From Clostridium pasteurianum (GTDB lineage: Bacteria > Bacillota > Clostridia > Clostridiales > Clostridiaceae), in NCBI RefSeq assembly GCF_001705235.1, contig NZ_MCGV01000001.1, positions 62,001-126,000 on the forward strand: a stretch of DNA of 64,000 nucleotides, given 5' to 3'. The notes beneath the pieces were generated by a model that saw only the letters and a program-made list of their open reading frames with translations, was not told where the DNA came from and made no database searches. How positions within the stretch are numbered: the first letter of the stretch is position 1; each line of letters begins with the position of its first letter. Made by a program: the position numbers and the translations under genes. Shown in pieces: positions 1 through 64,000 of the stretch.

Positions 1-109
1 ATTTATTACCGGTGAAAAATTTATGTTCATCTCCTTCTGATCCCCCGATATCTATTTTAGGTATTTTCCTTTCTTTAGTTTTTTCTTCTTCGATTTCATC
101 ATCAAACAT
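1..109 (-). CDS. Hypothetical protein, N-terminal fragment (runs off the left edge)
   Basis: An open frame starts with ATG at 107-109 on the minus strand, preceded by a good GAGAGGAG ribosome site, and continues past position 1. The visible 36 residues are highly charged (MFDDEIEEEKTKERKIPKID...) and carry no recognisable domain. It is the first gene downstream of the terminator at 146-183. The missing relaxase or coupling protein could lie further in this direction, but nothing in this fragment shows that. Confidence 0.6.
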   Translation of the reverse strand, partial: MFDDEIEEEKTKERKIPKIDIGGSEGDEHKFFTGNK

Positions 110-145
110 ATTATATTTCTCCTCTCAAATTTCAAAAATTCTTTA

Positions 146-183
146 CATAAAAAAAGCAGCTACTTAAATTAATAAGTAACTGC
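146..183 (-). terminator. Intrinsic terminator
   Basis: On the minus strand a stem GCAGTTACTT/AAGTAGCTGC closes an eight-base loop and runs into seven or more T residues. It follows the 67-residue ORF ending at 200. It is a near copy of the terminator at 25237-25272, with a paired A/G and T/C exchange in the two arms that preserves the helix. Confidence 0.85.
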
Positions 184-199
184 CTTTGACAATTTCTAT

Positions 200-403
200 T
201 TATTTTATTAAAAATTTATTTCTTTCTTTTTCACTCAATTGATATGGCTTAACACCTTTTTTCTTACTGTATTCTATTAAACCTCTTAAATTAAATTTAG
301 GCACTGTTGCATCTGGATCTGTAAAACATCCTTTGCCTGTTTCATTATATACTATTTCATCTATATCTATAGATGGATCTATTTTCTTAGAACATAATTC
401 CAT
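200..403 (-). CDS. Hypothetical protein, 67 aa
   Basis: Small acidic and basic mixed protein beginning MELCSKKIDPSIDID, with a strong GGAGGG ribosome site just upstream of the ATG. It ends 17 bases before a clear terminator and lies 13 bases after the 69-residue ORF, so it is the last gene of a short operon (1339 down to 200). No membrane segment, motif or family was recognised. Confidence 0.6.
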   Translation of the reverse strand: MELCSKKIDPSIDIDEIVYNETGKGCFTDPDATVPKFNLRGLIEYSKKKGVKPYQLSEKERNKFLIK

Positions 404-416
404 TATAAATCCCTCC

Positions 417-626
417 TTATTCGTATCTATTTAAAATAAACATGGCTGCCTCGGTATCAATAAACATTCTTCTATTAAAACCAGTTGGTACAGCGTGAAA
501 TGCTTCTTCATAATATTTAATTAAATTAGTTTTGGCATCTAAATAAACAAATCCTCCATACTTGCGTTTAAAGCTTTCTTCACAGGCTATTGCAAATAAC
601 AAGTTTATTATTTCAATATTAACCAA
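417..626 (-). CDS. Hypothetical protein, 69 aa
   Basis: Short ORF that appears to start with TTG (TTG GTT AAT ATT), 20 bases after the stop of the DUF2786 gene. The ribosome site is weak (TTTTGGAATTTGG). The protein has a hydrophobic N-terminal stretch (INLLFAIACEESF) and a soluble remainder. No family recognised. It is likely translated as part of the 1339-200 operon. Confidence 0.5.
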   Translation of the reverse strand: MVNIEIINLLFAIACEESFKRKYGGFVYLDAKTNLIKYYEEAFHAVPTGFNRRMFIDTEAAMFILNRYE

Positions 627-646
627 ATTCCAAAATAAAAATTATT

Positions 647-1339
647 CTATCTTCCTATATGAATAACATCTTCCTTTTCACCTTCAGTAATTCTATCTGA
701 CACACTAAATTTCTTGCCATCCTCACAGCCTTTATAATAAACATCACTGTGTCCTTTATATTTAGTGCTCATATTCACCTTCTTATTAAACTTTATTTTC
801 TCATGTGCCTCAACAACTTCTTTATCTTTAACCAGTACAAGTCCCCATTCCTGATTATTTCTTTTCTGTTCCTCAAACTTCTCTTGAAGTCCATATATAA
901 AACCTAAAGCATAATCATTTTCAATACCTCTAGTCCTATATCCATTCTTTGAATACTGATATTTTAATTTTTTGACTACACTATATATGGAATCTACCGC
1001 ATAATTTAAAACTAAATTACAGACTATAACATCCTCTTCTCTACCAAAGAAAACTATAGTATTAGTTCCTCTTGTTTTAAAGTAACGATAGCATCCAAAA
1101 TTATCTGAAATAACTCCTGCAAGTTGAGCTTTCCATTTAGCTTTAGTAAATGTAACGTCCGTAGTCTTTTCTTGTATTTTACTATTATATCTCTTATATT
1201 CTTTTACTTCTTTAATTGACAATTTATATTTTGCAAGAAGTTCTTGAGCCTTAAGCATAGCAACTTCTGCTTCATGTTCGTTACTACTTTCACTCAAACT
1301 CAAAAGTTTCTGTATTTTTTCAATTATTTTAGTGTCCAT
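647..1339 (-). CDS. DUF2786-domain protein
   Basis: The N-terminal 45 residues (KIIEKIQKLLSLSESSNEHE then AMLKAQELLAKYKLS) match the DUF2786 helical domain common in phage and mobile-element genomes. The remaining 180 residues are the usual companion region with an RYFKTRG-IVFFGREEDV-type core. The molecular role of this family is unknown to me. Start is ATG at 1339 with GGAGGGC upstream, directly after the terminator hairpin 1353-1393. It heads a three-gene operon with the 69- and 67-residue ORFs. Confidence 0.75.
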   Translation of the reverse strand: MDTKIIEKIQKLLSLSESSNEHEAEVAMLKAQELLAKYKLSIKEVKEYKRYNSKIQEKTTDVTFTKAKWKAQLAGVISDNFGCYRYFKTRGTNTIVFFGREEDVIVCNLVLNYAVDSIYSVVKKLKYQYSKNGYRTRGIENDYALGFIYGLQEKFEEQKRNNQEWGLVLVKDKEVVEAHEKIKFNKKVNMSTKYKGHSDVYYKGCEDGKKFSVSDRITEGEKEDVIHIGR

Positions 1340-1352
1340 ATTGCCCTCCTAT

Positions 1353-1393
1353 AAAAAAAGCGACTATCTTCTCAATTTTATACCGATAGCCGC
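1353..1393 (-). terminator. Intrinsic terminator / leader hairpin
   Basis: Minus-strand stem GCGGCTATC/GATAGTCGC with a run of seven T. It ends 13 bases before the start codon of the DUF2786 gene, so the T-run almost touches that gene's ribosome site. The same placement recurs at several element genes. Confidence 0.8.
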
Positions 1394-1542
1394 TTTTATA
1401 TTAACATATTCTCTTTTTTTATCCTATACATAATCTTATATTTTGCTTTAATAAGCAGCCAACCTAATAATAATTTTAGCCAGCTGCTTTCTATACTTTT
1501 ATATTTTCCTTTAAAACTATCTCTCATATTTTTGCTATAAAA

Positions 1543-1833
1543 CTAAATTCTTATTTTTAAATATCCTAAATGGTTATTAGAAGCATTATTTATCCAATAC
1601 TTTCTAACCAATGCATAGGCATCATATCTACTTGCAAATTTTCCTTTATGCTTTTTTCCCATAACTGAATACTCAATATCAAGTTCATAACTTTTATCAG
1701 TAATAATTTGTTTAAACGGTGCTAATGTAGCTACTTTGCAAATAACTATTTCATCATCTTCTTTTATAACAAACCATTCATAATATCCAAATGAACATTC
1801 TTCATAAAACGGGATATCACTTTTAGTCAACAT
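1543..1833 (-). CDS. Hypothetical protein, 96 aa
   Basis: Soluble protein starting MLTKSDIPFYEECSFG with an appropriate GGAGGTAAAC ribosome site. Aromatic-rich (YYEWFVI, KYWINN), with a region that could be a small beta domain. No family recognised. It lies between the 59-residue ORF upstream and a terminator about 150 bases downstream (1353-1393). Confidence 0.6.
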   Translation of the reverse strand: MLTKSDIPFYEECSFGYYEWFVIKEDDEIVICKVATLAPFKQIITDKSYELDIEYSVMGKKHKGKFASRYDAYALVRKYWINNASNNHLGYLKIRI

Positions 1834-1912
1834 ATGTTTACCTCCAAAATAAAAAAGATCAGCTTATTAAAAGTTAACCCTCATTACCATTTTTATTATT
1901 CATCCTCTACCT

Positions 1913-2092
1913 TTAAGCTCCACAATTCTTTTTAAAATATTTTTCTGCTTCCTCTGGTGTATCAAATATCATAGGTAAAGAATAAATTACCGTGTCTGCT
2001 CGATACCTTTTTAAGTAGATTATATTATCACCTTTTTCATAGTAATATCGGTTAATATAATTAGGATACAGCTTTTCTCTTACCATTTTCAT
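1913..2092 (-). CDS. Small hypothetical protein, 59 aa
   Basis: Read directly from the minus strand: ATG at 2092, stop TAA at 1913-1915. The product starts MKMVREKLYPNYINRYYYEK and ends KYFKKNCGA. The AAGGTG ribosome site overlaps the end of the upstream 181-residue gene, whose stop is six bases away, so the two are probably co-translated. It ends in a DTPEEAEKYFKK segment seen in small phage-like proteins, but no family name is certain. Confidence 0.55.
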   Translation of the reverse strand: MKMVREKLYPNYINRYYYEKGDNIIYLKRYRADTVIYSLPMIFDTPEEAEKYFKKNCGA

Positions 2093-2098
2093 TACACC

Positions 2099-2644
2099 TT
2101 ACTTTTCTACAAAATCAGGTTTAATTTCTTCATAGTCAGCTGGAACGGAATCTTCAGCACTTATACTATTTCCTGCCCAAGTTCCAACATATGAAAGCAT
2201 TTTTTTATCACTGGTATAGAAATCTCCTCCACCTTGTCCATTGCCTGTAGCTGTCAGCAGTGATAAAGGATGTATAATCCAACCATCATCATACGAAGGT
2301 AAAGTCTCCATATTAATGAATTGTTTCTTGTTATGATTTAATAGATATTCAGATAAATGTGCTGCACTCTTAGGTTTAATTTTTTTAAACATACCATCAC
2401 TAGCACAATCATAAAGATTTCCTTTATATCCTTCTGGTGTATATAAGCCATTTTCTGAATAATCTCCAGCCCATACAACTTTATCTTTATACCATGTACC
2501 ATTAGGTTGAAGTAATCCCTCAACTGCACACATAAAATCATTTGGTCTGTATGAATGCTCCATTAATTTTGAAAATGAATCATAATCATGTGGTTCTAAA
2601 AATTCTCCTTTTGAAATATTTACTGCTATAAAATACTGTCCCAT
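2099..2644 (-). CDS. Hypothetical protein, 181 aa
   Basis: The frame is open from 2725, but the start is almost certainly the ATG at 2644 (MGQYFIAVNISKGEF), placed after a strong AAAGGAGGAG ribosome site. The upstream 27 codons overlap the region before that site. The protein has many aromatic residues and the motifs GTWYKDKVVWAGDYSENG and GNGQGGGDFY. It looks like a cytosolic accessory protein of phages and mobile elements. I do not recognise its function. Confidence 0.65.
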   Translation of the reverse strand: MGQYFIAVNISKGEFLEPHDYDSFSKLMEHSYRPNDFMCAVEGLLQPNGTWYKDKVVWAGDYSENGLYTPEGYKGNLYDCASDGMFKKIKPKSAAHLSEYLLNHNKKQFINMETLPSYDDGWIIHPLSLLTATGNGQGGGDFYTSDKKMLSYVGTWAGNSISAEDSVPADYEEIKPDFVEK

Positions 2645-2941
2645 TTTCTTCTCCTCCTTTAAATTTAGATAAAACAAAAAACCGCACACAGACATAAAAT
2701 ACCTACGTACAGTTTTGTTAGTCACAAGACCTAATAAAAATAAATGTTGCCAATAAAAAATAGCAAAGACTAAATGTCTCTACTATTCTTATACACTATT
2801 TTTTTGATTTTATCACAAGAGGATTTAAAAAAGTTGGATTAAAAATAATTGTATTTATATATTTTTTATTTCTAAATTAATAACAGTACACATATCACAT
2901 AATAAATTTTTTATGTATAATATTTACTATACATTTTTGGG

Positions 2942-4711
2942 TTATAAATTCATACTAACATCTTCAGCTTTATTTCTAGAAATTTTATTCTTAAGATTAA
3001 TAATTATTTCTTTATTCAAACATGGAACATTTTGAATTTCTTCAATATACTCATCATTTTTATAAAAAATTGTGCATTGCCCAAAAGTACCAATGAGAAT
3101 TTTTTTATATGACGTATTTATATATCGTTCTTCTATTTTTAAATCCTCTCTCTTATAGACTTTATTGTCTATCTTTACATATCCCGATTCAATTTTATCA
3201 ATTGGTATAATCTCTTTATTTTCAATTACAGCAACCCCATAACATTCATTCCCATTGATTTTATATGGTAAAATTTTATCCAATTCCAATATAAGAATAT
3301 CATCATAGAAATTAGATGATAAGCTTCCCCAAACTCTTTTTATTTTTATTTCGTTACCATTGATCAAAAAATTACCATTACTAAGCAATTGAATTTTTTC
3401 AATGGTATCATTTCCAATTCCTGTATTGAATTCAATTCTTCTATTAAATTTAGCTTTACTAATTTTAGAAAGTAATTTATTAATTTGTTTTTTATCTTCA
3501 ATATATGATACGTTATTGTAAAAATCAGGATTAATACTTCTTATAATATCACTAAACATATACATATCATCAAAAGGATTATAATTTTTTATATGATTCA
3601 TTTGATCTATATGATAACTTATATCATTTTTTATTTCATCAATTGACTGATATCGATTTTCCGGCTTATTTTGTAAGCATTTATATATAATATCACTCAT
3701 AATTTTAGCTTCTGGTTGTTTGAATTTCATTTCAAAATTTTCAAATCCAGTTCCTTTATGTACTCGTCCAAAAACAAACCAATAAATAACCTGTGCCATA
3801 GAATAAATATCTGAAGCAAACGTTATTTTATTTTTACCTCTAATTTGTTCAGGGGCAGAAAATTCAAAATTAGCTAATCTATCACCATTTTTAGTATTAT
3901 TATTTATAGGAAATTTATCATTTTCAAAATGTGCTATGCCAAAATCAGCTAATACATAGTTGGCATTTTTATCAATTAAAATATTTTCAGGTTTTATATC
4001 TCTATGAATAATATTTTGTTTATGCAGTGCCATAAGAGTTTCTAATAAAAATTCAAATACTTTTTTAACATCTTGCCACTTTATGTTTTCAATCTTTTTT
4101 CTATAATTTCTTAATGAATCAACATATCTTTCCATTATAATGTAAGGTATTAAACCATAGTCAGTTTTTAACTCTTCATAATGTATGCAATTAACAATGT
4201 TTATTAATTTATCTCTTACTAAATTAACATTAAAATATTCAGATTTAAATCTATTACATTTATCATTATTATACTTAATTAAAAATTTAACTGCCACTTC
4301 GTTATTATTTATTTTTCCAGAATACACACACCCATTTCCACCTTGCCCAATTATATCAGAGGTCTTAATGTTTATCTTACCAAATTCACATTCTATGCCA
4401 TTATGTTTCTTTATATAATCAGCCAATTCTTTAATGCTAATAGAACTTCTAATTTTTTTATAATTCTCCATTTTGCCACTAATTTCATTTCTTAACATTT
4501 TTAATTCACTTAGAATAATTTCATATGTATCAGACGGATAATCAGGAATAGTGTTTTCAATGCTAATATAGTCTATTCCAAAATCAATTGACCGTTTAGC
4601 TAATTTCTTGTAAGTCTCTATCACATAATGTGATTTATATATATCTTGATTTTCAATATATTCTTCGATATTTGATATCATTATGTTAATATCATCCAAA
4701 AGTATTTTCAT
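2942..4711 (-). CDS. Hanks-type serine/threonine protein kinase with extra N- and C-terminal regions
   Basis: The 589-residue protein has a helical N-terminal 100 residues, a kinase domain at about 115-385, and a beta-rich C-terminal 200 residues. Visible kinase motifs are the glycine loop GQGGNGCVYSG (about 122), VAVK (lysine near 142), HRDIKPENILI (about 236), ADFGIAHF (about 256) and SAPEQ (about 286). All catalytic residues are present, so it should be active. There is no transmembrane segment or PASTA repeat, so it is cytosolic and unlike PrkC. It stands alone in an AT-rich accessory zone beside a toxin-like cluster. A role in phage defence or host takeover is possible but unproven. Confidence 0.85.
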   Translation of the reverse strand: MKILLDDINIMISNIEEYIENQDIYKSHYVIETYKKLAKRSIDFGIDYISIENTIPDYPSDTYEIILSELKMLRNEISGKMENYKKIRSSISIKELADYIKKHNGIECEFGKINIKTSDIIGQGGNGCVYSGKINNNEVAVKFLIKYNNDKCNRFKSEYFNVNLVRDKLINIVNCIHYEELKTDYGLIPYIIMERYVDSLRNYRKKIENIKWQDVKKVFEFLLETLMALHKQNIIHRDIKPENILIDKNANYVLADFGIAHFENDKFPINNNTKNGDRLANFEFSAPEQIRGKNKITFASDIYSMAQVIYWFVFGRVHKGTGFENFEMKFKQPEAKIMSDIIYKCLQNKPENRYQSIDEIKNDISYHIDQMNHIKNYNPFDDMYMFSDIIRSINPDFYNNVSYIEDKKQINKLLSKISKAKFNRRIEFNTGIGNDTIEKIQLLSNGNFLINGNEIKIKRVWGSLSSNFYDDILILELDKILPYKINGNECYGVAVIENKEIIPIDKIESGYVKIDNKVYKREDLKIEERYINTSYKKILIGTFGQCTIFYKNDEYIEEIQNVPCLNKEIIINLKNKISRNKAEDVSMNL

Positions 4712-5014
4712 AGTATCCCCCGCTATTTACCATATAAGCATATTAATAATAAAAACCAATTTATTTCTTAATTATTTAATAAGTACATAAATTATTATAT
4801 CACTGAATTATAATAAAATATTTATTATTCTAAAATACAGTTTTCAAATATAAAAAAGCAGCCAGTAAGGGGGGACAAACTGACTGCTTGCATATTAATA
4901 ATTCGATTTATCGTTTTCTATCTATGTTTATATAATAATTTCTTATTGTGACAATTACGTTACAACAATAAGTATAATATGTTAATTTAAATTATATTCC
5001 CTTGTTATAACCTT
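4712..5014. other. Intergenic region with terminator
   Basis: About 300 bases of AT-rich DNA between the kinase gene and the toxin-immunity-like cluster. It contains one terminator (4852-4887) and presumably the kinase promoter. I see no further gene. Confidence 0.6.
4852..4887 (-). terminator. Intrinsic terminator
   Basis: Minus-strand stem GCAGTCAGT/ACTGGCTGC (one mismatch) closing a C-rich loop, followed by six T. It ends the 6875-5015 cluster. Confidence 0.75.
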
Positions 5015-5542
5015 TTAAACCTTACCCAACTCTAATTTCAATTCTTGTATTTGACTTAATTCAGCTTCATAATGTTTTTCGTCTAAATTCAAATTTTTAG
5101 TAACATCTTTAAAAAATATTTCACCTGCATTAAGTAACGTACTTATAAATTCATTTTTAGGTAAAGTCCATGAAGAACAAATATTTTCTTCTAAAGTCAT
5201 TATAATGTTTTCTTCAGATATACTTTTTAACTTAATTTTCACTGGTTGATCAGGAAATAACATTTCTGCACAACCACTAGACATAAACTCTTCCAGCATA
5301 TTAAAAATATAAGCCCATAACTGATCTACATAGTCCCATAATTTAAAATCTAATATTATCTTATCTCCATATTTTAAATAAATAACGCCTTCTAGATAAT
5401 TTAAATCTAAATCATCAGCTATTTCTAAAATACTATTTTTATCTGAAACTTCAATAAAATATTTTTTCCACTCATTATTAATGGTATTTAGATTATTTAT
5501 TATCATTTCAGGTCTATTTATATATGATTTACATATAAACAA
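5015..5542 (-). CDS. Probable immunity protein, 175 aa
   Basis: Soluble acidic protein read from a TTG start (MFICKSYINRPE) after a GGTGG ribosome site. It follows the DUF3969-like gene by about 30 bases, and the toxin-like gene lies upstream of both. The composition and the alternation of strands (VIYLKYGDKIILDFKLWDYV, PVKIKLKSISEENIIMTLEE) look like an immunity protein of a polymorphic toxin locus. The assignment rests mainly on position. I did not recognise a named family. Confidence 0.5.
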   Translation of the reverse strand: MFICKSYINRPEMIINNLNTINNEWKKYFIEVSDKNSILEIADDLDLNYLEGVIYLKYGDKIILDFKLWDYVDQLWAYIFNMLEEFMSSGCAEMLFPDQPVKIKLKSISEENIIMTLEENICSSWTLPKNEFISTLLNAGEIFFKDVTKNLNLDEKHYEAELSQIQELKLELGKV

Positions 5543-5575
5543 TTTTTCGCCACCTATTATTGTAAATGTACACTA

Positions 5576-5914
5576 TTAATCAATCCACTTTTTCATTGCA
5601 TCTGTTTTATTAGGAAATTGTGATAATAACTTAATAGCTTTTACTTTAATTTTATTAATCTCATCTTTCAATTTTTGGGGAACAAGTGACTCAACATCTT
5701 CCAATTCACATCCCTGTTCAATTAAATCTACTACCTCTGTATTTATTCCTAAAGTATTTAATTTTTCTACCGAATATGGACTACATAAACATTGCTCACA
5801 ATCTTCTATTTTTATTGCACCCTCATTTAATGATTCCATTAACCCAACCATATTTATTAATATGAATTTTTCAATTTCCACTTTATCTAATATGCTTACT
5901 TCTAATTTATCCAT
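5576..5914 (-). CDS. DUF3969-like protein, probable immunity partner
   Basis: The 112-residue protein contains INMVGLMESLNEGAIKIEDC and a SPYSVEKLNTLGIN stretch followed by LIEQGCELEDVESLVPQKL. This pattern matches what I recall of the DUF3969 family, often found next to secreted toxins. AAAGGAG ribosome site, ATG at 5914. It lies immediately downstream of the toxin-like gene (22 bases) and upstream of a second possible immunity gene, so the three genes form one operon. Confidence 0.6.
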   Translation of the reverse strand: MDKLEVSILDKVEIEKFILINMVGLMESLNEGAIKIEDCEQCLCSPYSVEKLNTLGINTEVVDLIEQGCELEDVESLVPQKLKDEINKIKVKAIKLLSQFPNKTDAMKKWID

Positions 5915-5936
5915 AATGACTCTCCTTTAATTAAGC

Positions 5937-6875
5937 TTATTTATTGCTCCATCCATTTTTAACCTTGACATTAAAAACTTTTCCTGATTGACTTTGAAAA
6001 TAGTGAATTGATACCTTTTTCCCAACTGCATCATATCCATCTTTATATACTTTTTTCCATTGCCCATGCTCAACTTTTCTTAATTCTTCCAATACACTTC
6101 CATTTTTTATATTGACTTTTTTCATTCCATTAACTACATCTTTAAATCCATCTGGATATTCAGGCGCTTTTTTAATAGATTCATATACATTTTTAATGCT
6201 TGTACTACCAGCACTTCCAAACCCAGAAGCAGCTATGAAAGATTTACCTCCTATGCTTATACCAGGTTTAAAACATTTGAATGTTGACCTTGCTCCTGCA
6301 ATTCCTGAACCTAAAAAAACTCCACCTAGTTCACATGTCACCATATCCGAACCTGCTTCTGCTAAATTAGGATTTATTCCTGTTGCTATCATAGCATTTT
6401 TTTCACTTGAATTAAATAACCCAAATCTTATTTTCCAATCAATCCCTGCAAGTTTAAAAAAGTCTAAGGTTCCATCAAATACATTGTCCTTATTAAATAG
6501 TTTATCTCTTAAATTATCCCTTTCCTTTTTTAACCGCATAAGGCCACTGTCTTTCTTCACTGTAAATGATAAACTATCACTATCATTTGAACTATATTGA
6601 GCACTATTTTCATTATCTGCTTTTTCAAAATCACCTTTTACTTTAATTAATTTGTCATGAAGTTCTTTCAGTTTACCTAAGAGCTTGTATCCTTCTATGT
6701 TCGCTTCTTCTACCATATTATATATTTTATTCATACTGAAAGCTGCAAAATTATTCCTTAATTCGTTATTATAATTGTCTATTGCTTTAATTTGCTTACT
6801 AAGAATATTATTTCCCCATAAAAACTGTTTAGCAAGAACTTCAAGCTCGTCTGTTACCATTTTTATCTCTGCCAT
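5937..6875 (-). CDS. WXG/LXG-type polymorphic toxin-like protein
   Basis: The 312-residue protein starts with a helical region of about 95 residues (FLWGNNILSKQIKAIDNYNN, then repeated coiled segments) like WXG100/LXG secretion domains. It is followed by a glycine- and alanine-rich middle (GGVFLGSGIAGARS, GSAGSTSI) and a compact C-terminal domain of about 45 residues (GQWKKVYKDGYDAVGKKVSI then HYFQSQSGKVFNVKV). Such an order, N-terminal export region, linker, small C-terminal domain, followed by small cytosolic partner genes, is characteristic of contact-dependent toxins. The C-terminal activity, perhaps a nuclease, is a guess. No signal peptide is present. ATG at 6875 has a GGAGTG ribosome site. 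Confidence 0.65.
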   Translation of the reverse strand: MAEIKMVTDELEVLAKQFLWGNNILSKQIKAIDNYNNELRNNFAAFSMNKIYNMVEEANIEGYKLLGKLKELHDKLIKVKGDFEKADNENSAQYSSNDSDSLSFTVKKDSGLMRLKKERDNLRDKLFNKDNVFDGTLDFFKLAGIDWKIRFGLFNSSEKNAMIATGINPNLAEAGSDMVTCELGGVFLGSGIAGARSTFKCFKPGISIGGKSFIAASGFGSAGSTSIKNVYESIKKAPEYPDGFKDVVNGMKKVNIKNGSVLEELRKVEHGQWKKVYKDGYDAVGKKVSIHYFQSQSGKVFNVKVKNGWSNK

Positions 6876-7308
6876 ACAATCACTCCATTATTGTATCTCA
6901 TGGATATTATACCTTTATATGTCTTAAGAATCAATAATATTTAAGTTTAATTAAATTATTAATTAAACTTATTTGTATAGAATTACATACTTTTAAAAGA
7001 ATATACTTAAGGCCATAAAAATTAATCTTGCATTTTCTATTTATAATCATATTTTTATAGAAACAAAAACAGTCAGTAATAAACGATAAACTGACTGCTT
7101 TCACATTGATATTCTGATGCGGTGTATTTATATAGTAACAATATATATTATGATAATTTAAATTTACTTATACCCATTTATTCCTTATTAAGTTTATAAA
7201 TTCGTTTTTAATAAAAACTTTTTCTTATAATTTTCCCATCTTTCATTAATGCTTTTGATTGAAAGGGGTTAATACCTATAATATTTTTATTTCTTTCAAA
7301 AAAATTAC
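6876..7308. other. Gene-poor region with terminator and coding debris
   Basis: About 430 AT-rich bases. It carries the terminator at 7061-7097. Two short minus-strand open stretches at about 7160-7340 read like protein (GINPFQSKALMKDGKIIRKS and KNEFINLIRNKWV) but lie in different frames without starts, so they look like the remains of a gene. No intact gene is seen. Confidence 0.4.
7061..7097 (-). terminator. Intrinsic terminator
   Basis: Perfect 8-bp stem CAGTCAGT/ACTGACTG with a 12-base loop, followed on the minus strand by a broken T-run (TTTTTGTTT). It resembles the hairpin at 4852-4887. It lies downstream of the small genes ending at 7309. Confidence 0.7.
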
Positions 7309-7443
7309 TTAATTTAAATCTATCTCAATTTGAGGATCTATAAATAACATATTTTTATCCGAAGAGGATTTTTTTACTTTTTCATATGAAATATAGCTCA
7401 TACCTATATTTTCTTTTTTCGAATCATCTTTTTTAATACACAT
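7309..7443 (-). CDS. Small hypothetical protein, 44 aa
   Basis: ATG at 7443, stop at 7309-7311, with a GGGGTGAG ribosome site nine bases before the start. The product begins MCIKKDDSKKENIGMSYISY and ends FIDPQIEIDLN. The frame overlaps the end of the 93-residue membrane protein. Short and unrecognised, so only moderately supported. Confidence 0.35.
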   Translation of the reverse strand: MCIKKDDSKKENIGMSYISYEKVKKSSSDKNMLFIDPQIEIDLN

Positions 7444-7685
7444 TTAATCTCACCCCATTCACTGCCACTAATGAAATTTATCAACTTAACAATTACATGT
7501 GCTGCAAATAAACAGATTTCAGCTGCTATTATATAATTAAAATATTGCATCAAGAAAAATTGTCCTGCTATTACTCCGAAGAAAAGAATACTATTATAGA
7601 TATTTTCTTTTACGTTATTGGTCCAACACTCTTCAAAATCATATAAAAGCCCAAAGTAACTACCAAAAACATAATTAAATAACAT
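7404..7685 (-). CDS. Small membrane protein, 93 aa (may be joined to the upstream ORF)
   Basis: Hydrophobic ORF with two likely membrane spans (SILFFGVIAGQFFLMQYF and IIAAEICLFAAHVIVKLINF) and a basic tail (KKMIRKKKI). It overlaps the upstream 67-residue ORF by 76 bases in another frame and has no good ribosome site before its ATG. Either the start is wrong or a frameshift separates two parts of one protein of about 135 residues. Function unknown. Confidence 0.5.
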   Translation of the reverse strand: MLFNYVFGSYFGLLYDFEECWTNNVKENIYNSILFFGVIAGQFFLMQYFNYIIAAEICLFAAHVIVKLINFISGSEWGEIKCVLKKMIRKKKI

Positions 7686-7813
7686 TCAAGGAAAAGTCTT
7701 AATTGATCCAGCGAAATATTTAATTCTTTAAGTACCTTGATTAAATATATATGTCCAGTGACAGTGATAAAAACAAAAAACACATTTTCTATCTTTTTTA
7801 ACATCTTCTCCAA
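7610..7813 (-). CDS. Small membrane protein, 67 aa
   Basis: Starts MEKMLKKIENVFFVFITVTG after a workable ribosome site, with two hydrophobic segments (VFFVFITVTGHIYLIKVL and LIMFLVVTLGFYMILKSV). It overlaps the following 93-residue ORF. It follows the coiled-coil gene by 21 bases and so belongs to the 8815-7309 gene run. Confidence 0.5.
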   Translation of the reverse strand: MEKMLKKIENVFFVFITVTGHIYLIKVLKELNISLDQLRLFLECYLIMFLVVTLGFYMILKSVGPIT

Positions 7814-7834
7814 AGTTTTACACCTCTATTTACA

Positions 7835-8431
7835 TTAAAAATTCATGCTTAACCCCGTATTATTCAAATCACTGCTGCCATCATTTATACTATCAATATC
7901 CTCTCCATTTTCCTTAATAATTTCTTCTGAATCATCTATCGGCAATACAATATTTTCTTCAAGCTTAACTCCAAGAAACTTTTTTATTAATACGGTATTG
8001 TTTTCTAAGTTCATTAAAGTACTATAAAGTCTCTGCTTACTTATATCATCAAAACTTCCAAGAGCTTCATATATACCATTGAGTTTAGTAACCTGTCCAC
8101 CAACAGTTTCATCAATCATATTGCAAATTTTTAAAATAGATGGTGCAAAATCCAGCTGTGCCAGTTTTTCCGTTATACCTTCATTGATTTTATCCTGAAC
8201 CTTTACCTCTACAAATTTTAGTTGTTTTTTTAATTCTTTTTTATCACTGGTAAGTAAATTTATATTTGAGCTTGCAACTTCAAGTTCGTTTTTAAGTTTC
8301 TGAATTTCTTCATTTTTTTCTAGCTCTACCTTAGTCCTTTCATCTTCCTTGGCTTTTTCAACGGCCTTTTGTCTATCATTTTGTGCATCTATAAGTCTCT
8401 GTGCCATTTCCTCTACCGTTAGTTCTGCCAT
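7835..8431 (-). CDS. Coiled-coil protein, 198 aa
   Basis: Residues 5 to about 95 are strongly charged heptad-type helix (AQNDRQKAVEKAKEDERTKV and following), clearly a coiled coil. The second half is a more globular helical region (LKICNMIDETVGGQVTKLNG) with an acidic Asp/Ser/Asn-rich tail. No membrane segment. It sits between small unknown genes of the element's accessory region. Function unknown. A structural or DNA-transfer accessory role is possible. Confidence 0.65.
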   Translation of the reverse strand: MAELTVEEMAQRLIDAQNDRQKAVEKAKEDERTKVELEKNEEIQKLKNELEVASSNINLLTSDKKELKKQLKFVEVKVQDKINEGITEKLAQLDFAPSILKICNMIDETVGGQVTKLNGIYEALGSFDDISKQRLYSTLMNLENNTVLIKKFLGVKLEENIVLPIDDSEEIIKENGEDIDSINDGSSDLNNTGLSMNF

Positions 8432-8464
8432 AACATCACCCTCTCTTCTCTTTTATTAAATTTT

Positions 8465-8815
8465 CTATTTTCCAATGTATTTTATGAATTTCTTATATTC
8501 TTCAAATTGTGGATCATTAAGCATTGCTTTGAATTTTTGTGACATATAAACATAATCTACTTTCTGCCTTAGTGCAGATTTAAATAATATTAGAAGTATT
8601 TTTACTTCTATTTCATTAAATTTACTATCAGTATTCTGGTGAATTTTAACTATTGTTAAATCATTCCTAAAACTATACATTCTTTTGAGATTGTCATACA
8701 CCTTTACTTTTTTATCTTTTAAATCTATGTTCTTCAATCTATCAACATCATAAGTTACAACAACAATTCTTTTGTTATTACTTAAATCATCCATTATTTT
8801 TTCACAACTTTCCAT
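8465..8815 (-). CDS. Hypothetical protein, 116 aa
   Basis: Soluble protein with an alternating strand-helix pattern (KRIVVVTYDVDRLKN, LTIVKIHQN, VKILLILFKSALRQ). This suggests a small alpha/beta fold, but no motif identifies it. ATG at 8815 follows closely after the 41-residue membrane ORF. Member of the 9117-7309 gene run. Confidence 0.6.
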   Translation of the reverse strand: MESCEKIMDDLSNNKRIVVVTYDVDRLKNIDLKDKKVKVYDNLKRMYSFRNDLTIVKIHQNTDSKFNEIEVKILLILFKSALRQKVDYVYMSQKFKAMLNDPQFEEYKKFIKYIGK

Positions 8816-8819
8816 CAGT

Positions 8820-8945
8820 TCATCTCCACTTCATTCTTTCTATTAATTTATCAGCTCTTCCAGCTGCTCTAATACAGGCAATTATAGTCAAAAGAACTGT
8901 AACCATCATAATTAAAACAGCAGTACCAACACACTTAATTAACAC
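8820..8945 (-). CDS. Small single-span membrane protein, 41 aa
   Basis: GTG start at 8945 with GAGGAAG eight bases upstream, stop TGA at 8820-8822. The product starts VLIKCVGTAVLIMMVTVLLT and continues as one membrane helix with a basic tail (RADKLIERMKWR). It overlaps nothing and fits tightly between neighbouring ORFs, which supports it despite the size. Confidence 0.45.
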   Translation of the reverse strand: MLIKCVGTAVLIMMVTVLLTIIACIRAAGRADKLIERMKWR

Positions 8946-8958
8946 AATCTACACTTCC

Positions 8959-9117
8959 TCAATATATCTGACAATCATTTATAAGTATTTTTCTTATGTC
9001 TCCCTTAACAGTCACATAGCAGAAATAATTATCTTTTTTGATAAAATCGTATGTTTTACCTATCTTATCTTTATACCAATAGTTATCTTTTGAACAAGAC
9101 ATTATAATAACCTTCAT
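8959..9117 (-). CDS. Small hypothetical protein, 52 aa
   Basis: ATG at 9117 preceded by a near-perfect AGGAGG site, stop at 8959-8961. The product starts MKVIIMSCSKDNYWYKDKIG and has the look of a compact SH3-like beta protein (YDFIKKDNYFCYVTVKGD). It directly follows a terminator hairpin (9144-9168). Function unknown. Confidence 0.55.
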   Translation of the reverse strand: MKVIIMSCSKDNYWYKDKIGKTYDFIKKDNYFCYVTVKGDIRKILINDCQIY

Positions 9118-9143
9118 AACTGCCTCCTAATTAATTTTTACAT

Positions 9144-9168
9144 AAAAAAATAAGCCCTTACGGACTAT
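9144..9168 (-). terminator. Intrinsic terminator
   Basis: Minus-strand ATAGTCC-GTAA-GGGCTTAT stem (one G-T pair) followed by seven T. It follows the 94-residue membrane protein gene and precedes the ribosome site of the 52-residue gene by about 15 bases. Confidence 0.75.
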
Positions 9169-9192
9169 CAATTAAATTTATCACTGGAATCA

Positions 9193-9477
9193 TTAATTAG
9201 TACTTTTATCTTTATTCTTATTAGATTTACTAGCCATCATATTTAATATTTTTCTAACCACATCAAAGCCAAGTGAACCACCAAAGGTAATTACTGCTAT
9301 AATAACAGCCAATGTCATAAAGTTTAATTTTATAAAAATCGTTACTAATACTGCCCCTATAAGGCATACTACATTTGAAATCATTTTGAGTGTTTCTATT
9401 TTTCTTTTAAATCTATCTGTCTTTTCATCTTTTACCCTTATCTCATTATTTTTCACTGAAAATACATCCACTGACAA
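9193..9477 (-). CDS. Small membrane protein, 94 aa
   Basis: Two adjacent membrane spans (ISNVVCLIGAVLVTIFIKL and MTLAVIIAVITFGGSLGF) between a charged N-terminus and a Lys/Ser/Asn tail. The start is uncertain: the frame opens with TTG inside the end of the upstream gene, and a GTG eight codons later is an alternative. Last gene before the terminator 9144-9168. Function unknown. Confidence 0.55.
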   Translation of the reverse strand: MSVDVFSVKNNEIRVKDEKTDRFKRKIETLKMISNVVCLIGAVLVTIFIKLNFMTLAVIIAVITFGGSLGFDVVRKILNMMASKSNKNKDKSTN

Positions 9478-9851
9478 TGAGGATTGAAGGATAATTTAAA
9501 CAGCTGATTTATTTCATTTTCAAAGATTATTCCGCTTGTCTTTTTCTTGTATATAACAGCAAAACTTAAGCCTGTATCCTTATAATCTATAACATCATAA
9601 GAATTATCTATCTCAAATATTTCACTTTTTACTTCAATTCCATTACTGTATATAAGTCTGTATTTTACAAGATTAAATGAATCACAAATCTCATCCATCC
9701 AAAACACAGGTACTTTTACAAAAGTTATATTATTATTTTTTTGTGACTTTCTTATATACCTCTCATACAATATCTTTTCTTCAGGTGTAAATCCAAGCAA
9801 TTTTTTCACCGAAATCATAAACATCACCTTCTTCTTACAGCCCTTGTACAC
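9453..9851 (-). CDS. Hypothetical protein, about 120-132 aa
   Basis: Soluble protein. The likeliest start is MFMISVKKLLGFTPEE at about residue 10 of the open frame, which has AGAAGGTGAT before it. The body alternates strands (NITFVKVPVFWMDEICDSF, YRLIYSNGIEVKSEIF). It overlaps the Mrr-type gene upstream and the membrane protein gene downstream, indicating coupled translation. No family recognised. Confidence 0.55.
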   Translation of the reverse strand: MYKGCKKKVMFMISVKKLLGFTPEEKILYERYIRKSQKNNNITFVKVPVFWMDEICDSFNLVKYRLIYSNGIEVKSEIFEIDNSYDVIDYKDTGLSFAVIYKKKTSGIIFENEINQLFKLSFNPHCQWMYFQ

Positions 9852-10564
9852 TTACACTTAGGATAATTACTACATCCATAAAAGTCACCATTTCTTCCAT
9901 GTCTCAGCTTCATTTCTTTCCCACACTTAGGGCATATAACTCTCTTACTTATTTCACTGGAACTCTTTATTGTTGGATTATTTTTATTCATCATTTTTAT
10001 AAGGTCTCTCCTATCCCACAACTCTACATTCTTATTAGTGTCAGCTAAATTAATTGCATTAGGTGTAAAATAGTTATTCGTTACAACTAGACATTTATCT
10101 GCCTTATAGTAACTTTTTGAAGCAATAACTTGCTGCACTGCTTCAATTCCAACTTTGCTTATCCAGCGTTTAGCTTGTACAACAATTCTGTATCCACTTT
10201 TATTTAACACAAGATCCGCTCCATAATCTCCTGTTGTTGGTGTCAACTCAACTTTATATCCCAGTTTTTCAAAATGAGCTTTTAGAAATTCCTCAAACTC
10301 CTCTCCTGTCATTTTATCAACAATGCCTATGCTGCTATTTAGGTATTTAGATGATATTCTATTATTAAAGAATTGTGTATATAGAAATCTTATTAAAAGT
10401 ATAAAAAATAAAAATGCCATTATTATTAACATGACATTTCTTACATTTGCAACATCAATTCTATTCACTTTTAAGTAACACGTAATCAACCCCACAGAAC
10501 TTATGAATAATTCTACATATAATTTTCTTCGTTTAGCTGCCATTCTTCTTTTTATTCTTGACAC
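9824..10564 (-). CDS. Membrane-anchored Mrr-type restriction endonuclease-like protein with zinc finger
   Basis: The 246-residue protein has a basic N-terminus, two membrane spans (about 18-70), a PD-(D/E)xK nuclease-like Mrr domain (about 85-190: TGEEFEEFLKAHFEKLGYKV, then GDYGADLVLN and VVQAKRW, the D...QAK active-site pattern) and a C-terminal topoisomerase-type zinc finger (CPKCGKEMKLRHGRNGDFYG, then CSNYPKCKC). The GTG start directly abuts the stop of the Replic_Relax-like gene. This architecture is known in many bacteria. On the element it may act on incoming DNA or during transfer, which is inference. Confidence 0.8.
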   Translation of the reverse strand: MSRIKRRMAAKRRKLYVELFISSVGLITCYLKVNRIDVANVRNVMLIIMAFLFFILLIRFLYTQFFNNRISSKYLNSSIGIVDKMTGEEFEEFLKAHFEKLGYKVELTPTTGDYGADLVLNKSGYRIVVQAKRWISKVGIEAVQQVIASKSYYKADKCLVVTNNYFTPNAINLADTNKNVELWDRRDLIKMMNKNNPTIKSSSEISKRVICPKCGKEMKLRHGRNGDFYGCSNYPKCKCTRAVRRR

Positions 10565-11530
10565 TTAATTATCACCTTCTTTTAAATCTTCCAAATTTAC
10601 AGTTCTTATTTTTATTCCTGGTAATTCTCTTTCTAATGTATCTTTCTGCTCCTCCAAGCACACTACCTCTATTTTTGCTCTCACAGACGTAGAATTATAT
10701 TCAAACATTGTTCTATACTGCTTTAATTTAACGAGTTTCTCCATATCATTATTTATCATTGTAACGACATTAACACCGTCTGATGTAACATAGTCAGCAA
10801 AGACAAGGTTTGATTTAGAAAAGTTAACATCACCATAAACTAATTCAGTAGCCATAGCATTAACATTTTTTACTCCGTAGAGGTTAAGAAGATTAAGACC
10901 ATAATCAGTTAATGGCAATAACAATTGTTCTTTAACTTCAAGAGTTCTCAGTTCCTCTTTATACAGCTGCATAGTTAAACCATTTTCAGCAAATACTATT
11001 ATTCTATCAAACAGACCTTCTCTTGACTTTTGAATTATTTCTTCTCTAATATTTTTTATAAGTCTTTTTTTAAGAGTAACAGCTCCCTTTGAAGGATTTT
11101 CGCTTAATCTTCCAAGATTATATATATAATACTCACTGAAAGTAAGAGGATTTATTATTTTTCCATAGTACATCAGTTTCATATCTGCATATTCTTTTTT
11201 TAGTTCCCAGCTTGGATATATTTTATATACTTTCTCAAGTGGTATTAGTATTTCAGCTATTTTTGCTATTCTATTCCTTGTTCTTCTATCCCCATTTATA
11301 TTTCTTACAGACATTCCAATGCTATTAACATATTTTTTTCCTTCACTGCCTATATAGCTAAAACTATTGTTTTTTAAAATATATCCTGCATCTGCTAAAT
11401 TTTTTCTCCTATATCTTGCATATCTCATTTTCATTCCATATATTTTATCTACTGTTAATTTACTTAGCACTCCATAACGAGCTAATAGTTTAAGATATTT
11501 TTTATCCCTTTCCTGTAATCTAATCATCAC
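10565..11530 (-). CDS. Replic_Relax-like winged-helix protein (DNA-transfer accessory)
   Basis: The 321-residue protein opens with a winged-helix DNA-binding segment (MIRLQERDKKYLKLLARYGV, then KLTVDKIYG) followed by an alpha/beta region with WELKKEYADMKLMY. This resembles the Replic_Relax family, small proteins that bind nick regions or origins of Gram-positive plasmids and conjugative elements. It starts with an AGAAGGTGATG site and is the first gene after the palindrome-rich block 11531-11910, which could hold its binding site. It is translationally coupled to the Mrr-type gene. Family assignment is by pattern only. Confidence 0.6.
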   Translation of the reverse strand: MMIRLQERDKKYLKLLARYGVLSKLTVDKIYGMKMRYARYRRKNLADAGYILKNNSFSYIGSEGKKYVNSIGMSVRNINGDRRTRNRIAKIAEILIPLEKVYKIYPSWELKKEYADMKLMYYGKIINPLTFSEYYIYNLGRLSENPSKGAVTLKKRLIKNIREEIIQKSREGLFDRIIVFAENGLTMQLYKEELRTLEVKEQLLLPLTDYGLNLLNLYGVKNVNAMATELVYGDVNFSKSNLVFADYVTSDGVNVVTMINNDMEKLVKLKQYRTMFEYNSTSVRAKIEVVCLEEQKDTLERELPGIKIRTVNLEDLKEGDN

Positions 11531-11910
11531 TTCACCTTCTTTGACATTTTAATTTGTTGTATATTTATAGTCTAAAATGTATACTTATAATTTAGTTTTC
11601 TACGTATTTTAGCTTCTTGTTTTTATTTTTTTACTGGATTTTTTATCATGAGAAATCATGTTTTTGCATAATATTTTTATTTTATCTATACAGTAAAGTA
11701 TTCCTTAGTGCCATTTAGACAGAGAGTGCCGGTAAGCTGTCTAATTTTTAAAATTTTCGCATACCTCAAATCCCCATTTTCACTATGTTTCTTTTTGTTT
11801 TGCCACTATGGCATTCACTGCCCTATGGCAAAACTAGAACTTTGCCATATATTTTATACCCTTCAACCCCGCATTTTACCGTTGCACTTTTTAAGGTGAA
11901 TTGCCATAGG
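11531..11910. promoter_or_regulatory. Palindrome-rich non-coding block, candidate oriT/operator region
   Basis: 380 bases without a credible gene. It holds an inverted repeat TTAGACAG (11715-11722) / CTGTCTAA (11737-11744) around a 14-base GC-richer spacer, TGCCACTATGGCA (11801-11813), TGCCCTATGGCA (11819-11830), further TGCCAT copies at 11709, 11843 and 11902, and CATGAGAAATCATG (11648-11661). It lies directly upstream of the Replic_Relax-like gene and must also contain that gene's promoter. The layout suits an origin of transfer or an autoregulated operator. Neither is proven. Confidence 0.45.
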
Positions 11911-12513
11911 TTATTTTATTAAATTTAATATCTTCTTTTTTGTATTATCAAGATAAATATAAACTTCTGTTCTAGGTTTTTTATCATCTTTCTCAATTTC
12001 AAATCCAAAACTTTTAATGTATTTTATGCAGTCGTCAGGAACTAAACCACTCCGTCCAATTCCATCGAAAATAGGTTTAAAATACTTGTTATCCATATCA
12101 CAAGTTCTGCTTTGAACTGGAATAAACATCTTGGTCCATACAAAAACCTCATTAACAGATTTAATATTGAGAGTTCTTATAGCCTTGCTTATTGTGCTTT
12201 TCCATTTTTCAACAAAGTACCCTGTACCTTTATTAGTTGTTTTTACATAAACTGTTGGTAGAAAATCAAATATAGTAAGTTTTATTCTATTCTTACTGCA
12301 CTCAATTTCATATTTAATTTCTAACTCCTTTTCCATTTTTTCAGCTAATTCATATGTTTCAGGATTTATTTTAAGTACTTCTATTTTCTCCTGTGCAAGC
12401 TTGTACAAGCTCATTCTTAAATCTTCAAAACATTTAATCATATGAATTATTTCTTCATTCTTTTTAGTTTTAGCGAACGTGGTATCTTGGTACATTATTC
12501 TATCTTCTTTCAT
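11911..12513 (-). CDS. RusA-like Holliday junction resolvase family protein
   Basis: The C-terminal half of this 200-residue protein matches the RusA signature: DMDNKYFKPIFDGIGRSGLV followed by PDDCIKYIKSFGFE, with the conserved D-x-D-N, Lys, Asp and D-D positions. RusA enzymes bind and resolve four-way junctions in phages and mobile elements. The N-terminal 90 residues are helical and extra compared with E. coli RusA (about 120 aa). It lies between the palindrome-rich block and the ParR iterons. ATG at 12513 or a few codons downstream. Confidence 0.65.
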   Translation of the reverse strand: MKEDRIMYQDTTFAKTKKNEEIIHMIKCFEDLRMSLYKLAQEKIEVLKINPETYELAEKMEKELEIKYEIECSKNRIKLTIFDFLPTVYVKTTNKGTGYFVEKWKSTISKAIRTLNIKSVNEVFVWTKMFIPVQSRTCDMDNKYFKPIFDGIGRSGLVPDDCIKYIKSFGFEIEKDDKKPRTEVYIYLDNTKKKILNLIK

Positions 12514-12817
12514 TAAATCAGTCCTCTCTAACTTTTCTTTACATAAAAAAAGACCTGCTCTAATTTAAGAACAAGTCTTTTAACTGTTACACTCTTATCG
12601 CCTTGATATATCTAACTCTAAGAGGCTTTTTTATTAAAAGTGTTACATTTTAATATATTCACATACTTTATGATGTTACATTTTTTAATTTTAATGTGCT
12701 CTAATATGTTGATATTTGTGTCTTCAAGTTGTGTTACATTTAAATGTTACATTTTTACGTTTTTATACCTACATGAGCCTTTATTAAAGCTATCTTGAAA
12801 TATGTTACACTTTTTTA
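12514..12817. repeat. Six TGTTACA iterons, candidate parC centromere
   Basis: Six copies of TGTTACA(T/C), all in the same orientation, start at 12585, 12641, 12674, 12732, 12745 and 12803. Three of the gaps are 56-58 bases. They follow the parR gene immediately (last copy eight bases after its stop) and extend to the terminator. Arrays of short direct repeats beside parM/parR are the usual ParR-binding centromere. Position downstream rather than upstream of the operon is unusual. Confidence 0.65.
12544..12580 (-). terminator. Intrinsic terminator
   Basis: Minus-strand stem AGACTTGTTCT/AGAGCAGGTCT with a short A/T loop and seven T. It stops transcripts of the partition operon about 30 bases before the RusA-like gene starts. 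Confidence 0.85.
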
Positions 12818-13111
12818 TTAGAAATTAAATAAATCTCCAACGTTTTCGCCCCATTTTCCTACGTCATTATTTTGTTTATTTTTAGCATTTTCTTCAATAT
12901 TAACAGCTTTTATTCCAGAGTCTTTTATTTCGTTCAAGGTATTATTTATTTCCATAATATTTTTATCCAATGATGTAATTGCATCTTTATTTTTTAAGTA
13001 AAATCTAAGGGCTTCTCTTGTAAATTCTGACCTTTCCTTATTATCTTTTAATTTTTCAAGTTCCACTTCAATGTCTTTATCTTCTTTTCTTAACCGCAGA
13101 TTTACAACCAT
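12818..13111 (-). CDS. parR: ParR-like centromere-binding adaptor
   Basis: 97-residue protein. The N-terminus (MVVNLRLRKEDKDIEVELEK, then SEFTREALRFYLKNK) is a ribbon-helix-helix-type DNA-binding domain. The tail is a helix followed by an acidic, glycine- and Asn-rich C-terminus (GKWGENVGDLFNF). ParR proteins bind the centromere through the first part and cap ParM filaments with the C-terminal tail. It sits 24 bases after the actin-like gene and directly before the TGTTACA iterons, which makes the assignment firm by context. Sequence similarity in this family is always weak. Confidence 0.75.
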   Translation of the reverse strand: MVVNLRLRKEDKDIEVELEKLKDNKERSEFTREALRFYLKNKDAITSLDKNIMEINNTLNEIKDSGIKAVNIEENAKNKQNNDVGKWGENVGDLFNF

Positions 13112-13134
13112 ATTAACACCTCTAAAATGTTAAG

Positions 13135-14187
13135 TTACTTTTGCATTTTATCTCTAATATCTGCTATAAGCTTGTATCCTTTTGCATTACCCATTTGAGC
13201 ATCATCTACTAATTGAGTATTACTTGAAAAATCTTTTAAATAAGGATACATTGTAATTCCGCCACCTCCGCCAATAAATGTTACAGCTATCTTGTCTATT
13301 ATATCTGCTAACTTAGATTTTAAGGCTGCTTTTACTTTTCTAGCTCTATCATCTTCTATAAGATTAAGTTCTTTACTTATATCGACCCAACTGCCATCAA
13401 ACCACGTCTTACCATCAGCTACTAATTGATTAAGGAATCCTACTTCTAACATTTGACCTGTCTTACTTTGAAATGCCATATTTGCATCATTGCCTATCTG
13501 AAACATTCCATTATTTAAACTTCCTGAGAAATTACCTGCAAGCTTTGGAACACCATTGGAATTAATCGAAAAAACAATATAATCAATTGTTTTATATCCC
13601 CAATCAATAAACAGTATGTAAGTATTAGGAATAGTATATTTCTTAATATCATTCCATATGGATGCATACACAGCTCCAGTTCCTTGTGGCAAAATATCAA
13701 CTTTATCAAATTTTATTAACTTTTCAATATTATATTCCGGTAAGCTTACAACTGCTTTATATTTCATAAGCATATCCTTAAATTCCTGCTTCTGACTTCT
13801 AATTTGATTTATAGGAAGTCCTGTAATTAAATTCACAGGTACTTTATCATGTGGAAACAGCAATACCGAACTTGCAGCTAAAAGCACCTTAGTTTCAATA
13901 CTTTTTATTTTATTATTATCAAGAAGATTGCTAGAATTGCTTTCATTTCTTGCATTTTCTCCAACTAAAAATTCTCTTCTATCTATACAATTTGAAATAG
14001 AAATTTTTAAATTTTCCTGTACAGTTCTTATATTAAATTCTTTATGCTTTTTAAATATATCAGAAGAGCTATCCAGTGGAGAAAACCCCATATCCATACT
14101 AATTATGGATGGAAAAAGTATTTCTTTATTATTATCATTAATGCCCTTAGTATATCCATATCCAAGGTCTAATCCTATCTTAAACAT
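13135..14187 (-). CDS. parM: Actin-like ParM/Alp DNA segregation protein
   Basis: 350-residue actin/Hsp70-fold ATPase. The phosphate-1 motif is near the start (GLDLGYGYTKGINDNN), phosphate-2 is FIDWGYKTIDYIVF (about 194), and the adenosine region is IDKIAVTFIGGGGG (about 308). Length is typical for plasmid ParM/Alp proteins. These form filaments that push plasmid copies apart, with ParR as adaptor. Presence in an element that integrates suggests a stable replicating circular stage. Own transcription unit with ATG at 14187, GGAGGG upstream, following a terminator after spoVG. Confidence 0.85.
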   Translation of the reverse strand: MFKIGLDLGYGYTKGINDNNKEILFPSIISMDMGFSPLDSSSDIFKKHKEFNIRTVQENLKISISNCIDRREFLVGENARNESNSSNLLDNNKIKSIETKVLLAASSVLLFPHDKVPVNLITGLPINQIRSQKQEFKDMLMKYKAVVSLPEYNIEKLIKFDKVDILPQGTGAVYASIWNDIKKYTIPNTYILFIDWGYKTIDYIVFSINSNGVPKLAGNFSGSLNNGMFQIGNDANMAFQSKTGQMLEVGFLNQLVADGKTWFDGSWVDISKELNLIEDDRARKVKAALKSKLADIIDKIAVTFIGGGGGITMYPYLKDFSSNTQLVDDAQMGNAKGYKLIADIRDKMQK

Positions 14188-14292
14188 TCTAATCCCTCCA
14201 ATTTATTCCTTACTTATATTTTACTATGTACATATTTCTATTTCAGAAAATACAAGGGCTTTCGCCAGTTTTTCTAAAATATTTTTAGAATT

Positions 14293-14326
14293 AAAAACCC
14301 TTCTACTAAAAAGCAAAAGGGTTTTT
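14293..14326. terminator. Bidirectional-type terminator
   Basis: Perfect 10-bp stem AAAAACCCTT/AAGGGTTTTT with a 14-base loop, with T-runs inside the stem for both strands. It lies just after the spoVG-like gene and before parM. Confidence 0.85.
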
Positions 14327-14334
14327 AAGATCAT

Positions 14335-14601
14335 CTATTCTTTTTTATCATTATAAACTTTCATTACAGCATCCTCTATTTTTTTTCTTGCTTCATTGCT
14401 TATGGGAAATGCCACGTTTATATATCTCCCTACCTTATTTTTTCTGCTTGGGAAATCAAGAAATATTCCCCTCTTACCTTCAATTATTCTTATTCCATTA
14501 ACAACAAATTCGCCATCAATTGTTATTGCTGCAAATCCTTTTAAATTTGTATTTTTTAATATTGACTCATTTTTTATAATTTTTATATTCGTTATTTCCA
14601 T
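14335..14601 (-). CDS. spoVG: SpoVG-family RNA-binding regulator
   Basis: 88 residues with the SpoVG pattern: MEITNIKIIKNESILKNTNL, then KGFAAITIDGEFVVNGIRII, EGKRGIFLDFPSRK and FPISNEARKKIEDAVM. SpoVG proteins bind RNA and DNA and act as pleiotropic regulators. Chromosomal spoVG is normally elsewhere in clostridia, so this is an extra element-borne copy, probably a regulator of element genes. It follows the prepilin peptidase gene by 18 bases and closes that operon before a strong terminator. Confidence 0.9.
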   Translation of the reverse strand: MEITNIKIIKNESILKNTNLKGFAAITIDGEFVVNGIRIIEGKRGIFLDFPSRKNKVGRYINVAFPISNEARKKIEDAVMKVYNDKKE

Positions 14602-14619
14602 TTTAAATCTCTTCCTTTC

Positions 14620-15261
14620 TTATTTTAAAAATATAATTGTGAATAATAATGTAGCAACTATATATGGTCCAAAAGCTACTCGCATTTTTTTTAATATTTT
14701 TCTTTCTTTAATCATTAGATATATTCCGTAAAGACCACAAATAACTATTGAGGTTAGCATAATAATTACTGTCTTATTAAGTCCAGTGAGTAAACCACAC
14801 ACAAAGAATATTTCAACATCACCCCAACCGAAAACTTTTAAAGACGACAATATTATTGAGACTACCAATGCAAATACAGCCCCCATAATATATGTCTTTA
14901 CATCCACTCTATAAAGGAACTCTAAACCTATAAACATAAAATTAAGAACAGCAGCCGTAAGTATTGTTGAAAAGTAAACATACTTAGTTCTGTAATCTAT
15001 AAACGCAATTAACAGTAGTACAGAACACTCAGTGCAATACTTGAAAAAATCAATTGATATTCCATACTTTAAGTAAAAAATACAATAAATGACCCCAATT
15101 AAAGCAATTACAATCGTACGCTTATTAATTAATTTCTTAATATACTTAAAAATACCTTTTCTTAATTTATCCCCCTTTTCTTCTTTGGGAACTTTCCATG
15201 CAATCCATTCGATAATACTTCCACAGAATAACCCACATATGAAAATTAATACTATTAACAT
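14620..15261 (-). CDS. A24-type prepilin peptidase (TadV/CpaA-like)
   Basis: 213-residue multi-span membrane protein. The two catalytic aspartates of A24 aspartic peptidases are visible in FIDYRTKYVYFS (about 88) and FGWGDVEIFFVCG (the GxGD motif, about 149). The N-terminus (CGSIIEWIAWKVPKEE) resembles the truncated methylase segment of PilD enzymes. It would cleave the pilin and pseudopilins of the adjacent Tad operon at the inner face of the membrane. It is the only visible prepilin peptidase in the module. Confidence 0.85.
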   Translation of the reverse strand: MLIVLIFICGLFCGSIIEWIAWKVPKEEKGDKLRKGIFKYIKKLINKRTIVIALIGVIYCIFYLKYGISIDFFKYCTECSVLLLIAFIDYRTKYVYFSTILTAAVLNFMFIGLEFLYRVDVKTYIMGAVFALVVSIILSSLKVFGWGDVEIFFVCGLLTGLNKTVIIMLTSIVICGLYGIYLMIKERKILKKMRVAFGPYIVATLLFTIIFLK

Positions 15262-15291
15262 ATTTCATCTCCTTTCGATTTCACCTTACAT

Positions 15292-15332
15292 AAAAAAGAA
15301 AAGGCGAATAAGTATTTCTACCTATTCACCTT
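15292..15332 (-). terminator. Intrinsic terminator
   Basis: Minus-strand stem AAGGTGAATAGGTA/TACTTATTCGCCTT, imperfect, followed by TTTTCTTTTTT. It lies between the Ig-like surface protein gene and the prepilin peptidase gene. Confidence 0.75.
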
Positions 15333-15336
15333 CTAA

Positions 15337-17016
15337 TTATTTATCCTGTCCAGTACCTATTATCTCTGTTTTTATTCCATCTAGCACACTACCCAAAATA
15401 TTAAACTTCGGTTCAGCTGTCAAAGTACTATTATCTTGATAAGTTGCTTGTACTTTAACACTATAAGTTCCGTTCTTTACATCACGCAGTGGTATTACAA
15501 ATTCTATGTCACGCTCGTCTTCCTCACGTGGAATTAAATCCACAGCTTTATTTATAAAGCTATTGTATGCTTTGTTGTTATAATAATCTTCTAACGCTTG
15601 AGTGTCAGCTAAAACATCAAAAGGAAATTTGATTTCTAAATGTTTAGCATACGATTTCGTATGCACTTTTAAAATAGCAAGCTGTCCTCTCTTAAGCGTT
15701 GGGACACCTACAAAATTTTGATTATTATATGGAACAATTTGAGCCTGAAGCTCAATAGGCATTGTAATATTATATGTTCCGCTGCAAATGTCACTTTCAT
15801 TTCCTGCATTATCCCAAATTTGAGAATCTACTTTCCATTTTCCGCTGCCCTGTAGTTGTATATCCTGTCCAGCATTTCCACTTATGTCTGTATTCCACTG
15901 CTGCCAAGTATTTCCGTTGTCTTGTGACAATCTATATTTCCACGATTTCACACCGCTGCCGCCTTGATCCGTAGGTTTAAAATTTACATTAAATCCATAC
16001 GTTTTTAAATCTGCTGAATTAGGTGTATAAGTTCCTGTAGGAGCAATTGTATCAATGTAGTAGTTCTGACTTGTCTGCCAATCAGAAGTATTTCCTAAAT
16101 TGTCCACAGCTTGAACTTTAACTTGATATATTCCTTGTCCTGATAAGGTAATACTGTCATTTATATTATTCTCTGAACTAGACATTTGTTCTGGTGCATT
16201 ACTTTCACCCGTGACAAATTGAGCATTACTTAAGTCTGAGTGATCCTTAGCATATATCCAATCACAATCTTTCCAAACTCCATTCGTACATACTGAATAC
16301 CTATATTTCTGCACACCACAGCCGCTGTCAAGTATATTAACACCAATATTTATACTTTGGTTTGTCCAGTTATGTGACATTGGATCAATAGTAACAATAG
16401 GAGCTTTTCCATCTGTTTTAATAGTTTCTATGGACTGCGGCCAAGAAGATACATTATGTTCATCAGCTAACCAATTACCATTAAATGTAACAAAGTTACA
16501 TCGCGGGTAATACGTTCTATCATTATCGTCATTAAATTTTAGCCAAAATAAATTGCCGCAGTGCCAACATCCATCTGATACATTAGCTGGAGTATGTCCT
16601 ATTTCAGCATCTACTGGAATTACATCATCTGTTGAGCTATCAGCAACCAATCCAGCTCTATTTGAATCTGAATTTCTTGCATCCTTACCATAGATATACC
16701 ATTTACTAAAATTATCAGTACCATCTAAAGTTAAATACGAATTGCTAATTATATCATTCCAATCGCCTGATTGTTTCCATCTTACTTTTCCCCATGCGGT
16801 GACTCCAAGTACATCTTTAGGCTTGCACCAAACAGTATTTCTTATCCTAAGCCCTCCATGTTCAACAGCTGAACCATTTACATTAGGACTACTCCAATTT
16901 TTCCATCCATCTATTTCTGGATATACTTGTCCACCAATTGCATACACTTTAGTGCTTGCAAATATTCCAACTAGAATTAAACAACCAATTATAAAAACAA
17001 TAAATTTTTTATTCAT
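15337..17016 (-). CDS. Secreted Ig-like surface protein of the Tad operon
   Basis: The frame is open from 17034, but the real start is ATG 17016 (MNKKFIVFIIGCLILVGIFA), preceded by AGAGGAGA. A typical signal peptide ends near VYA. The mature part has an aromatic N-terminal domain with CxxC (CWHCGNLF), then two or more Ig/Big-like beta domains marked by DGKAPIVTIDP, DNLGNTSDWQTSQNYYIDTI and DNAGNESDIC repeats, and a final beta domain. No LPXTG or membrane anchor. It is probably an adhesin or tip protein of the pilus, inferred from its position between pilus genes and the prepilin peptidase. Confidence 0.65.
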   Translation of the reverse strand: MNKKFIVFIIGCLILVGIFASTKVYAIGGQVYPEIDGWKNWSSPNVNGSAVEHGGLRIRNTVWCKPKDVLGVTAWGKVRWKQSGDWNDIISNSYLTLDGTDNFSKWYIYGKDARNSDSNRAGLVADSSTDDVIPVDAEIGHTPANVSDGCWHCGNLFWLKFNDDNDRTYYPRCNFVTFNGNWLADEHNVSSWPQSIETIKTDGKAPIVTIDPMSHNWTNQSINIGVNILDSGCGVQKYRYSVCTNGVWKDCDWIYAKDHSDLSNAQFVTGESNAPEQMSSSENNINDSITLSGQGIYQVKVQAVDNLGNTSDWQTSQNYYIDTIAPTGTYTPNSADLKTYGFNVNFKPTDQGGSGVKSWKYRLSQDNGNTWQQWNTDISGNAGQDIQLQGSGKWKVDSQIWDNAGNESDICSGTYNITMPIELQAQIVPYNNQNFVGVPTLKRGQLAILKVHTKSYAKHLEIKFPFDVLADTQALEDYYNNKAYNSFINKAVDLIPREEDERDIEFVIPLRDVKNGTYSVKVQATYQDNSTLTAEPKFNILGSVLDGIKTEIIGTGQDK

Positions 17017-17032
17017 TTTTTTGTCTCCTCTC

Positions 17033-17072
17033 ATAAAAAAAACTCACGGATAATTAATATCCATGAGTTTTA
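17033..17072 (-). terminator. Intrinsic terminator touching a ribosome site
   Basis: Minus-strand stem AAACTCATGGATA/TATCCGTGAGTTT followed by seven or more T. The T-run ends only about two bases before the AGAGGAGA site of the following Ig-like protein gene. It would strongly limit transcription of that gene unless bypassed. Confidence 0.85.
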
Positions 17073-17095
17073 GATTTTTAAATATATTTTTATTT

Positions 17096-18595
17096 CTAAT
17101 TAGCAGGTGTGAAATATGTTACAATCCTAACAATTTCGTTTGTATTTCCTTCGTAGTTTACAAATACTCTATCGTATGTTTGTTGTGGATCTGCATTACT
17201 TACAAATTGTGTATTTAAAGTTTTAGCGGCATTTGCAAGTTTATCTGCATTGTTACTATCAAGTTTGGTACTTTCAGTATATATACCTGCCAGTTTATAA
17301 ACTTTGCCATTATAAGTGTATAAACCACCATTGTTATCTTTATAACTATTTTCTATATCTTTTTCCATATAATCTTTTGTCATTTCACCTGTAGAAACTG
17401 ACTGTGCATCAAGATTTATTCCTTCAAATGTGTTTCCTTTATTACCATGGTCATCCATAAATTGTACATTAGGATTTTTAGTTTTTCCAATAGCATCATT
17501 TACTTCATTTGATAATGTATAATTATTAAGAGGAGTACCCTTATATTCATAACCACCACCATTGATGCCTGTGGGTAATACTGCATGATCTCCATCATCT
17601 TTTGGTTGGGATGGTGTAGGTTCTGGATTATTATTTACTGGTATAAAATCAACTGGTGTAGTATCATGTCCTGTCAACACAATTCTTACTTCAATAGCTT
17701 CAACTCTAAGACCTTTACCATCTGTACCAGCTTCCTGTCCATCACTCACCCAGTTCTGCCATCCAATATTTTGTACATGTGCTCTATACTGAACTGAATA
17801 TCCTGGCATACCTTCAAGTGCTATCTTTATAGCTTCAACCCTATAACTTTTACCATCTGTACCGCCTTCTTGTCCATCACTTACTGGAGTTTGCCAACCT
17901 ATGTTCTGAACGTGAGTTTGATATTTTATATGTGCATCTGCTGGTGCATTTTCAAGATTAAGTTTTAAAGCTTCAACTCTTAAGCCTTGTCCCTCTGTTC
18001 CAGCGATTTGTCCATTTTCTACTGCATTCTGCCAGCCTATATTTTGTACATGTCCTGAATAATTTACACCTACAGTTGTATCGGATGTTTTAACAATCCT
18101 AATTTCTAAAGCTTCAACTCTAAGGCCCTTTCCATCTGTGCCGGCTTCCTGTCCATCACTTACCCAGTCCTGCCATCCAACATTTTCTACATGTGCTTTA
18201 TATTGAATGCTGTATCCAGGCATGTTTTTAAGTTTTATTTTTAGAGCTTCAACTCTAAGACCTTTACCATCCGTACCAGCTTCCTGTCCATCTTGTTTCC
18301 AGTCCTGCCAACCTATATTCTGTACATGTGCTTGATATTCTATAGCAGCTCCTTTAGGTGCATTGGTCAAATTTAATTTTAATGCTTCAACCCTAAGACC
18401 TTTACCGTCTGTACCGGCTTCTTGTCCATCACTTACCGGAGTTTGCCAGCCTATATTTTGTACATGTCCTGAGTAACTAACTCCTACATTTGCTATATTT
18501 GTATCTGCTTTCGCAATATTTTCATTTTTACTTATTCCTATAACTGCTGTCGTTAAAGCAACAGCTATTAATCCAGCTAAAAATTTTCTTTTCAT
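17096..18595 (-). CDS. Secreted ChW-repeat protein
   Basis: 499 residues with a signal peptide (MKRKFLAGLIAVALTTAVIG). Residues about 35-310 are six ChW repeats (clostridial hydrophobic repeats with conserved tryptophan), each containing HVQNIGWQ, DGQEAGTDGKGLRVEA and a final beta strand. They form two super-repeats of three. The C-terminal 180 residues are a separate unknown domain after a Pro-rich linker (NPEPTPSQPKDDGD). ChW proteins are surface or wall proteins abundant in solventogenic clostridia. It follows CpaB closely and probably decorates the wall or pilus. Confidence 0.85.
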   Translation of the reverse strand: MKRKFLAGLIAVALTTAVIGISKNENIAKADTNIANVGVSYSGHVQNIGWQTPVSDGQEAGTDGKGLRVEALKLNLTNAPKGAAIEYQAHVQNIGWQDWKQDGQEAGTDGKGLRVEALKIKLKNMPGYSIQYKAHVENVGWQDWVSDGQEAGTDGKGLRVEALEIRIVKTSDTTVGVNYSGHVQNIGWQNAVENGQIAGTEGQGLRVEALKLNLENAPADAHIKYQTHVQNIGWQTPVSDGQEGGTDGKSYRVEAIKIALEGMPGYSVQYRAHVQNIGWQNWVSDGQEAGTDGKGLRVEAIEVRIVLTGHDTTPVDFIPVNNNPEPTPSQPKDDGDHAVLPTGINGGGYEYKGTPLNNYTLSNEVNDAIGKTKNPNVQFMDDHGNKGNTFEGINLDAQSVSTGEMTKDYMEKDIENSYKDNNGGLYTYNGKVYKLAGIYTESTKLDSNNADKLANAAKTLNTQFVSNADPQQTYDRVFVNYEGNTNEIVRIVTYFTPAN

Positions 18596-18726
18596 TTATT
18601 CATTTTCCCCCTCAAATTTCATCCTTTATATTTAATTCTCTTTATAGTTATATATTACAATTAATCATATAACTTGGCAAACGAAATAAAAGTTTTCAAG
18701 TACTTTCTTGAAATTTTATGGAGAAA

Positions 18727-19377
18727 TTATTTCAATGAACTCTTTGCTATACTGAAATATCCATTCGATAAATCTTTAGATATTTTTATAAAATCATCCT
18801 GTGATCCCCTAACCATAATTGATGAAGCTAAAACATTTTTATCATTGCTCCCCAAAAATTTTCCTTGAGAATCAACAGCTCCGATAACTTCTGCTTTCTT
18901 CATATCAAACTCAGTATTATTATCGCTATTATCACTTTGAGATACAGTATGTGTTATATCAATAACATCACCTTTACGCAGAGTTCCAGCAAACGCATCA
19001 TTATTAACTTTACTAACAGGTATTGAAATTTCTTTTTCATTTTTCTTGAGAAATATTTTTGAATTATCATTTTTATCTGCTATTCTCTGCTTATTTAAAG
19101 CTTCCCCTTTATATATATCTTCTACAACATATTTATCTCTTAAATCGCTTACGTTCTTAATGTCATTATTATTAACATTAACTAAATTATAATCTACACT
19201 CACAAAATCGCTTTCTTTAAGTTTGCTTCCCTGATCTATATCTTTTGTTGCTACTAATATTTTTTGTTTAGGTACGGAATTTACAGCTTTATCCTCAATA
19301 TAAATCAGTCCGCCAAATAAAACAGCTGCTATTAATGTTGTACTTATAAGAACTTTAGGTCTAAAATTGAAATGCAA
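18727..19377 (-). CDS. cpaB: CpaB/RcpC-like pilus assembly protein (SAF domain)
   Basis: 216 residues: an N-terminal membrane anchor (LISTTLIAAVLFGGLIYIED), then a SAF domain (KQKILVATKDIDQGSKLKES, DFVSVDYNLV) and the RcpC-type C-terminal part (RKGDVIDITHTVSQSD). In Gram-negative Tad systems CpaB works with the secretin. Here no secretin exists, so it probably acts at the membrane or wall. It belongs to the pilus operon, 36 bases after the TadE-like gene. Confidence 0.85.
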   Translation of the reverse strand: MHFNFRPKVLISTTLIAAVLFGGLIYIEDKAVNSVPKQKILVATKDIDQGSKLKESDFVSVDYNLVNVNNNDIKNVSDLRDKYVVEDIYKGEALNKQRIADKNDNSKIFLKKNEKEISIPVSKVNNDAFAGTLRKGDVIDITHTVSQSDNSDNNTEFDMKKAEVIGAVDSQGKFLGSNDKNVLASSIMVRGSQDDFIKISKDLSNGYFSIAKSSLK

Positions 19378-19413
19378 ATTTTATCATTCCTTTCTTAATA
19401 TTTCAAATTTTAT

Positions 19414-19995
19414 TTATTTAACTATATCCGTATCGACAGAAGTTGTAACCATTTGACTTCCACCGAAAATCAAATTCACTTTATACTCTATAGTTGCATG
19501 TACACTTGTATTCTTAACCACAGAGTTATCAGATGTTTTTGTTATATTCCTTATTCCAGTGCTATGAACGAAAGTACGACAAGAATCAGTATACTTATAT
19601 ATATCAACACTATTACTATTTACATTGTATATAGTAAATTCATTTACAGTAACTTTTCCAACTGCAACACTCCCTTCAAGCCCATTAAAATTATCATCAA
19701 GCTCCATGTTTATTTTTAAATGTTCTTTGAAAGTTTCAAGAGCTGCATTAGGATCAATCCTTAAATCTCTATCGTCTATAGCTAGATAATTTAAATCCAC
19801 GTTTTTATAAACTGCAAGATTCGACAGTGTTACATCATCTTGCACACTTTCTGCTTCTGTTGTAATAACTTTTGTAAACATAACAAAAACTCCAAACAAT
19901 ACAACTATAATAAGTGTAAACATTCCGCATATTACAACCCCTGCATTTCCGTCGGCCTTACTGTTCAAAATTTTTTTTATTTTCAATATCACCAC
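19414..19995 (-). CDS. TadE/TadF-like pseudopilin
   Basis: 193 residues. After a short basic leader (KIKKILNSKADG) comes one hydrophobic helix (GVVICGMFTLIIVVLFGVFV) and a periplasm-like beta-rich C-terminus. The ADG-N junction before the helix resembles a prepilin cleavage site. This is the TadE/TadF pattern of minor pilins that initiate Tad fibres. It lies three bases after the TadE/DUF4320-like gene and before cpaB. Confidence 0.7.
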   Translation of the reverse strand: MVILKIKKILNSKADGNAGVVICGMFTLIIVVLFGVFVMFTKVITTEAESVQDDVTLSNLAVYKNVDLNYLAIDDRDLRIDPNAALETFKEHLKINMELDDNFNGLEGSVAVGKVTVNEFTIYNVNSNSVDIYKYTDSCRTFVHSTGIRNITKTSDNSVVKNTSVHATIEYKVNLIFGGSQMVTTSVDTDIVK

Positions 19996-19998
19996 CTC

Positions 19999-20445
19999 TT
20001 ACGGTTCAATCGCTTTCTTACTAGTAGAACTTTTATTTATAGTAATTGTTTTTGCTTCATTTGAAAGCATCGGTATTATTCCATCCTTAACTGTTAAACT
20101 CTTTATATTATCCTTATAACTTATATTTATCAATACATCTTCACCGTACTCAACAGGTGACAATGTTGTACCTGAAATATTTATATTACTTATACCAATA
20201 TTCTTAAGTTCAGACTCCATAGATGATACATTACTAGGGCTTAGATATCCTTCCTGTTCTTCTTTCAATGCATATTTTCTTACAACTGTTTCAACTTTAT
20301 ATTTATTTATAACTGGGATCATATTTGATATAAAATATACCATAGTAAATCCTAAAGCAAGCACAGCAACTAATGTTGCAACCACAACCTCAATACCGCC
20401 TTCACTTTTTTTGTTAATCTTCACCTCACCACTTCCTAAGCACAC
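19999..20445 (-). CDS. TadE-like pseudopilin (DUF4320-like)
   Basis: The frame shows 148 residues. The functional start may be the MKINKKSEGG-type region (GTG AAG ATT at codon 7 of the frame; GAGGTG upstream). A short basic leader, SEG-GIEVVVATLVAV, gives glycine before the cleavage point, glutamate at +3 and a long hydrophobic helix. The extracytoplasmic part is beta-rich. This is the class III prepilin-like architecture of DUF4320/TadE proteins of clostridial Tad clusters. Processing by the A24 peptidase at 14620-15261 is expected. Confidence 0.7.
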   Translation of the reverse strand: MCLGSGEVKINKKSEGGIEVVVATLVAVLALGFTMVYFISNMIPVINKYKVETVVRKYALKEEQEGYLSPSNVSSMESELKNIGISNINISGTTLSPVEYGEDVLINISYKDNIKSLTVKDGIIPMLSNEAKTITINKSSTSKKAIEP

Positions 20446-20453
20446 ATTGTATT

Positions 20454-20681
20454 TTATTTAAAAATACTTTTTTCAGTAGTCTGGAACCAAGTTTGTACAC
20501 TTGTCATAAAATCATTTATAAGGCTCTTATATATTGGATAAGTTATAATTAAAAAAACTGCTATTATAACTAAAACTGCAACAGTATTAACCTCCCCTTT
20601 CCTATTCTTGAGTACCTTGTTTTTAACTCCCTCTTCTGCGGCTATTGCTTTTGTAGTCAACATTAATCCTAAATTTTTCAT
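20454..20681 (-). CDS. Probable Tad major pilin, 75 aa
   Basis: Start chosen at ATG 20681 (MKNLGLMLTTKAIAAEEGVK) after AAAGGAG. The frame upstream of it overlaps a terminator hairpin. The leader ends KNRKG, followed by EVNTVAVLVIIAVFLIITYP, one hydrophobic helix, and a short polar tail (SVQTWFQTTEKSIFK). Size and layout match small Flp-type pilins. The conserved Flp Glu-Tyr pair is not clear, so the major-pilin role is inferred from size and from position between TadC and TadE-like genes. The hairpin 20714-20744 sits just upstream. Confidence 0.7.
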   Translation of the reverse strand: MKNLGLMLTTKAIAAEEGVKNKVLKNRKGEVNTVAVLVIIAVFLIITYPIYKSLINDFMTSVQTWFQTTEKSIFK

Positions 20682-20713
20682 TTTGACAACACTCCTTTTT
20701 AAATTTTGTTTCC

Positions 20714-20744
20714 ATAAAAAATGGTCACAGTTTCCTGTGACCAT
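20714..20744 (-). terminator. Intrinsic terminator before the pilin gene
   Basis: Perfect 10-bp stem ATGGTCACAG/CTGTGACCAT with a four-base loop, followed by six T. It separates tadC from the pilin gene and ends about 15 bases before the pilin ribosome site. Confidence 0.9.
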
Positions 20745-20757
20745 TTAAAACATTAAA

Positions 20758-21600
20758 TTAACTAAAAATACTATGTGCACTTTGCATCATATTAATCCCT
20801 ATAACATAGTAAACAATTGCTACAATTCCACCTAAAAGCATCATGGAAATTACAAGCACGTGCATATCTATTTTCTCAGTCTGACTTTCTGCATAGAATG
20901 AATTGACAGCCTTTAATGAGGTACCTTGATCATCCAGAGCATCTTCAGACACACCACTTGATACACTTTCCTTAATAAGAGCAACAAAAGAATCTATTTC
21001 AGGCATATCATATTCTTCACTAAAATCGTCCAGTGCTTTTTCTATATTTTTAGATAAATTTATTTTAGCTGCCAATCTTATAAGGCTTTTTTTTAATCTC
21101 TTACTTTTACAAACTGTATAAGCTTCAAGAAGTGCATGTCCTATGCTTACTCCTGCAACCGTCTGAAGTGTTACTAAATCATATACATCTGCTAAATCCA
21201 TTCTTATCTTGTTTTTATCGTCTTCATTACTTATATAATTTATAATATCCACTAGAAAGAATCCGAGAATGCCTGCTAATATAGACACTATAAATCCTAC
21301 TGTCGTAACACCTACATACCCAAAACCTGTTATAAAAAGAAGAACTCCTAATAAAATCTTTAACAGTATATATGTAGTAGGCTTTAATTTTAGTGGATTA
21401 CCACACTTAATAAGTTTTTCTTCTAGTATATTAGTATTAAAATATTTATCCATTGAAAAATTAGTATTTTTTTTAACTTTAAAGCTGCTTTTAATGTTCT
21501 TATATTGCTTGCTAAATCCAAATTTAATTGCTCTTCTAAGATAATAAGCTATTATTAATATGCATATAAGAAGAGCAACATTTAAAATAATATATTCCAT
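20758..21600 (-). CDS. tadC: TadC-like pilus assembly membrane protein
   Basis: 280 residues with T2SSF-type organisation: an N-terminal membrane helix, two spans near 85-135 (LLGVLLFITGFGYVGVTTVG), a cytosolic helical domain with the T2SF signature (LADVYDLVTLQTVAGVSIGH and FVALIKESVSSGVSEDALDD), and C-terminal spans (LVISMMLLGGIVAIVYYVIG). It forms the inner-membrane platform with TadB, driven by the TadA ATPase. 18 bases separate it from tadB. Confidence 0.85.
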   Translation of the reverse strand: MEYIILNVALLICILIIAYYLRRAIKFGFSKQYKNIKSSFKVKKNTNFSMDKYFNTNILEEKLIKCGNPLKLKPTTYILLKILLGVLLFITGFGYVGVTTVGFIVSILAGILGFFLVDIINYISNEDDKNKIRMDLADVYDLVTLQTVAGVSIGHALLEAYTVCKSKRLKKSLIRLAAKINLSKNIEKALDDFSEEYDMPEIDSFVALIKESVSSGVSEDALDDQGTSLKAVNSFYAESQTEKIDMHVLVISMMLLGGIVAIVYYVIGINMMQSAHSIFS

Positions 21601-21618
21601 TTTTTAAACTCTCCCTTC

Positions 21619-22560
21619 TTAGTAATTAAACTCCTTAAGAGTTATGCATCTATATACCGCAATTAAAATTACAATTAACATATAACCAATAAGAATTTGT
21701 CCTATAGTTGTTTTCATTAAAAGATCATAAAAATTATTTGTAATTCCAGATAGTGCATTTAATATAATACCTGCCACAAAGATAATAACAGCAATACTTA
21801 TTTGAGCACCTATTACCTTCCTTCTGCGTTTCTCTTTGTTTTCATAATAGTTTTTTATAACTATTCTAGTTTTATCAAGCAATTTAGAATAATTAGCATT
21901 ATTTATAGAACATATATACAAGTTTTTCAATATATTTTTAAGTCTTATATTTTCAACTTTATTTATATAGTTATCAAAAGCTTTTTGAAGCGAAATACCC
22001 ATTTTAACGTCACTTACAAAATCCATATTATAAGTTTTAAGTGGTTCTTTAAGCCTCTTTGTAGTTTGCTCCATCATAAAAGCTATATTATTTTCTATCG
22101 CAGCATTATTTTTTAAAGAGTTTATAAAAAACATAATACTATTGTCAACTTTATCAAAATTCACTCTTGCAAGCTCTTTGAGAATGCCATAAGAAATAAA
22201 TATAACACCAACAAAAGCTACTATTGAAAAAATTATACTGCTGAAGAGCGTGTAAACAACGGCAGATACAAGAGATGCTAAAATCAACACTACAAAGATA
22301 AACAATTCCGAAGTCATGTATTTAAAATGTTTTCTTATACCAGATGAATATATAAGAGAATCAAATTTTCCAAAGACATTTATTCTCTTTTTTCTATAGG
22401 CTTTATCTATTTTTTTATCAAGTAGCCTTTTTTTATATTTTTCATCAAAATAGTAAAGTATATTCTCTATTTTATTTTTATTTATAAAAAACTTTGTAAT
22501 ACCATAAGACATTACAATAACAGCTAGGAATAAAACTAAATGTAAGGCAATAATCATCAT
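21619..22560 (-). CDS. tadB: TadB-like pilus assembly membrane protein
   Basis: 313 residues with an N-terminal span, two central spans (ELFIFVVLILASLVSAVVYT, IIFSIVAFVGVIFISYGILK), a helical cytosolic T2SSF domain (KMGISLQKAFDNYINKVENI) and two C-terminal spans. The T2SSF consensus is weak, as usual in clostridial TadB. Its start overlaps the end of the tadA gene by four bases. Partner of TadC. Confidence 0.8.
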   Translation of the reverse strand: MMIIALHLVLFLAVIVMSYGITKFFINKNKIENILYYFDEKYKKRLLDKKIDKAYRKKRINVFGKFDSLIYSSGIRKHFKYMTSELFIFVVLILASLVSAVVYTLFSSIIFSIVAFVGVIFISYGILKELARVNFDKVDNSIMFFINSLKNNAAIENNIAFMMEQTTKRLKEPLKTYNMDFVSDVKMGISLQKAFDNYINKVENIRLKNILKNLYICSINNANYSKLLDKTRIVIKNYYENKEKRRRKVIGAQISIAVIIFVAGIILNALSGITNNFYDLLMKTTIGQILIGYMLIVILIAVYRCITLKEFNY

Positions 22561-23855
22561 TTATCACCGCCATTCGTATAATTGAAATAATCAATTTTCT
22601 CTTGTACTTTATGGCAACTGTTATTTAACTTTTCAAAATTTCCATTATTAAAGTTAAACACAGGATTAAAAATCGGTTCCTTATTAGCCTCATCAAATCC
22701 TGCTATTTCTGTCACTTCCATAACTTTGAAATCCTTCATGAATATTATTATATCTATAGCTGCTAAAAGTTTTAATATAGCGTATCTACTCAAATTATTA
22801 TTACCTTCCAGCATATAATCAACCATCTTTTCTACTGCTTCTCTTGAACTATTAGCATGAACAGAAGCCCAACCGTCGTGTCCTGTGCCTATTACTTTCG
22901 ATAAACTTAAAGCTTCTTTTCCTTTAATTTCACCTATGACAATCATGTCAAGATCCTCTGTCATGGCAAATCTTGAAAAATCATTTAAAGAATATTCGGC
23001 ATCACTATATCCTACTGTGGACTTTTCTTTTTGAAACATCATATTAGGATGTTTGGAGTGAAGCTCTTCAGACTCCTGAATAATAAGTGCAGCCCTATCA
23101 TATGGCACTTTTTCTAAAAAAGCATTTATAAGTGTAGTTTTTCCGCTGCCTCCTTTGCCGCATAAAAGTATATTAACTCCTGCTTTAACACGTTCTACAA
23201 AATAATCATATATTTTTCTATCAAGCATATTTTTTTTAATCATTAGTTCTTCCAATTCAAGTTTATTCTTAGGTATCTTTCTTATAGATATATAAGAATT
23301 ATCAACTGAATTTACAAAAGATGAACTCACATTTATTCTTAAGAGAAATTTATCTGTACTATCCGACAAAACTTGTAGAGCATTCTTTTTATCTAAAACT
23401 CCTCCAAGTTTTATAACAATGTAATTATAGAATATATCAAAAGACTCTTTAGACGGAAATTTTACACTTGATGGAAGTCTATTTCCATGTGTTTTTATCT
23501 GTACATTATCATAAGAAAGCACTCTTATATCAGAAATTTCATCATCATCTATTAAATCCTGAAGAATGTAATATCCAAAAAGATAATCTTTAACCTTTTT
23601 TATGAGTTTATCTCTGCTAGTTTCATTAAGCTTTATACCATTTTTATCAACGAAGTTCATGATTTCATTTTCCAGGGATTTTTCTGGAAGCTTGCCATTC
23701 TCTGTATCATTTATAAGGTATGATCTTTTCTCCGTAAATTCTTTTATTATATTATCTACCAATGTTATAAGCTCGACTTCAGTATTCCCTATATCTTTTA
23801 CATTACTAACATTATTCTTATAATTAAGTTCTTCTACTAAATTAATTCTATTCAT
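22557..23855 (-). CDS. tadA: TadA/CpaF secretion ATPase
   Basis: 432-residue GSPII_E-type ATPase. Visible motifs: Walker A LLCGKGGSGKTTLINAF (about 222), the Asp box near IIQESEELH, Walker B-like DLDMIVIGEIKGKEALSLSK, and the His box GTGHDGWASVHANSSREAV. The N-terminal domain (residues 1-150) is typical of CpaF. It powers pilus fibre assembly (and possibly retraction) at the TadB/TadC platform. It overlaps both tadZ and tadB by four bases, so the genes are coupled. Confidence 0.92.
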   Translation of the reverse strand: MNRINLVEELNYKNNVSNVKDIGNTEVELITLVDNIIKEFTEKRSYLINDTENGKLPEKSLENEIMNFVDKNGIKLNETSRDKLIKKVKDYLFGYYILQDLIDDDEISDIRVLSYDNVQIKTHGNRLPSSVKFPSKESFDIFYNYIVIKLGGVLDKKNALQVLSDSTDKFLLRINVSSSFVNSVDNSYISIRKIPKNKLELEELMIKKNMLDRKIYDYFVERVKAGVNILLCGKGGSGKTTLINAFLEKVPYDRAALIIQESEELHSKHPNMMFQKEKSTVGYSDAEYSLNDFSRFAMTEDLDMIVIGEIKGKEALSLSKVIGTGHDGWASVHANSSREAVEKMVDYMLEGNNNLSRYAILKLLAAIDIIIFMKDFKVMEVTEIAGFDEANKEPIFNPVFNFNNGNFEKLNNSCHKVQEKIDYFNYTNGGDK

Positions 23856-25198
23856 CTAACACCACCTCTTTTAAAGAATTTATCCAAAAATGTAGGCTCT
23901 TTTATATAATCAAAAGCTTCTAATAATTTCAAATAAGGTTTAACATCACTTTTCTTCAAACTCGTACTTGCTATAAAAGGCTTCTGCCTATTCAAAAATT
24001 CTTCTCTTCTATGATCCTCCGGCAAATACCCTATAATTTTGTAGTCACCCAAAAGTTTTTCTATAGTTTCACTATCAAGCCCACTATTAGAATAGTTGTC
24101 AACAATAACTTTTATTTTTCCCTTTGAAATTCTATTATTAAGATTACTAAACACAAAAAGCATATTTTTTATGCTTGTGTAATTAGGTTCAATAATGAAT
24201 ACATCATCCGTGGAATCCAACATTGGAATAAACGTGCTCGCAAGACCTATATCAGGATTTGTATTTACTAATATAGTGTCATAAATCTTATATGCTATTT
24301 CAATTATCTTAGAAAAATACTCTTCAGGCATTTTCTCAAAAAGTGCTAAATCATAAAGGCCTGTTGCAACATGCAAATTCTTAAACTTTGTCTTCTGCAC
24401 AAACTTGAAAAAACTACCTTCATTTAGGTTTCCTCTTTCCAAGGCATTATACATTAAAACTAAACTTGTACTACTTCCAATATCATATTTACTTTCAATA
24501 CTAATTTCTTTTTTAACTCCAAAGAAATCATCTACAATTGGAAATAAAGTATTGAAATCTAAAATCAATATTTTTTGATTAGTTCTCTTTGACAAAAGCA
24601 CCCCTAATTGTGTAATTAAATTTGCCGGTAAAAGTGCGTTATCTGTAGCATAAAATGTTATTATTTTCTTCTTCAATATTTTAGTCTTATATATTGTTTC
24701 TTTTACAGTTACAGGCTTTTCAATAATCTTTTCAACTACTTTCTCTACAACCTTAGGTTTGCCTCCACTCTCCTTTATAACCTTAATTGGTGTGCCAGCT
24801 TCACCTGATTTTAATTGCATATTACTATATTTCAAATAAATATCTGAAATATCTGCAAAAGAATTAGGCTCTAAAATTAACTTAATAATATCCTCTGGCT
24901 TTACAGGATCAAACAATATATCATTTATAGAATATTTAAAACATCTTTTAATACCATTTACATCATCTGCATTTGTAAGGTATATTATCCTGGTATTTTT
25001 AGACTTTAGTACGAAGAATAATTGCTCTAAGTTCATGTCTCCTAAAAGTCTTTCTGAGATAACAGCAATATTGAAATTCTGCTTGTCAAAGAATTCTCTG
25101 TAGTTTACCACGTTAATTATCATATCTTTATTATCTTTTAATCTGCTACATATCTTTTCATCAAGCTCGGTCATTCCTGTTGCTATTGCAATTTTCAC
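23852..25198 (-). CDS. tadZ: TadZ/CpaE-like ParA-family localisation protein with degenerate P-loop
   Basis: 448 residues: a receiver-like N-terminal domain (about 1-110), a linker with VVEKVVEKIIEKPVTVKET, and a MinD/ParA-like domain from about 165. Where MinD has a deviant Walker A lysine box, this protein has FYATDNALLPANLITQLGVL, with no P-loop glycines or lysine. TadZ proteins place the pilus machine in the cell, and several have atypical ATP sites. GTG start with GAGGAGG. It is the first gene of the pilus operon, after the leader 25199-25484. Confidence 0.8.
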   Translation of the reverse strand: MKIAIATGMTELDEKICSRLKDNKDMIINVVNYREFFDKQNFNIAVISERLLGDMNLEQLFFVLKSKNTRIIYLTNADDVNGIKRCFKYSINDILFDPVKPEDIIKLILEPNSFADISDIYLKYSNMQLKSGEAGTPIKVIKESGGKPKVVEKVVEKIIEKPVTVKETIYKTKILKKKIITFYATDNALLPANLITQLGVLLSKRTNQKILILDFNTLFPIVDDFFGVKKEISIESKYDIGSSTSLVLMYNALERGNLNEGSFFKFVQKTKFKNLHVATGLYDLALFEKMPEEYFSKIIEIAYKIYDTILVNTNPDIGLASTFIPMLDSTDDVFIIEPNYTSIKNMLFVFSNLNNRISKGKIKVIVDNYSNSGLDSETIEKLLGDYKIIGYLPEDHRREEFLNRQKPFIASTSLKKSDVKPYLKLLEAFDYIKEPTFLDKFFKRGGVR

Positions 25199-25236
25199 TT
25201 TACATTTACCTCCTCATATTTTATTTTTTCATACAA

Positions 25237-25272
25237 TAAAAAAAGCAGCTGCTTAAATTAATAAGCAACTGC
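25237..25272 (-). terminator. Leader terminator of the Tad operon
   Basis: Minus-strand stem GCAGTTGCTT/AAGCAGCTGC, eight-base loop, seven T. It lies between the putative promoter of repeat copy A and tadZ, so it would attenuate the whole pilus operon. It is nearly identical to 146-183, with compensatory arm changes. Confidence 0.85.
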
Positions 25273-25307
25273 TTCTTAAAATAAAGGAGGAATAGCCTTA
25301 GATAACT

Positions 25308-25475
25308 AAAAAGTTTACATGAGTAAAATTTTTACTAGCACCTATTTTTATATAGTTTCTCTAAAGACAACCTTATTATATACTATATTTCAAAGAGAAA
25401 ACCCACCCACTTTTCCTCCTTTTCACAGTAACATTTCCATACCTAAATCCCTACCCAAACACGGTACAATATACT
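25308..25475 (-). promoter_or_regulatory. Conserved promoter/leader repeat, copy A (Tad operon)
   Basis: On the minus strand, in order: a G-rich box GGTAGGGATTTAGG (25442-25455), GTGGGTGGG (25402-25410), 21 bases, TATAAT (25375-25380), then a leader with CTAGTAAAAATTTTAC and TTTACTCATGTAAA. The same parts recur with identical spacing in copy B (35378-35545). I read GTGGGTGGG and TATAAT as a promoter and the rest as a shared leader RNA. Transcription would start near 25367. Confidence 0.65.
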
Positions 25476-25484
25476 TCTCACTAT

Positions 25485-26219
25485 TTATTCTATTTTTATA
25501 TTTAATACCGCTCTATCGCTCTTGAACTCTAGGGTTACATTGAATGTTTGTTCTTTATTATCACTAGAATATATACTTATATTAAACCCTATATGATTAT
25601 CATCTTGCTTGGTTATATTACTTATAGCACCATGGGTTAATTTAGAATTATCTTTTATAAAACTAAGTTTATTTATTAATGTTTTAATAGAATTTACATT
25701 CTCTGCACCATACAGATAATTTAATCTATCTTTGTTATCTCCTTTTAACATATACTTTTTTAAAGCTCTATCATTATTTTTAATACTCAAAGTTTCTTTA
25801 TAGAACTTTGGCATATCATTAGCTGCTTCTTTTAATCTTTTCTGTACCCAAAACATTTCATCCAGTGATACAAGTTTATTATTATAAAGGTCATTTATAT
25901 TATCTATATAGAAGTTTCCATCACTCTGTCTTTCACAGGATGTATTAGCCTGTTCATTTACATTATTGCTGTCGTCACTCTGAAACTTTTTAAGCTTATC
26001 TGCATTTTTATTTTCTTTTCTCACTTCAACATTTATTTTATTTTCCTTTTCATCTTCTGCATTATATTTAGTATTTCTAACTTTTGCTTGTATATTTTTT
26101 TTAGGATTTAGCTCATAGTTGTCACTGTAGGTAAGTTTACATATTAAAAATACAGCCATCCCTATAAATAACGCCGTTACAACACTTCCAGCAATTATAA
26201 ATTTAAGTTTTCTATTCAA
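25485..26219 (-). CDS. Single-span membrane protein, possible VirB8-like transfer protein
   Basis: 244 residues: N-terminal membrane anchor (FIIAGSVVTALFIGMAVFLI), a charged Lys/Glu/Asn-rich linker to about 100, and a C-terminal mixed alpha/beta domain (about 110-244) with alternating strands near the end (GFNISIYSSDNKEQTFNVTL). One anchor plus an external domain of this type is the VirB8/TcpC layout, but sequence similarity is too weak to be sure. It is the last gene of the type IV secretion operon, 11 bases after the wall hydrolase gene. Confidence 0.55.
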   Translation of the reverse strand: MNRKLKFIIAGSVVTALFIGMAVFLICKLTYSDNYELNPKKNIQAKVRNTKYNAEDEKENKINVEVRKENKNADKLKKFQSDDSNNVNEQANTSCERQSDGNFYIDNINDLYNNKLVSLDEMFWVQKRLKEAANDMPKFYKETLSIKNNDRALKKYMLKGDNKDRLNYLYGAENVNSIKTLINKLSFIKDNSKLTHGAISNITKQDDNHIGFNISIYSSDNKEQTFNVTLEFKSDRAVLNIKIE

Positions 26220-26230
26220 GTTTAACCCTC

Positions 26231-28126
26231 CTAACGTCTTACCTTAATATTTACTGTTCCAAAATCATCACATCTTGCAGTATCATCAGCTCCACCGAAG
26301 CCCATAAATAAGTCTATATGATTTCCTTTTATAGCTCCTCCTGTATCTCTCGCAGTATACCAGCCATTTAAATCGTATCTTTGTCCATTTTTATTCTGAT
26401 ACCTTTTATTATCAGGGAACTGAATATATACACGACTTCCTAATTTAATTACGCTTGGATCTACTGCTATTACTCTTGCTGTAAAATCCTTTCCGTCAAG
26501 ATTTGTTCCATCTGCCGTAGTTCCGCCGCCTTCCATACCATCATGTACACCGCCGTATGCAGTACATATAAAACTATCATATTTAATATTAGGATTATTG
26601 AACACCCAGAATAAATTAGCTTCTGAAGCTATACCTTCTATTGGAAATTTATTTATTCCAGTTTTGGGGTTAGGATCATTTATAAGTACCTGTCCATCTG
26701 TATCAACACCAGTTAAAACAATAAAATGACCACCTTTAGTAAAGTGTCCTGCGTGCATACTTGCAACTACTGGATTACCTTCTTTAAGCTGGTCATATAC
26801 ATAACTATAATTTGAAGGTTCTATTTCATTACTGCTGTTTATTCCAAATTGTGATGTAGAACTATTGTCAAATAAGCCCCATGAAGTACCCTCTCCTGTA
26901 GAACTGTTATACCCTGAAGCTATGGCATAGGTTGCGGCTTCTCCTGGATCTAACATTCCATCACCATTTTTATCCCATGAACCTAGTTTTCCACTAAGTC
27001 CTGAAATTATCATAGCAAATGAAGTCGGACCACATCCGCTTGTACCTATATTCCCCTGACCATATGGCTGACTAGCCCATCTTGCATCTGTCTGCCTAAA
27101 AAGCGGTATTTCACCACTAAACCCATTATCGGCTCCAGCATCTAATATGTCATTTACTATACTATCGTCATTTGGATCTTTATTCATCCAGTCACCATTC
27201 TGCTGTTTTGTATCGTAGTCATTACTAGCTCCTGCTATAACAAAGTGTGCTGCCATTTTAAGCTTGTCCTCTGTATCTTCATTTGGAAACTGCTGTTTTA
27301 TTATGCTCTTTAATCTTTCCATGCTCTTTCCACTTTCTGTAACCTTATCTATTACTGGAGTATCAACCTTAGTTGTAGTGGTTGTAGTTTCTGTTACTGT
27401 TTCCATTTCTGGTTTTGAATTTGGATTATTAGCGGCAGCCGGCGGCTGATTAGCTTTAGGCTTCTCATATGTTCTCGTTTTAACATCTGTTTTAGTCTGA
27501 GACTGCACTTTATAGGTTATATCTACTTTACCTTTTAAAGCATCTGCACTGGTTAACAACTTTACCTTTTCTTTAGTAACAATAGGTGATGATGTAACAT
27601 TCTGCCCTGTTGAATCCTTTGTATTAACTGTAACTGTTGTAACTATAGAATCATCCTTATAGGAAAAATCAGGCTTTAAAAGTTCTGCATACTCTGAAAT
27701 AATATCCTCAGAGCCTAAAAGCCCAGCCCGTCCACTTTGGGATACCATTTTATCTATATCCTGATTTTGCTCCATTTCAACAAGTGATATAAAACCTTCA
27801 ACATTGCCATCTGTAAGTGCTACTTTTTTAGCCATACCGTACATATCATCCATAGAACCATTGGCATCTTTAACTTTTTTAGTAAGAAAACCTGCGAGTT
27901 CTTTATTCTGATACTCATTTAGATTGTCACTAAAAGTTTGATCTCCCATAAACCCTGTTTTTGCCACCGATATAGCAAAAATAACTACAAATATAAAGCA
28001 AATAAAAATAAGTCCCCAAGGAAACATTATCTTTTTTATTAAAGCTTTCAAAACTTTTTTTCCTTTTTTCTTGAACTTGTTCTTAACCATATTTCTTAAA
28101 AATGAACCTGACTTCTTATTTGACAT
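26231..28126 (-). CDS. VirB1-like wall hydrolase: C39-type peptidase plus 3D domain
   Basis: 631 residues. A membrane anchor at about 32-54 (MFPWGLIFICFIFVVIFAIS) is followed by a helical region, a long Thr/Lys linker, and a papain-like C39_2 domain (about 340-495: GTSGCGPTSFAMIISGLSGK with the catalytic Cys, GGHFIVLTGVD with His, LINDPNPKTG). The C-terminal 90 residues are a 3D domain (YTARDTGGAIKGNHIDLFMG), as in wall-hydrolysing proteins. An EF-hand-like loop DKNGDGMLDPGEA is inserted in the peptidase. It would locally open the wall for the transfer channel. Confidence 0.85.
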   Translation of the reverse strand: MSNKKSGSFLRNMVKNKFKKKGKKVLKALIKKIMFPWGLIFICFIFVVIFAISVAKTGFMGDQTFSDNLNEYQNKELAGFLTKKVKDANGSMDDMYGMAKKVALTDGNVEGFISLVEMEQNQDIDKMVSQSGRAGLLGSEDIISEYAELLKPDFSYKDDSIVTTVTVNTKDSTGQNVTSSPIVTKEKVKLLTSADALKGKVDITYKVQSQTKTDVKTRTYEKPKANQPPAAANNPNSKPEMETVTETTTTTTKVDTPVIDKVTESGKSMERLKSIIKQQFPNEDTEDKLKMAAHFVIAGASNDYDTKQQNGDWMNKDPNDDSIVNDILDAGADNGFSGEIPLFRQTDARWASQPYGQGNIGTSGCGPTSFAMIISGLSGKLGSWDKNGDGMLDPGEAATYAIASGYNSSTGEGTSWGLFDNSSTSQFGINSSNEIEPSNYSYVYDQLKEGNPVVASMHAGHFTKGGHFIVLTGVDTDGQVLINDPNPKTGINKFPIEGIASEANLFWVFNNPNIKYDSFICTAYGGVHDGMEGGGTTADGTNLDGKDFTARVIAVDPSVIKLGSRVYIQFPDNKRYQNKNGQRYDLNGWYTARDTGGAIKGNHIDLFMGFGGADDTARCDDFGTVNIKVRR

Positions 28127-28149
28127 AAATCATACCTCCCTTCAAAAAA

Positions 28150-28193
28150 TAAAAAAAGCCGAGAAATTTTAAATAAATTAAATTTCTCAACTT
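28150..28193 (-). terminator. Intrinsic terminator
   Basis: Minus-strand stem GAGAAATTT/AAATTTCTC, nine perfect pairs plus a G-C extension, followed by seven T. It lies between the VirB6-like and wall hydrolase genes. Confidence 0.8.
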
Positions 28194-28210
28194 TTACAAT
28201 TAATATTTAT

Positions 28211-30280
28211 TTATGACCAGCCGTTAAATCCATCAATAGAGGTATAAGAATTAGTCTGTGCTATGATTTTTGTTTTATAACTATCAGATAACTTATTAAA
28301 AGGATGTGCTTTTGCTAAATTCATAGCTGCCGCAGTATTATTGCCAGCTGCTATATTTCTAGAAAAAGCTTTTTTATTGTGAGAAGTTCTTAATGACTTC
28401 CCTACATTAGTATTAGCTGTATGCTTTAAAACTGCATTTGCAGGGCGGTTTAGCACTTTAAACTTTTTAAAATTAGCCTTTAAATCATTGTTTCCTCCAA
28501 ATAAAGTATTTATAGCTTCTTTCTTATTTTTAGCCAGTCCAAGTTTCTCCATTTGTGCTGCTGTTTTGTATATAGCCTTTGATGCTGTTCTTCTATTCTG
28601 TATACCTCCTGCTAAACTCCCCCCTGCTTCAGCTAATCCTTTAAACATAGGATCTCCTGCGGTCATAGCTGTTAATAACCCATTAACCCTTGATCCTGCC
28701 TTATTTTTTGAAATTCCCATATTTAAATTATCTGCAAGCATTGAATTATTTAAATTCTGTTTTGCGCTGTCTTCTTTAAATTGTTCTATTACTGAATCTG
28801 GCTTTTCTGGAGTATATTCTTCATCATGTCCTGCTGGAAAACCATTACCCATATTATAATTGTCATAGTCTTTCAGATTATCTCCAAAAGAAGTGGCATT
28901 TTTATTTATTGAATTTGAACCTTTCACCGAATTTCCACCTCTGCCAGAACTTCCACCGACATTACCCAGTGTATTTCCAAAAACTTTCTTTGTTACATCT
29001 GAAGCTTTAAAATCTTTAAATCCATTCCCACTTCCATGATTTCCACCTGTTGTCATTCCAAAAGCTGCGGCCATGCCTCCTGCTATACCCCCAACTGTTC
29101 CTAGAGCTCCACCAGCAAGAGTTGTTTCATCTAATCCAGAAACCTTTGTAAAGAAACCTTGAAGTGAATTTCTAAGCATTTCAGCAACTTTCGTTAAAGC
29201 TGTCATCCATATTAAAGCTAAGAGCCAGTTCTGCCATGTTGAGGCACCTAAAGCCGCAATCATTACCGTGAAAGTAAATGCATAAAAAAACTGCATAGAA
29301 GCATTTGTTATCATTTCTCCAAACCATATTGAAGCTGCATGTACCCTATGATTTATGCCCCATAGCGCTATGGCTATCGGTGTAAATACATACATTACTG
29401 AAAGTACTACCTTTCTGCTTAAAAATATAATATTTATTCTTATATTCTGCCATGCATAAAGTAAATGAACTATCGCTGTAGTTATTGGAGACCCCGTCTT
29501 AATTGCATCAACAAGAGAATATTTAAATGCAGGACTGCTAGAATAGTCGCCTATTACAGATTTCGTAGCTGTTGTTAATGCATCAGTAAAACCATTAAAT
29601 AGCTCAAATAACCCCTGTATAAAAATTGGTGCTGCTGCCAGTAAAAATACACATAAAAACCAATTCATTAACTCTTCCTTTAAATCTATTTTCTTTGAAA
29701 CTGAATCCGAAAATAGTACCATACTGAAACCAGTTTTTGCAATCATAATTAAAAACAGCGGTGACACTAAAGTACAGATAAGAGTATATAGATAGTTTAG
29801 ATTCTGCCATTCTTCATACTTAAATGGTGCAAGATCAAGCTTATCGGTGCTGAATATTAAATCACCAAGAGGCTCAAATCCAATTTTGTCATCTATAATA
29901 TTATCAAGTGCTTTAGGCACCGCATCTATAACATCTGCCACACCTCTTTCAATAAATGTCCCATCTTTATCCGTTTCAGTTTTGGAACTGCTGTCAATCT
30001 TAAAGGTGGAATTCTTCGTGTTAAGTGCAGCTCCTGAAGTGTTTGCCACCCAACCTAAAAAACCTGCAAGTATTAAACTTATTCCAAGTATAAAACCTCC
30101 TGCTGCTATTTTGCCAAGTGACTCCATGGCTTTTTCTCTAGCATCCTTTTTATGTGCTGTAAGAAGCATTTTTATACCAAGCATAATTATTGCAAACGCC
30201 ATTGATATGCCGCCAAAGGCACTTATATATTCATATATTATTTTAGTTGGTGCATCTGCATTTGAAGATATAAAATTCAA
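28211..30280 (-). CDS. VirB6/TrbL-like channel protein with pilin-like N-terminus
   Basis: 689-residue polytopic protein. Residues 1-85 (IMLGIKMLLTAHKKDAREKA, then SLGKIAAGGFILGISLILAG) closely resemble the end of the small pilin-like protein at 33328-33711. Further spans lie between about 150 and 390, and the last 300 residues are soluble, Gly/Asn/Ser-rich and helical. This is the VirB6/TrbL layout of the inner-membrane pore of type IV secretion systems. It follows VirB4 by 15 bases. Confidence 0.75.
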   Translation of the reverse strand: MNFISSNADAPTKIIYEYISAFGGISMAFAIIMLGIKMLLTAHKKDAREKAMESLGKIAAGGFILGISLILAGFLGWVANTSGAALNTKNSTFKIDSSSKTETDKDGTFIERGVADVIDAVPKALDNIIDDKIGFEPLGDLIFSTDKLDLAPFKYEEWQNLNYLYTLICTLVSPLFLIMIAKTGFSMVLFSDSVSKKIDLKEELMNWFLCVFLLAAAPIFIQGLFELFNGFTDALTTATKSVIGDYSSSPAFKYSLVDAIKTGSPITTAIVHLLYAWQNIRINIIFLSRKVVLSVMYVFTPIAIALWGINHRVHAASIWFGEMITNASMQFFYAFTFTVMIAALGASTWQNWLLALIWMTALTKVAEMLRNSLQGFFTKVSGLDETTLAGGALGTVGGIAGGMAAAFGMTTGGNHGSGNGFKDFKASDVTKKVFGNTLGNVGGSSGRGGNSVKGSNSINKNATSFGDNLKDYDNYNMGNGFPAGHDEEYTPEKPDSVIEQFKEDSAKQNLNNSMLADNLNMGISKNKAGSRVNGLLTAMTAGDPMFKGLAEAGGSLAGGIQNRRTASKAIYKTAAQMEKLGLAKNKKEAINTLFGGNNDLKANFKKFKVLNRPANAVLKHTANTNVGKSLRTSHNKKAFSRNIAAGNNTAAAMNLAKAHPFNKLSDSYKTKIIAQTNSYTSIDGFNGWS

Positions 30281-30295
30281 TTTAAAACCTCCTTC

Positions 30296-32167
30296 CTATG
30301 AAGTTTTCACCATATCCCACTCAAAGTCAAAGGGCTTAACATGCATAAGTACAAGCTCCTGCTCTGAAAGAAGTATTGCCTGTCCAGAAACAAAAGTTGT
30401 CATGAGCTGCTCGCACCTTGATGATAAACTTAAAAATTCACAGACCTTTTTGGCTACCGATGATTCCTGTTTTAATAAAATTTTAGTACCACAGAGATTT
30501 ATTATAGCTTCCGTCTGCTTGCTGCCTATGAAATCCTGCATAAATTGTGTGGCTAAGGTAAGTGCTATCTTAAGTTTTCTTCCGAGTCTTGCTATAAGCT
30601 CTAAGAAATGAAGTGACCTTTCAAATTTAGCAAATAAATGCCCTTCATCAACTATAACTTCTTTTTCAATATCCTTGTATTTGTAATTTGAAAAAGTTGT
30701 CCATATCCATGAAAGGCTATTTATCATAGCATAAAATTTCGTGAATTCATCATTTAAATGTTTATAACTTATAGCTATTATTTTACTGTTGAAATTTATT
30801 GAAGATTTACAATCAAACATTGCCATAGGGCCATCACCTGTTATCATCTTCATTACTTCTATAAGATCTTTTATTCCTTCTGATTCTATGGTTTCATTTT
30901 TCTCAATAAGAGCATTCCTTAAATCAGTTAAAGTCGGTAGATCCTTTTTTATATTTCCTGTATAAAATTTGCCTTCTTTTTCATAGGTCTTTTCTTCATA
31001 TAAGCTTTCAGGTCTTTCGGTAATACCTAAATCTTCATAAAGTTTTGCTGTACATTCATCAACTGCCGTTATTTCTTCTCCCTGAAGTGGACTGCCATTT
31101 CTGAATTTCTCTGAAAATATAGAAATCATCTCTATTATTTCAGAACGCTTACCGTATATATCAATTTTCTTTTTGCCACTTTCATCTTCTTCAACTTCTA
31201 TTTCAAATGGATTTATACCTGATTTAACACCTGGTCTAAGCTCTATATACTGACCACCCAATTTTTTTATAAGCGGCTTGTATTCTGCTTGAGGGTCAAG
31301 TATTACTGTCCATCTTCCCGCAGCCGCAGAACGTGCAGATTTTAATTTTAGGAAAACTGACTTCCCTGCTCCTGTAGTACCTGAAACAAAAGTATGGGGA
31401 TTAGTTAAGGTTGGTGCTCCTATAAATTCGTTATAAACTATAGGTGATTTAGTAAACATATTTTCTCCGTAGAATATACCATTTTTATGACACAGCTCAG
31501 TATTTCCAACAGGAACAAGACATGCAACAGAACCCGTTATCATATTCCTAAAACCATTTGTGTATTCTATATTGAGATTTGGAACACCAGTTAAAAAACC
31601 TTTTAGTTGATCTCCTACAAGGCATTTTGCAACAAGAGACTTTCTAGCACAGATAGTATCAAACATTTCTGCTTTATCCCCTAGTGCATTTAAGTTTTTT
31701 CCCCACAGGAATATTATTGGCTGCACATAAAACATTCTTTCAGTATTGGTCTGTATCTTTGCTCTAGTTTCATCTAAATCCTCTGCTGCAAGCTTCATGC
31801 CGTAATCTATAGAATAACCGTGCTTTAACTGTAAATTTATATTACTCATGTACTGACTGTATTTTCCTGTGAGTCTTCTTATAACTGTTGAGTCAGGTAT
31901 ATTTTCAACATAAGTTGTAACATCAATGTCTCCCATTTGAAATAGTTCATTTAAATATCCTACAGTCATATTGCGTGGAAAACCTATTATTGCATAAACC
32001 CTTGCATATTTACCTGGACCAAGATAAATATACTCCTTTCCCTCAACTATTCCATCAGGCGTAATTAAATCCATAATGTCTATAGTACCTTTTTTAAAGA
32101 AATCTTCTTCCTTATCTTTATTTGAATTTTTTTTATCAACTTTCTTGCTCTTCTTCGACTTCCACAA
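30296..32167 (-). CDS. virB4: VirB4-family type IV secretion ATPase
   Basis: 623 residues with N-terminal VirB4 domain (about 35-250) and C-terminal AAA motor. Walker A is TFVSGTTGAGKSVFLKLK (about 263), Walker B is EKEVIVDEGHLFAKF (about 510), with LARLGRKLKIALTLATQFMQ, the conserved arm of TraE/VirB4 proteins. It energises assembly and substrate transfer at the membrane. Its start overlaps the end of the 257-residue gene by 32 bases. Confidence 0.92.
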   Translation of the reverse strand: MWKSKKSKKVDKKNSNKDKEEDFFKKGTIDIMDLITPDGIVEGKEYIYLGPGKYARVYAIIGFPRNMTVGYLNELFQMGDIDVTTYVENIPDSTVIRRLTGKYSQYMSNINLQLKHGYSIDYGMKLAAEDLDETRAKIQTNTERMFYVQPIIFLWGKNLNALGDKAEMFDTICARKSLVAKCLVGDQLKGFLTGVPNLNIEYTNGFRNMITGSVACLVPVGNTELCHKNGIFYGENMFTKSPIVYNEFIGAPTLTNPHTFVSGTTGAGKSVFLKLKSARSAAAGRWTVILDPQAEYKPLIKKLGGQYIELRPGVKSGINPFEIEVEEDESGKKKIDIYGKRSEIIEMISIFSEKFRNGSPLQGEEITAVDECTAKLYEDLGITERPESLYEEKTYEKEGKFYTGNIKKDLPTLTDLRNALIEKNETIESEGIKDLIEVMKMITGDGPMAMFDCKSSINFNSKIIAISYKHLNDEFTKFYAMINSLSWIWTTFSNYKYKDIEKEVIVDEGHLFAKFERSLHFLELIARLGRKLKIALTLATQFMQDFIGSKQTEAIINLCGTKILLKQESSVAKKVCEFLSLSSRCEQLMTTFVSGQAILLSEQELVLMHVKPFDFEWDMVKTS

Positions 32168-32909
32168 CCTGTCCTACCCCCTCACTGTATAAATCAAATG
32201 CTCCTTCTTTTTCTAAGCTCTCTATCTTTATATTTTTGCCCCTGTTAAACAGGTCTGTTAAAATCTGTGCTGTACTTTCGGAACTTAAAAGGTTAACTTT
32301 CATCCTTGCCCTTGAAAGTCCTCCTGCTATATTATCTACTCTTGATTGAAGCTCATTTAAAACCTTTTTTTCATCCTTATCAGGTAGATATGCACCTACA
32401 GTACAGAAACTCTTTCTCACAAAAATGCCCTTTTCATTTTCAAGCTTCCTATACGATGTATAAAGCTCAGAACAGTAATCCTTTAAATTATCCGAAATTA
32501 AAATATCTGAACTATTCATGGTTTTTTCAACAAGCTCCGCCGGCTCTTTTATATCTATCTTTTTTAAAGTCGTATGAAACTGCACAGGAAAATTAAGCGA
32601 TAGGGCTGACATCATAAGACAATCTTCAAAAGCTGTCTGTTCATCATCTGTTAAAAGCTCAAAATCTGGAGAAGATATACCTAAATTAACCCTTATGGCT
32701 CCATTTCTCATATATATTTTGCTTCCTTTTATTTTTTTAATTCCAGTACATTTCTTTAATTCGCTGCTGCTTATCTTATTTCCATCATTATCATTTTGAG
32801 TATTTGCATTTCTCTGCTTTTTAGGCTTATTCTTTTTTCTGGTGTACATGACTACAATTCCTAAAAAAATAAAAGCCATAATTGGAAACACTAAAGATAT
32901 AACTATCAC
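32136..32909 (-). CDS. Membrane-anchored type IV secretion protein (TraC-like, VirB4-adjacent)
   Basis: 257 residues: one N-terminal span (VISLVFPIMAFIFLGIVVMY), a basic linker and a cytosolic domain (about 55-250) with SLNFPVQFHTTLKKIDI and RVDNIAGGLSRARMKVNLLS. That pattern resembles the N-terminal part of VirB4-like proteins and the TraC-type proteins encoded between PrgI and VirB4 in Gram-positive conjugation operons. The role is inferred from this position. Confidence 0.65.
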   Translation of the reverse strand: MIVISLVFPIMAFIFLGIVVMYTRKKNKPKKQRNANTQNDNDGNKISSSELKKCTGIKKIKGSKIYMRNGAIRVNLGISSPDFELLTDDEQTAFEDCLMMSALSLNFPVQFHTTLKKIDIKEPAELVEKTMNSSDILISDNLKDYCSELYTSYRKLENEKGIFVRKSFCTVGAYLPDKDEKKVLNELQSRVDNIAGGLSRARMKVNLLSSESTAQILTDLFNRGKNIKIESLEKEGAFDLYSEGVGQVVEVEEEQES

Positions 32910-32928
32910 CGAAACACCTTCCTTCTAT

Positions 32929-33276
32929 TCATTTTCTAAATTTAAATACTTTATTTCTAAATTTAAACTTAATCATCTTGAATAAGTATTTATCAAAATT
33001 ATAGGTATCATCTACTTTATAAAAAGCACATAAAGCTGAAAAAATAACTATTCCAAATGCAAATATAATCCTTATAGTAAGAGATATTGGATGAATATTT
33101 ATCTCCGGTGAATGCCCTAATACTCTGTGTATAGTCATATAATTTCTATTAAAAAGAAATAATATTGAAATAAAAAATGCAGCAAAGATTATCCATCCAA
33201 ACTGCCTTAAAGAAACATATCCACCTATTACTTTGTCCTCTTCATTTATGTTAAATGGTACTTTAAAATATCTCAT
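32929..33276 (-). CDS. prgI: PrgI-family conjugation membrane protein
   Basis: 115 residues beginning MRYFKVPFNINEEDKVIGGY, then two spans (QFGWIIFAAFFISILFLFN and LTIRIIFAFGIVIFSALCAF) and a basic C-terminus (KFRNKVFKFRK). This matches PrgI, the small VirB3-like protein that precedes VirB4 in Gram-positive conjugation systems. Confidence 0.9.
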   Translation of the reverse strand: MRYFKVPFNINEEDKVIGGYVSLRQFGWIIFAAFFISILFLFNRNYMTIHRVLGHSPEINIHPISLTIRIIFAFGIVIFSALCAFYKVDDTYNFDKYLFKMIKFKFRNKVFKFRK

Positions 33277-33327
33277 ATATTCACCTGCCTTTATCCTTTA
33301 AAGGGCAGATTTCTCCGCCCATAATTT

Positions 33328-33711
33328 TTATTGTCCAAAGCCAAAAAACAATCCTGCAAATATAGCAAATCCGCCTATTAAAAGACTTGCTATTATAACA
33401 GTTAAAATTGAATCCATAGCCTCACTTCTTGCTTCCTGCTTCTTACTTGCCATTAGCATCTTTATACCTATTACGACTACTGCAATTCCTATCAGAGCAC
33501 CACCAAAAGCCTCAGCTATACCCTGATTAGCTTTAAAAATATGGCTTGCAACTTCACCCGCAGAATGAGATGTTATTTGACTATCTGCATGTACTGGTAT
33601 CGTAGTTGAATATAAAGTACCTAAAATTGCTATTAAACTTAGGTATGTTTTTATGCTTAAGTCCTTTACTTTCGTTAAATTTTCTTTTAATTTCTTAATC
33701 ACTAAAATCAT
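33328..33711 (-). CDS. VirB2/TrbC-like pilin-like protein
   Basis: 127 residues with a signal peptide (LIAILGTLYSTTIPVHA, cut before DSQ) and two hydrophobic helices at the C-terminus (ALIGIAVVVIGIKMLMASKK and IIASLLIGGFAIFAGLFFGF) joined by a short basic loop. This is the TrbC/VirB2 design. The C-terminal half resembles residues 15-80 of the VirB6-like protein in this operon, which suggests duplication. Confidence 0.75.
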   Translation of the reverse strand: MILVIKKLKENLTKVKDLSIKTYLSLIAILGTLYSTTIPVHADSQITSHSAGEVASHIFKANQGIAEAFGGALIGIAVVVIGIKMLMASKKQEARSEAMDSILTVIIASLLIGGFAIFAGLFFGFGQ

Positions 33712-33726
33712 CCTTTCCTTATTTAC

Positions 33727-34008
33727 CTACTTAACTATATTACTAATTGTTTTTAGCAGCCCAAGAAATGTTGGTAGTAATGAATACAACACAAGAGCCG
33801 CTGCTGTAATAACAAAATCAACAGATCCCATTTTTTTTAATACTTTCGAATGAAAAATTGCACCTATTAGTAAAAATAGCAAAGCAACTATAAATCCTAG
33901 TAATGCAAGTGGATATATTACAGGTGCAATCGTATTGTATATAGTCATGATCACCGTTGAAAGTTTTCCGCTTACAACATCTGGTGAAACTGGCTGTATA
34001 TTATCCAT
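33727..34008 (-). CDS. Small two-span membrane protein of the transfer operon
   Basis: 93 residues, with spans at about 28-50 (VIYPLALLGFIVALLFLLIG) and 65-88 (FVITAAALVLYSLLPTFLGL). Possibly another TrbC/VirB2-like protein, because of size and position next to one. First gene of the secretion operon. Start has a good GGGAGG site. Confidence 0.6.
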   Translation of the reverse strand: MDNIQPVSPDVVSGKLSTVIMTIYNTIAPVIYPLALLGFIVALLFLLIGAIFHSKVLKKMGSVDFVITAAALVLYSLLPTFLGLLKTISNIVK

Positions 34009-34063
34009 AAATTAACCTCCCTTCACTAATTTTTTTCTTAAAAACATTTGCATCACTTCCTTC

Positions 34064-34101
34064 TCAAAAAATAAATAAAGGAGAAATCTAAAATTCCTCC
34101 T
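34064..34101 (-). terminator. Weak terminator after the sigma factor gene
   Basis: Minus-strand stem AGGAGGAAT/ATTTCTCCT overlapping the sigma factor stop codon, followed by TTTATTTATTTTTT. The T-run is broken, so partial read-through into the secretion genes is likely. Confidence 0.55.
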
Positions 34102-34708
34102 CATAATACCTTTTCAATTTTTTTAACTTTTTTAGTGCTTTATGCTTCAATACATATACTTTTCTTTTATCCACATTTAATTCATGTGCTATACAATCAA
34201 TTGTTTTATTTTCAAAATAAAATTTTAGTATCACTTTTTCTTCTAGCTGTGTTAGATTCTTTTCAAATATGCTTTGCCATTTTGCATAATCATCTATATA
34301 ATCAAATTTATTTTCTTTATATTTAATTTTATCTAATAAAGTTTCAACTTTATTAATATTTTCATCTAATGATAAAATATCAAACGAATTATGAATCAAA
34401 ACTCCCTGTGGCACTCTTACTGTCATATGTCTTTTTTTTATACTGTTTAAAATTGTTAAATTTATAATTTCATAAACATAAGTTGAAAACTTAACATCAT
34501 GTTTCATATCATAATAATTTATTGCCACCAATACAGCAATAACACCATCCTGAACAAGATCATCTACTGATAATTTTTTATTGTTTAAATGAAATCTATT
34601 TGCTGCATTTTTAATGTATTTCATGCTGAAGTTTATTATAATTTCTTTAGCTTCTGTATCTCCATTTTTAGCTCTTTCAATTACCTCTTTTAATTCCTGT
34701 TCTCCCAT
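34088..34708 (-). CDS. Element-encoded sigma-70 family RNA polymerase sigma factor
   Basis: 206 residues with region 2 (SVDDLVQDGVIAVLVAINYY, then KFSTYVYEIINLTILNSIKK), an RVPQ segment like region 3, and region 4 with a helix-turn-helix (TQLEEKVILKFYFENKTIDC, then IAHELNVDKRKVYVLKHKAL). This is a full alternative sigma factor, not an ECF type. It lies four bases after the helix-turn-helix gene and upstream of the secretion operon. It may read the GTGGGTGGG-21-TATAAT promoters, one of which (copy B) precedes its own operon, giving positive feedback. That link is inference. Confidence 0.85.
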   Translation of the reverse strand: MGEQELKEVIERAKNGDTEAKEIIINFSMKYIKNAANRFHLNNKKLSVDDLVQDGVIAVLVAINYYDMKHDVKFSTYVYEIINLTILNSIKKRHMTVRVPQGVLIHNSFDILSLDENINKVETLLDKIKYKENKFDYIDDYAKWQSIFEKNLTQLEEKVILKFYFENKTIDCIAHELNVDKRKVYVLKHKALKKLKKLKRYYEEEF

Positions 34709-34711
34709 AGC

Positions 34712-35356
34712 CTACACCTTGCTTTCCTCATAAGCCTTGAATGGAATATAATCACATGTATGAATTTTAATACTTTTAGGCAAATCTATTGGTCTATCTC
34801 CGCATGAATTATCAAATACTAATTTTTGTCTTTTACTATCATAGACATAATGATTTAGGTTAGCTGTTACAATTCCAGTAGTAGAAATTTTTCTTGTGGT
34901 TGACATTGAAATTGCATTCTGTTTTTGCAATAACATCATTCCGCTAACAATTGAACTATCATATGAACTTCTCATTCTCTGCCTTTTTTTATTCACTATT
35001 TCTTTTGTAGCTTCAACATTCTTTTTTTTACTCTCTAATTTTCTCCTACTCTTTTCATTTTCATATCTATTATCTGATTTTATAATTTTAGTTACCAGTG
35101 TATTACTTATATTTAAATCTCTTGCTATTTCACATACTTTCTTATGTTCATCAAAGAACAATTTTTTTACTAAATTCTGATTTTCTTTAACTAATTCATT
35201 TTTTTTCTGTTCTCTAAAATTTTTAGTTTCTTCATACCTAATGTCAGCCTTTACAATTTTATATATTGCAGCTCTACTTTTAGAAAACTTATTAGCAATA
35301 TCCTGAACTGGTATATTTTTGTTAAAATACATATTTATAATTTCCTGCTTATTCAT
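34712..35356 (-). CDS. Helix-turn-helix transcription regulator
   Basis: The frame opens with GTG at 35365, but the better start is ATG 35356 (MNKQEIINMYFNKNIPVQDI), eight bases after GAGGAG. Two helix-turn-helix segments are visible, IINMYFNKNIPVQDIANKFS and KLFFDEHKKVCEIARDLNIS, each followed by a matching recognition helix (YKIVKAD, TKIIKSD). This is a tandem duplication. The C-terminal 90 residues are unrecognised. It is the first gene after repeat copy B and coupled to the sigma factor gene, so it is probably a co-regulator of transfer. Confidence 0.75.
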   Translation of the reverse strand: MNKQEIINMYFNKNIPVQDIANKFSKSRAAIYKIVKADIRYEETKNFREQKKNELVKENQNLVKKLFFDEHKKVCEIARDLNISNTLVTKIIKSDNRYENEKSRRKLESKKKNVEATKEIVNKKRQRMRSSYDSSIVSGMMLLQKQNAISMSTTRKISTTGIVTANLNHYVYDSKRQKLVFDNSCGDRPIDLPKSIKIHTCDYIPFKAYEESKV

Positions 35357-35377
35357 TTTTTTCACTCCTCATAAAAG

Positions 35378-35545
35378 AAAAGTTTACATGAGTAAAATTT
35401 TCACTAGCATGATTTTTTACATAGTTTTCCTAAGGCTAATGTAATTATATATCAACTCTAAAATTAAAAACCCACCCACTTTTCATCTTTTTTACAGTAA
35501 CTTTTACTACCCTAAATCCCTACCTAAACACTGTACATTTATATT
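35378..35545 (-). promoter_or_regulatory. Conserved promoter/leader repeat, copy B (regulator-sigma operon)
   Basis: Same order and spacing as copy A: GGTAGGGATTTAGG (35511-35524), GTGGGTGGG (35471-35479), 21 bases, TATAAT (35444-35449), then leader with CTAGTGAAAATTTTAC and TTTACTCATGTAAA (35383-35396). A G-T exchange in the AGTRAAA/TTTTACT arm keeps pairing possible, which hints at RNA structure. It also carries TACAGT...ACTGTA upstream. Transcription would start near 35437. Confidence 0.65.
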
Positions 35546-35577
35546 TTTTAATAAAAAAGCAGTGCCCTGAATATCTT

Positions 35578-35970
35578 TCAAAGCACCACAACTTTTAATT
35601 TTTCTAAAATTTCTTTTTTAACCTTATAGTAGGTTTTTTCGCACATGTATAACTTACTTCTAACACCTATTACCGTTAATTTTTTTCTATACCTTAGCTC
35701 TATAAATTCCTTTTCTTCTTTCGTAAGTGAAGAATTTATAAAGTTTTCTATATGTTTATATTTAAATTCATTTTCTACAATTTTTAACTTAACTTTATTT
35801 ATTTCATTTTTAATGTCCGTACTATCCTTTTTTACATTTGCTATATTCAATATATTAATGTTTTCTTCATAATACTTTAATTTACTTTTATATGAATCTA
35901 ATTCTTCCAACGTATTAAAATATTCAACTAATTTATCTTCAACCAATTTGTCATCTTTTTTCAATATCAC
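35578..35970 (-). CDS. ArpU-like/sigma-region-4-like regulator
   Basis: 130 residues. A coiled N-terminal part (ELDSYKSKLKYYEENINILN) is followed by a C-terminal helix-turn-helix like sigma region 4 (TKEEKEFIELRYRKKLTVIG, then CEKTYYKVKKEILEKL). The pattern matches phage late-gene activators of the ArpU/RinA type. It ends the small-gene run from 39.5 kb and sits just upstream of repeat copy B. It could activate the next operon. Confidence 0.7.
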   Translation of the reverse strand: MILKKDDKLVEDKLVEYFNTLEELDSYKSKLKYYEENINILNIANVKKDSTDIKNEINKVKLKIVENEFKYKHIENFINSSLTKEEKEFIELRYRKKLTVIGVRSKLYMCEKTYYKVKKEILEKLKVVVL

Positions 35971-36039
35971 AACCTCTTTTCTCTATAAAATAGCTTTCAC
36001 AGCAAATCTGCCAATAGCAGTTTGATATTTTACACCATT

Positions 36040-36228
36040 TCATTCAAAATCTATATTTAATATGGAGTCACCTAATCCATACACTCTCGATATTATTCCT
36101 ACTACAAATCCTCTATTAACCTCAGCTTTTACATGATCTCCTACATTAACTTTTTCTCCAATATTATTTTTCTTTTCCTCTTGAATGAAATTAAGGACAT
36201 CAAACATTGTAATCTGACCTTTAAGCAT
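36040..36228 (-). CDS. Small hypothetical protein, 62 aa
   Basis: Starts MLKGQITMFDVLNFIQEE and ends with an SH3-like beta segment (VNVGDHVKAEVNRGFVVGII). Such small proteins are frequent in phage and element early regions. No function recognised. It follows the zinc-ribbon gene by six bases. Confidence 0.55.
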   Translation of the reverse strand: MLKGQITMFDVLNFIQEEKKNNIGEKVNVGDHVKAEVNRGFVVGIISRVYGLGDSILNIDFE

Positions 36229-36234
36229 TGAAAC

Positions 36235-36519
36235 TCACCTTCTACGTTTTATATTCCATCTAGGAGCCTTATACTTCTTAATTTCTACCCCATTTTCATC
36301 AAATGTACTTATACCAACAGATTTTAAATATTTATTCCATGCTATTGTTTTCGTTTCATTGTTATTTTTATCAAAAGTTAAATTCAAAAAAGTTTTGCAT
36401 TCAGGACAAGATCCATGACCTGCATCCAGTAAACCTAATTCTTGTGCAATTGACTTACAAGCATAAAATGTATGTCCACATTCACTACATACCGTTTTAA
36501 ATCTTTTTTCATCTTTCAT
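36235..36519 (-). CDS. Zinc-ribbon protein, 94 aa
   Basis: Two CxxC knuckles (VCSECGHTF and SCPECKTFL) form a zinc ribbon in the first 50 residues, followed by a basic tail (KYKAPRWNIKRRR). Probably binds nucleic acid or protein. Encoded directly downstream of the replication gene. Confidence 0.65.
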   Translation of the reverse strand: MKDEKRFKTVCSECGHTFYACKSIAQELGLLDAGHGSCPECKTFLNLTFDKNNNETKTIAWNKYLKSVGISTFDENGVEIKKYKAPRWNIKRRR

Positions 36520-36538
36520 GATTCAACATCCCACATTC

Positions 36539-37864
36539 CTAATCATAAAACCCTTGAGCTTTTAAAAGCTTATGCTCCAAATCCTTAAAATCATATTTTC
36601 TCTGATCATAATTATTAAACTTATCTTTTACAGAATACTTAATATTGCTCCAGTTCTCTTTTATTGCTTTTATCAAAGCTCCTGTATAGCTTATATTTTT
36701 ACCCTTTGCATAACTTTCAACTATATCTATTTTTTCTTTAAGGTACTCAAGCCTGTTCATACTGACTGTACTACTTTCACTTAGACACACTATTATCTTA
36801 GGTATCTCCATATCAGAAACTTTATTTTTTAGCATAGCTGTAATTGACCTTATTTCACTTTCCGACATAGAGTTATTATTTAAGGTCTTTTCTTTAGCTC
36901 TTTCACTGGCTGCTAAATCTCTGATAAAACCTTCACAGAACTTCAAAGACCTTATCTTGTCTCCCTTATACTTAGGTTTAAAAGTTTCAAATGCTAGATT
37001 TATGCCATCTTTTATTACGTGTAAAGGTATCTTTTCTTCTTGAAATTGTCTCGCTAATACAACATCAACTGGCTTCTCCATTGTTATACAAGCTTTCAAT
37101 TTATAATAATCCAGTATTTTAACAAAAATATCTTTATCATTATCAGCTTCCACACCATCAGTTTTTATGTAACTATCATTTAGTCCCTTATTACTTAAGT
37201 TAGTATCTTTCTTAGAAGTAGTATTATTATTTTCTTTTTGTTTTTCTTTTTGTTTTTTGTTTTCTTTTTGTCCACTTATCGTTGACGTATCGTGGTACGT
37301 ATCGTCAAAACCCGCATTATTAAATGGTTTACCTAAAAATGTAATTTTATTTTTCCCTTCTTCACGTTCTGCCGACGTATCGTTATACGTATCGCACCTC
37401 GTTTCGTCCAACGTATCGTGTGATTTTAAATTTTTCACTGAATTTTTTATAAAACTGTAATAGATATTTTTTATACTCTCATTTCTTATACTTTCAGCAA
37501 CATATTTTACAAGCTCTATATTCTGAACTTCCTTAAATTCTTTTGTAATACAGTCTATAATAGGCTTTCCACCTTTATTGAGATTATATTTCCCCCAGTT
37601 CTTTATAGCTAGTTCTCTAGTAACTTCATCATATTTAATGAGCTTGTGATGCTCTACGAACCTACATATAAGACTATTAATTGATTCAATACTGTAACCA
37701 AGACCAAAAGCCATTTCCTTTTTAGTTATCTTATAAACTCCTATTTGAGTTGTTCTTGGATTTGTAAGTAAATATAAATAAAATAGCTTATCCTCTGGTG
37801 TGAAATTTTCCATTACATCTGGATCATCCCAAAATACTGTATATACATACCTGTATTTTGCCAT
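36539..37864 (-). CDS. Replication initiator-like protein (phage replisome organizer type)
   Basis: Start chosen at ATG 37864 (MAKYRYVYTVFWDDPDVMEN) with AAAGGAGCG, rather than the longer frame from 37894. The product has 441 residues. The N-terminal 110 form a winged-helix domain typical of phage replisome organizer proteins (TQIGVYKITKKEMAFGLGYS, VTRELAIKNWGKYNL). The middle is a low-complexity linker and the C-terminal part is helical (ISYTGALIKAIKENWSNIKY, DnaD-like). The linker DNA carries six iterons and a T/A-rich tract, so the gene probably includes its own origin, as in lambda O. Confidence 0.75.
   Translation of the reverse strand: MAKYRYVYTVFWDDPDVMENFTPEDKLFYLYLLTNPRTTQIGVYKITKKEMAFGLGYSIESINSLICRFVEHHKLIKYDEVTRELAIKNWGKYNLNKGGKPIIDCITKEFKEVQNIELVKYVAESIRNESIKNIYYSFIKNSVKNLKSHDTLDETRCDTYNDTSAEREEGKNKITFLGKPFNNAGFDDTYHDTSTISGQKENKKQKEKQKENNNTTSKKDTNLSNKGLNDSYIKTDGVEADNDKDIFVKILDYYKLKACITMEKPVDVVLARQFQEEKIPLHVIKDGINLAFETFKPKYKGDKIRSLKFCEGFIRDLAASERAKEKTLNNNSMSESEIRSITAMLKNKVSDMEIPKIIVCLSESSTVSMNRLEYLKEKIDIVESYAKGKNISYTGALIKAIKENWSNIKYSVKDKFNNYDQRKYDFKDLEHKLLKAQGFYD
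37228..37419. repeat. Iterons and T/A-rich tract, candidate replication origin
   Basis: Copies of ACGTATCGT start at 37285, 37297 and 37375, with ACGTATCGC at 37387, ACGTATCGT at 37411 and a one-mismatch ACTTATCGT at 37274. Spacings of 11, 12, 12 and 24 bases keep them on one helix face within two clusters. Next to them, 37228-37270 is an almost pure T strand with interspersed G, likely to unwind. The whole lies within the replication gene. Confidence 0.7.
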
Positions 37865-37881
37865 ATTAACGCTCCTTTCAT

Positions 37882-38202
37882 TTAGATTTTCCATTCCTTC
37901 ATAAAGCTTTTAAACATCTTATGTGACATTCTGTATTTATCATCTAGCAACTTTAATTTTGCAATTATACCTAAAATTTTATTGAAGTTATCTTCAGATT
38001 GCTCCAGTGAATCAATCTTTGTTATAACCATTTTTCTTTCATACAAATTCTTTTTTAAGTTTAAGATAAAAGTTTCTATATGCTTTTTGTATCTAACTGG
38101 ACTTTCTTTATACATAATTTCTAAAGTTTTTATATTTTCATCTATAATTTCACTGGTATACTTAACATCTTTTATAAGCTTATTTATACATGTATTTTTC
38201 AT
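37882..38202 (-). CDS. Small helical protein, 106 aa (paralogue of 39134-39466)
   Basis: Helical protein ending KLKLLDDKYRMSHKMFKSFM. It shares NKLI..V...E..EN, KERKMVI and the KLRxLDDxxxMS pattern with the 110-residue protein at 39134-39466. No family recognised. Encoded just before the replication gene. Confidence 0.6.
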   Translation of the reverse strand: MKNTCINKLIKDVKYTSEIIDENIKTLEIMYKESPVRYKKHIETFILNLKKNLYERKMVITKIDSLEQSEDNFNKILGIIAKLKLLDDKYRMSHKMFKSFMKEWKI

Positions 38203-38232
38203 ATAAACTCACCTTCTCTATGTAAATTCAAC

Positions 38233-38412
38233 TTAATTACCTTTCTTATTTGACAACCTCTTATGCCTTTTATAAGCCACAAATACTAATATCCAACCAA
38301 TCACAGCAAGTATATATGCAAATTTAAGAATGTCATTTGAATTAAAAAAGAATAATTGCAGTAAAGCTGACACACCAAATAAAATCAGTACCATTGAATC
38401 TAGCTTTCTCAT
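38233..38412 (-). CDS. Small two-span membrane protein, 59 aa
   Basis: ATG at 38412 after AGAAGGTG, stop at 38233-38235. The product starts MRKLDSMVLILFGVSALLQL and has a second span (FAYILAVIGWILVFVAYKRH) with a basic end. Compact spacing within the early gene run supports it. Function unknown. Confidence 0.5.
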   Translation of the reverse strand: MRKLDSMVLILFGVSALLQLFFFNSNDILKFAYILAVIGWILVFVAYKRHKRLSNKKGN

Positions 38413-38426
38413 TTTTTACACCTTCT

Positions 38427-38633
38427 CTAATACAATAATCTTTTTAATGTAATATGGTAGATATTATCCAAATCACACACAACATTACTTGTTTCCACGT
38501 TGTACACATTGTCACCATCAATATCAACTTCATCCTCTAACTTTTTAAGAATATTCTGAAAATCATTATTTCTACCATGATGTTTCAAATCTTGTCTAGT
38601 TTCTGTAGCCGCAGAAATAGGGGCTATTTTCAT
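38427..38633 (-). CDS. Hypothetical protein, 68 aa
   Basis: Acidic small protein beginning MKIAPISAATETRQDLKHHG. It overlaps the 3' end of the 55-residue ORF in another frame, so only one of the two may be expressed, or translation may be coupled. No family recognised. Confidence 0.45.
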   Translation of the reverse strand: MKIAPISAATETRQDLKHHGRNNDFQNILKKLEDEVDIDGDNVYNVETSNVVCDLDNIYHITLKRLLY

Positions 38634-38763
38634 ACTTATTGCAATTCCTCTCTTTCAGTTTAAAGTTGTAAATTTCAAGTAATTGTAATGCTTCTTCTAA
38701 AAGCTCCTTAAGCTCTTTATTTTCACTTTCAAGTTCATAATTACGTTTTACTGTTTCAATCAT
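38596..38763 (-). CDS. Small leucine-rich helical protein, 55 aa
   Basis: ATG at 38763 after GGGGAGGGTGAAA, a strong ribosome site. The start MIETVKRNYELESENKELKE continues as a leucine-zipper-like helix (LLEEALQLLEIYNFKLKE), then a short non-helical tail. Coiled coil likely. Function unknown. Confidence 0.5.
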   Translation of the reverse strand: MIETVKRNYELESENKELKELLEEALQLLEIYNFKLKERNCNKYENSPYFCGYRN

Positions 38764-38932
38764 TTTCACCCTCCCCTTTATCTAAAAAGTGTTTAGGTTT
38801 TTTATTCACATCAAAATTTCTAAGCACATAAAAGTATCATATAAAACATTTTTAATAAATTTTGACATTGCTTCATTACTTATTTTTTTCAACAATATCA
38901 TATGTAGTACAGTTGTAAGAATTACTAATGTT

Positions 38933-39118
38933 TTAATTATCCTTATAATTATTTATTTGATCTCTCCTGTGCTCTCTTATTTTTTTGAAAGCTTCAATCG
39001 AATTTTTACATCCATATCTTTTCATTTGCCTTTCTATTACTATTTTCTGCTCTGCTGTAGCCTGTACATGTTTTTTAAATAAAACTGTTAGCTCACCTAT
39101 TCTTCTATCACTTAACAA
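38933..39118 (-). CDS. Hypothetical protein, 61 aa
   Basis: Basic helical protein (VLFKKHVQATAEQKIVIERQ, then RREHRRD-like end). Part of the early gene run. No family recognised. Confidence 0.45.
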   Translation of the reverse strand: MLSDRRIGELTVLFKKHVQATAEQKIVIERQMKRYGCKNSIEAFKKIREHRRDQINNYKDN

Positions 39119-39133
39119 CTTAATTCACCCTCT

Positions 39134-39466
39134 CTATTCAATAAATTTTCCTATCAACAAAGAATTAGTATACATACTAAAAAATAATCTATAAGACATA
39201 CAATCTCTATCATCAAGAACTCTTAGCTTGCATATTAATTGAAATAATCTTTGAGAATTATTTGCCTGCTGTACTGCCTTAAGCTCTTCTATGACTTTAT
39301 TCCTTTCTTTAATATCCCTAGTTATAGTTTCAATAAAATTTTTTCCATGAACCTTATATTTATCATGTGACTTAAACAATATATCTTCTAAACCTTCAAT
39401 TATTATTTTTGAATTTTCATTAACTTCCTGTGATACTTCTATAAGATTTATTACTAACTTATTCAT
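39134..39466 (-). CDS. Small helical protein, 110 aa (paralogue of 37882-38202)
   Basis: Helical protein with LICKLRVLDDRDCMSYRLFF near the C-terminus, matching the 106-residue protein at 37882-38202 in length and pattern. Such paired paralogues flanking small genes suggest a segmental duplication. ATG at 39466 follows the excisionase-like remnant by four bases. Confidence 0.6.
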   Translation of the reverse strand: MNKLVINLIEVSQEVNENSKIIIEGLEDILFKSHDKYKVHGKNFIETITRDIKERNKVIEELKAVQQANNSQRLFQLICKLRVLDDRDCMSYRLFFSMYTNSLLIGKFIE

Positions 39467-39469
39467 TAC

Positions 39470-39652
39470 TTATATCACTCGCTTTTCCTCCGATATTTTC
39501 CTAAGCCAATTTTTCAACATAACTCTGTCAACTAAAGTTTTAGTTCCAACATAAAAATATGGTAAATTACTATTTTCTTTATATATAAGTTTTGTTATTT
39601 TATTTCTTCCAATTCCACTATCTTTAACATTAGTTTGTCCATATTTTGAGTC
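39470..39652 (-). pseudogene. Excisionase-like gene without start (probably broken)
   Basis: The 60-codon frame reads DSGIGRNKITKLIYKENSNL, then PYFYVGTKTLVDRVMLKNWL. This is the HTH_17/excisionase pattern (SGIG-N-I, YF-VG-KTL, W-L). A TGA stop precedes it, and no start codon or upstream half is found in this frame, so the N-terminal helix is missing. It may be a disabled recombination directionality factor, or be expressed after a frameshift. Confidence 0.5.
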
Positions 39653-39697
39653 TCAATCACAACTTACTTATAACTGCGTATACCATATTTTTTCACT

Positions 39698-39856
39698 TCA
39701 ATTCTTACCTTTGCTCTTTACATCTCCATTGCTATCATATTCCCAATTAGAGCCCATTACTCTTAAAACTGCTTCTAGCGTTTTATCTACACCAGAAACA
39801 TCATTAACAATTACAATCCTTCTTTTTCCATTAATAATAACTTTTTTTGTTTTCAT
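39698..39856 (-). CDS. Small hypothetical protein, 52 aa
   Basis: Frame from ATG 39856 to TGA 39698, starting MKTKKVIINGKRRIVIVNDV and ending DSNGDVKSKGKN. It overlaps the last codons of the Xre gene. The sequence looks protein-like, but the ribosome site is weak. Confidence 0.4.
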   Translation of the reverse strand: MKTKKVIINGKRRIVIVNDVSGVDKTLEAVLRVMGSNWEYDSNGDVKSKGKN

Positions 39857-40061
39857 CTTCTACTGCATCCCCAATACATAAATTAATTTTTTCAACCGAA
39901 ACACCTAATGCATGTGCAATTTTAACTGCTGTGTTTAATCTTATATCCATTCTTATTCCATTTTCTATTTCAGATAATGTTGACACACCAACATGTGCTT
40001 TTTTTGATAATTGATACATTGATGTGAACCCTTTTTCTCTTGCTAATTTAGACAATTTCAT
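39831..40061 (-). CDS. Xre-family regulator, 76 aa
   Basis: Small helix-turn-helix protein (LAREKGFTSMYQLSKKAHVG, then VSTLSEIENGIRMDIRLNTA and VKIAHALGVSVEKINLCI), essentially a single Xre domain. It is similar to the divergently transcribed Xre protein (40354-40749). Its promoter (TTGATT 40132-40137, GATAAT 40109-40114, 17-bp spacer) has an operator just downstream (40083-40099). Probably an early-gene switch protein acting against the other regulator. Confidence 0.85.
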   Translation of the reverse strand: MKLSKLAREKGFTSMYQLSKKAHVGVSTLSEIENGIRMDIRLNTAVKIAHALGVSVEKINLCIGDAVEDENKKSYY

Positions 40062-40353
40062 TAATAATATTCGCCCCCCCTTTTTCCGTTAACAGTAAAT
40101 ATATTATTATTATCTTTCCGAATGTAGAAAAAATCAACATTAAAAAATTCCTTTATTTTAACTTTAAAATAAATTATGTCATCATTTCTTATTATTCTTT
40201 AGCATTACAACTATTTCCTTTCTGTTATCAGAAATAATTATGCACATTTAGTAATATTTTTACAATTATTTACACAAAAGTATTGACTGTAAGCGTTGTT
40301 ACATATATAATGTTTCTGTAAACGGAAATATATCTTAAGGGAGAATAATTAAA
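40062..40353. promoter_or_regulatory. Divergent control region with three operator palindromes
   Basis: Operators TTTCCGTTAACAGTAAA (40083-40099), TTTCTGTTATCAGAAA (40219-40234) and TTTCTGTAAACGGAAA (40313-40328) share TTTCYGTTANCRGAAA. The plus-strand promoter is TTGACT (40283-40288), 17 bases, TATAAT (40306-40311). The minus-strand promoter is TTGATT/GATAAT. Two operators sit next to the predicted transcription starts and one lies between, as in phage-type lysogeny switches. Confidence 0.8.
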
Positions 40354-40749
40354 ATGGAAGTTTCTATATTAGGGAAGAACATTAAAAATATTAGAGAAAA
40401 AAAAGGTATGAATGCATATACACTGTCTAAAAAAGCGCACGTAGGTGCATCAACTATATCTGAGATAGAAAGCGGAATTAGGCAAAACCTAAATAGTTCA
40501 ACTGTTATGAAAGTTGCAAATGCACTCGGAGTTTCATTTGACTATTTGTATAAAGCAGAAACTAATACTGAATATGTCATAGAAGATATTGAAGATGCCC
40601 TTGAAATGGTATTAAACAGCGAGGAATTAAAATTAGATGATACTAAATTAAATGATAATGAACAACAACAATTAAAAATTGCCATTACATCTGCACTAAA
40701 TATCATTAGATTTAATAGAAAAAATGTAGAGGAGAGAACTAATAAATGA
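40354..40749 (+). CDS. Xre-family repressor coupled to the recombinase
   Basis: 131 residues: N-terminal Xre domain (about 8-65: LGKNIKNIREKKGMNAYTLS, then KKAHVGASTISEIESGIRQN, ANALGVSFDYLYKAE) plus an acidic helical C-terminus for oligomerisation. Stop TGA overlaps the recombinase ATG (ATGA), so translation is coupled. It probably keeps the element quiescent by binding the operators at 40083-40328. Confidence 0.88.
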   Translation: MEVSILGKNIKNIREKKGMNAYTLSKKAHVGASTISEIESGIRQNLNSSTVMKVANALGVSFDYLYKAETNTEYVIEDIEDALEMVLNSEELKLDDTKLNDNEQQQLKIAITSALNIIRFNRKNVEERTNK

Positions 40750-42428
40750 AAAAAGTAGCACTCTATTGTAGAGTAAGTTCTGATGATCAGAAAGAACGTG
40801 GAACCATAGAAAATCAAATTGAAACTCTTGTTTCATACATTAAATATATTAAAACAAATAAAGATATCGACATATATGGTCAATACTTAGATGATGGTGT
40901 AAGTGGTGCCATTGAATTTGTTAATAGACCCGCTGGATCAAAACTAGTTAAAGATGCATCAGATGGTCTTTTCAATATCGTTTTAGTTTGGAAAATAGAT
41001 AGATTTGGCAGAGATACACTTACTGGATTAAAAACAGTTGAATCTTTACGGAAATATAATGTTGAAATAATGAGTATGACTGAACCATTTGATTTAAATA
41101 CTCCAGCAGGACGATTTCAATTCATTACATATCTAAATATGGCTGAATTAGAACGCAATAATATACTTGACAGATTATTTCTTGGTGCTACCATAGCTGC
41201 TAAAAAAGGTAAATGGATGGGAGGAATCGTGCCATATGGATACGAAAAAAATAATGATGGCTTTTTAGAAATCAATAATAATGAAGCTAAAATAATACGT
41301 GAAATTTTTGATATGTACACAAATAAAAGATTTAGTACTATAGATATAGCTGTATACTTAAACAATTTAGGTATACCATCTAGTTGCGGAAAAGGTAAAG
41401 GAAAAAGGACAAAAAAAGTGAGTGGTAAATGGCGATGTAGTTCAATAGATAGAATTTTGAATAGTACAACCTATAAAGGTATACATGAATATGGCAAACG
41501 TGCTACTAGAAGGAAAAAAACTATTATAAGAAAAGTACCCGCCATCGTTTCTGAAGAAATTTGGAATAAAGCACAAATAGTGAAAGAAAAGAACAAATTA
41601 ATTTCCAAAAGAAATATCAAAAGGAGACAATATCTTTTGCGAGGCCTTATATCATGTGGTATTTGTGGATATAATTATTATGGAATAAGTTATACAAATA
41701 AAAGTTCTGTATATGCCTGTAGGGGAAAGCTAGGAAAAGAAAATAAAAAGATTCTAAATATAAAATGTAACAATCTTAATATAAATGCAAATCTCCTTGA
41801 AAATGAAGTATGGCAAACATGTTTAGATATACTTAAAAATTATAATAAGTATATCAAACATTTAAAACAAAAATCATCAAACAATAACAATGATAATATA
41901 AAAAATGCGTTAGATAAATTGAATTCTAATTTAGCTAATAAAAATAGCGAAAAGGAAAAAATATTGAGTTTATTTAGAAAAAACATCATTAATGAAGAAG
42001 ATGTTAAAAATCAACTGCTTGATATTCAAGAAGAAGAAAAGAAATTGTTAAACTTAATCAACAATTTGAAAACAAACAAGAGGCATAATAATAATGAAAA
42101 TAAATTAATACATAATATGTCTGATAAACTTGAATACTATAAATCAAAACTAGATAAACTTGAATTCCAAGACAAGTATGATATAGTTCATATACTTGTA
42201 AAAAAAATAACTATAGATACTACTATTAAATATGGTCAAAAAGTTCCTAAAGCAACTATAAAATATAACCTTGTATCACCTTTAGTAAATGATTGTCAAA
42301 GTGTCAAATTTTCAAACTGCACGGATGTCCTTGCGGTAACTATGGCTCGGATAGAGAATGTACCTGTACAGAATATCAAAGGAAAAGATATTTATCAAAA
42401 TTATCAAGTGCCATTATTGATAGAATAG
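40746..42428 (+). CDS. int: Large serine recombinase (integrase)
   Basis: 560 residues: resolvase catalytic domain (about 1-150) with ALYCRVSSDDQKERGTIENQ (catalytic Ser11), then the recombinase domain (about 170-270) and a zinc ribbon (CGICGYNYYG near 305, ACRG and KCNN). A long coiled region follows (about 375-460). From about residue 526 the frame reads across the attachment junction into comM DNA, so the last 35 or so residues (NCTDVLAVTMARIENVPV...) are host-derived and not conserved. In the excised circle the C-terminus would differ. It catalyses insertion into comM. Confidence 0.95.
   Translation: MKKVALYCRVSSDDQKERGTIENQIETLVSYIKYIKTNKDIDIYGQYLDDGVSGAIEFVNRPAGSKLVKDASDGLFNIVLVWKIDRFGRDTLTGLKTVESLRKYNVEIMSMTEPFDLNTPAGRFQFITYLNMAELERNNILDRLFLGATIAAKKGKWMGGIVPYGYEKNNDGFLEINNNEAKIIREIFDMYTNKRFSTIDIAVYLNNLGIPSSCGKGKGKRTKKVSGKWRCSSIDRILNSTTYKGIHEYGKRATRRKKTIIRKVPAIVSEEIWNKAQIVKEKNKLISKRNIKRRQYLLRGLISCGICGYNYYGISYTNKSSVYACRGKLGKENKKILNIKCNNLNINANLLENEVWQTCLDILKNYNKYIKHLKQKSSNNNNDNIKNALDKLNSNLANKNSEKEKILSLFRKNIINEEDVKNQLLDIQEEEKKLLNLINNLKTNKRHNNNENKLIHNMSDKLEYYKSKLDKLEFQDKYDIVHILVKKITIDTTIKYGQKVPKATIKYNLVSPLVNDCQSVKFSNCTDVLAVTMARIENVPVQNIKGKDIYQNYQVPLLIE
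42315..42350. other. Right attachment site (attR) in comM
   Basis: ComM proteins normally read N-P-C-P-C-G at this point. Here the frame reads L-H-G before C-P-C-G (CPCG codons at 42326-42337), showing that comM sequence resumes at about 42,326. The crossover must lie within the TGTCCTTGCGGTAAC stretch, but the exact core dinucleotide cannot be fixed without the left end or the empty site. Confidence 0.75.
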
Positions 42429-42802
42429 ATATATTTTCTTCAGTTAATTCAATTAAATATGAAGAAATTGAAAAAAAATTTGTGTCAGAAAGTTCAAAAG
42501 ATATACGTACCAGAGTAATTAAAGTACGAAAAATACAAGAAGAACGATTTAAAAATGATAATATACAGTATAATTCGCAAATGCAAAAAAAGCACATTGA
42601 CAAATACTGCAAATTAAATAGTAATGGTACAAATATAATGAAAAAACTATTTTCAAACTTTCAAATAAGCACGAGGGCATATACAAGGATATTAAAAGTA
42701 TCACGAACAATTGCAGATATGAATAACAGACGTGAAATAGATTCAAAAGATGTAATTGAAGCTTTACAATATAGAAAATTTATAGGTGGAAAAATAGTGT
42801 AA
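42326..42802 (+). pseudogene. comM: comM/yifB 3' fragment, split by the element
   Basis: The frame encodes CPCGNYGSDRECTCTEYQRK followed by RYLSKLSSAIIDRIDI, the C-terminal third of the magnesium-chelatase-like ComM/YifB ATPase, ending ALQYRKFIGGKIV. The first half with Walker motifs is missing and should lie beyond the left end of the element. ComM promotes natural transformation as a branch-migration helicase. Its next genes, yraN and rnhB, are the usual neighbours. Confidence 0.92.
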
Positions 42803-42858
42803 AGCTTAAAGTGTAAAAAACGTTTACTATAAAAATAAAAGCAAAAGTGAGGCTCAAT

Positions 42859-43221
42859 ATGCATAATTTAAATAAAAAAGTGGGAGATTATGGCGAAAAA
42901 ATTGCTGTACTTTACTTAAAAAAATTAGGCTATATTATACGTAATAAAAATTATAGATGCAGATTAGGAGAATTAGATATAATTGCACAAGACAAAAGTT
43001 GCATTATGTTTACAGAAGTTAAAGCACGGTATAATGATACATATGGATTTCCTGTAGAAGCCGTTAATCGCAGAAAAAGACTAAAAATCTACAACACAGC
43101 TAAATATTATATTTCAGATAAAAGACTATCAAATTATAATTTTAGGTTCGATGTAATAGAAATAGTATTTAATTATCAAGATGATTCTTATGAATTAAAC
43201 TTTATACCAAATGCTTTTTAA
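42859..43221 (+). CDS. yraN: YraN family protein (UPF0102)
   Basis: About 120 residues with the nuclease-like core of YraN: LNKKVGDYGEKIAVLYLKKL, GYIIRNKNYRCRLGELDIIA, IMFTEVKARYNDTYGFP (E...D...EVK pattern). The ATG of the frame is at 42859 (MHNLNKKV), after GAGGCTC. The molecular role of YraN is not established. It ends five bases before the convergent rnhB stop. Confidence 0.9.
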   Translation: MHNLNKKVGDYGEKIAVLYLKKLGYIIRNKNYRCRLGELDIIAQDKSCIMFTEVKARYNDTYGFPVEAVNRRKRLKIYNTAKYYISDKRLSNYNFRFDVIEIVFNYQDDSYELNFIPNAF

Positions 43222-43226
43222 ATAAA

Positions 43227-44006
43227 TTATATAATGTTTTTCAAAAAACTCATACGATGTATTGGACAAACGCCATATTCCTTAATTGCATCTATATGTT
43301 CTCTGGAACCATACCCTACATTACTTTCAAAACCATATTGAGGATATAATTTTGACAATTTATGCATTAAATCATCTCTATATACTTTAGCTATTATAGA
43401 AGCACATGCTATACTTGCACTTTGTGCATCACCTTTTATAATATAGTTATTTCTTATGTTTAGTCCTTTTACAGAGTATCCATCTGATATTACAAGTTCA
43501 GGTTTAACTTTAAGTTTACTGCATGCTATTCTAAATATTTCATTATTGCACCAGCTTATTCCCTTTTCATCAATTTCGTTATTATCCAGAAGAGCTATTT
43601 CATATGCAAGTGCCTTTTCTTTTATAATTTTAGATAGTTCTTCTCTTTTTTTTGCACTTACTTTTTTTGAATCATTTATACCTAAAATAAGATCTGAATC
43701 ATTTGTTACATTTAAATCAAGTATTACCGCAGCACCAACTATCGGACCTGCAAGAGGTCCTCTGCCAACCTCATCTACTCCGGCAATTAATATATTTCCA
43801 AACCTTTTATCAAATTCATATAACTTTCTAACTCTTGTAATTTCATTTTGTTTTTTATTGTATGCATTTATAATTTTTCTTCCTAAAGATTGAACATTTT
43901 TTCTGCTGTCGTCTAATATTGAATGTGCGGCACTTAATCTTCTTTCTTCTTCCATATCATCCAAAGTATTTTTTATTTCCTTAAAACTCATTTGTAAAAA
44001 GTCCAA
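43227..44006 (-). CDS. rnhB: Ribonuclease HII
   Basis: 259 residues. The catalytic motif region is [20 protein letters not shown], with ISDGYSVKG and the [20 protein letters not shown] block. Length and a helical N-terminal extension ([20 protein letters not shown]) match Bacillus RnhB. It removes RNA:DNA hybrids and misincorporated ribonucleotides. It overlaps the rbgA neighbourhood by four bases of spacing, in the conserved ribosome-biogenesis operon. Confidence 0.95.
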
Positions 44007-44010
44007 ATTT

Positions 44011-44859
44011 TCACGGCCTTTCTAAAGAAATTTTTCCTATTTTTCCTGATCTAAATTCATCAATAAGCATTATAGATACTCTGTTGTAATCCGTCTCTCC
44101 GCCTTTTAATAATGCTCCTCTTTTGGCTGCTATATTTTGCATATTGATAAGAGCATCATCATCTATAGTATCAATCCTATATCTTTCTATAAGTTTTTCA
44201 GGACAATTTTTTTGCAGAACCTTTATAAGCTTTAATGAAAGCTCTTCTATATCCATTATTTCATCTTTTATTGCTCCTGTAAGTGCAAGATTAAGTCCTA
44301 CTACTTCATCCTGGAATTTAGGCCATAATACTCCAGGAGTATCCATAAGCTCTATTCCTAGATTAGTTTTTATCCACTGCTTACTTTTAGTTAACCCTGG
44401 TTTATTGCCTACTTTAGCAATCTTGTTTTTAGCCATTTTGTTTATAAATGAAGATTTTCCTACATTAGGTATACCTACAACCATTGCACGTATAGTGTAC
44501 TCCTTAATACCCTTTGAAGCCATTCTTTCAAGCTTTTCTTTAAGTAAACTGTTAATAACAGATTTTATGCTATTTAATCCTTTACCTTGAAGGCAATTTA
44601 CAGGAATAGCTTTTACATTTTTATTAGATAAAGAATTTATCCATTTATCTGTTACAGCCTTTTCTGCTAAATCAGATTTATTCAAAAGAATTATCCTAGG
44701 TTTGTCTTTGCATATATTATCTATATCAGGGTTACTACTAGAATATACGATTCTAGCATCTCTTATTTCAATTACTACATCAACTAATTTTAAATTTTCT
44801 CTTATTTCTCTTCTTGTTTTTGCCATATGGCCTGGAAACCAATTTATTGAATTTACCAT
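44011..44859 (-). CDS. rbgA: Ribosome biogenesis GTPase RbgA (YlqF)
   Basis: 282 residues with circularly permuted GTPase motifs: G4 [11 protein letters not shown]1 [21 protein letters not shown]3 [13 protein letters not shown]-terminus [14 protein letters not shown] is diagnostic. It matures the 50S subunit. C-terminal helical ANTAR-like domain ends the protein. It lies next to lepB and rnhB as in Bacillus. Confidence 0.95.
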
Positions 44860-44861
44860 AA

Positions 44862-45401
44862 TTACCTTACCTTTCCTATTTTATTAAAAGGATAAATTCT
44901 CAAAGCTTCTTTTCCTATTATGAGTTTTTTATTTACAAAACCAACTTCATTTTCAAATCTACTATCTAAACTATTATATCTATTATCTCCAAGTACAAAA
45001 ACTGTATTTTGCGGAACTGTCTTTTCATCAAAATTATGAACTCTAAGATCATCTGTAACTTGCTTATTCATATAGTAAGCATATTTTTCATTTAACTGAG
45101 TTCCATTAACATAAACTTTATCATCTAAAATTTTAACTTTATCCCCTTGAACGGCTATAACTCTTTTTATGAATTTTTTGCTTGTATCACTAGGGCATTT
45201 AAATACTATTATATCCCCTTTTTGGGGAAAAGTGAAATGATAAGAAACCTTCTCAATTATTAATCTATCATTATTTTGAAGTGTGCTATACATTGATGTT
45301 CCGTCTACACTTACAGTTTCAAAAACAAATAAAATTATAAACGCTGCAGCAATAACTGCTACCAATATAGATTTTCCAAACTCAATTAAGCTTTTAACCA
45401 A
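44862..45401 (-). CDS. lepB: Signal peptidase I
   Basis: 179 residues: membrane anchor (ILVAVIAAAFIILFVFETVS), catalytic serine in VDGTSMYSTL, catalytic lysine in KKFIKRVIAVQGDKV, and FVLGDNRYNSLDSRF. It cleaves signal peptides of exported proteins at the membrane. Located between rplS and rbgA, as in Bacillus and other clostridia. Confidence 0.95.
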   Translation of the reverse strand: MVKSLIEFGKSILVAVIAAAFIILFVFETVSVDGTSMYSTLQNNDRLIIEKVSYHFTFPQKGDIIVFKCPSDTSKKFIKRVIAVQGDKVKILDDKVYVNGTQLNEKYAYYMNKQVTDDLRVHNFDEKTVPQNTVFVLGDNRYNSLDSRFENEVGFVNKKLIIGKEALRIYPFNKIGKVR

Positions 45402-45424
45402 ATTTTATCACCACCATAATAATG

Positions 45425-45486
45425 AAATTGTAGAGAACATAAGCTCTCTACAATTTAAATATATTTCTACCAAAATCACTTAAATA
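45425..45486. repeat. Dispersed repeat copy 1 with hairpin
   Basis: Starts with a perfect hairpin TTGTAGAGA/TCTCTACAA, then TTTAAATATATTTCTACCAA and AATCACTTAAATAAA. About three quarters identical by eye to 55088-55150. It lies in the lepB leader region, between the rplS terminator and lepB. Confidence 0.55.
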
Positions 45487-45547
45487 AAAAATCACAGCGA
45501 ACAACTGTCTAGCTGCAACTTAACTGTATTCTTTGCAAAATTACTTA

Positions 45548-45575
45548 AATAAAACAGGGACTATACGCCCCTGTT
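45548..45575 (-). terminator. Terminator after rplS
   Basis: Minus-strand AAACAGGGGCGTATAGTCCCTGTTT, a stem with one loop mismatch, and T-rich flank. It directly follows the rplS stop codon at 45577. Confidence 0.85.
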
Positions 45576-45576
45576 T

Positions 45577-45927
45577 TTATCTTACTTCTTTTACTTTAGC
45601 AGCTTTACCAACTCTACTTCTTAAGTAGTAAAGTTTAGCTCTTCTTACTTTACCTTTTCTTACAACTTTAATTCCAGCAATTATAGGTGCATTTAATGGA
45701 AAAGTTCTTTCAACTCCAACTCCATATGCAACTCTTCTTACTGTAAAAGTCTCTCTAAGGCCGCCATTCTGTCTTTTGATTACAGTTCCTTCAAAAGCCT
45801 GAATTCTTTCTTTTCCGCCTTCTTTAATTTTAACATCAACTTTAACTGTGTCTCCAACATTAAAACTAGGAAGATCTTTTCTTATTTGTTCTGCTTCTAT
45901 TTCTTGTATAACATTTAACATGTGCAA
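45577..45927 (-). CDS. rplS: 50S ribosomal protein L19
   Basis: About 115 residues with the L19 pattern: [69 protein letters not shown]. Start could be ATG 45921 (MLNVIQE), after GGAGGTAATTGC. Part of the large ribosomal subunit. Cotranscribed with trmD and rimM. Confidence 0.97.
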
Positions 45928-46000
45928 TTACCTCCTATAAATATTTGACGTTCATGCTCCAATTCGAAACAGAGGACCGCCTGCACAATAACATTTAAAT
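45928..46000 (-). ncRNA. Possible L19 leader RNA
   Basis: Between trmD and rplS, the minus strand contains GTGCAGGCGGTCCTCTGTTT, and GGAGGTAATTGCAC at its end. The outer GTGCA/TGCAC pair would enclose the rplS ribosome site. A conserved L19-autoregulatory leader is known from Firmicutes at this position. I could not check the Rfam covariance. Confidence 0.5.
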
Positions 46001-46045
46001 TCTATCATAAAACTCCATCTAATGCAATAATATATTTAAATTACT

Positions 46046-46774
46046 CTATATTTCATCACATTCCATGAGTTTTTTATCTTCTTCAGTCATATTAAACTTA
46101 TCAAATAAATCTTTTCTTCTAACTTTAGTTATCACTAAAGCCTGCTTTCTTCGCCATTTCCTAATATTTTCATGATGACCTGAGAGGAGAACTTCTGGTA
46201 CTCTTTCACCTTCAAATTCTTCAGGTCTTGTATATTGAGGATACTCTAAAAGGCCATTATAAAAGGATTCTTCTGTGTAACTTTCACTGCTCTTTAAAAC
46301 TCCAGGAATCATTCTGCATATACTATCAACTACTGGTATGCATGCCATTTCGCCGCCTGTTAATACAAAGTCTCCTAATGAAAATTCTTCGTCAATATAT
46401 TTATAAATTCTTTCATCAATACCTTCATAATGACCACATAATATTATAAACTCCTTGTCCTTAGAAAGTTTTTTTGCAGTCTCTTGATTAAACTTTTTAC
46501 CCCTTGGTCCCAAGAAAATGACTTTACCATTATTTAATTTCTTTAAAGCTTTAATAGCATCAATAGCAGGCTGTGGTGTCATAACCATGCCTGCACCTCC
46601 ACCATAAGGATAATCATCAGTTTTTCTATGCTTATCCAAAGTGTAATCACGAATATTATAAGTATTAATTTCAACTATACCATTTTTCTGTGCTCTTCCT
46701 ATCATACTATAGTTGAATAAGTCAAACATTTCTGGAAATAAAGTAAGTATATCTATCTTTAATCTTCTAACCAT
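46046..46774 (-). CDS. trmD: tRNA (guanine-N1)-methyltransferase
   Basis: 242 residues with [47 protein letters not shown] and [20 protein letters not shown], the SPOUT knot motifs of TrmD. It methylates G37 of tRNAs. It overlaps the end of rimM by 16 bases. Confidence 0.97.
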
Positions 46775-47259
46775 TCTTCAACAGCCCTTATCTTTATTTT
46801 TTCATTTTGTATGTCAACCTCGAGAACAAAGTCCTTAAGCGCTGGAACTAATAAATCTTGCTGTCCTGACCTTTTTATGCAGTACACATCATTATTTTTT
46901 GTACTTATAACATCATATACTTTTCCTAAGAATTTACCATTTTCGTCAAAAACACTGCATCCTATAATATCACTAATAAAATATTGCCCTTCTTTAAGTT
47001 CAATTGAATCCTTACGTGGTATTTGTATAAACTTATTTTTATATTTAACAGCATCATCTATGCTGTCTATTCCTTCTAATTTTAATATAACTTTATTAGG
47101 CTGTTTTTTTACCGAAATTACTTTTCTAATTTGATTATCAATGTAGACATTATCCAATTCATCAAAGCGATTAATATCATCTGTCAGAGGATAAATTTTA
47201 AGCTCACCGCGAACACCATGTGTATTTATAATTTGTCCAATACTTAAAAAATCTTCCAT
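46759..47259 (-). CDS. rimM: 16S rRNA processing protein RimM
   Basis: 166 residues. N-terminal [20 protein letters not shown] and the PRC-barrel part ([40 protein letters not shown]) are characteristic. RimM assists 30S head maturation with S19. Standard partner of trmD in the S16 operon. Confidence 0.95.
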
Positions 47260-47394
47260 TCAAAGTACCTCCGAACTGCTAATAAGATTCTTTAATATAT
47301 GCAGCTCATAAAAAATCTATATTATATTTAAAATTATATCCTATAAATAATATTTAATGCAATTTAGACTCATTTTTTTCAAAATTACATTAAA

Positions 47395-47421
47395 AATATA
47401 AGAGTTAGAAAACCCTAACTC
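47395..47421 (-). terminator. Terminator after khpA
   Basis: Stem ATAAGAGTTAG/CTAACTCTTAT with AAAAC loop, overlapping the region just after the khpA stop. The flanking T-run is short on the minus strand (ATATTTTTAATG), so termination may be partial. Confidence 0.6.
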
Positions 47422-47649
47422 TTATATTATCTCCACAACAACTCTTTTATTTTCTTTTACAGCTGCTGCCTTTATTACAGTTCTAATAGCCTTAGCTATT
47501 CTTCCCTGTTTTCCAATAACTTTTCCCATATCTTCAGGTGCAACCTTTAATTCAAGTATAATAGACTGTTCTCCAGTAACTTCACTAACTTGAACTTCAT
47601 CAGGACAATCTACTAATGACCTAGCAATAGTCTCTAGCAATTGCTTCAT
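47422..47649 (-). CDS. khpA: KH-domain RNA-binding protein KhpA (YlqC)
   Basis: Start chosen at ATG 47649 (MKQLLETIARSLVDC), after GGGGGTGT. 75 residues with the KH loop VIGKQGRIAKAIRTVIKAAA. KhpA binds RNA and helps control cell elongation in Firmicutes. Encoded right after rpsP. Confidence 0.93.
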   Translation of the reverse strand: MKQLLETIARSLVDCPDEVQVSEVTGEQSIILELKVAPEDMGKVIGKQGRIAKAIRTVIKAAAVKENKRVVVEII

Positions 47650-47670
47650 GTTAAACACCCCCAAAAATTA

Positions 47671-47916
47671 CTATTTAGTTGTTACTCCACTTTTATTTAA
47701 AAGCTTTTTAATTGTTTCTGATGGTTGAGCTCCATTTTTTATCCAAGTAGCCACCTTATCAGCATCAACTTTAAAAGTAACAGGATCTGTAGTTGGATTA
47801 TAATATCCTAATTCTTCTATGAATTTTCCATCTCTAGGACTTCTAGAATCAGCTACAACTATTCTGTAAAAAGGAGCTTTTTTAGCACCCATTCTCTTTA
47901 ATCTTATTTTTACCAT
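47671..47916 (-). CDS. rpsP: 30S ribosomal protein S16
   Basis: 81 residues with [40 protein letters not shown] and [20 protein letters not shown]. Component of the small ribosomal subunit. Starts with an AAGGAGG site. Confidence 0.97.
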
Positions 47917-47990
47917 TATGTCTCACCTCCTTCAAAGTTATGATTATAAGATTTCCAGTTAAATTCAACTAGAAAAAATCTTTATCTATA

Positions 47991-49340
47991 CTAAAATGGC
48001 ATTTTACCACCAAATAGACCTTTTTTAGAAAATTTATTTCCCTTAAATTGCTTCATCATTTTTTTCATTTGATCAAACTGCTTAAGTACCTTATTAACTT
48101 CTTGAACAGTAGTTCCTGAGCCTAAAGCTATTCTTCTCTTTCTAGAAGCATTTGAGCTAATTAGAGGCGGATTTCTTCTTTCCTTAACAGTCATAGAATG
48201 TATAATCGCTTCATATTTTTTCATTTCGCTTTCGCCTTTAGACATATCCACACCCTTAAGCATACTGCTATTAACACCTGGAATCATCTCAAGAAGCTTT
48301 CCCATAGGGCCTAATTTCTTCATTTGCTCAAAGCTTTGAAGAAAATCCTCAAAATTAAACTCCTGATTTAGCATTCTAGTTCCAAGTTCTTTTGCCTGTT
48401 TCTCATCAATGGCAGATTGAGCTTTCTCAATAAGTGTAAGTACATCCCCCATTCCAAGTATTCTAGAAGCCATTCTATCAGGATGAAAAACCTCAAGGTC
48501 ATTCATTTTTTCACCCATACCAACATATTTAATAGGTTTTCCCGTCATTTCTCTTATAGAAAGAGCGGCACCGCCCCTTGTATCTCCATCAAGCTTTGTA
48601 AGTACTACACCAGTAAGTTCAAGTTTATCATTAAAACTTTGTGCAACATTTACAGCATCCTGACCTGTCATAGAATCAACAACAAGTAAAATTTCTTTTG
48701 GATTTACTTCTTTCTTTATGTTTTGAAGTTCATTCATAAGTTCTTCATCTATATGAAGTCTTCCTGCTGTATCAATTATAACTACATTTAAGCCATTTTC
48801 TTTGGCATGACTTATTGCTGCTTTTGATATATCAACAGGACTTACTTTATCACCCATAGAAAAAACCGGTATATCTATAGATTTTCCAACTACTTGAAGC
48901 TGTTTTATAGCTGCGGGCCTATATATATCGCATGCAACAAGAAGTGGCTTTTTATTTTTTTTCTTTAAGCTAAGCGCAAGCTTACCACACATAGTAGTTT
49001 TTCCGGCACCTTGAAGACCAACTGCCATTAAAACTGTAATACCATTCTCCTCAAATTCTAATTTACTCTCACTTTTACCCATTAAGTTAGTAAGTTCTTC
49101 ATTAACTATTTTTATAACTTGTTGGGCAGGAGTAAGACTTTCCATAACCTCATTACCTAAGCATTTATCACCTACTACTTTAACGAAGTTTTTAACTATC
49201 TTATAATTAACATCAGCTTCTAAAAGAGCAAGCTTTACTTCTCTCATAGCATCTTTTATATCTTTTTCTGAAAGTTTACCTTTTCCTCTCAGTTTTTTCA
49301 TTGCCATCTGTAATTTTGAAGATAATCCCTCGAAAGCCAA
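47991..49340 (-). CDS. ffh: Signal recognition particle GTPase Ffh
   Basis: 449 residues: N and G domains with GLQGAGKTTMCGKL (G1), VIIDTAGRLHIDEE, LTKLDGDTRGGAALS, then the Met-rich M domain ending FDQMKKMMKQFKGNKFSKKG. Binds signal sequences with 4.5S RNA. Located with ylxM upstream and rpsP downstream, as usual. Confidence 0.97.
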   Translation of the reverse strand: MAFEGLSSKLQMAMKKLRGKGKLSEKDIKDAMREVKLALLEADVNYKIVKNFVKVVGDKCLGNEVMESLTPAQQVIKIVNEELTNLMGKSESKLEFEENGITVLMAVGLQGAGKTTMCGKLALSLKKKNKKPLLVACDIYRPAAIKQLQVVGKSIDIPVFSMGDKVSPVDISKAAISHAKENGLNVVIIDTAGRLHIDEELMNELQNIKKEVNPKEILLVVDSMTGQDAVNVAQSFNDKLELTGVVLTKLDGDTRGGAALSIREMTGKPIKYVGMGEKMNDLEVFHPDRMASRILGMGDVLTLIEKAQSAIDEKQAKELGTRMLNQEFNFEDFLQSFEQMKKLGPMGKLLEMIPGVNSSMLKGVDMSKGESEMKKYEAIIHSMTVKERRNPPLISSNASRKRRIALGSGTTVQEVNKVLKQFDQMKKMMKQFKGNKFSKKGLFGGKMPF

Positions 49341-49358
49341 GTAAAATCCCTCCTTGCT

Positions 49359-49709
49359 TTATAACTTAAAAGAATCCAGTTCATTTTCAATGTCATTAAT
49401 TAGTTTAATATTGTCTTTATCATGAATTTTATTTTTCAAAATGTCAAATTTAATTTTCACATTTTTTTTAATAGTTTCATTCTCATGATATTTATCTAAA
49501 AGTTTAAGTTTATGCTCATAATTTAAAAGTACTTTATGACATCTCTTAATCAAATCATATATAGCCTGTCTTGTGGTATTATTTAATTCTGCTATTTCTG
49601 GCATAGATAAATCGTCATCATAATATAATTTCATAACATTCAGCTGCTTTTCTGTAAGCAGAGTGCCATATGTACTTAAAAGTATTGAATAATATATTCT
49701 TTCTTCCAT
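49359..49709 (-). CDS. ylxM: YlxM family helix-turn-helix protein
   Basis: About 116 residues starting MEERIYYSILLSTYGTLLTE, then QLNVMKLYYDDDLSMPEIAE, LNNTTRQAIYDLIKRC, the sigma-4-like helix-turn-helix of YlxM. It may modulate Ffh function. Upstream neighbour of ffh. Confidence 0.93.
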   Translation of the reverse strand: MEERIYYSILLSTYGTLLTEKQLNVMKLYYDDDLSMPEIAELNNTTRQAIYDLIKRCHKVLLNYEHKLKLLDKYHENETIKKNVKIKFDILKNKIHDKDNIKLINDIENELDSFKL

Positions 49710-49741
49710 ATAAACCACCGACCAATGATATTATAATATCA

Positions 49742-49783
49742 AATAAAAAAAGTGATGTCAAGTATTTTTACTTAACATCACTT
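49742..49783 (-). terminator. Intrinsic terminator before ylxM
   Basis: Minus-strand stem AGTGATGTTAAGTA/TACTTGACATCACT followed by seven T. It closes transcription from ftsY side before the ylxM-ffh unit. Confidence 0.85.
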
Positions 49784-50071
49784 AAGATTACTAAAATTTC
49801 ATTTTACATTAAAAATTAATAATTCGTAGTTTATAAATATTACGAAGTAATAGTATTTTGAAACATTAAATAAAAGCAAGGTAAATTTTTCTCCGCTTTT
49901 CTGCGAAAAATAATATATATATTAAACTAAATCGGTTATTTAAATTTTGCAAGCTTCGTAGAATTATTGAAAGTTTACTTGTCTAAATAGTAATTTACTA
50001 ATTTAATCTATGTAATTTATGCCTAAAATTCCGTAGGTACGGAGGAATTTTTCCCTTGTTTTACTCCAAAA

Positions 50072-50259
50072 GCGAATTAACATTGATGAAGCAACGATTT
50101 AAAAAAATTCTAATAAATCTTGGTTGAAAAATCATAAAATACTTAGAGTTTTCAATTTGTCTGAACGTTAGTGAGTTATTGAAAACTCTTAGGATTTTAT
50201 GATTTTTCAACATTAGATTTATACAATTTTTTTAATGTTGCAAATCAATGTTAGTTCGC
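50072..50259. repeat. Large imperfect palindrome
   Basis: Inner arms 50124-50155 and 50179-50210 match at 30 of 32 positions across a 23-base loop. Outside these, pairing continues through ATAAATCT/AGATTTAT, TTTAAAAAAATT/AATTTTTTTAA, GCAAC/GTTGC and GCGAATTAACATTGAT/ATCAATGTTAGTTCGC. Total length 188 bp. It looks like a mobile palindromic repeat or a huge hairpin downstream of ftsY. Confidence 0.8.
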
Positions 50260-50307
50260 AATATTTTTATTTAGTGCAACAGCCTCATAAAGTTTATTGT
50301 ACTATAC

Positions 50308-51219
50308 TTAGAACAGAGCATTAACAAATTCTATAGGATTGAATTCTTGAAGGTCATCAATTCCTTCTCCAACTCCTATAAATTCAACAGGTATGTTAAG
50401 TTGATGTTTTATTGAAATTACAATTCCACCTTTAGCCGTACCATCTAACTTAGTGAGAACTATACCATCTATATGACAAACCTCCATAAATTGTTTTGCT
50501 TGAATTACGGCATTTTGTCCGGTTGTTGCATCAAGTACAAGAAGTGTCCTTCTGCCGCACTCACTGAATTCTCTATCTATAATTCTATTTATTTTTTCAA
50601 GTTCATTCATAAGATTTTTCTTATTATGAAGTCTTCCAGCTGTATCACATATTAATACATCACCTTTTCTTGCTTTAGCAGCTTCAATAGCATCAAAAAC
50701 TACTGCTGCAGGATCTGATCCTTCCTGATGTTTGATTATATCAACATCTGCTCTTTTACTCCATATTTCAAGTTGATCTATAGCTGCTGCCCTAAAAGTA
50801 TCAGCTGCAGCCATTATAACTTTTAAGTTTTTTAATTTAAGTCTAGCTGAAATCTTACCTATAGAAGTAGTTTTACCAACACCGTTTACTCCCACAACCA
50901 AAATCGTTTCTGGAAGCTTTTTAGGCATTAAGCTCCCTTTTTGATTTCCAAGTATATCGACTATTACCTCTTTCAAACAGTCTTTTACAAGCGCAGGATC
51001 TTTTAAATTTTTCTCTTTTATTTTTTCCTTGAGCTTATCTATTATGTATAAAGACGTTTCCACACCTATATCTGAAGTTATTAAAATTTCTTCCAATTCA
51101 TCATATAAATCATCATCTATACGAACTGTAGAGCTTAACATATCTGTTATTTTATTTGTAAAACCATTTTTTGTTTTAGAAAGACCACTTTTTAATTTAT
51201 CAAAAAAATCTCCTAGCAT
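50308..51219 (-). CDS. ftsY: SRP receptor FtsY
   Basis: 303 residues with N domain, GVNGVGKTTSIGKISARL (G1), ICDTAGRLHNKKNLMNEL, LDATTGQNAVIQAKQFMEVC, LTKLDGTAKGGIVISIKHQL. No acidic A domain, as usual in Gram-positives. Receives Ffh-ribosome complexes at the membrane. Follows smc. Confidence 0.97.
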   Translation of the reverse strand: MLGDFFDKLKSGLSKTKNGFTNKITDMLSSTVRIDDDLYDELEEILITSDIGVETSLYIIDKLKEKIKEKNLKDPALVKDCLKEVIVDILGNQKGSLMPKKLPETILVVGVNGVGKTTSIGKISARLKLKNLKVIMAAADTFRAAAIDQLEIWSKRADVDIIKHQEGSDPAAVVFDAIEAAKARKGDVLICDTAGRLHNKKNLMNELEKINRIIDREFSECGRRTLLVLDATTGQNAVIQAKQFMEVCHIDGIVLTKLDGTAKGGIVISIKHQLNIPVEFIGVGEGIDDLQEFNPIEFVNALF

Positions 51220-51253
51220 ATATTATTCACCTTCCTGTACTAATACAATTATT

Positions 51254-54200
51254 TTAACTTATATTTTCTTTACTGCTATCTAAGTCAAGCGATATAACTT
51301 TTGAAACACCTTTTTCCTGCATTGTAACGCCGTATAAAACATCGCTAGCTTCCATTGTTCCTTTTCTATGTGTTATTACTATAAATTGAGTATTCTTTGA
51401 AAATCTTCTTAAAAATTCTGCATAGCGGGCTACATTAGCATCATCTAGTGCTGCCTCTATTTCATCTAATATACAAAACGGCGTTGGTTTCATCTTTAAT
51501 ATAGCAAATAAAAGTGCTATAGCAGATAGTCCCTTTTCACCACCGGACATTAGATTAATATTCTGCAGTTTTTTACCTGGAGGCTGCACATTTATTTCTA
51601 TGTTGCAACTTAACTCGTCGTCACCATTTAATATTAAATCTGCACTTCCACCTTTAAAAAGATCCTTAAATGTAATCTTAAAATTTTCATTAAGCTTTTT
51701 AAAGTTTTCACTAAATACACTTCTCATTTTTGAAGTCATTTCATCTATAACGCTGAGAAGCTCTGCCTTGGCACTATCTAAATCTTCCTTTTGAGCATTC
51801 ATAAATGTATACTTTTCTTTAACTTCCTTGTATTCTTCAATGCTGGATACATTTACTACACCCATTGCATTTATTTCTTTCTTTAAAGCTTCAATTTTAG
51901 CTTTATAAGTATTTAAATTATCTACATCTTCCTTAAGTTCAAGAGCCTCGGAGTAAGTTAGTTTAAAATCACCATTTAATTTTTCATATAAATTTTCACT
52001 TTCAGTCTCCATTTTGGCCAAATTTATATCGTTTCTGTGATTTTCACCTTCCATTTTTCCAAGAACTAAGTTTATCTCTTCAAGTTCATTTTGTCTTTTT
52101 TCTATTTCACTTTTTAATTTTGACCTTTTATCTTCACTATTATTAAAAGATTTCTCAATATTTTCGATAATTGCATTTACTTCAATAATCCTTGCATTAT
52201 CGTCCTTTATTTTAATCTTTAAATTTGAAACCTGTTCCTCATAAGTATTTATTTCATTTTTTAAAGTATCTTTTTTACTTACTGAATTTTTAATTTCAAA
52301 TTTATATCTTTCAATTTCTTTCCCTACAGATGATACTATCTCGTCATTTTTGGCCTTTTCAATTTTAACAGAAGTAATATCATCATTTATCAGTATTAAT
52401 CTTTCACTTTCACTACTTAACTTTGCTTCTAAATCTTCTATTAATTTATTATTATTTGTTTCTTTTAACTTTAAGCTTTCATTTTGTTCTTGCTTAACTT
52501 TAAGTTCTTTTGAATTTTCTTCTAATTTCTGCTTTATTATATTAGTTTCCTCAATAGATATCTTATAATTTCTATTTAATTTTTCACTTTCAAAAGTTAT
52601 TGAGTTAAGTCGCTCTTTAATTTTCGCAAGCTCAATATTATCACCATGAATTGAATCTGTTAAATCAAGGCATAAATCATCTAAATTCTTTACTTCCCTT
52701 TTGTTCTTGTCTATCATACTCGAAGAATCTTTTATGTCAACTGTAATTTTTTCGATTTGTAATTTTATTTCTTCAATTTGTCTTTTCCTACCTATTATAC
52801 TTGCAGCTTTTGAATACACACTTCCACCTGTAAGGGAGCCTCCAGGATTTACAACTTCTCCAGTTAAAGTAACTATTTTAAAAGAATATGAATTAATTTT
52901 AGCTATTCTAAGCGCATTATCCATATTATCTACAATAACTGTCCTACCAAGAACATAATTAATTGCTGGCAAAAACATTTTATCATAATCTATAAGTTCA
53001 CTTGCTATACCAATAAATCCATTTTCGCTTCTGATATTATTTCCTAATTTTAATTTCCTATCCTTAATAATATTCAAAGGTAAAAATGTAGCTCTACCAA
53101 GATTTTTTGTTTTCAAATAATTTATAAGCTTTTTTGCTGTAATTTCCTCTGAAGTTATAATATTAGAAATAGCTGCTCCTAATGATATTTCTATAGCAAT
53201 TTCAAATTCCTTTTTTACAGTTATAATTTCTCCAAGTACAAAGCAGCTGTTGTTTTTTATATCAATAAAACCTCTATTAACATGCTGCATTAAGTTTCTA
53301 ACAGATTTATTATAACCTTCATATTGCTTTTCAAGATTAATTAACATATTTCTGTTAGCTTCTAACTTATTATACCTTGAATTTAAATTTCTGTTTACTT
53401 TTTCTTCATCAAAAATCATTCTATTTAACTTAGATATTTTATTTTTATTTTGAGCTATACTATTCTTAGAATCTTTTATTCTTGCATCAATCTTTACCAT
53501 TTCTCCATTAAGAGTATTTTTTGTACTTTCATTTATTTTAATAGAATTAGAATAACTCTCACTAGAACTTTTTATGTTATTAAGTTTCGCTTCATTATTT
53601 TCCATTTCTTTTTTTAGGATAATAATATCGTTATTATTTTGAGATATATTACTCAGTATTTCTACTGCATCGTTTTTATACTGTTTTACCAGCTTTTCGC
53701 AATTTTCAATAGCACTGCTGATTTTTTGTTTATTGTTTTCATATTCCTCTATTTTACATCTCAAATCTTCTTGATGATTCTTATTCTCTACTAATTTCTT
53801 GTTATATGTATTGTATTGTTCTTTTAGACTTTTAAAACTCTTATCTAAAGCTTCAATTTCATTATAAAGTTTATTTTTAGCTGACTCAGAACTAGTTATT
53901 TTCTCTCTAAATAACTCTATTTCTGATGATATTTTTTGACGTTGGGATTTGTTTTCATAATATTTGGTTTTATTACTGGAATACTGCATATCAAACTCAT
54001 CTAATCTAAAGCTAGCAGCTTTAAGTTCATTTGAAATTTCCTCTTTAGATTTTATCTTATCGCTAATAGATATTTTTAAATTATCCATTTTGTCTTTTAA
54101 ATTCATAATTTTACAATCTATATCATCAATAGAATATACTATAGTATTTATTTCCCTCGTCTTTAATTCATCAGATAGTTCTACAAATTTTTGGGCTTTT

Positions 54201-54829
54201 TCACTTTCTTCCCTGAGAGGCTCTAGCCTTTCTTCATAAGTTCTTAGAATATCGGTTATTCTCAGTAAATTCTGATTTGTGCTCTCTAATTTTTTTTCAG
54301 CATCTATTTTTCTAGTTTTAAATTTAACTATACCTGCTGCTTCCTCTAAAAGAGCTCTTCTCTCTTCAGGTTTTCCACTTAAAACAGCCTCTATTTTTCC
54401 TTGACCTATTATTGAATAACCTTCTTTGCCAATACCAGTATCCATAAATAATTCCTGTATATCCTTAAGGCGGCATCTTGTATTATTTATGTAATATTCA
54501 CTTTCTCCTGAACGGTATAACCTTCTGCTTACAGTGACTTCTCCATAATCAAGATTAAGTTTTTTGTCTGAATTATCAAGAACTAAAGACACTTGAGCTA
54601 GTCCCACAGATTTCCTATATTGAGTCCCAGCAAATATAACATCTTCCATCTTGCCGCCTCTGAGATTTTTTACGCTTTGTTCTCCTAAAACCCAAAGCAC
54701 AGCATCAGAAATATTACTTTTTCCACTTCCATTTGGACCAACAACAGCAGTTATTCCATTTTTGAAAATCAATTCTGTTTTATCAGCAAAAGATTTAAAG
54801 CCACGTATTTCAATAGATTTAAGAAACAT
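51254..54829 (-). CDS. smc: Chromosome partition protein SMC
   Basis: 1191 residues: Walker A VVGPNGSGKSNISDAVLWVL near the N-terminus, two long coiled coils, the hinge around 510-640 (GFIGIASELIDYDKMFLPAI, VNPGGSLTGGS), and C-terminal LMSGGEKGLSAIALLFAILK (signature) with CILDEIEAALDDANV (Walker B). Condenses and segregates the chromosome with ScpA/ScpB. Standard rnc-smc-ftsY order, with spoVS and a radical SAM gene between. Confidence 0.97.
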   Translation of the reverse strand: MFLKSIEIRGFKSFADKTELIFKNGITAVVGPNGSGKSNISDAVLWVLGEQSVKNLRGGKMEDVIFAGTQYRKSVGLAQVSLVLDNSDKKLNLDYGEVTVSRRLYRSGESEYYINNTRCRLKDIQELFMDTGIGKEGYSIIGQGKIEAVLSGKPEERRALLEEAAGIVKFKTRKIDAEKKLESTNQNLLRITDILRTYEERLEPLREESEKAQKFVELSDELKTREINTIVYSIDDIDCKIMNLKDKMDNLKISISDKIKSKEEISNELKAASFRLDEFDMQYSSNKTKYYENKSQRQKISSEIELFREKITSSESAKNKLYNEIEALDKSFKSLKEQYNTYNKKLVENKNHQEDLRCKIEEYENNKQKISSAIENCEKLVKQYKNDAVEILSNISQNNNDIIILKKEMENNEAKLNNIKSSSESYSNSIKINESTKNTLNGEMVKIDARIKDSKNSIAQNKNKISKLNRMIFDEEKVNRNLNSRYNKLEANRNMLINLEKQYEGYNKSVRNLMQHVNRGFIDIKNNSCFVLGEIITVKKEFEIAIEISLGAAISNIITSEEITAKKLINYLKTKNLGRATFLPLNIIKDRKLKLGNNIRSENGFIGIASELIDYDKMFLPAINYVLGRTVIVDNMDNALRIAKINSYSFKIVTLTGEVVNPGGSLTGGSVYSKAASIIGRKRQIEEIKLQIEKITVDIKDSSSMIDKNKREVKNLDDLCLDLTDSIHGDNIELAKIKERLNSITFESEKLNRNYKISIEETNIIKQKLEENSKELKVKQEQNESLKLKETNNNKLIEDLEAKLSSESERLILINDDITSVKIEKAKNDEIVSSVGKEIERYKFEIKNSVSKKDTLKNEINTYEEQVSNLKIKIKDDNARIIEVNAIIENIEKSFNNSEDKRSKLKSEIEKRQNELEEINLVLGKMEGENHRNDINLAKMETESENLYEKLNGDFKLTYSEALELKEDVDNLNTYKAKIEALKKEINAMGVVNVSSIEEYKEVKEKYTFMNAQKEDLDSAKAELLSVIDEMTSKMRSVFSENFKKLNENFKITFKDLFKGGSADLILNGDDELSCNIEINVQPPGKKLQNINLMSGGEKGLSAIALLFAILKMKPTPFCILDEIEAALDDANVARYAEFLRRFSKNTQFIVITHRKGTMEASDVLYGVTMQEKGVSKVISLDLDSSKENIS

Positions 54830-54845
54830 AAGAGCACTCCTTATC

Positions 54846-54947
54846 CTAACTTCTAGTAATTATTCCTGCAAATAATCCTACTACCATCATTATTACTACT
54901 ACATAAACAATAGCCTTTGTTGCTTTCTGTCGTGTTTCTTTTCTCAT
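54846..54947 (-). CDS. Small single-span membrane protein, 33 aa (DUF4044-like)
   Basis: ATG at 54947, stop at 54846. The product MRKETRQKATKAIVYVVVIM plus VVGLFAGIITRS is one membrane helix with a basic N-terminus. It ends about 16 bases before the smc start and carries the smc ribosome site at its end. The style recalls DUF4044 small proteins. Confidence 0.5.
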   Translation of the reverse strand: MRKETRQKATKAIVYVVVIMMVVGLFAGIITRS

Positions 54948-55287
54948 TTTAACCCCATCTTCCCTTCGTAAAATAAAAATATAACCAATATAAGTTTATA
55001 TTAATTTATAAAAAAATTCAATTATTAGTAAATAAAAACTTGCATACGACATTAAGGCTTTATAATTTCACAAAATCCTTAAAATAAAATTGTAGAGAGA
55101 ATAAATCCCACTACAATTTGAATATGTTTCTAATAAAATTGATTTAATAAATGTGAATAGGAACTGTAGCACTAAATATAAATAAAGCTAAGCAAAAACA
55201 GAATAAATAATTAAAAATTGTTGTTTTACAATATTTATAAGCTACAAATTATTAACTTTTAATCAAGCAGTTCCCATTGTCTCCTCT
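54948..55287. other. Intergenic region with dispersed repeat
   Basis: 340 bases between the small membrane ORF and spoVS. Contains repeat copy 2 (55088-55150) and an inverted pair GGAACTG (near 55161) / CAGTTCC (near 55268). No gene seen. Confidence 0.6.
55088..55150. repeat. Dispersed repeat copy 2
   Basis: AAATTGTAGAGAGAATAAAT then CACTACAATTTGAATATGTT and TCTAATAAAATTGATTTAAT. Related to 45425-45486. The leading hairpin is weaker here (TTGTAG/CTACAA). Confidence 0.55.
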
Positions 55288-55548
55288 TTATCTTGATTCA
55301 ACAATAAACTTAATAGCTGTTCTAATCTCTCCTTCAATAGATATCTCAGCGAAGGCCGGAACAGCAACGAGATCAATTCCATTAGGAGCTACAAATCCTC
55401 TGGTTATTGCTATAGCTTTTACTGCTTGATTTATAGCCCCAGCTCCTACTGCCTGTACTTCAGCAGAATTACTATTTCTAAGTACTGCTGCCAATGCGCC
55501 TGCTACAGATTTAGGTTGAGATTTAGCTGATACTTTTAATACTTCCAT
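55288..55548 (-). CDS. spoVS: Stage V sporulation protein S
   Basis: 86 residues from ATG 55548 (MEVLKVSAKSQPKSVAGALA, then AVLRNSNSAEVQAVGAGAIN, QAVKAIAITRGFVAPNGIDL). Almost invariant Alba-like spore-former protein. GGGGGT ribosome site. Confidence 0.97.
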   Translation of the reverse strand: MEVLKVSAKSQPKSVAGALAAVLRNSNSAEVQAVGAGAINQAVKAIAITRGFVAPNGIDLVAVPAFAEISIEGEIRTAIKFIVESR

Positions 55549-55602
55549 AAAATATACCCCCAATAAAATTTGTTTATAGAGTTATATATTCTACGAAATA
55601 CT

Positions 55603-56679
55603 TTATTTTCCTTCTTTGTACTTTACTTTTAAAAATGTATTTTTAGATAATTTATTCCATATCCCGTCAGTAAAGACCTTAATATTATCCTTTTTTACAT
55701 TAATATCTTGTATAACTTTAAATTCAAGACAATTTAACTTGCTTCTCATATTACTAAAGAAAAATTTTCTATTAGAATATAATTTAGAAACATCTTTAGG
55801 GTTTATATAAATTGTCACTTTTTTGAATTTTTTATCTTCTAGAATGTCTAAAATCATATCATTCATTATACTTCCCTCAACAAGTTCCCTAAAAGCAGGA
55901 TGAAATGGCCCTGCGATTAAGGAACCATTTACATTTATCTCTTCTGTTGGTTGAAGTCCAATTCGTATAACCTCTATACCATTTGAAGAAAGCATTCCAA
56001 AAATAACCTTGCTTATATCTACACATTCCTTAAGATCATAAGGTTTATATGTTCCTTTATTAAACATCAATTCCATAGGAGTATCCTTTATTACAAGCGC
56101 AGGATAAATTCTACATATATCTGGTTTCATACTTATTACTTTTTTAGTAGTTTCTATATCTTTTTTGAAATTATCGCCAGGAAGTCCAAGCATTATTTGA
56201 TGTCCCAAAACAAATCCGTAATTTTTTATTAGCTTAGAAGCATCTATTACATCTTTTTCGCTGTGGCCTCTTCCCGATTTTAAAAGCACTTCATCGTCAA
56301 GAGATTGGACCCCTAATTCAATTATGTCTACAGAATAATTTTTTAAGTTAGTAAGTATATTATCATCTATATAATCAGGTCTTGTAGATAGCCTTATATA
56401 TTTAACTTTATTTTTTTTCTTATAATTTCTAGCAACCTCAAGAAGTTCTTTTTGTTTATTAATATCTATTGCTGTAAAAGTTCCCCCAAAGAAAGAGACT
56501 TCAATAACTGCATCTTTATTAGGTATAGTGCTTAAATATTCTTCTATTGTTTCTTTAACATATTCTGCATTTACTTTATCATCTGCACCCGTTATTCTAT
56601 TTTGATTACAAAAAACACAGTTATGAGGACACCCCTCATGTGGAACAAAAATAGGTATTATATAATGTGCTTTACCCAT
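55603..56679 (-). CDS. Elp3-like radical SAM protein
   Basis: 358 residues with the radical SAM cluster HEGCPHNCVFCNQNRITG (CxxxCxxC), VSFFGGTFTAID, RLSTRPDYID and IELGVQSLDDEVL, the pattern of Elp3/oxygen-independent coproporphyrinogen oxidase-like proteins. Members occur between rnc and smc in many clostridia. Substrate unknown. It overlaps nothing and follows rnc by one base. Confidence 0.9.
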   Translation of the reverse strand: MGKAHYIIPIFVPHEGCPHNCVFCNQNRITGADDKVNAEYVKETIEEYLSTIPNKDAVIEVSFFGGTFTAIDINKQKELLEVARNYKKKNKVKYIRLSTRPDYIDDNILTNLKNYSVDIIELGVQSLDDEVLLKSGRGHSEKDVIDASKLIKNYGFVLGHQIMLGLPGDNFKKDIETTKKVISMKPDICRIYPALVIKDTPMELMFNKGTYKPYDLKECVDISKVIFGMLSSNGIEVIRIGLQPTEEINVNGSLIAGPFHPAFRELVEGSIMNDMILDILEDKKFKKVTIYINPKDVSKLYSNRKFFFSNMRSKLNCLEFKVIQDINVKKDNIKVFTDGIWNKLSKNTFLKVKYKEGK

Positions 56680-56680
56680 T

Positions 56681-57373
56681 TTAATTATTCAATCCTTTCA
56701 AAGCATTACATGCAGCATCCTGTTCTGCATCTTTTTTAGTATAACCTTCACCAGTACTTTTAATAGTATTATCAAAACTTAGATTGACAAAAAACTTTCT
56801 TCTATGAGGTGGCCCCTCATATTTAACAAGTGTATAATTTATATCCGTTTTACCATTTGATTGAAGTATTTCTTGAAGTTTTGTTTTATAATCAAGTATT
56901 ATTTTATTTTCTACGGCCTTCTGTATTGTATTTTTAAATACCTTTAATATGAAGCTCTTAGCAAAATCAAAGCCTTTATCAAGATATATAGCTGCAATTA
57001 CTGCTTCAACGCAATCAGCAATAATAGAAACTCTTGTACGACCACCTGTCATTTCCTCACCGTGGCTCATACGTATATACTTCCCAAGTTCCCATTTTTC
57101 ACCTATTTCATGAAGTGATATGCCGCAAACTACTAATGAACGTTTCTTAGTAAGCTCACCTTCTAATATTGAAGGATATTTTTTAAAAAGATATTCAGAT
57201 ATAGAAAGCTGAAGTACAGCATCGCCTAAAAATTCAAGTCTTTCATTGTATTTGATGTTTTTATTTTCATTTGCATATGAACTGTGAGTAAGTGCCGTAA
57301 TGATAAAATCTTTATTATCAAATTTTACGCCTAATTTTCCTTCAAGTTCTTCCAGCAATTTTTCTTCTTCCAC
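56681..57373 (-). CDS. rnc: Ribonuclease III
   Basis: 230 residues: catalytic motif NERLEFLGDAVLQL and DCVEAVIAAIYLDKG, then a dsRNA-binding domain (DYKTKLQEILQSNGKTDINY, GEGYTKKDAEQDAACNAL). Processes rRNA and dsRNA. Follows acpP, as usual. Confidence 0.97.
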   Translation of the reverse strand: MEEEKLLEELEGKLGVKFDNKDFIITALTHSSYANENKNIKYNERLEFLGDAVLQLSISEYLFKKYPSILEGELTKKRSLVVCGISLHEIGEKWELGKYIRMSHGEEMTGGRTRVSIIADCVEAVIAAIYLDKGFDFAKSFILKVFKNTIQKAVENKIILDYKTKLQEILQSNGKTDINYTLVKYEGPPHRRKFFVNLSFDNTIKSTGEGYTKKDAEQDAACNALKGLNN

Positions 57374-57479
57374 TTAAAATTCACTCCCTATAAGTGCATT
57401 CTTCAAATTACAGCAAATAAGACCTTTTTAAGGACTTAGATTACTAAATAATTTCAAGAATAAACTCTTATTTTAAATA

Positions 57480-57505
57480 CAAAGTCCCGTATAAAACGGG
57501 ACTTC
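57480..57505 (-). terminator. Terminator after acpP
   Basis: Perfect stem AAGTCCCGT/ACGGGACTT around TTTAT, directly after the acpP stop. The minus-strand trailing T-run is short (TTTG), so strength is moderate. Confidence 0.75.
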
Positions 57506-57508
57506 TTT

Positions 57509-57742
57509 TTACTCTTCAGTATGAGCCTTTATGTAATTAACTACATCGCCTACACTTTTGATCTTTTCTGCTTCTTCATCAGGCATTTCTATATCAAATT
57601 CTTCTTCTAAAGCCATTACTAATTCAACTATATCAAGAGAATCAGCACCTAAATCATCAATAAAAGAGGATTCCATTTTAACTTCAGACGCATCTAAACC
57701 TAGTTGATCAGCTATTATGCTCTTAACTTTTTCAAATATCAT
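57509..57742 (-). CDS. acpP: Acyl carrier protein
   Basis: 77 residues with the phosphopantetheine site [12 protein letters not shown] and the acidic helical body ([20 protein letters not shown]). Carries growing acyl chains in fatty acid synthesis. Downstream of plsX. Confidence 0.97.
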
Positions 57743-57849
57743 ACTTTCACCTCCTAAACTCTATTATGATAATATTACATATATTTGCTGTCGTCAATAT
57801 TTATATACTAAATTATATTATATTATGCACAAAAAATTATTCATAATGT

Positions 57850-58845
57850 TTAGTTTAGCTGTTCCAATTGACTAGAAATCCTAGTTATTATTTCATTTTT
57901 TTTGCAGTTCTCAGCCTGCTTTATTGCATTTTTAAAAGCTTTAGCATTTGAACTACCGTGTGCCTTTATAACTATACCTTTTGAGCCCAAAAAAGGAGAT
58001 CCACCATATTCACTATAATCAAATTTTTTTGCAAATTTCTTTAAAGCAGGTTTTAAAAGTAACGCTCCTATTTTTGATCTTGTAGATGACAGCATTTCAC
58101 TTTTTAACATTTTAAATATATTAATAGCAACACCTTCATACATTTTAAGGAGAGTATTACCTACAAATCCATCACATACTAATACATTAACATCACCATT
58201 AGAAGCTTCTCTTGGCTCTACATTTCCTACAAAATTCAAACCTGATTCTTTTAAAAGTTTGTATGTATTCTTTGTTAAGTCATTTCCTTTTTCTGCTTCT
58301 GAACCTATATTAACAAGACCTATTGTAGGATTTTTAACATTTAATATATTTTCAAAATATACTTTACCCATAAGTGCAAATTGAAGTAAATATTGAGGCT
58401 TACAATCCACATTTGCTCCAGCATCACTTACCATAAAAGGAGAATTTTTCCCTGGCATAATAGGTGATAATGCAACTCTATCAATACCCTTTATTCTTCC
58501 AAGCATAAGAGTAGCTCCAGCCATCAATGCACCTGTACTTCCGGCTGAGATAACAGCATCAGCTTTTCCATCTTTTACAAGATGCAGTGCTTTATAAAGC
58601 GATGATTCTTTTTTCCTCCTTATAGCCATAACAGGATGTTCATTATTCGTTATTATATCTTTAGCATCGATTATTTCTATTTTGTCCCTATTAAAATCAT
58701 ATTCATTAAGTTTTTCATTAATTTTATCATACGGGCCCGTAATCATAATGTGTAAATCATTATACTCATTAATAGCGTCTATACACCCTTTAATTACAGC
58801 TTCCGGAGCATTGTCTCCGCCCATTCCATCAATAGCTATTATCAT
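57850..58845 (-). CDS. plsX: Phosphate acyltransferase PlsX
   Basis: 331 residues beginning [20 protein letters not shown], with [20 protein letters not shown] and [13 protein letters not shown]. Makes acyl-phosphate from acyl-ACP for phospholipid synthesis. Next to rpmF and acpP, as in Bacillus. Confidence 0.97.
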
Positions 58846-58937
58846 AAATTACACCTCACTTTGGCACGGCCATACTAAAATACAAATTTATATATAACTT
58901 TTAGTGCTTAATAATTCTTCTTAATTAAAAATAAAAA

Positions 58938-58962
58938 GAAAGTCACTAGACTTTCTTTCCTT
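58938..58962. terminator. Terminator after rpmF
   Basis: Perfect palindrome AAAGAAAGTC-ACTA-GACTTTCTTT followed by TTTATT on the minus strand. It directly follows rpmF. Confidence 0.85.
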
Positions 58963-58967
58963 TTTAA

Positions 58968-59150
58968 CTATTTTTCTACAGCAACTACTTCCTTGCCATC
59001 ATAGTAACCACAATTCTTGCAAACTCTATGTGCGAGTTTCATTTCATGACAATTTGGACATTCAACCATTCCAGGTAAACTTAATTTGAAAGTCTGAGCT
59101 CTTCTTGAATCTCTTCTAGCTTTTGAAAATTTTCTAGCTGGATTTCCCAT
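58968..59150 (-). CDS. rpmF: 50S ribosomal protein L32
   Basis: 60 residues: [40 protein letters not shown] with the full CxxC-CxxC zinc site. GGAGGTG upstream. Follows the yceD-family gene. Confidence 0.97.
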
Positions 59151-59164
59151 TTGTATACACCTCC

Positions 59165-59662
59165 TTAATGATTTGAAAACAAATCCTTAAGCTTTGCAAA
59201 TCTTGGGTCAATATTTTCTTCATGACAATTGCATGTAGATATATTCAAATTTGTACCACACATTGGGCACAACCCTTTGCAATCTTCTCTACATAACTTT
59301 TTTATTGGCAGAGAAAGTATAATATTGTTTTCAACAATTTCATTTATATCTACTTCATAGTTATTTATAAAGATGACTTCATCATCCTCATTTTCCGGAT
59401 TGTCAGTAAATCTTTCGTTTATTTGCAAATCAATACGGTAAGGAAATTTTTGAAGACACCTAGAACAAACAAGCTCAATAGTTCCCTTAAGTTCAGCATT
59501 TAAACTTATAATACTGCTATCCATTACTAATTCGCCTTTTAAAGTTAATGGGTCTAATACAGTATATTTTTCTGAATCATAAGTGAAACTTTTCACATCA
59601 AGTGTAACATCAATAGGTTTTTTATCAACTTTTTTTGTCATTAAATCAGAAAGATCTAACAT
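59165..59662 (-). CDS. YceD/DUF177 family protein
   Basis: Start chosen at ATG 59662 ([20 protein letters not shown]) after TAGGAGC. 165 residues with [20 protein letters not shown] and [20 protein letters not shown], the cysteine pattern of DUF177 proteins implicated in 23S rRNA accumulation. Paired with rpmF in most bacteria. Confidence 0.93.
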
Positions 59663-59780
59663 TTTTTTATAGCTCCTAAAATAATAATTATATTTTAACT
59701 CACAAAAATAAACTGGTTTAATATCAATCATTAACACAGCTACAATTTATTATATAAGCATGTAAAATAAATGTCAAGTT

Positions 59781-60986
59781 CTATTTTAGTTTACTTACTA
59801 TATCTCTTGTATCTCTTGCAATCATTAATTCCTCGTTTGTAGGAATAACAAGCACCTTAACCTTTGAATCATCTGCACTTATATCTGCTGGATCACCTAT
59901 AGTTGCATCATTTTTCGCATCGTTAATTTTTATGCCAAGGTAATCCATGTTTTTGCATATCTCTCTTCTATTTTCAAATGAATTTTCACCTATTCCACCA
60001 GTAAATACAAGACAATCTAAGCCATTCATAACAGCAGTGTATGAGCCTATAAATTGTTTAATTTTATAGTTAAATACATTATAAGCAAGTATTGCCATAG
60101 GGTCTTTATCTACATAATTGCCCTTTTTAATATCACGCATATCGCTGCTTATTCCGCTTAAGCCTTCAACTCCAGATTTTTTATTTAGTATAGTACTAAT
60201 TTCTGAAGCACTCACTTTTAAATTTTCCATTAAAAATGTTACTACTGCAGGATCCATATCACCACTTCTAGTTCCCATAGCAAGACCGCCAAGAGGAGTG
60301 AATCCCATACTAGTATCAACAGATTTTCCATTTTTTACAGCTGTTACACTAGCACCATTTCCCATGTGACATACTACCATCTTTAAATCTTCTACGTTTT
60401 TGCCTATAAATTGTGCTGCTGCTCTTGATACATATTTATGAGATGTTCCGTGAAAACCATATTTTCTCACCTTATATTTTTTATAATACTCATATGGAAT
60501 TGCATACATATATGCATAGTCAGGTATAGTTTGATGAAAAGCTGTATCAAATACTGCAACCATAGGAGTATTTGGCATTAATTCCTTACAAGCATTAATT
60601 CCTATTATGTGAGCTGGATTATGAAGTGGTGCAAGACTTACACAGTCTTCTATAGACTTCATAACTTCATCATCTATTAAAACAGATTTAGCGTATTTTT
60701 CTCCACCATGCACAATCCTATGTCCAACTGCTGATATCTCATTAATATCTTTTATAACACCATATTCATCATTTAAAAGAGCCTCTAATACAAGCTTTAT
60801 AGCCTTTTTATGATCTTTCATTGGTGTTTCTGTAACATATTTTTTTCCATTCACTTTATGAGTTATTACGGAACCTTTTATTCCTATTCTTTCAACTAAT
60901 CCTTTAGCAAGTACGGATTCGTCATTCATATCAATAAATTGATACTTAACTGATGAACTTCCGCAATTAATAACTAAGTTTTTCAT
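59781..60986 (-). CDS. ackA: Acetate kinase
   Basis: 401 residues: [95 protein letters not shown]. Forms acetate and ATP from acetyl phosphate. Directly after pta (11 bases). Confidence 0.97.
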
Positions 60987-60997
60987 AAACTTCCTCC

Positions 60998-61999
60998 TTA
61001 TATACCTTTTTGAGCCTGAAGAGCAGTTACAGCAACAACATTTACTATATCATCTGCACTACAACCTCTTGATAAATCATTAATTGGTTTTGCAAATCCT
61101 TGACATATAGGTCCTATAGCTTTTGCTTTTGCAAATCTTTGAACTAATTTATAGCCAATATTTCCAGTTTGAAGGTCAGGGAATACAAGAACATTAGCAG
61201 TTCCTGCAACTTCACTATTAGGTGCTTTTAAAGCGGCAACTTCACTATCTATTGCTGCATCAAGTTGAAGTTCTCCATCAATAGCAAGATCAGGTCTAAA
61301 TTTCTTTGTAATTTCTACTGCATTTTTAACCTTGTCTACCATTTCTCCTTTAGCACTTCCCATAGTTGAGAATGATAACATTGCAACTTTAGGATCTAAG
61401 TTACATAGTTTTTTAGCTGTTTCTGCTGTAGTTATTGCAATATCTGCAAGTTCATCAGCAGCAGGATTAGGATTTACTGCACAATCAGCAAATAAAAGAA
61501 GTCCACTTTCACCATAATCACAATCAGGTACCATCATTACAAAGAATCCAGATACTAATTTTACTCCTGGAGCAGTTTTTATAACTTGAAGACCAGGTCT
61601 TAATAAATCACCTGTAGTATGAATAGCTCCAGAAACCATCCCATCTACATAATCATTTTTTAATGCCATAGTAGCAAAATAAAGAGGATCTCTTACCATT
61701 TTTCTTGCTTTTTCTATAGTCATTCCCTTATGCTTTCTGAGATTATAAAAATTTTCAGCATATATTTCTGTTTTATTTGATGTTTCAGGGTCCATGATTT
61801 CAGCCTTTGAAATGTCAACATTTAATTCTTTAGCATTAGCCTTTATTCTACTTTCATTACCAACAATAACAAGGTCAGCTAAACCCTCTTTTATTATTTT
61901 ATCAGCTGCAGTTAAATTTCTTTTCTCTTCACCTTCAGCTAAAATAATTCTTTTTTTGTTACTTTTAGCACATTCCCATATGCTTTCCATTAAATTCAT
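60998..61999 (-). CDS. pta: Phosphate acetyltransferase
   Basis: 333 residues: [80 protein letters not shown]. Converts acetyl-CoA to acetyl phosphate. First gene of pta-ackA, facing tmcAL across a 250-base region. Confidence 0.97.
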
Positions 62000-62258
62000 T
62001 TATTTTTTTCTCCCTTCGTAAATACCAATATTATGAAATTCAAAATTTAAATCGAATACATTTTTACTATACATAATTTATATCACAACTTTCAATATTT
62101 GTGCAACACCTTTTTAGCTTATATTAATTTTTAAAGAAGGATAATTTTAGAATTATGTACTTTAAAATTCTATATACTCTTTATTCTTTAGATTTACATT
62201 TAGATTTACATTTATTTAAATTTGCAAATAATGTATAATAATTTCTGAGGTGATGAAT

Positions 62259-63467
62259 TTGAATATATCAGGAATAATTACTGAGTACAATCCAATGCAT
62301 ATGGGTCACATATATCATTTAGCTGAAACAAAAAAAATCTGCAAAAGCGATGCGGTTATATGTGTAATGAGTGGTAATTTTGTGCAAAGGGGAGAGCCAG
62401 CATTAATTGATAAATGGTCACGAGCTAGCGCAGCTCTTTCATCAGGTGTAGATATTGTAATAGAACTTCCTGTAGTGTATTCCTTATCTTCAGCAGAATT
62501 TTTTGCCTATGGTGCTGTAAGTCTTTTAAATTCCATAGGAAATGTTTCAAGTCTATGTTTTGGAAGTGAAACAGGAGACATTAAAGATATATATTCGATT
62601 GCTAAAATATTAACATACGAGCCAGATGAGTATAAAACTCTTTTAAAAAGTAATTTAAAGAGTGGTTTATCTTTCCCATCTTCTAGAACAAGAGCCTTAA
62701 ACTCTTATTTACAGAACTCAAATACTAATCTAAAAAGTAAATTATGCTCCGATATAATCTCTTCTCCAAACAATATACTTGCAGTTGAATATTGCAAAAG
62801 TTTAATTAAACTTAACAGCAGTATAGCTCCACAAACAATAAAACGGCAAGGAAATGATTATAATGATTTAAGGCTCAAGGGAACTTTGAGCGCCTCTGCC
62901 ATAAGAAAAGCTCTAAAAAGCAAAAATAATATTTCTATGTTTGAAACTAATGTACCCCGCGCGATTTTTAAAATACTAAATGAAAATATTGATAATCTCA
63001 CTTACATGGACAGCATTTTTAATTTTATAAAATATAAAATTCTACTGGATAAAAATTCATTAAAAAAATTACCTGATGTTTCTGAAGGTATTGAAAATAA
63101 AATATATAATTCTATTATAGAAAGTTATGATATGGATTCTCTAATAAATTCTATAAAAAATAAAAGATACACTTATTCCCGCATTTCCAGGATATTAACC
63201 CAGTATTTTATTGGATTTGACTGTTATAATACAGCTGAACTTAGAAAACTACCATGTCCCTATGCTCGAATTTTAGGATTCACTGAAAATGGCAAAAAAG
63301 TTCTTAAACTTTTAAAAGCTTCAAGTTCCATTCCTTTAATAACTAAGGTGAAAAACTATGATTTTGATGCTCTATCTTTAGATCTAAAAGCCACAAAAGC
63401 ATACAGTTTAATTAACAAAAAAGTCCACCCACTAGATGATTATTATAAAAAAATCATTATAGCTTAA
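62259..63467 (+). CDS. tmcAL: tRNA(Met) cytidine acetate ligase (YlbM)
   Basis: About 402 residues. Start likely TTG 62259 (read MNISGIITEYNPMHMGH), eight bases after GAGG. ATG 62253 is an alternative. EYNPMHMGHIYHLAETKKIC is the nucleotidyltransferase HxGH site, with CVMSGNFVQRGEPALIDKWS and LRLKGTLSASAIRKALKSKN. Acetylates the wobble cytidine of elongator tRNA-Met. Confidence 0.93.
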   Translation: MNISGIITEYNPMHMGHIYHLAETKKICKSDAVICVMSGNFVQRGEPALIDKWSRASAALSSGVDIVIELPVVYSLSSAEFFAYGAVSLLNSIGNVSSLCFGSETGDIKDIYSIAKILTYEPDEYKTLLKSNLKSGLSFPSSRTRALNSYLQNSNTNLKSKLCSDIISSPNNILAVEYCKSLIKLNSSIAPQTIKRQGNDYNDLRLKGTLSASAIRKALKSKNNISMFETNVPRAIFKILNENIDNLTYMDSIFNFIKYKILLDKNSLKKLPDVSEGIENKIYNSIIESYDMDSLINSIKNKRYTYSRISRILTQYFIGFDCYNTAELRKLPCPYARILGFTENGKKVLKLLKASSSIPLITKVKNYDFDALSLDLKATKAYSLINKKVHPLDDYYKKIIIA

Positions 63468-63529
63468 GTAATATATTACTACTTAACAAATATATTAATT
63501 ATATAATCATTAAATAAGGAGTTTTTTAT

Positions 63530-64000
63530 TTGTTAATTCTTTTTTTACTTATTATATGTTCAATTATAATACTATTATTTTTATTCATAAAAAATCTTCA
63601 TTTAAATAATGTTTCTAATTACATAATAACGTTCTCTCTTTCCTTGGTCATATTGTTTATAATTTTAAAGCCAGAGGTTTGCATAACATCTGCAATCTCT
63701 GGTGCAAAACTATTTTTTTACAGCGTTTTTCCATATGTATTTCCATTTTTAATTATTACTAATTTAATAATATCCTATGATGGTATTGAAATTTATTCTA
63801 AACTTTTGGGGCCTATACTCTGCAAACCACAAAAACTTCCTAAAGAATCTGCTATAGTTTTAATAATAAGTGCTTTATGTGGTTATCCTCTTGGAGCGAA
63901 ATATTCCGCAGATTTATACGAAAATAAGGTAATTGACTTTTCTACTTTTGAACGACTTATAAATATAGCTTCAAATGCAGGTCCCCTATTCATTGTGGGT
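63530..64000 (+). CDS. ylbJ: Sporulation membrane protein YlbJ, N-terminal part
   Basis: TTG start at 63530 after AAGGAG. The 157 visible codons encode a multi-span membrane protein (LLILFLLIICSIIILLFLFI, then SVFPYVFPFLIITNLIISYD, SALCGYPLGAKYSADLYENK) matching YlbJ, needed for spore cortex. The gene continues past the right edge. Confidence 0.88.
   Translation, partial: MLILFLLIICSIIILLFLFIKNLHLNNVSNYIITFSLSLVILFIILKPEVCITSAISGAKLFFYSVFPYVFPFLIITNLIISYDGIEIYSKLLGPILCKPQKLPKESAIVLIISALCGYPLGAKYSADLYENKVIDFSTFERLINIASNAGPLFIVG

Follow-up and report, generated by a model that had tools for sequence, protein, structure and literature searches.

A ~172.6-kb clostridial integrative element with neighboring type IV secretion and Tad pilus operons, each preceded by a copy of one leader

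An integrative element in comM

The window analyzed here, a 64,000-nucleotide stretch of Clostridium pasteurianum DNA, holds the right-hand quarter (1..42336) of a ~172.6-kb element integrated in comM, a competence-associated gene. Its extent, read from the comM halves and an 11-bp att core, runs from C1:4417459 via contig ends to C1:104336, beyond the left edge of the window and well past the 14335-42428 assigned to it in a preliminary description of this DNA. The right copy of the core lies at 42326..42336 (plus strand) and the left copy at C1:4417448-4417458. A same-genus genome with an uninterrupted comM supplies the empty site, with the 11-bp core present at each element end, and comM is a single open frame in 16 of the 18 other matched relatives. 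At the right end, the 3' fragment of comM, assigned from the comM halves, forms an open reading frame (42293..42802, plus strand). A large serine recombinase gene (40746..42428, plus strand), preceded by that of an HTH regulator (40354..40749, plus strand; Pfam HTH_3), crosses the att core with its final codons. The earlier identification of a serine recombinase in comM is borne out by its Resolvase (Pfam, 1.3e-28), Recombinase (8.3e-17), and Zn-ribbon domains, and by the comM halves that flank the element.

A site-specific recombinase, att repeats, and an empty site are thus all present, and both VirB4 and a coupling protein are encoded on the element, the latter a VirD4 protein outside the window (PF02534, 3.1e-70). 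The element is integrative and very probably conjugative. The relaxase family PF03432 has no match anywhere in the genome; the one relaxase candidate, a weak one encoded near VirD4, is a 298-aa protein that carries an integrase SAM-like domain. Replication genes (beta clamp, DnaX-like, primase-like, and UvrD) lie elsewhere in the element, at C1:4446954-4459705. Within the window, genes for a SpoVG homolog (14335..14601; Pfam 1.1e-25), a ParM-type actin (13135..14187; Pfam ALP_N 1.4e-24), and a ParR candidate (12818..13111) follow one another on the minus strand. The ParM half of the ParM/ParR pair described earlier therefore holds by Pfam ALP_N; the ParR half goes by position, with no Pfam match. 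No internal origin, which had also been proposed, was recognized from repeats in 12500-14700 and 37800-40800.

The conjugation operon

A VirB4/PrgI-type conjugation operon occupies 25485-35365. Every assigned gene between 35365 and 14335 is on the minus strand, in keeping with the co-orientation noted in the preliminary description. The first gene of the conjugation operon encodes an HTH regulator (34712..35365; Pfam HTH_7 4.2e-5) and its second a sigma-70-family factor (34088..34708; Sigma70_r2 1.6e-10). These are followed by a small membrane protein that is T4SS-pilin-like by position (33727..34008; no Pfam match, kept in relatives), a T4SS pilin-like protein (33328..33711; Pfam T4SS_pilin 6.8e-6, slightly below cut-off), and PrgI, which is VirB3-like (32929..33276; Pfam PrgI 8.7e-13). 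VirB4 is divided over two genes, one for an N-terminal part that is fused to VirB4 in a Clostridioides plasmid (32136..32909) and one for the ATPase (30296..32167; Pfam AAA_10 9.9e-13; NCBIfam CD1110-family VirB4-like 4.6e-63, below cut-off). The VirB6-like polytopic protein (28211..30280) has the size and position expected of the earlier assignment, and its sole Pfam match is an N-terminal T4SS_pilin domain (1.4e-7). Pfam matches do confirm PrgI, VirB4, and the C39 peptidase plus 3D wall hydrolase, a VirB1-like protein (26231..28126; 3D 6.5e-19, Peptidase_C39_2 3.4e-17). The last gene, p244 (25485..26219), is a weak VirB8/TcpC-like candidate based on predicted structure: the AlphaFold model (mean pLDDT 71) has a single N-terminal helix, a low-confidence linker, and a helix-plus-4-strand domain, for which a structure search ranked an NTF2-like fold at the top, with zero matches below E 0.001.

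The Tad locus

The adjoining Tad locus (14620-25198) has a candidate for every expected monoderm part. TadA (22557..23855) is an ATPase of the CpaF kind, matching CpaF at 153 bits and VirB11 at ≤84 bits among PDB proteins, with TIGR03819 at 1.6e-30, below cut-off. TadB (21619..22560; Pfam T2SSF 3.9e-6), CpaB/RcpC (18727..19377; SAF 1.4e-6), and the A24 prepilin peptidase (14620..15261; Pfam 3.5e-14) all score over their cut-offs; CpaB also matches TIGR03177 (4e-15) and RcpC below theirs. These four identifications agree with those made previously. For TadZ, TadC, the pilin, and the TadE-like proteins, gene order and homologs in other Tad loci favor the earlier names, with no convincing family match. 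TadZ (23852..25198) was placed by position, its homologs preceding TadA in relatives, and had no match in Pfam and PDB searches. TadC (20758..21600; no Pfam match) was placed by position, conservation, and a weak hhalign profile alignment to TadB (E 1.6e-5, probability 79, 73 columns). Pfam/NCBIfam profile scans gave nothing significant for a Flp-type pilin candidate (20454..20744), in which a KG/EVN motif is followed, by eye, by a hydrophobic stretch, or for TadE-like (19999..20445) and TadF-like (19414..19995) candidates; all three were assigned by position and by N termini judged by eye, and are kept in 4/5, 4/5, and 5/5 of the relatives compared, respectively.

Between CpaB and the A24 peptidase lie genes for two secreted-looking proteins. 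One is a ChW-repeat surface protein (17096..18595; Pfam ChW in 6 stretches, 7.4e-109). The other, p565 (15337..17034), is a candidate adhesin that diverges fast among relatives, with partial matches of 25-28% in two of them, versus ~50% for CpaB and A24, and with weak Ig-like/internalin matches below cut-off. Surface-protein genes also lie near Tad in pVpro, pESS17301a, pCd5_2, and Clostridiaceae bacterium BL-3, and C. hydrogenum and C. guangxiense have large proteins that look secreted by eye.

A duplicated leader at the two operon heads

The two modules are exactly 286 bp apart, as first reported. This gap contains a terminator-like hairpin of 16 pairs (25240..25277, minus strand) and folds with a z of -3.33. 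The hairpin is top-listed among 7 in the region, which is no richer in terminators than shuffles (6.3). Given a terminator-like hairpin between the modules, co-orientation cannot be equated with co-transcription.

The gap also holds one of two copies of a ~185-bp leader, both on the minus strand. Copy 1 (35372..35552; nhmmer E 2.6e-41) lies ahead of the opening gene of the T4SS operon and copy 2 (25295..25483) ahead of tadZ; the genome contains no further full copy. They are ~77-79% identical (79% over 160 bp), and each, by eye, has a -10-like box and sits immediately 5' of an operon head. Copies from one element (77% for the present one, 84% for C. guangxiense) are closer to each other than copies from different elements (54-64%). 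In C. guangxiense, the second of the leader copies precedes spoVG rather than the T4SS operon, and among the repeats mapped in 13 other loci no leader pair between operon heads was recognized. The placement of a copy at each operon suggests that the pilus may help the element reach new cells.

Linkage and re-pairing of the modules in other genomes

Linkage of VirB4 with Tad turns up in further species and on plasmids from two other clostridial orders; the composition is not unique. The order T4SS-p244-tadZ-tadA-tadB is identical in C. hydrogenum and C. guangxiense; Vallitalea pVpro has T4SS followed by Tad, and Clostridioides pESS17301a has VirB4 and Tad linked in a different gene order. In a 391-genome sample of the class, VirB4 lies within ~22 kb of TadA in 14 of the 40 best TadA loci inspected. 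It is absent from the stretch inspected in the other 26, of which 15 were covered over a first stretch of 3.5-20 kb only. None of the 20 next-best VirB4 loci has TadA within the 6.5-20 kb inspected (a TadZ-like fragment occurs in one and a TadB-like protein in one). The distance between VirB4 and TadA is 77 kb for the second copy in this genome and 61 kb in another genome of the genus (G393). The 0/20 count and the 61/77-kb spacings count against an obligate VirB4-Tad link. Relatives lacking one module without effect had been named beforehand as contrary evidence; the 20 loci supply the first part of this, lack of TadA in the stretch inspected.

The VirB4 and TadA trees conflict (AU p 5.8e-6), with different TadA lineages inside one VirB4 clade, indicating that one VirB4 lineage is paired with different Tad lineages. 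Hence the modules appear to have been re-paired. A second copy in this genome has T4SS core DNA 91-92% identical to that of the element studied, compared to 68-75% for Tad, and in it the p244 and p312 genes adjoin, which here are separated by the Tad-Par block.

Comparison with known systems

The statement that no named system has this composition was too strong, given R64/IncI, PAPI-1, and the Cutibacterium acnes plasmids, as described in the excerpts of the sources cited here. IncI R64/TP114 likewise combine a T4SS with a distinct type IV filament on one mobile element, and mating depends on the filament in broth or in the gut but not on solid support (PMC8213034). Theirs are diderm, with a Dot/Icm-like T4SS and a type IVb thin pilus (T4bP), whereas the element described here has a monoderm host, a VirB4/PrgI-type T4SS, and Tad (CpaF-type) machinery. 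Transfer of both R64/IncI and PAPI-1 is coupled with other type IV pili (PMC12857230). Pseudomonas PAPI-1 is, like our element, a genomic island that has VirB4/VirD4 homologs and transfers with a type IV pilus, on which it depends in all mating conditions (PMC12857230). In the excerpted account it differs in this essential pilus and in having two clear T4SS homologs only, in contrast to the fuller monoderm T4SS and Tad pilus here.

The C. acnes Flp plasmids (p15.1.R1, pIMPLE, and p09-9) are a partial precedent: in these Gram-positives a conjugation locus that includes VirB4 lies upstream of tad (PMC5696575). By their description they differ in being actinobacterial and in having an FtsK/TraB-like translocase and a TcpC-like protein; our element is integrated, 172.6 kb, and clostridial, with a serine recombinase and, as the coupling protein recognized, one of VirD4 type rather than an FtsK/TraB-like one. 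The plasmids pVpro and pESS17301a resemble the element in having a VirB4 of its clade, Tad on the molecule that carries VirB4, an S1 protein, and some of the replication/PcfJ backbone. They are circular plasmids per their records, and their TadA proteins belong to other lineages (firmly for pESS17301a, weakly for pVpro). CD1110/CD1115-type clostridial systems provide the nearest NCBIfam VirB4 model, and the VirD4 of the plasmid relatives is annotated as CD1115 family; unlike them, the element has a VirB4 that is divided over two genes and scores below the model cut-off.

A Tad pilus for mating-pair formation?

Little is known of the way in which Gram-positive donors locate recipients and keep hold of them. 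The leader pair, the recurrent linkage, and the re-paired modules lend support to the proposal that the Tad pilus and the VirB-like channel work as a unit; that the pilus joins mates is our inference. We lean toward an integrative element whose T4SS and Tad operons are coordinated by their leaders, with the Tad pilus serving mating-pair formation. By analogy, our best reading is that this pilus would be a Gram-positive counterpart of the R64/IncI and PAPI-1 pili. The serine recombinase would insert the element into comM, and once the element is switched on, the shared leader would activate both operons together. The A24 peptidase would mature Flp-type pilins, and the TadA-TadB-TadC motor would extend and retract the pilus, with the fast-evolving secreted proteins of the CpaB-A24 slot (the ChW protein and p565) perhaps aiding partner-cell binding. 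The wall hydrolase would then make an opening in the cell wall, and VirD4/VirB4 would move DNA through the VirB6/VirB8-like channel.

It is unlikely, though deserving of consideration, that the pilus is fitness cargo, a passenger by which the host attaches to surfaces or mucus. The 26 TadA loci without VirB4 in the stretch inspected and the T4SS relatives without TadA in reach would fit such a role, and the C. acnes plasmid tad has been discussed as an adhesion factor, its link to conjugation being called unclear in the excerpt (PMC5696575). A passenger agrees poorly, however, with the one-per-operon placement of the leaders and with the repeated linkage of Tad to distant VirB4 lineages. The duplicated leader could instead be a recombination scar or exchange site, the modules being neighbors through recent assembly without joint function. 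The leaders are direct repeats flanking the T4SS operon, the T4SS core resembles the second copy far more closely than Tad does, and p244 and p312 are parted here by the Tad-Par block. Yet each leader, by eye, retains its -10-like box and lies directly before an operon head, and within-element likeness recurs in C. guangxiense, leaving this account a slender chance. Assembly by recombination is also compatible with joint function of the modules.

A pilus that forms part of the DNA path, as proposed for PAPI-1, would make transfer impossible without it, and PAPI-1 does need its pilus in every mating condition described (PMC12857230). We find this improbable here, since the element's own T4SS (PrgI, split VirB4, VirB6-like, hydrolase, and VirD4) is more extensive than that described for PAPI-1, and relatives of that T4SS occur without TadA in the stretch inspected. 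DNA uptake by host or recipient, in place of mating, is suggested by the location in comM and by the Micrococcus luteus tad locus, reported as necessary for transformation (PMC5696575). But a scan of 40 proteins to the left of 42.4 kb gave no match to a ComEA/ComEC-type family, and one leader precedes a DNA-export operon, making uptake highly improbable. Slighter still is the prospect that TadA doubles as the VirB11-type ATPase said to be missing from Gram-positive T4SSs, a role compatible with mating-pair formation. TadA and VirB11 belong to one ATPase superfamily; against the role stand the much closer match to CpaF, the location of TadA in the Tad operon, and the 20 VirB4 loci without it in the stretch inspected.

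If the Tad pilus is a mating device, it would be a defined, removable target and would explain why Tad loci accompany distant clostridial VirB4 lineages; leader, pilus, and variable surface protein would offer a test bed for recipient choice. More tentatively, clostridia could harbor a widespread, unnamed conjugative class in which a monoderm T4SS and Tad were joined repeatedly, switched on by one leader in this element, with interchangeable surface proteins for recipient recognition, as a Tad-based counterpart in Gram-positives of the R64/PAPI-1 mating pili. If the pilus does serve mating, a tad locus beside VirB4 might represent transfer genes and not a colonization factor, a warning for annotation. 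All four Tad-bearing plasmids viewed in PLSDB are typed by MOB-suite as non-mobilizable.

T4SS and Tad Genes

The pairing of a type IV secretion system (T4SS) with a Tad pilus in the integrated element of this Clostridium pasteurianum genome is real and recurrent, and would represent a new form of type IV pilus-assisted conjugation, with an inferred function. The T4SS operon lies on the minus strand, from 35365 down to 25485, and encodes an HTH protein, a sigma factor, two small pilin-like proteins, PrgI, a split VirB4, a VirB6-like protein, a C39/3D hydrolase and p244 (named, like p565 below, for its length in amino acids). The Tad genes tadZ-tadA-tadB-tadC-pilin-tadE-tadF-cpaB extend from 25198 to 18727, and genes for a ChW-repeat protein, p565 and an A24 peptidase come after cpaB, down to 14620. 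A profile of three TadA sequences, compared with solved structures, scored 153 bits against CpaF, 121 against a type II secretion ATPase, up to 107 against FlaI and up to 84 against VirB11. TadC, TadZ, the pilin and TadE/F are putative assignments made mainly from gene order and conservation. An outer-membrane secretin is not expected in a monoderm.

VirD4 is encoded outside the window, near a topoisomerase (C1:53047-55005; PF02534, 3.1e-70), and a PcfJ protein elsewhere in the element; a genome-wide search for relaxases of family PF03432 gave no match. The predicted structure of p244 (mean pLDDT 71) has an NTF2-like protein as its best fold match, with a solved NTF2-like conjugation protein lower in a list in which nothing passes E 0.001, a weak suggestion that p244 may be VirB8-like.

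Linkage of VirB4 and TadA

Among 206 genomes of the family, the window's VirB4 lineage occurs at seven loci in six genomes (E up to 1e-60), and TadA is found 6–15 kb away at four of them: the window, C. hydrogenum, C. guangxiense and Clostridiaceae bacterium BL-3. VirB4 and TadA are 77 kb apart in this genome's second T4SS/Tad copy and 61 kb apart in another genome of the genus (G393), and in G486 no TadA match passes E 1e-20. At the last of these loci (G486 C39:6259-14476), divergent type IV filament-like genes stand directly after the T4SS core, coding for a weak ParA-like protein, a weak T2SSE-type ATPase (Pfam 2.6e-5, below the cut-off) and a 683-aa protein without a family.

We also sampled 391 genomes class-wide and, for the 40 best TadA matches in other genomes, retrieved the surrounding sequence; these matches come from 35 genomes, five contributing two each. 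VirB4 is present within ~22 kb at at least 14 of the 40, counting a locus whose VirB4 frame is just 146 aa in our ORF picks, which may begin at late starts (G201a), and one whose TadA contains a stop (G141:C18). Chance would predict about one linked locus among 40, by rough arithmetic assuming two VirB4 genes per 3.5-Mb genome. The other 26 have no VirB4 in the fetched stretch, 15 of them judged on a first stretch of 3.5–20 kb alone. In the converse count, the 20 top-scoring VirB4 matches in other genomes all lack TadA in the 6.5–20 kb fetched, though one is accompanied by a TadZ-like fragment and another by a TadB-like protein. All of these linkage counts are lower bounds, because the best two VirB4 and best four TadA candidates per genome were scored. 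The VirB4–TadA linkage raised in the preliminary description is seen from the TadA side and is absent from the fetched stretches of the 20 best VirB4 loci, which makes Tad a recurrent but not obligate companion of VirB4. A chance neighborhood of the two systems is rejected because the same order recurs in other species and on plasmids. In the C. difficile plasmid pCd5_2, as annotated, VirD4 and a pLS20-type conjugation protein lie ~10 kb from a Tad operon. In a 435-kb Alkaliphilus plasmid record, pB6464, a 37-kb span contains three ATPases annotated to the T2SS/T4P/CpaF family, each adjoining pilus-type or T2SSF-type genes.

Apparent Exchange of Modules

The VirB4 tree unites the window, the second copy, C. 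hydrogenum, C. guangxiense, the Vallitalea plasmid pVpro and the Clostridioides plasmid pESS17301a (pESS) in one clade (100/99). The TadA tree places pESS within the other main clade and assigns pVpro to a clade of ten, eight of them without VirB4 in reach. The identities agree: pESS VirB4 is 37%–39% identical to the window's clade and at most 23% elsewhere, and pESS TadA is 19%–22% identical to the window's clade and 38%–51% to the other main clade. Constraining TadA to the window group is rejected for pESS (AU p 5.8e-6) and more weakly for pVpro (AU p 0.021), both p-values being optimistic because the groups, named from the VirB4 tree, were chosen with the identity tables and the TadA tree already known. 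The tree program gave long-branch warnings for pVpro and G382 in TadA and for G155, pVpro and pESS in VirB4. A Mantel test over 20 loci nevertheless shows VirB4 and TadA distances to be correlated (r 0.82, p 0.0001); these loci include G141:C18 and G201a, which were left out of the TadA and VirB4 trees, respectively. Correlation despite conflicting trees argues for co-inheritance with swaps.

Likeness to the second copy likewise differs module by module: DNA identity is 91%–92% in the T4SS core (PrgI to p244), 75% from tadZ to tadC and 68% in the pilin-to-CpaB part. The second set consists of a T4SS core and, ~70 kb away, Tad-A24-VirD4 (C1:4208474-4220575 and C1:4290199-4301980), with chromosomal-looking genes between. 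Dispersed repeats at window positions 4847-4993, 2652-2816 and 50013-50266 share up to 98.6% identity with copies in the vicinity of this set and have no Rfam match at gathering score.

Operon Boundary and Leader

The 286-bp spacing between the T4SS and Tad operons given in the preliminary description was borne out, and a 16-pair terminator-like hairpin stands in this interval ahead of tadZ. A single co-transcribed operon is not favored because of this hairpin; the terminator reading itself depends on how long the hairpin is and where it stands, since the scan count (seven terminator-like sites in 20 kb) is no real excess over shuffled sequence (6.3).

A leader of ~185 bp precedes both tadZ (25295-25483) and the first T4SS operon gene (35372-35552). 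These are the only full copies in the 4.68-Mb genome, which has two further partial matches of ~25 bases (E 0.06). In C. guangxiense, copies precede tadZ and spoVG, not the T4SS operon, and C. hydrogenum has one weak match (E 0.024, nhmmer), ahead of the head of its T4SS operon. The two copies are 77% identical here and 84% in C. guangxiense, compared with 54%–64% between the two elements. We read the leader as a probable common control signal for both operons; its duplication is also possible as a recombination scar. The leader pair does not appear to be a general rule, none being recognized at 13 loci other than those of C. hydrogenum and C. guangxiense, which the nhmmer scan covered (the repeats of G136, pVpro, pESS and BL-3 were mapped in part). 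Nor was a riboswitch indicated: an Rfam search gave no match in the leader, its one hit (IMES-4, E 0.55) lying outside it, and a second search found nothing at gathering score.

Surface Proteins and Possible Function

The slot between CpaB and the A24 peptidase holds secreted-looking, fast-diverging proteins. The window's p565 has just 25%–28% partial matches in two relatives, in which CpaB is 50%–52% and A24 49%–53% identical. S-layer-homology proteins lie near Tad in pVpro, cell-wall-binding repeats near Tad in pESS17301a and pCd5_2, giant Ig-like proteins 10–30 kb from Tad in pESS17301a, and CWB2/transglutaminase proteins near Tad in BL-3. Such proteins would fit variable partner binding; colonization adhesins would be expected to look the same. 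The explanations considered for the T4SS-Tad pairing as a whole are partly compatible, and their odds therefore need not sum to one.

Among the papers listed in our literature search, mainly those accessible without subscription, none was recognized as a description of a clostridial T4SS-Tad element. The closest case among them is that of the C. acnes Flp plasmids (PMC5696575). Frequent transfer of Tad systems between bacteria is reported in an analysis of type IV filaments as a superfamily (PMC6668835). A word search finds no "Tad" in a 2025 T4SS review, which treats R64 and PAPI-1 pili in its section 21 (PMC12857230).

Extent and Cargo of the Element

The genome comprises two contigs, the window being C1:62001-126000. 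The element interrupts comM, whose 5' part is at C1:4416404-4417462 and 3' part at window positions 42293-42802; aligned to an uninterrupted comM of the same genus, the parts have an 11-bp core in common (C1:4417448-4417458 and window 42326-42336). A 408-aa frame spans both ends of C1, which suggests that the contig is circular; if so, its ends are joined and the element measures ~172.6 kb. By the comM halves and the core, the limits first drawn for it were too small, and the window contains only its right-hand quarter. A comM search matched 18 of 19 other relatives, in which the gene is a single open frame of 483–537 aa in 16 and is split or carries a stop in two. One genome, apparently C. 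hydrogenum (G391, L174), has a comM that reads as 363 aa and contains one stop, and may be a further case of interruption.

Thirty of the 167 picked element ORFs match proteins of pVpro or pESS17301a (E up to 1e-4; the latter compared except for its last 9.4 kb), among them primase-like, DnaX-like, UvrD, SSB, PcfJ and S1 backbone proteins. VirD4 matched pESS alone, the pVpro VirD4 being cut by the borders of its stretch. From these matches the element is a member of a plasmid-like family and not a one-off. Megablast found no near-identical plasmid copy. A viral origin was considered and rejected: the VirB4 alignment has no relative in viral contigs, and phage records yield distant VirB4 matches only. 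The internal origin proposed earlier could not be recovered: window positions 12500-14700 and 37800-40800, examined for repeats, gave no convincing iterons or origin.

Genes within the element for a Ser/Thr kinase-like protein (window 2942-4711) and for an Mrr-type nuclease (window 9824-10564) are possible defense cargo. Two further gene groups in the element were noted by eye. To the left of the window, a gene run at C1:37649-44077 resembles a type III CRISPR-Cas set, and the region C1:1-20000 contains biosynthetic-cluster-like genes for carrier proteins and for adenylation-like and B12-radical-SAM-like proteins.
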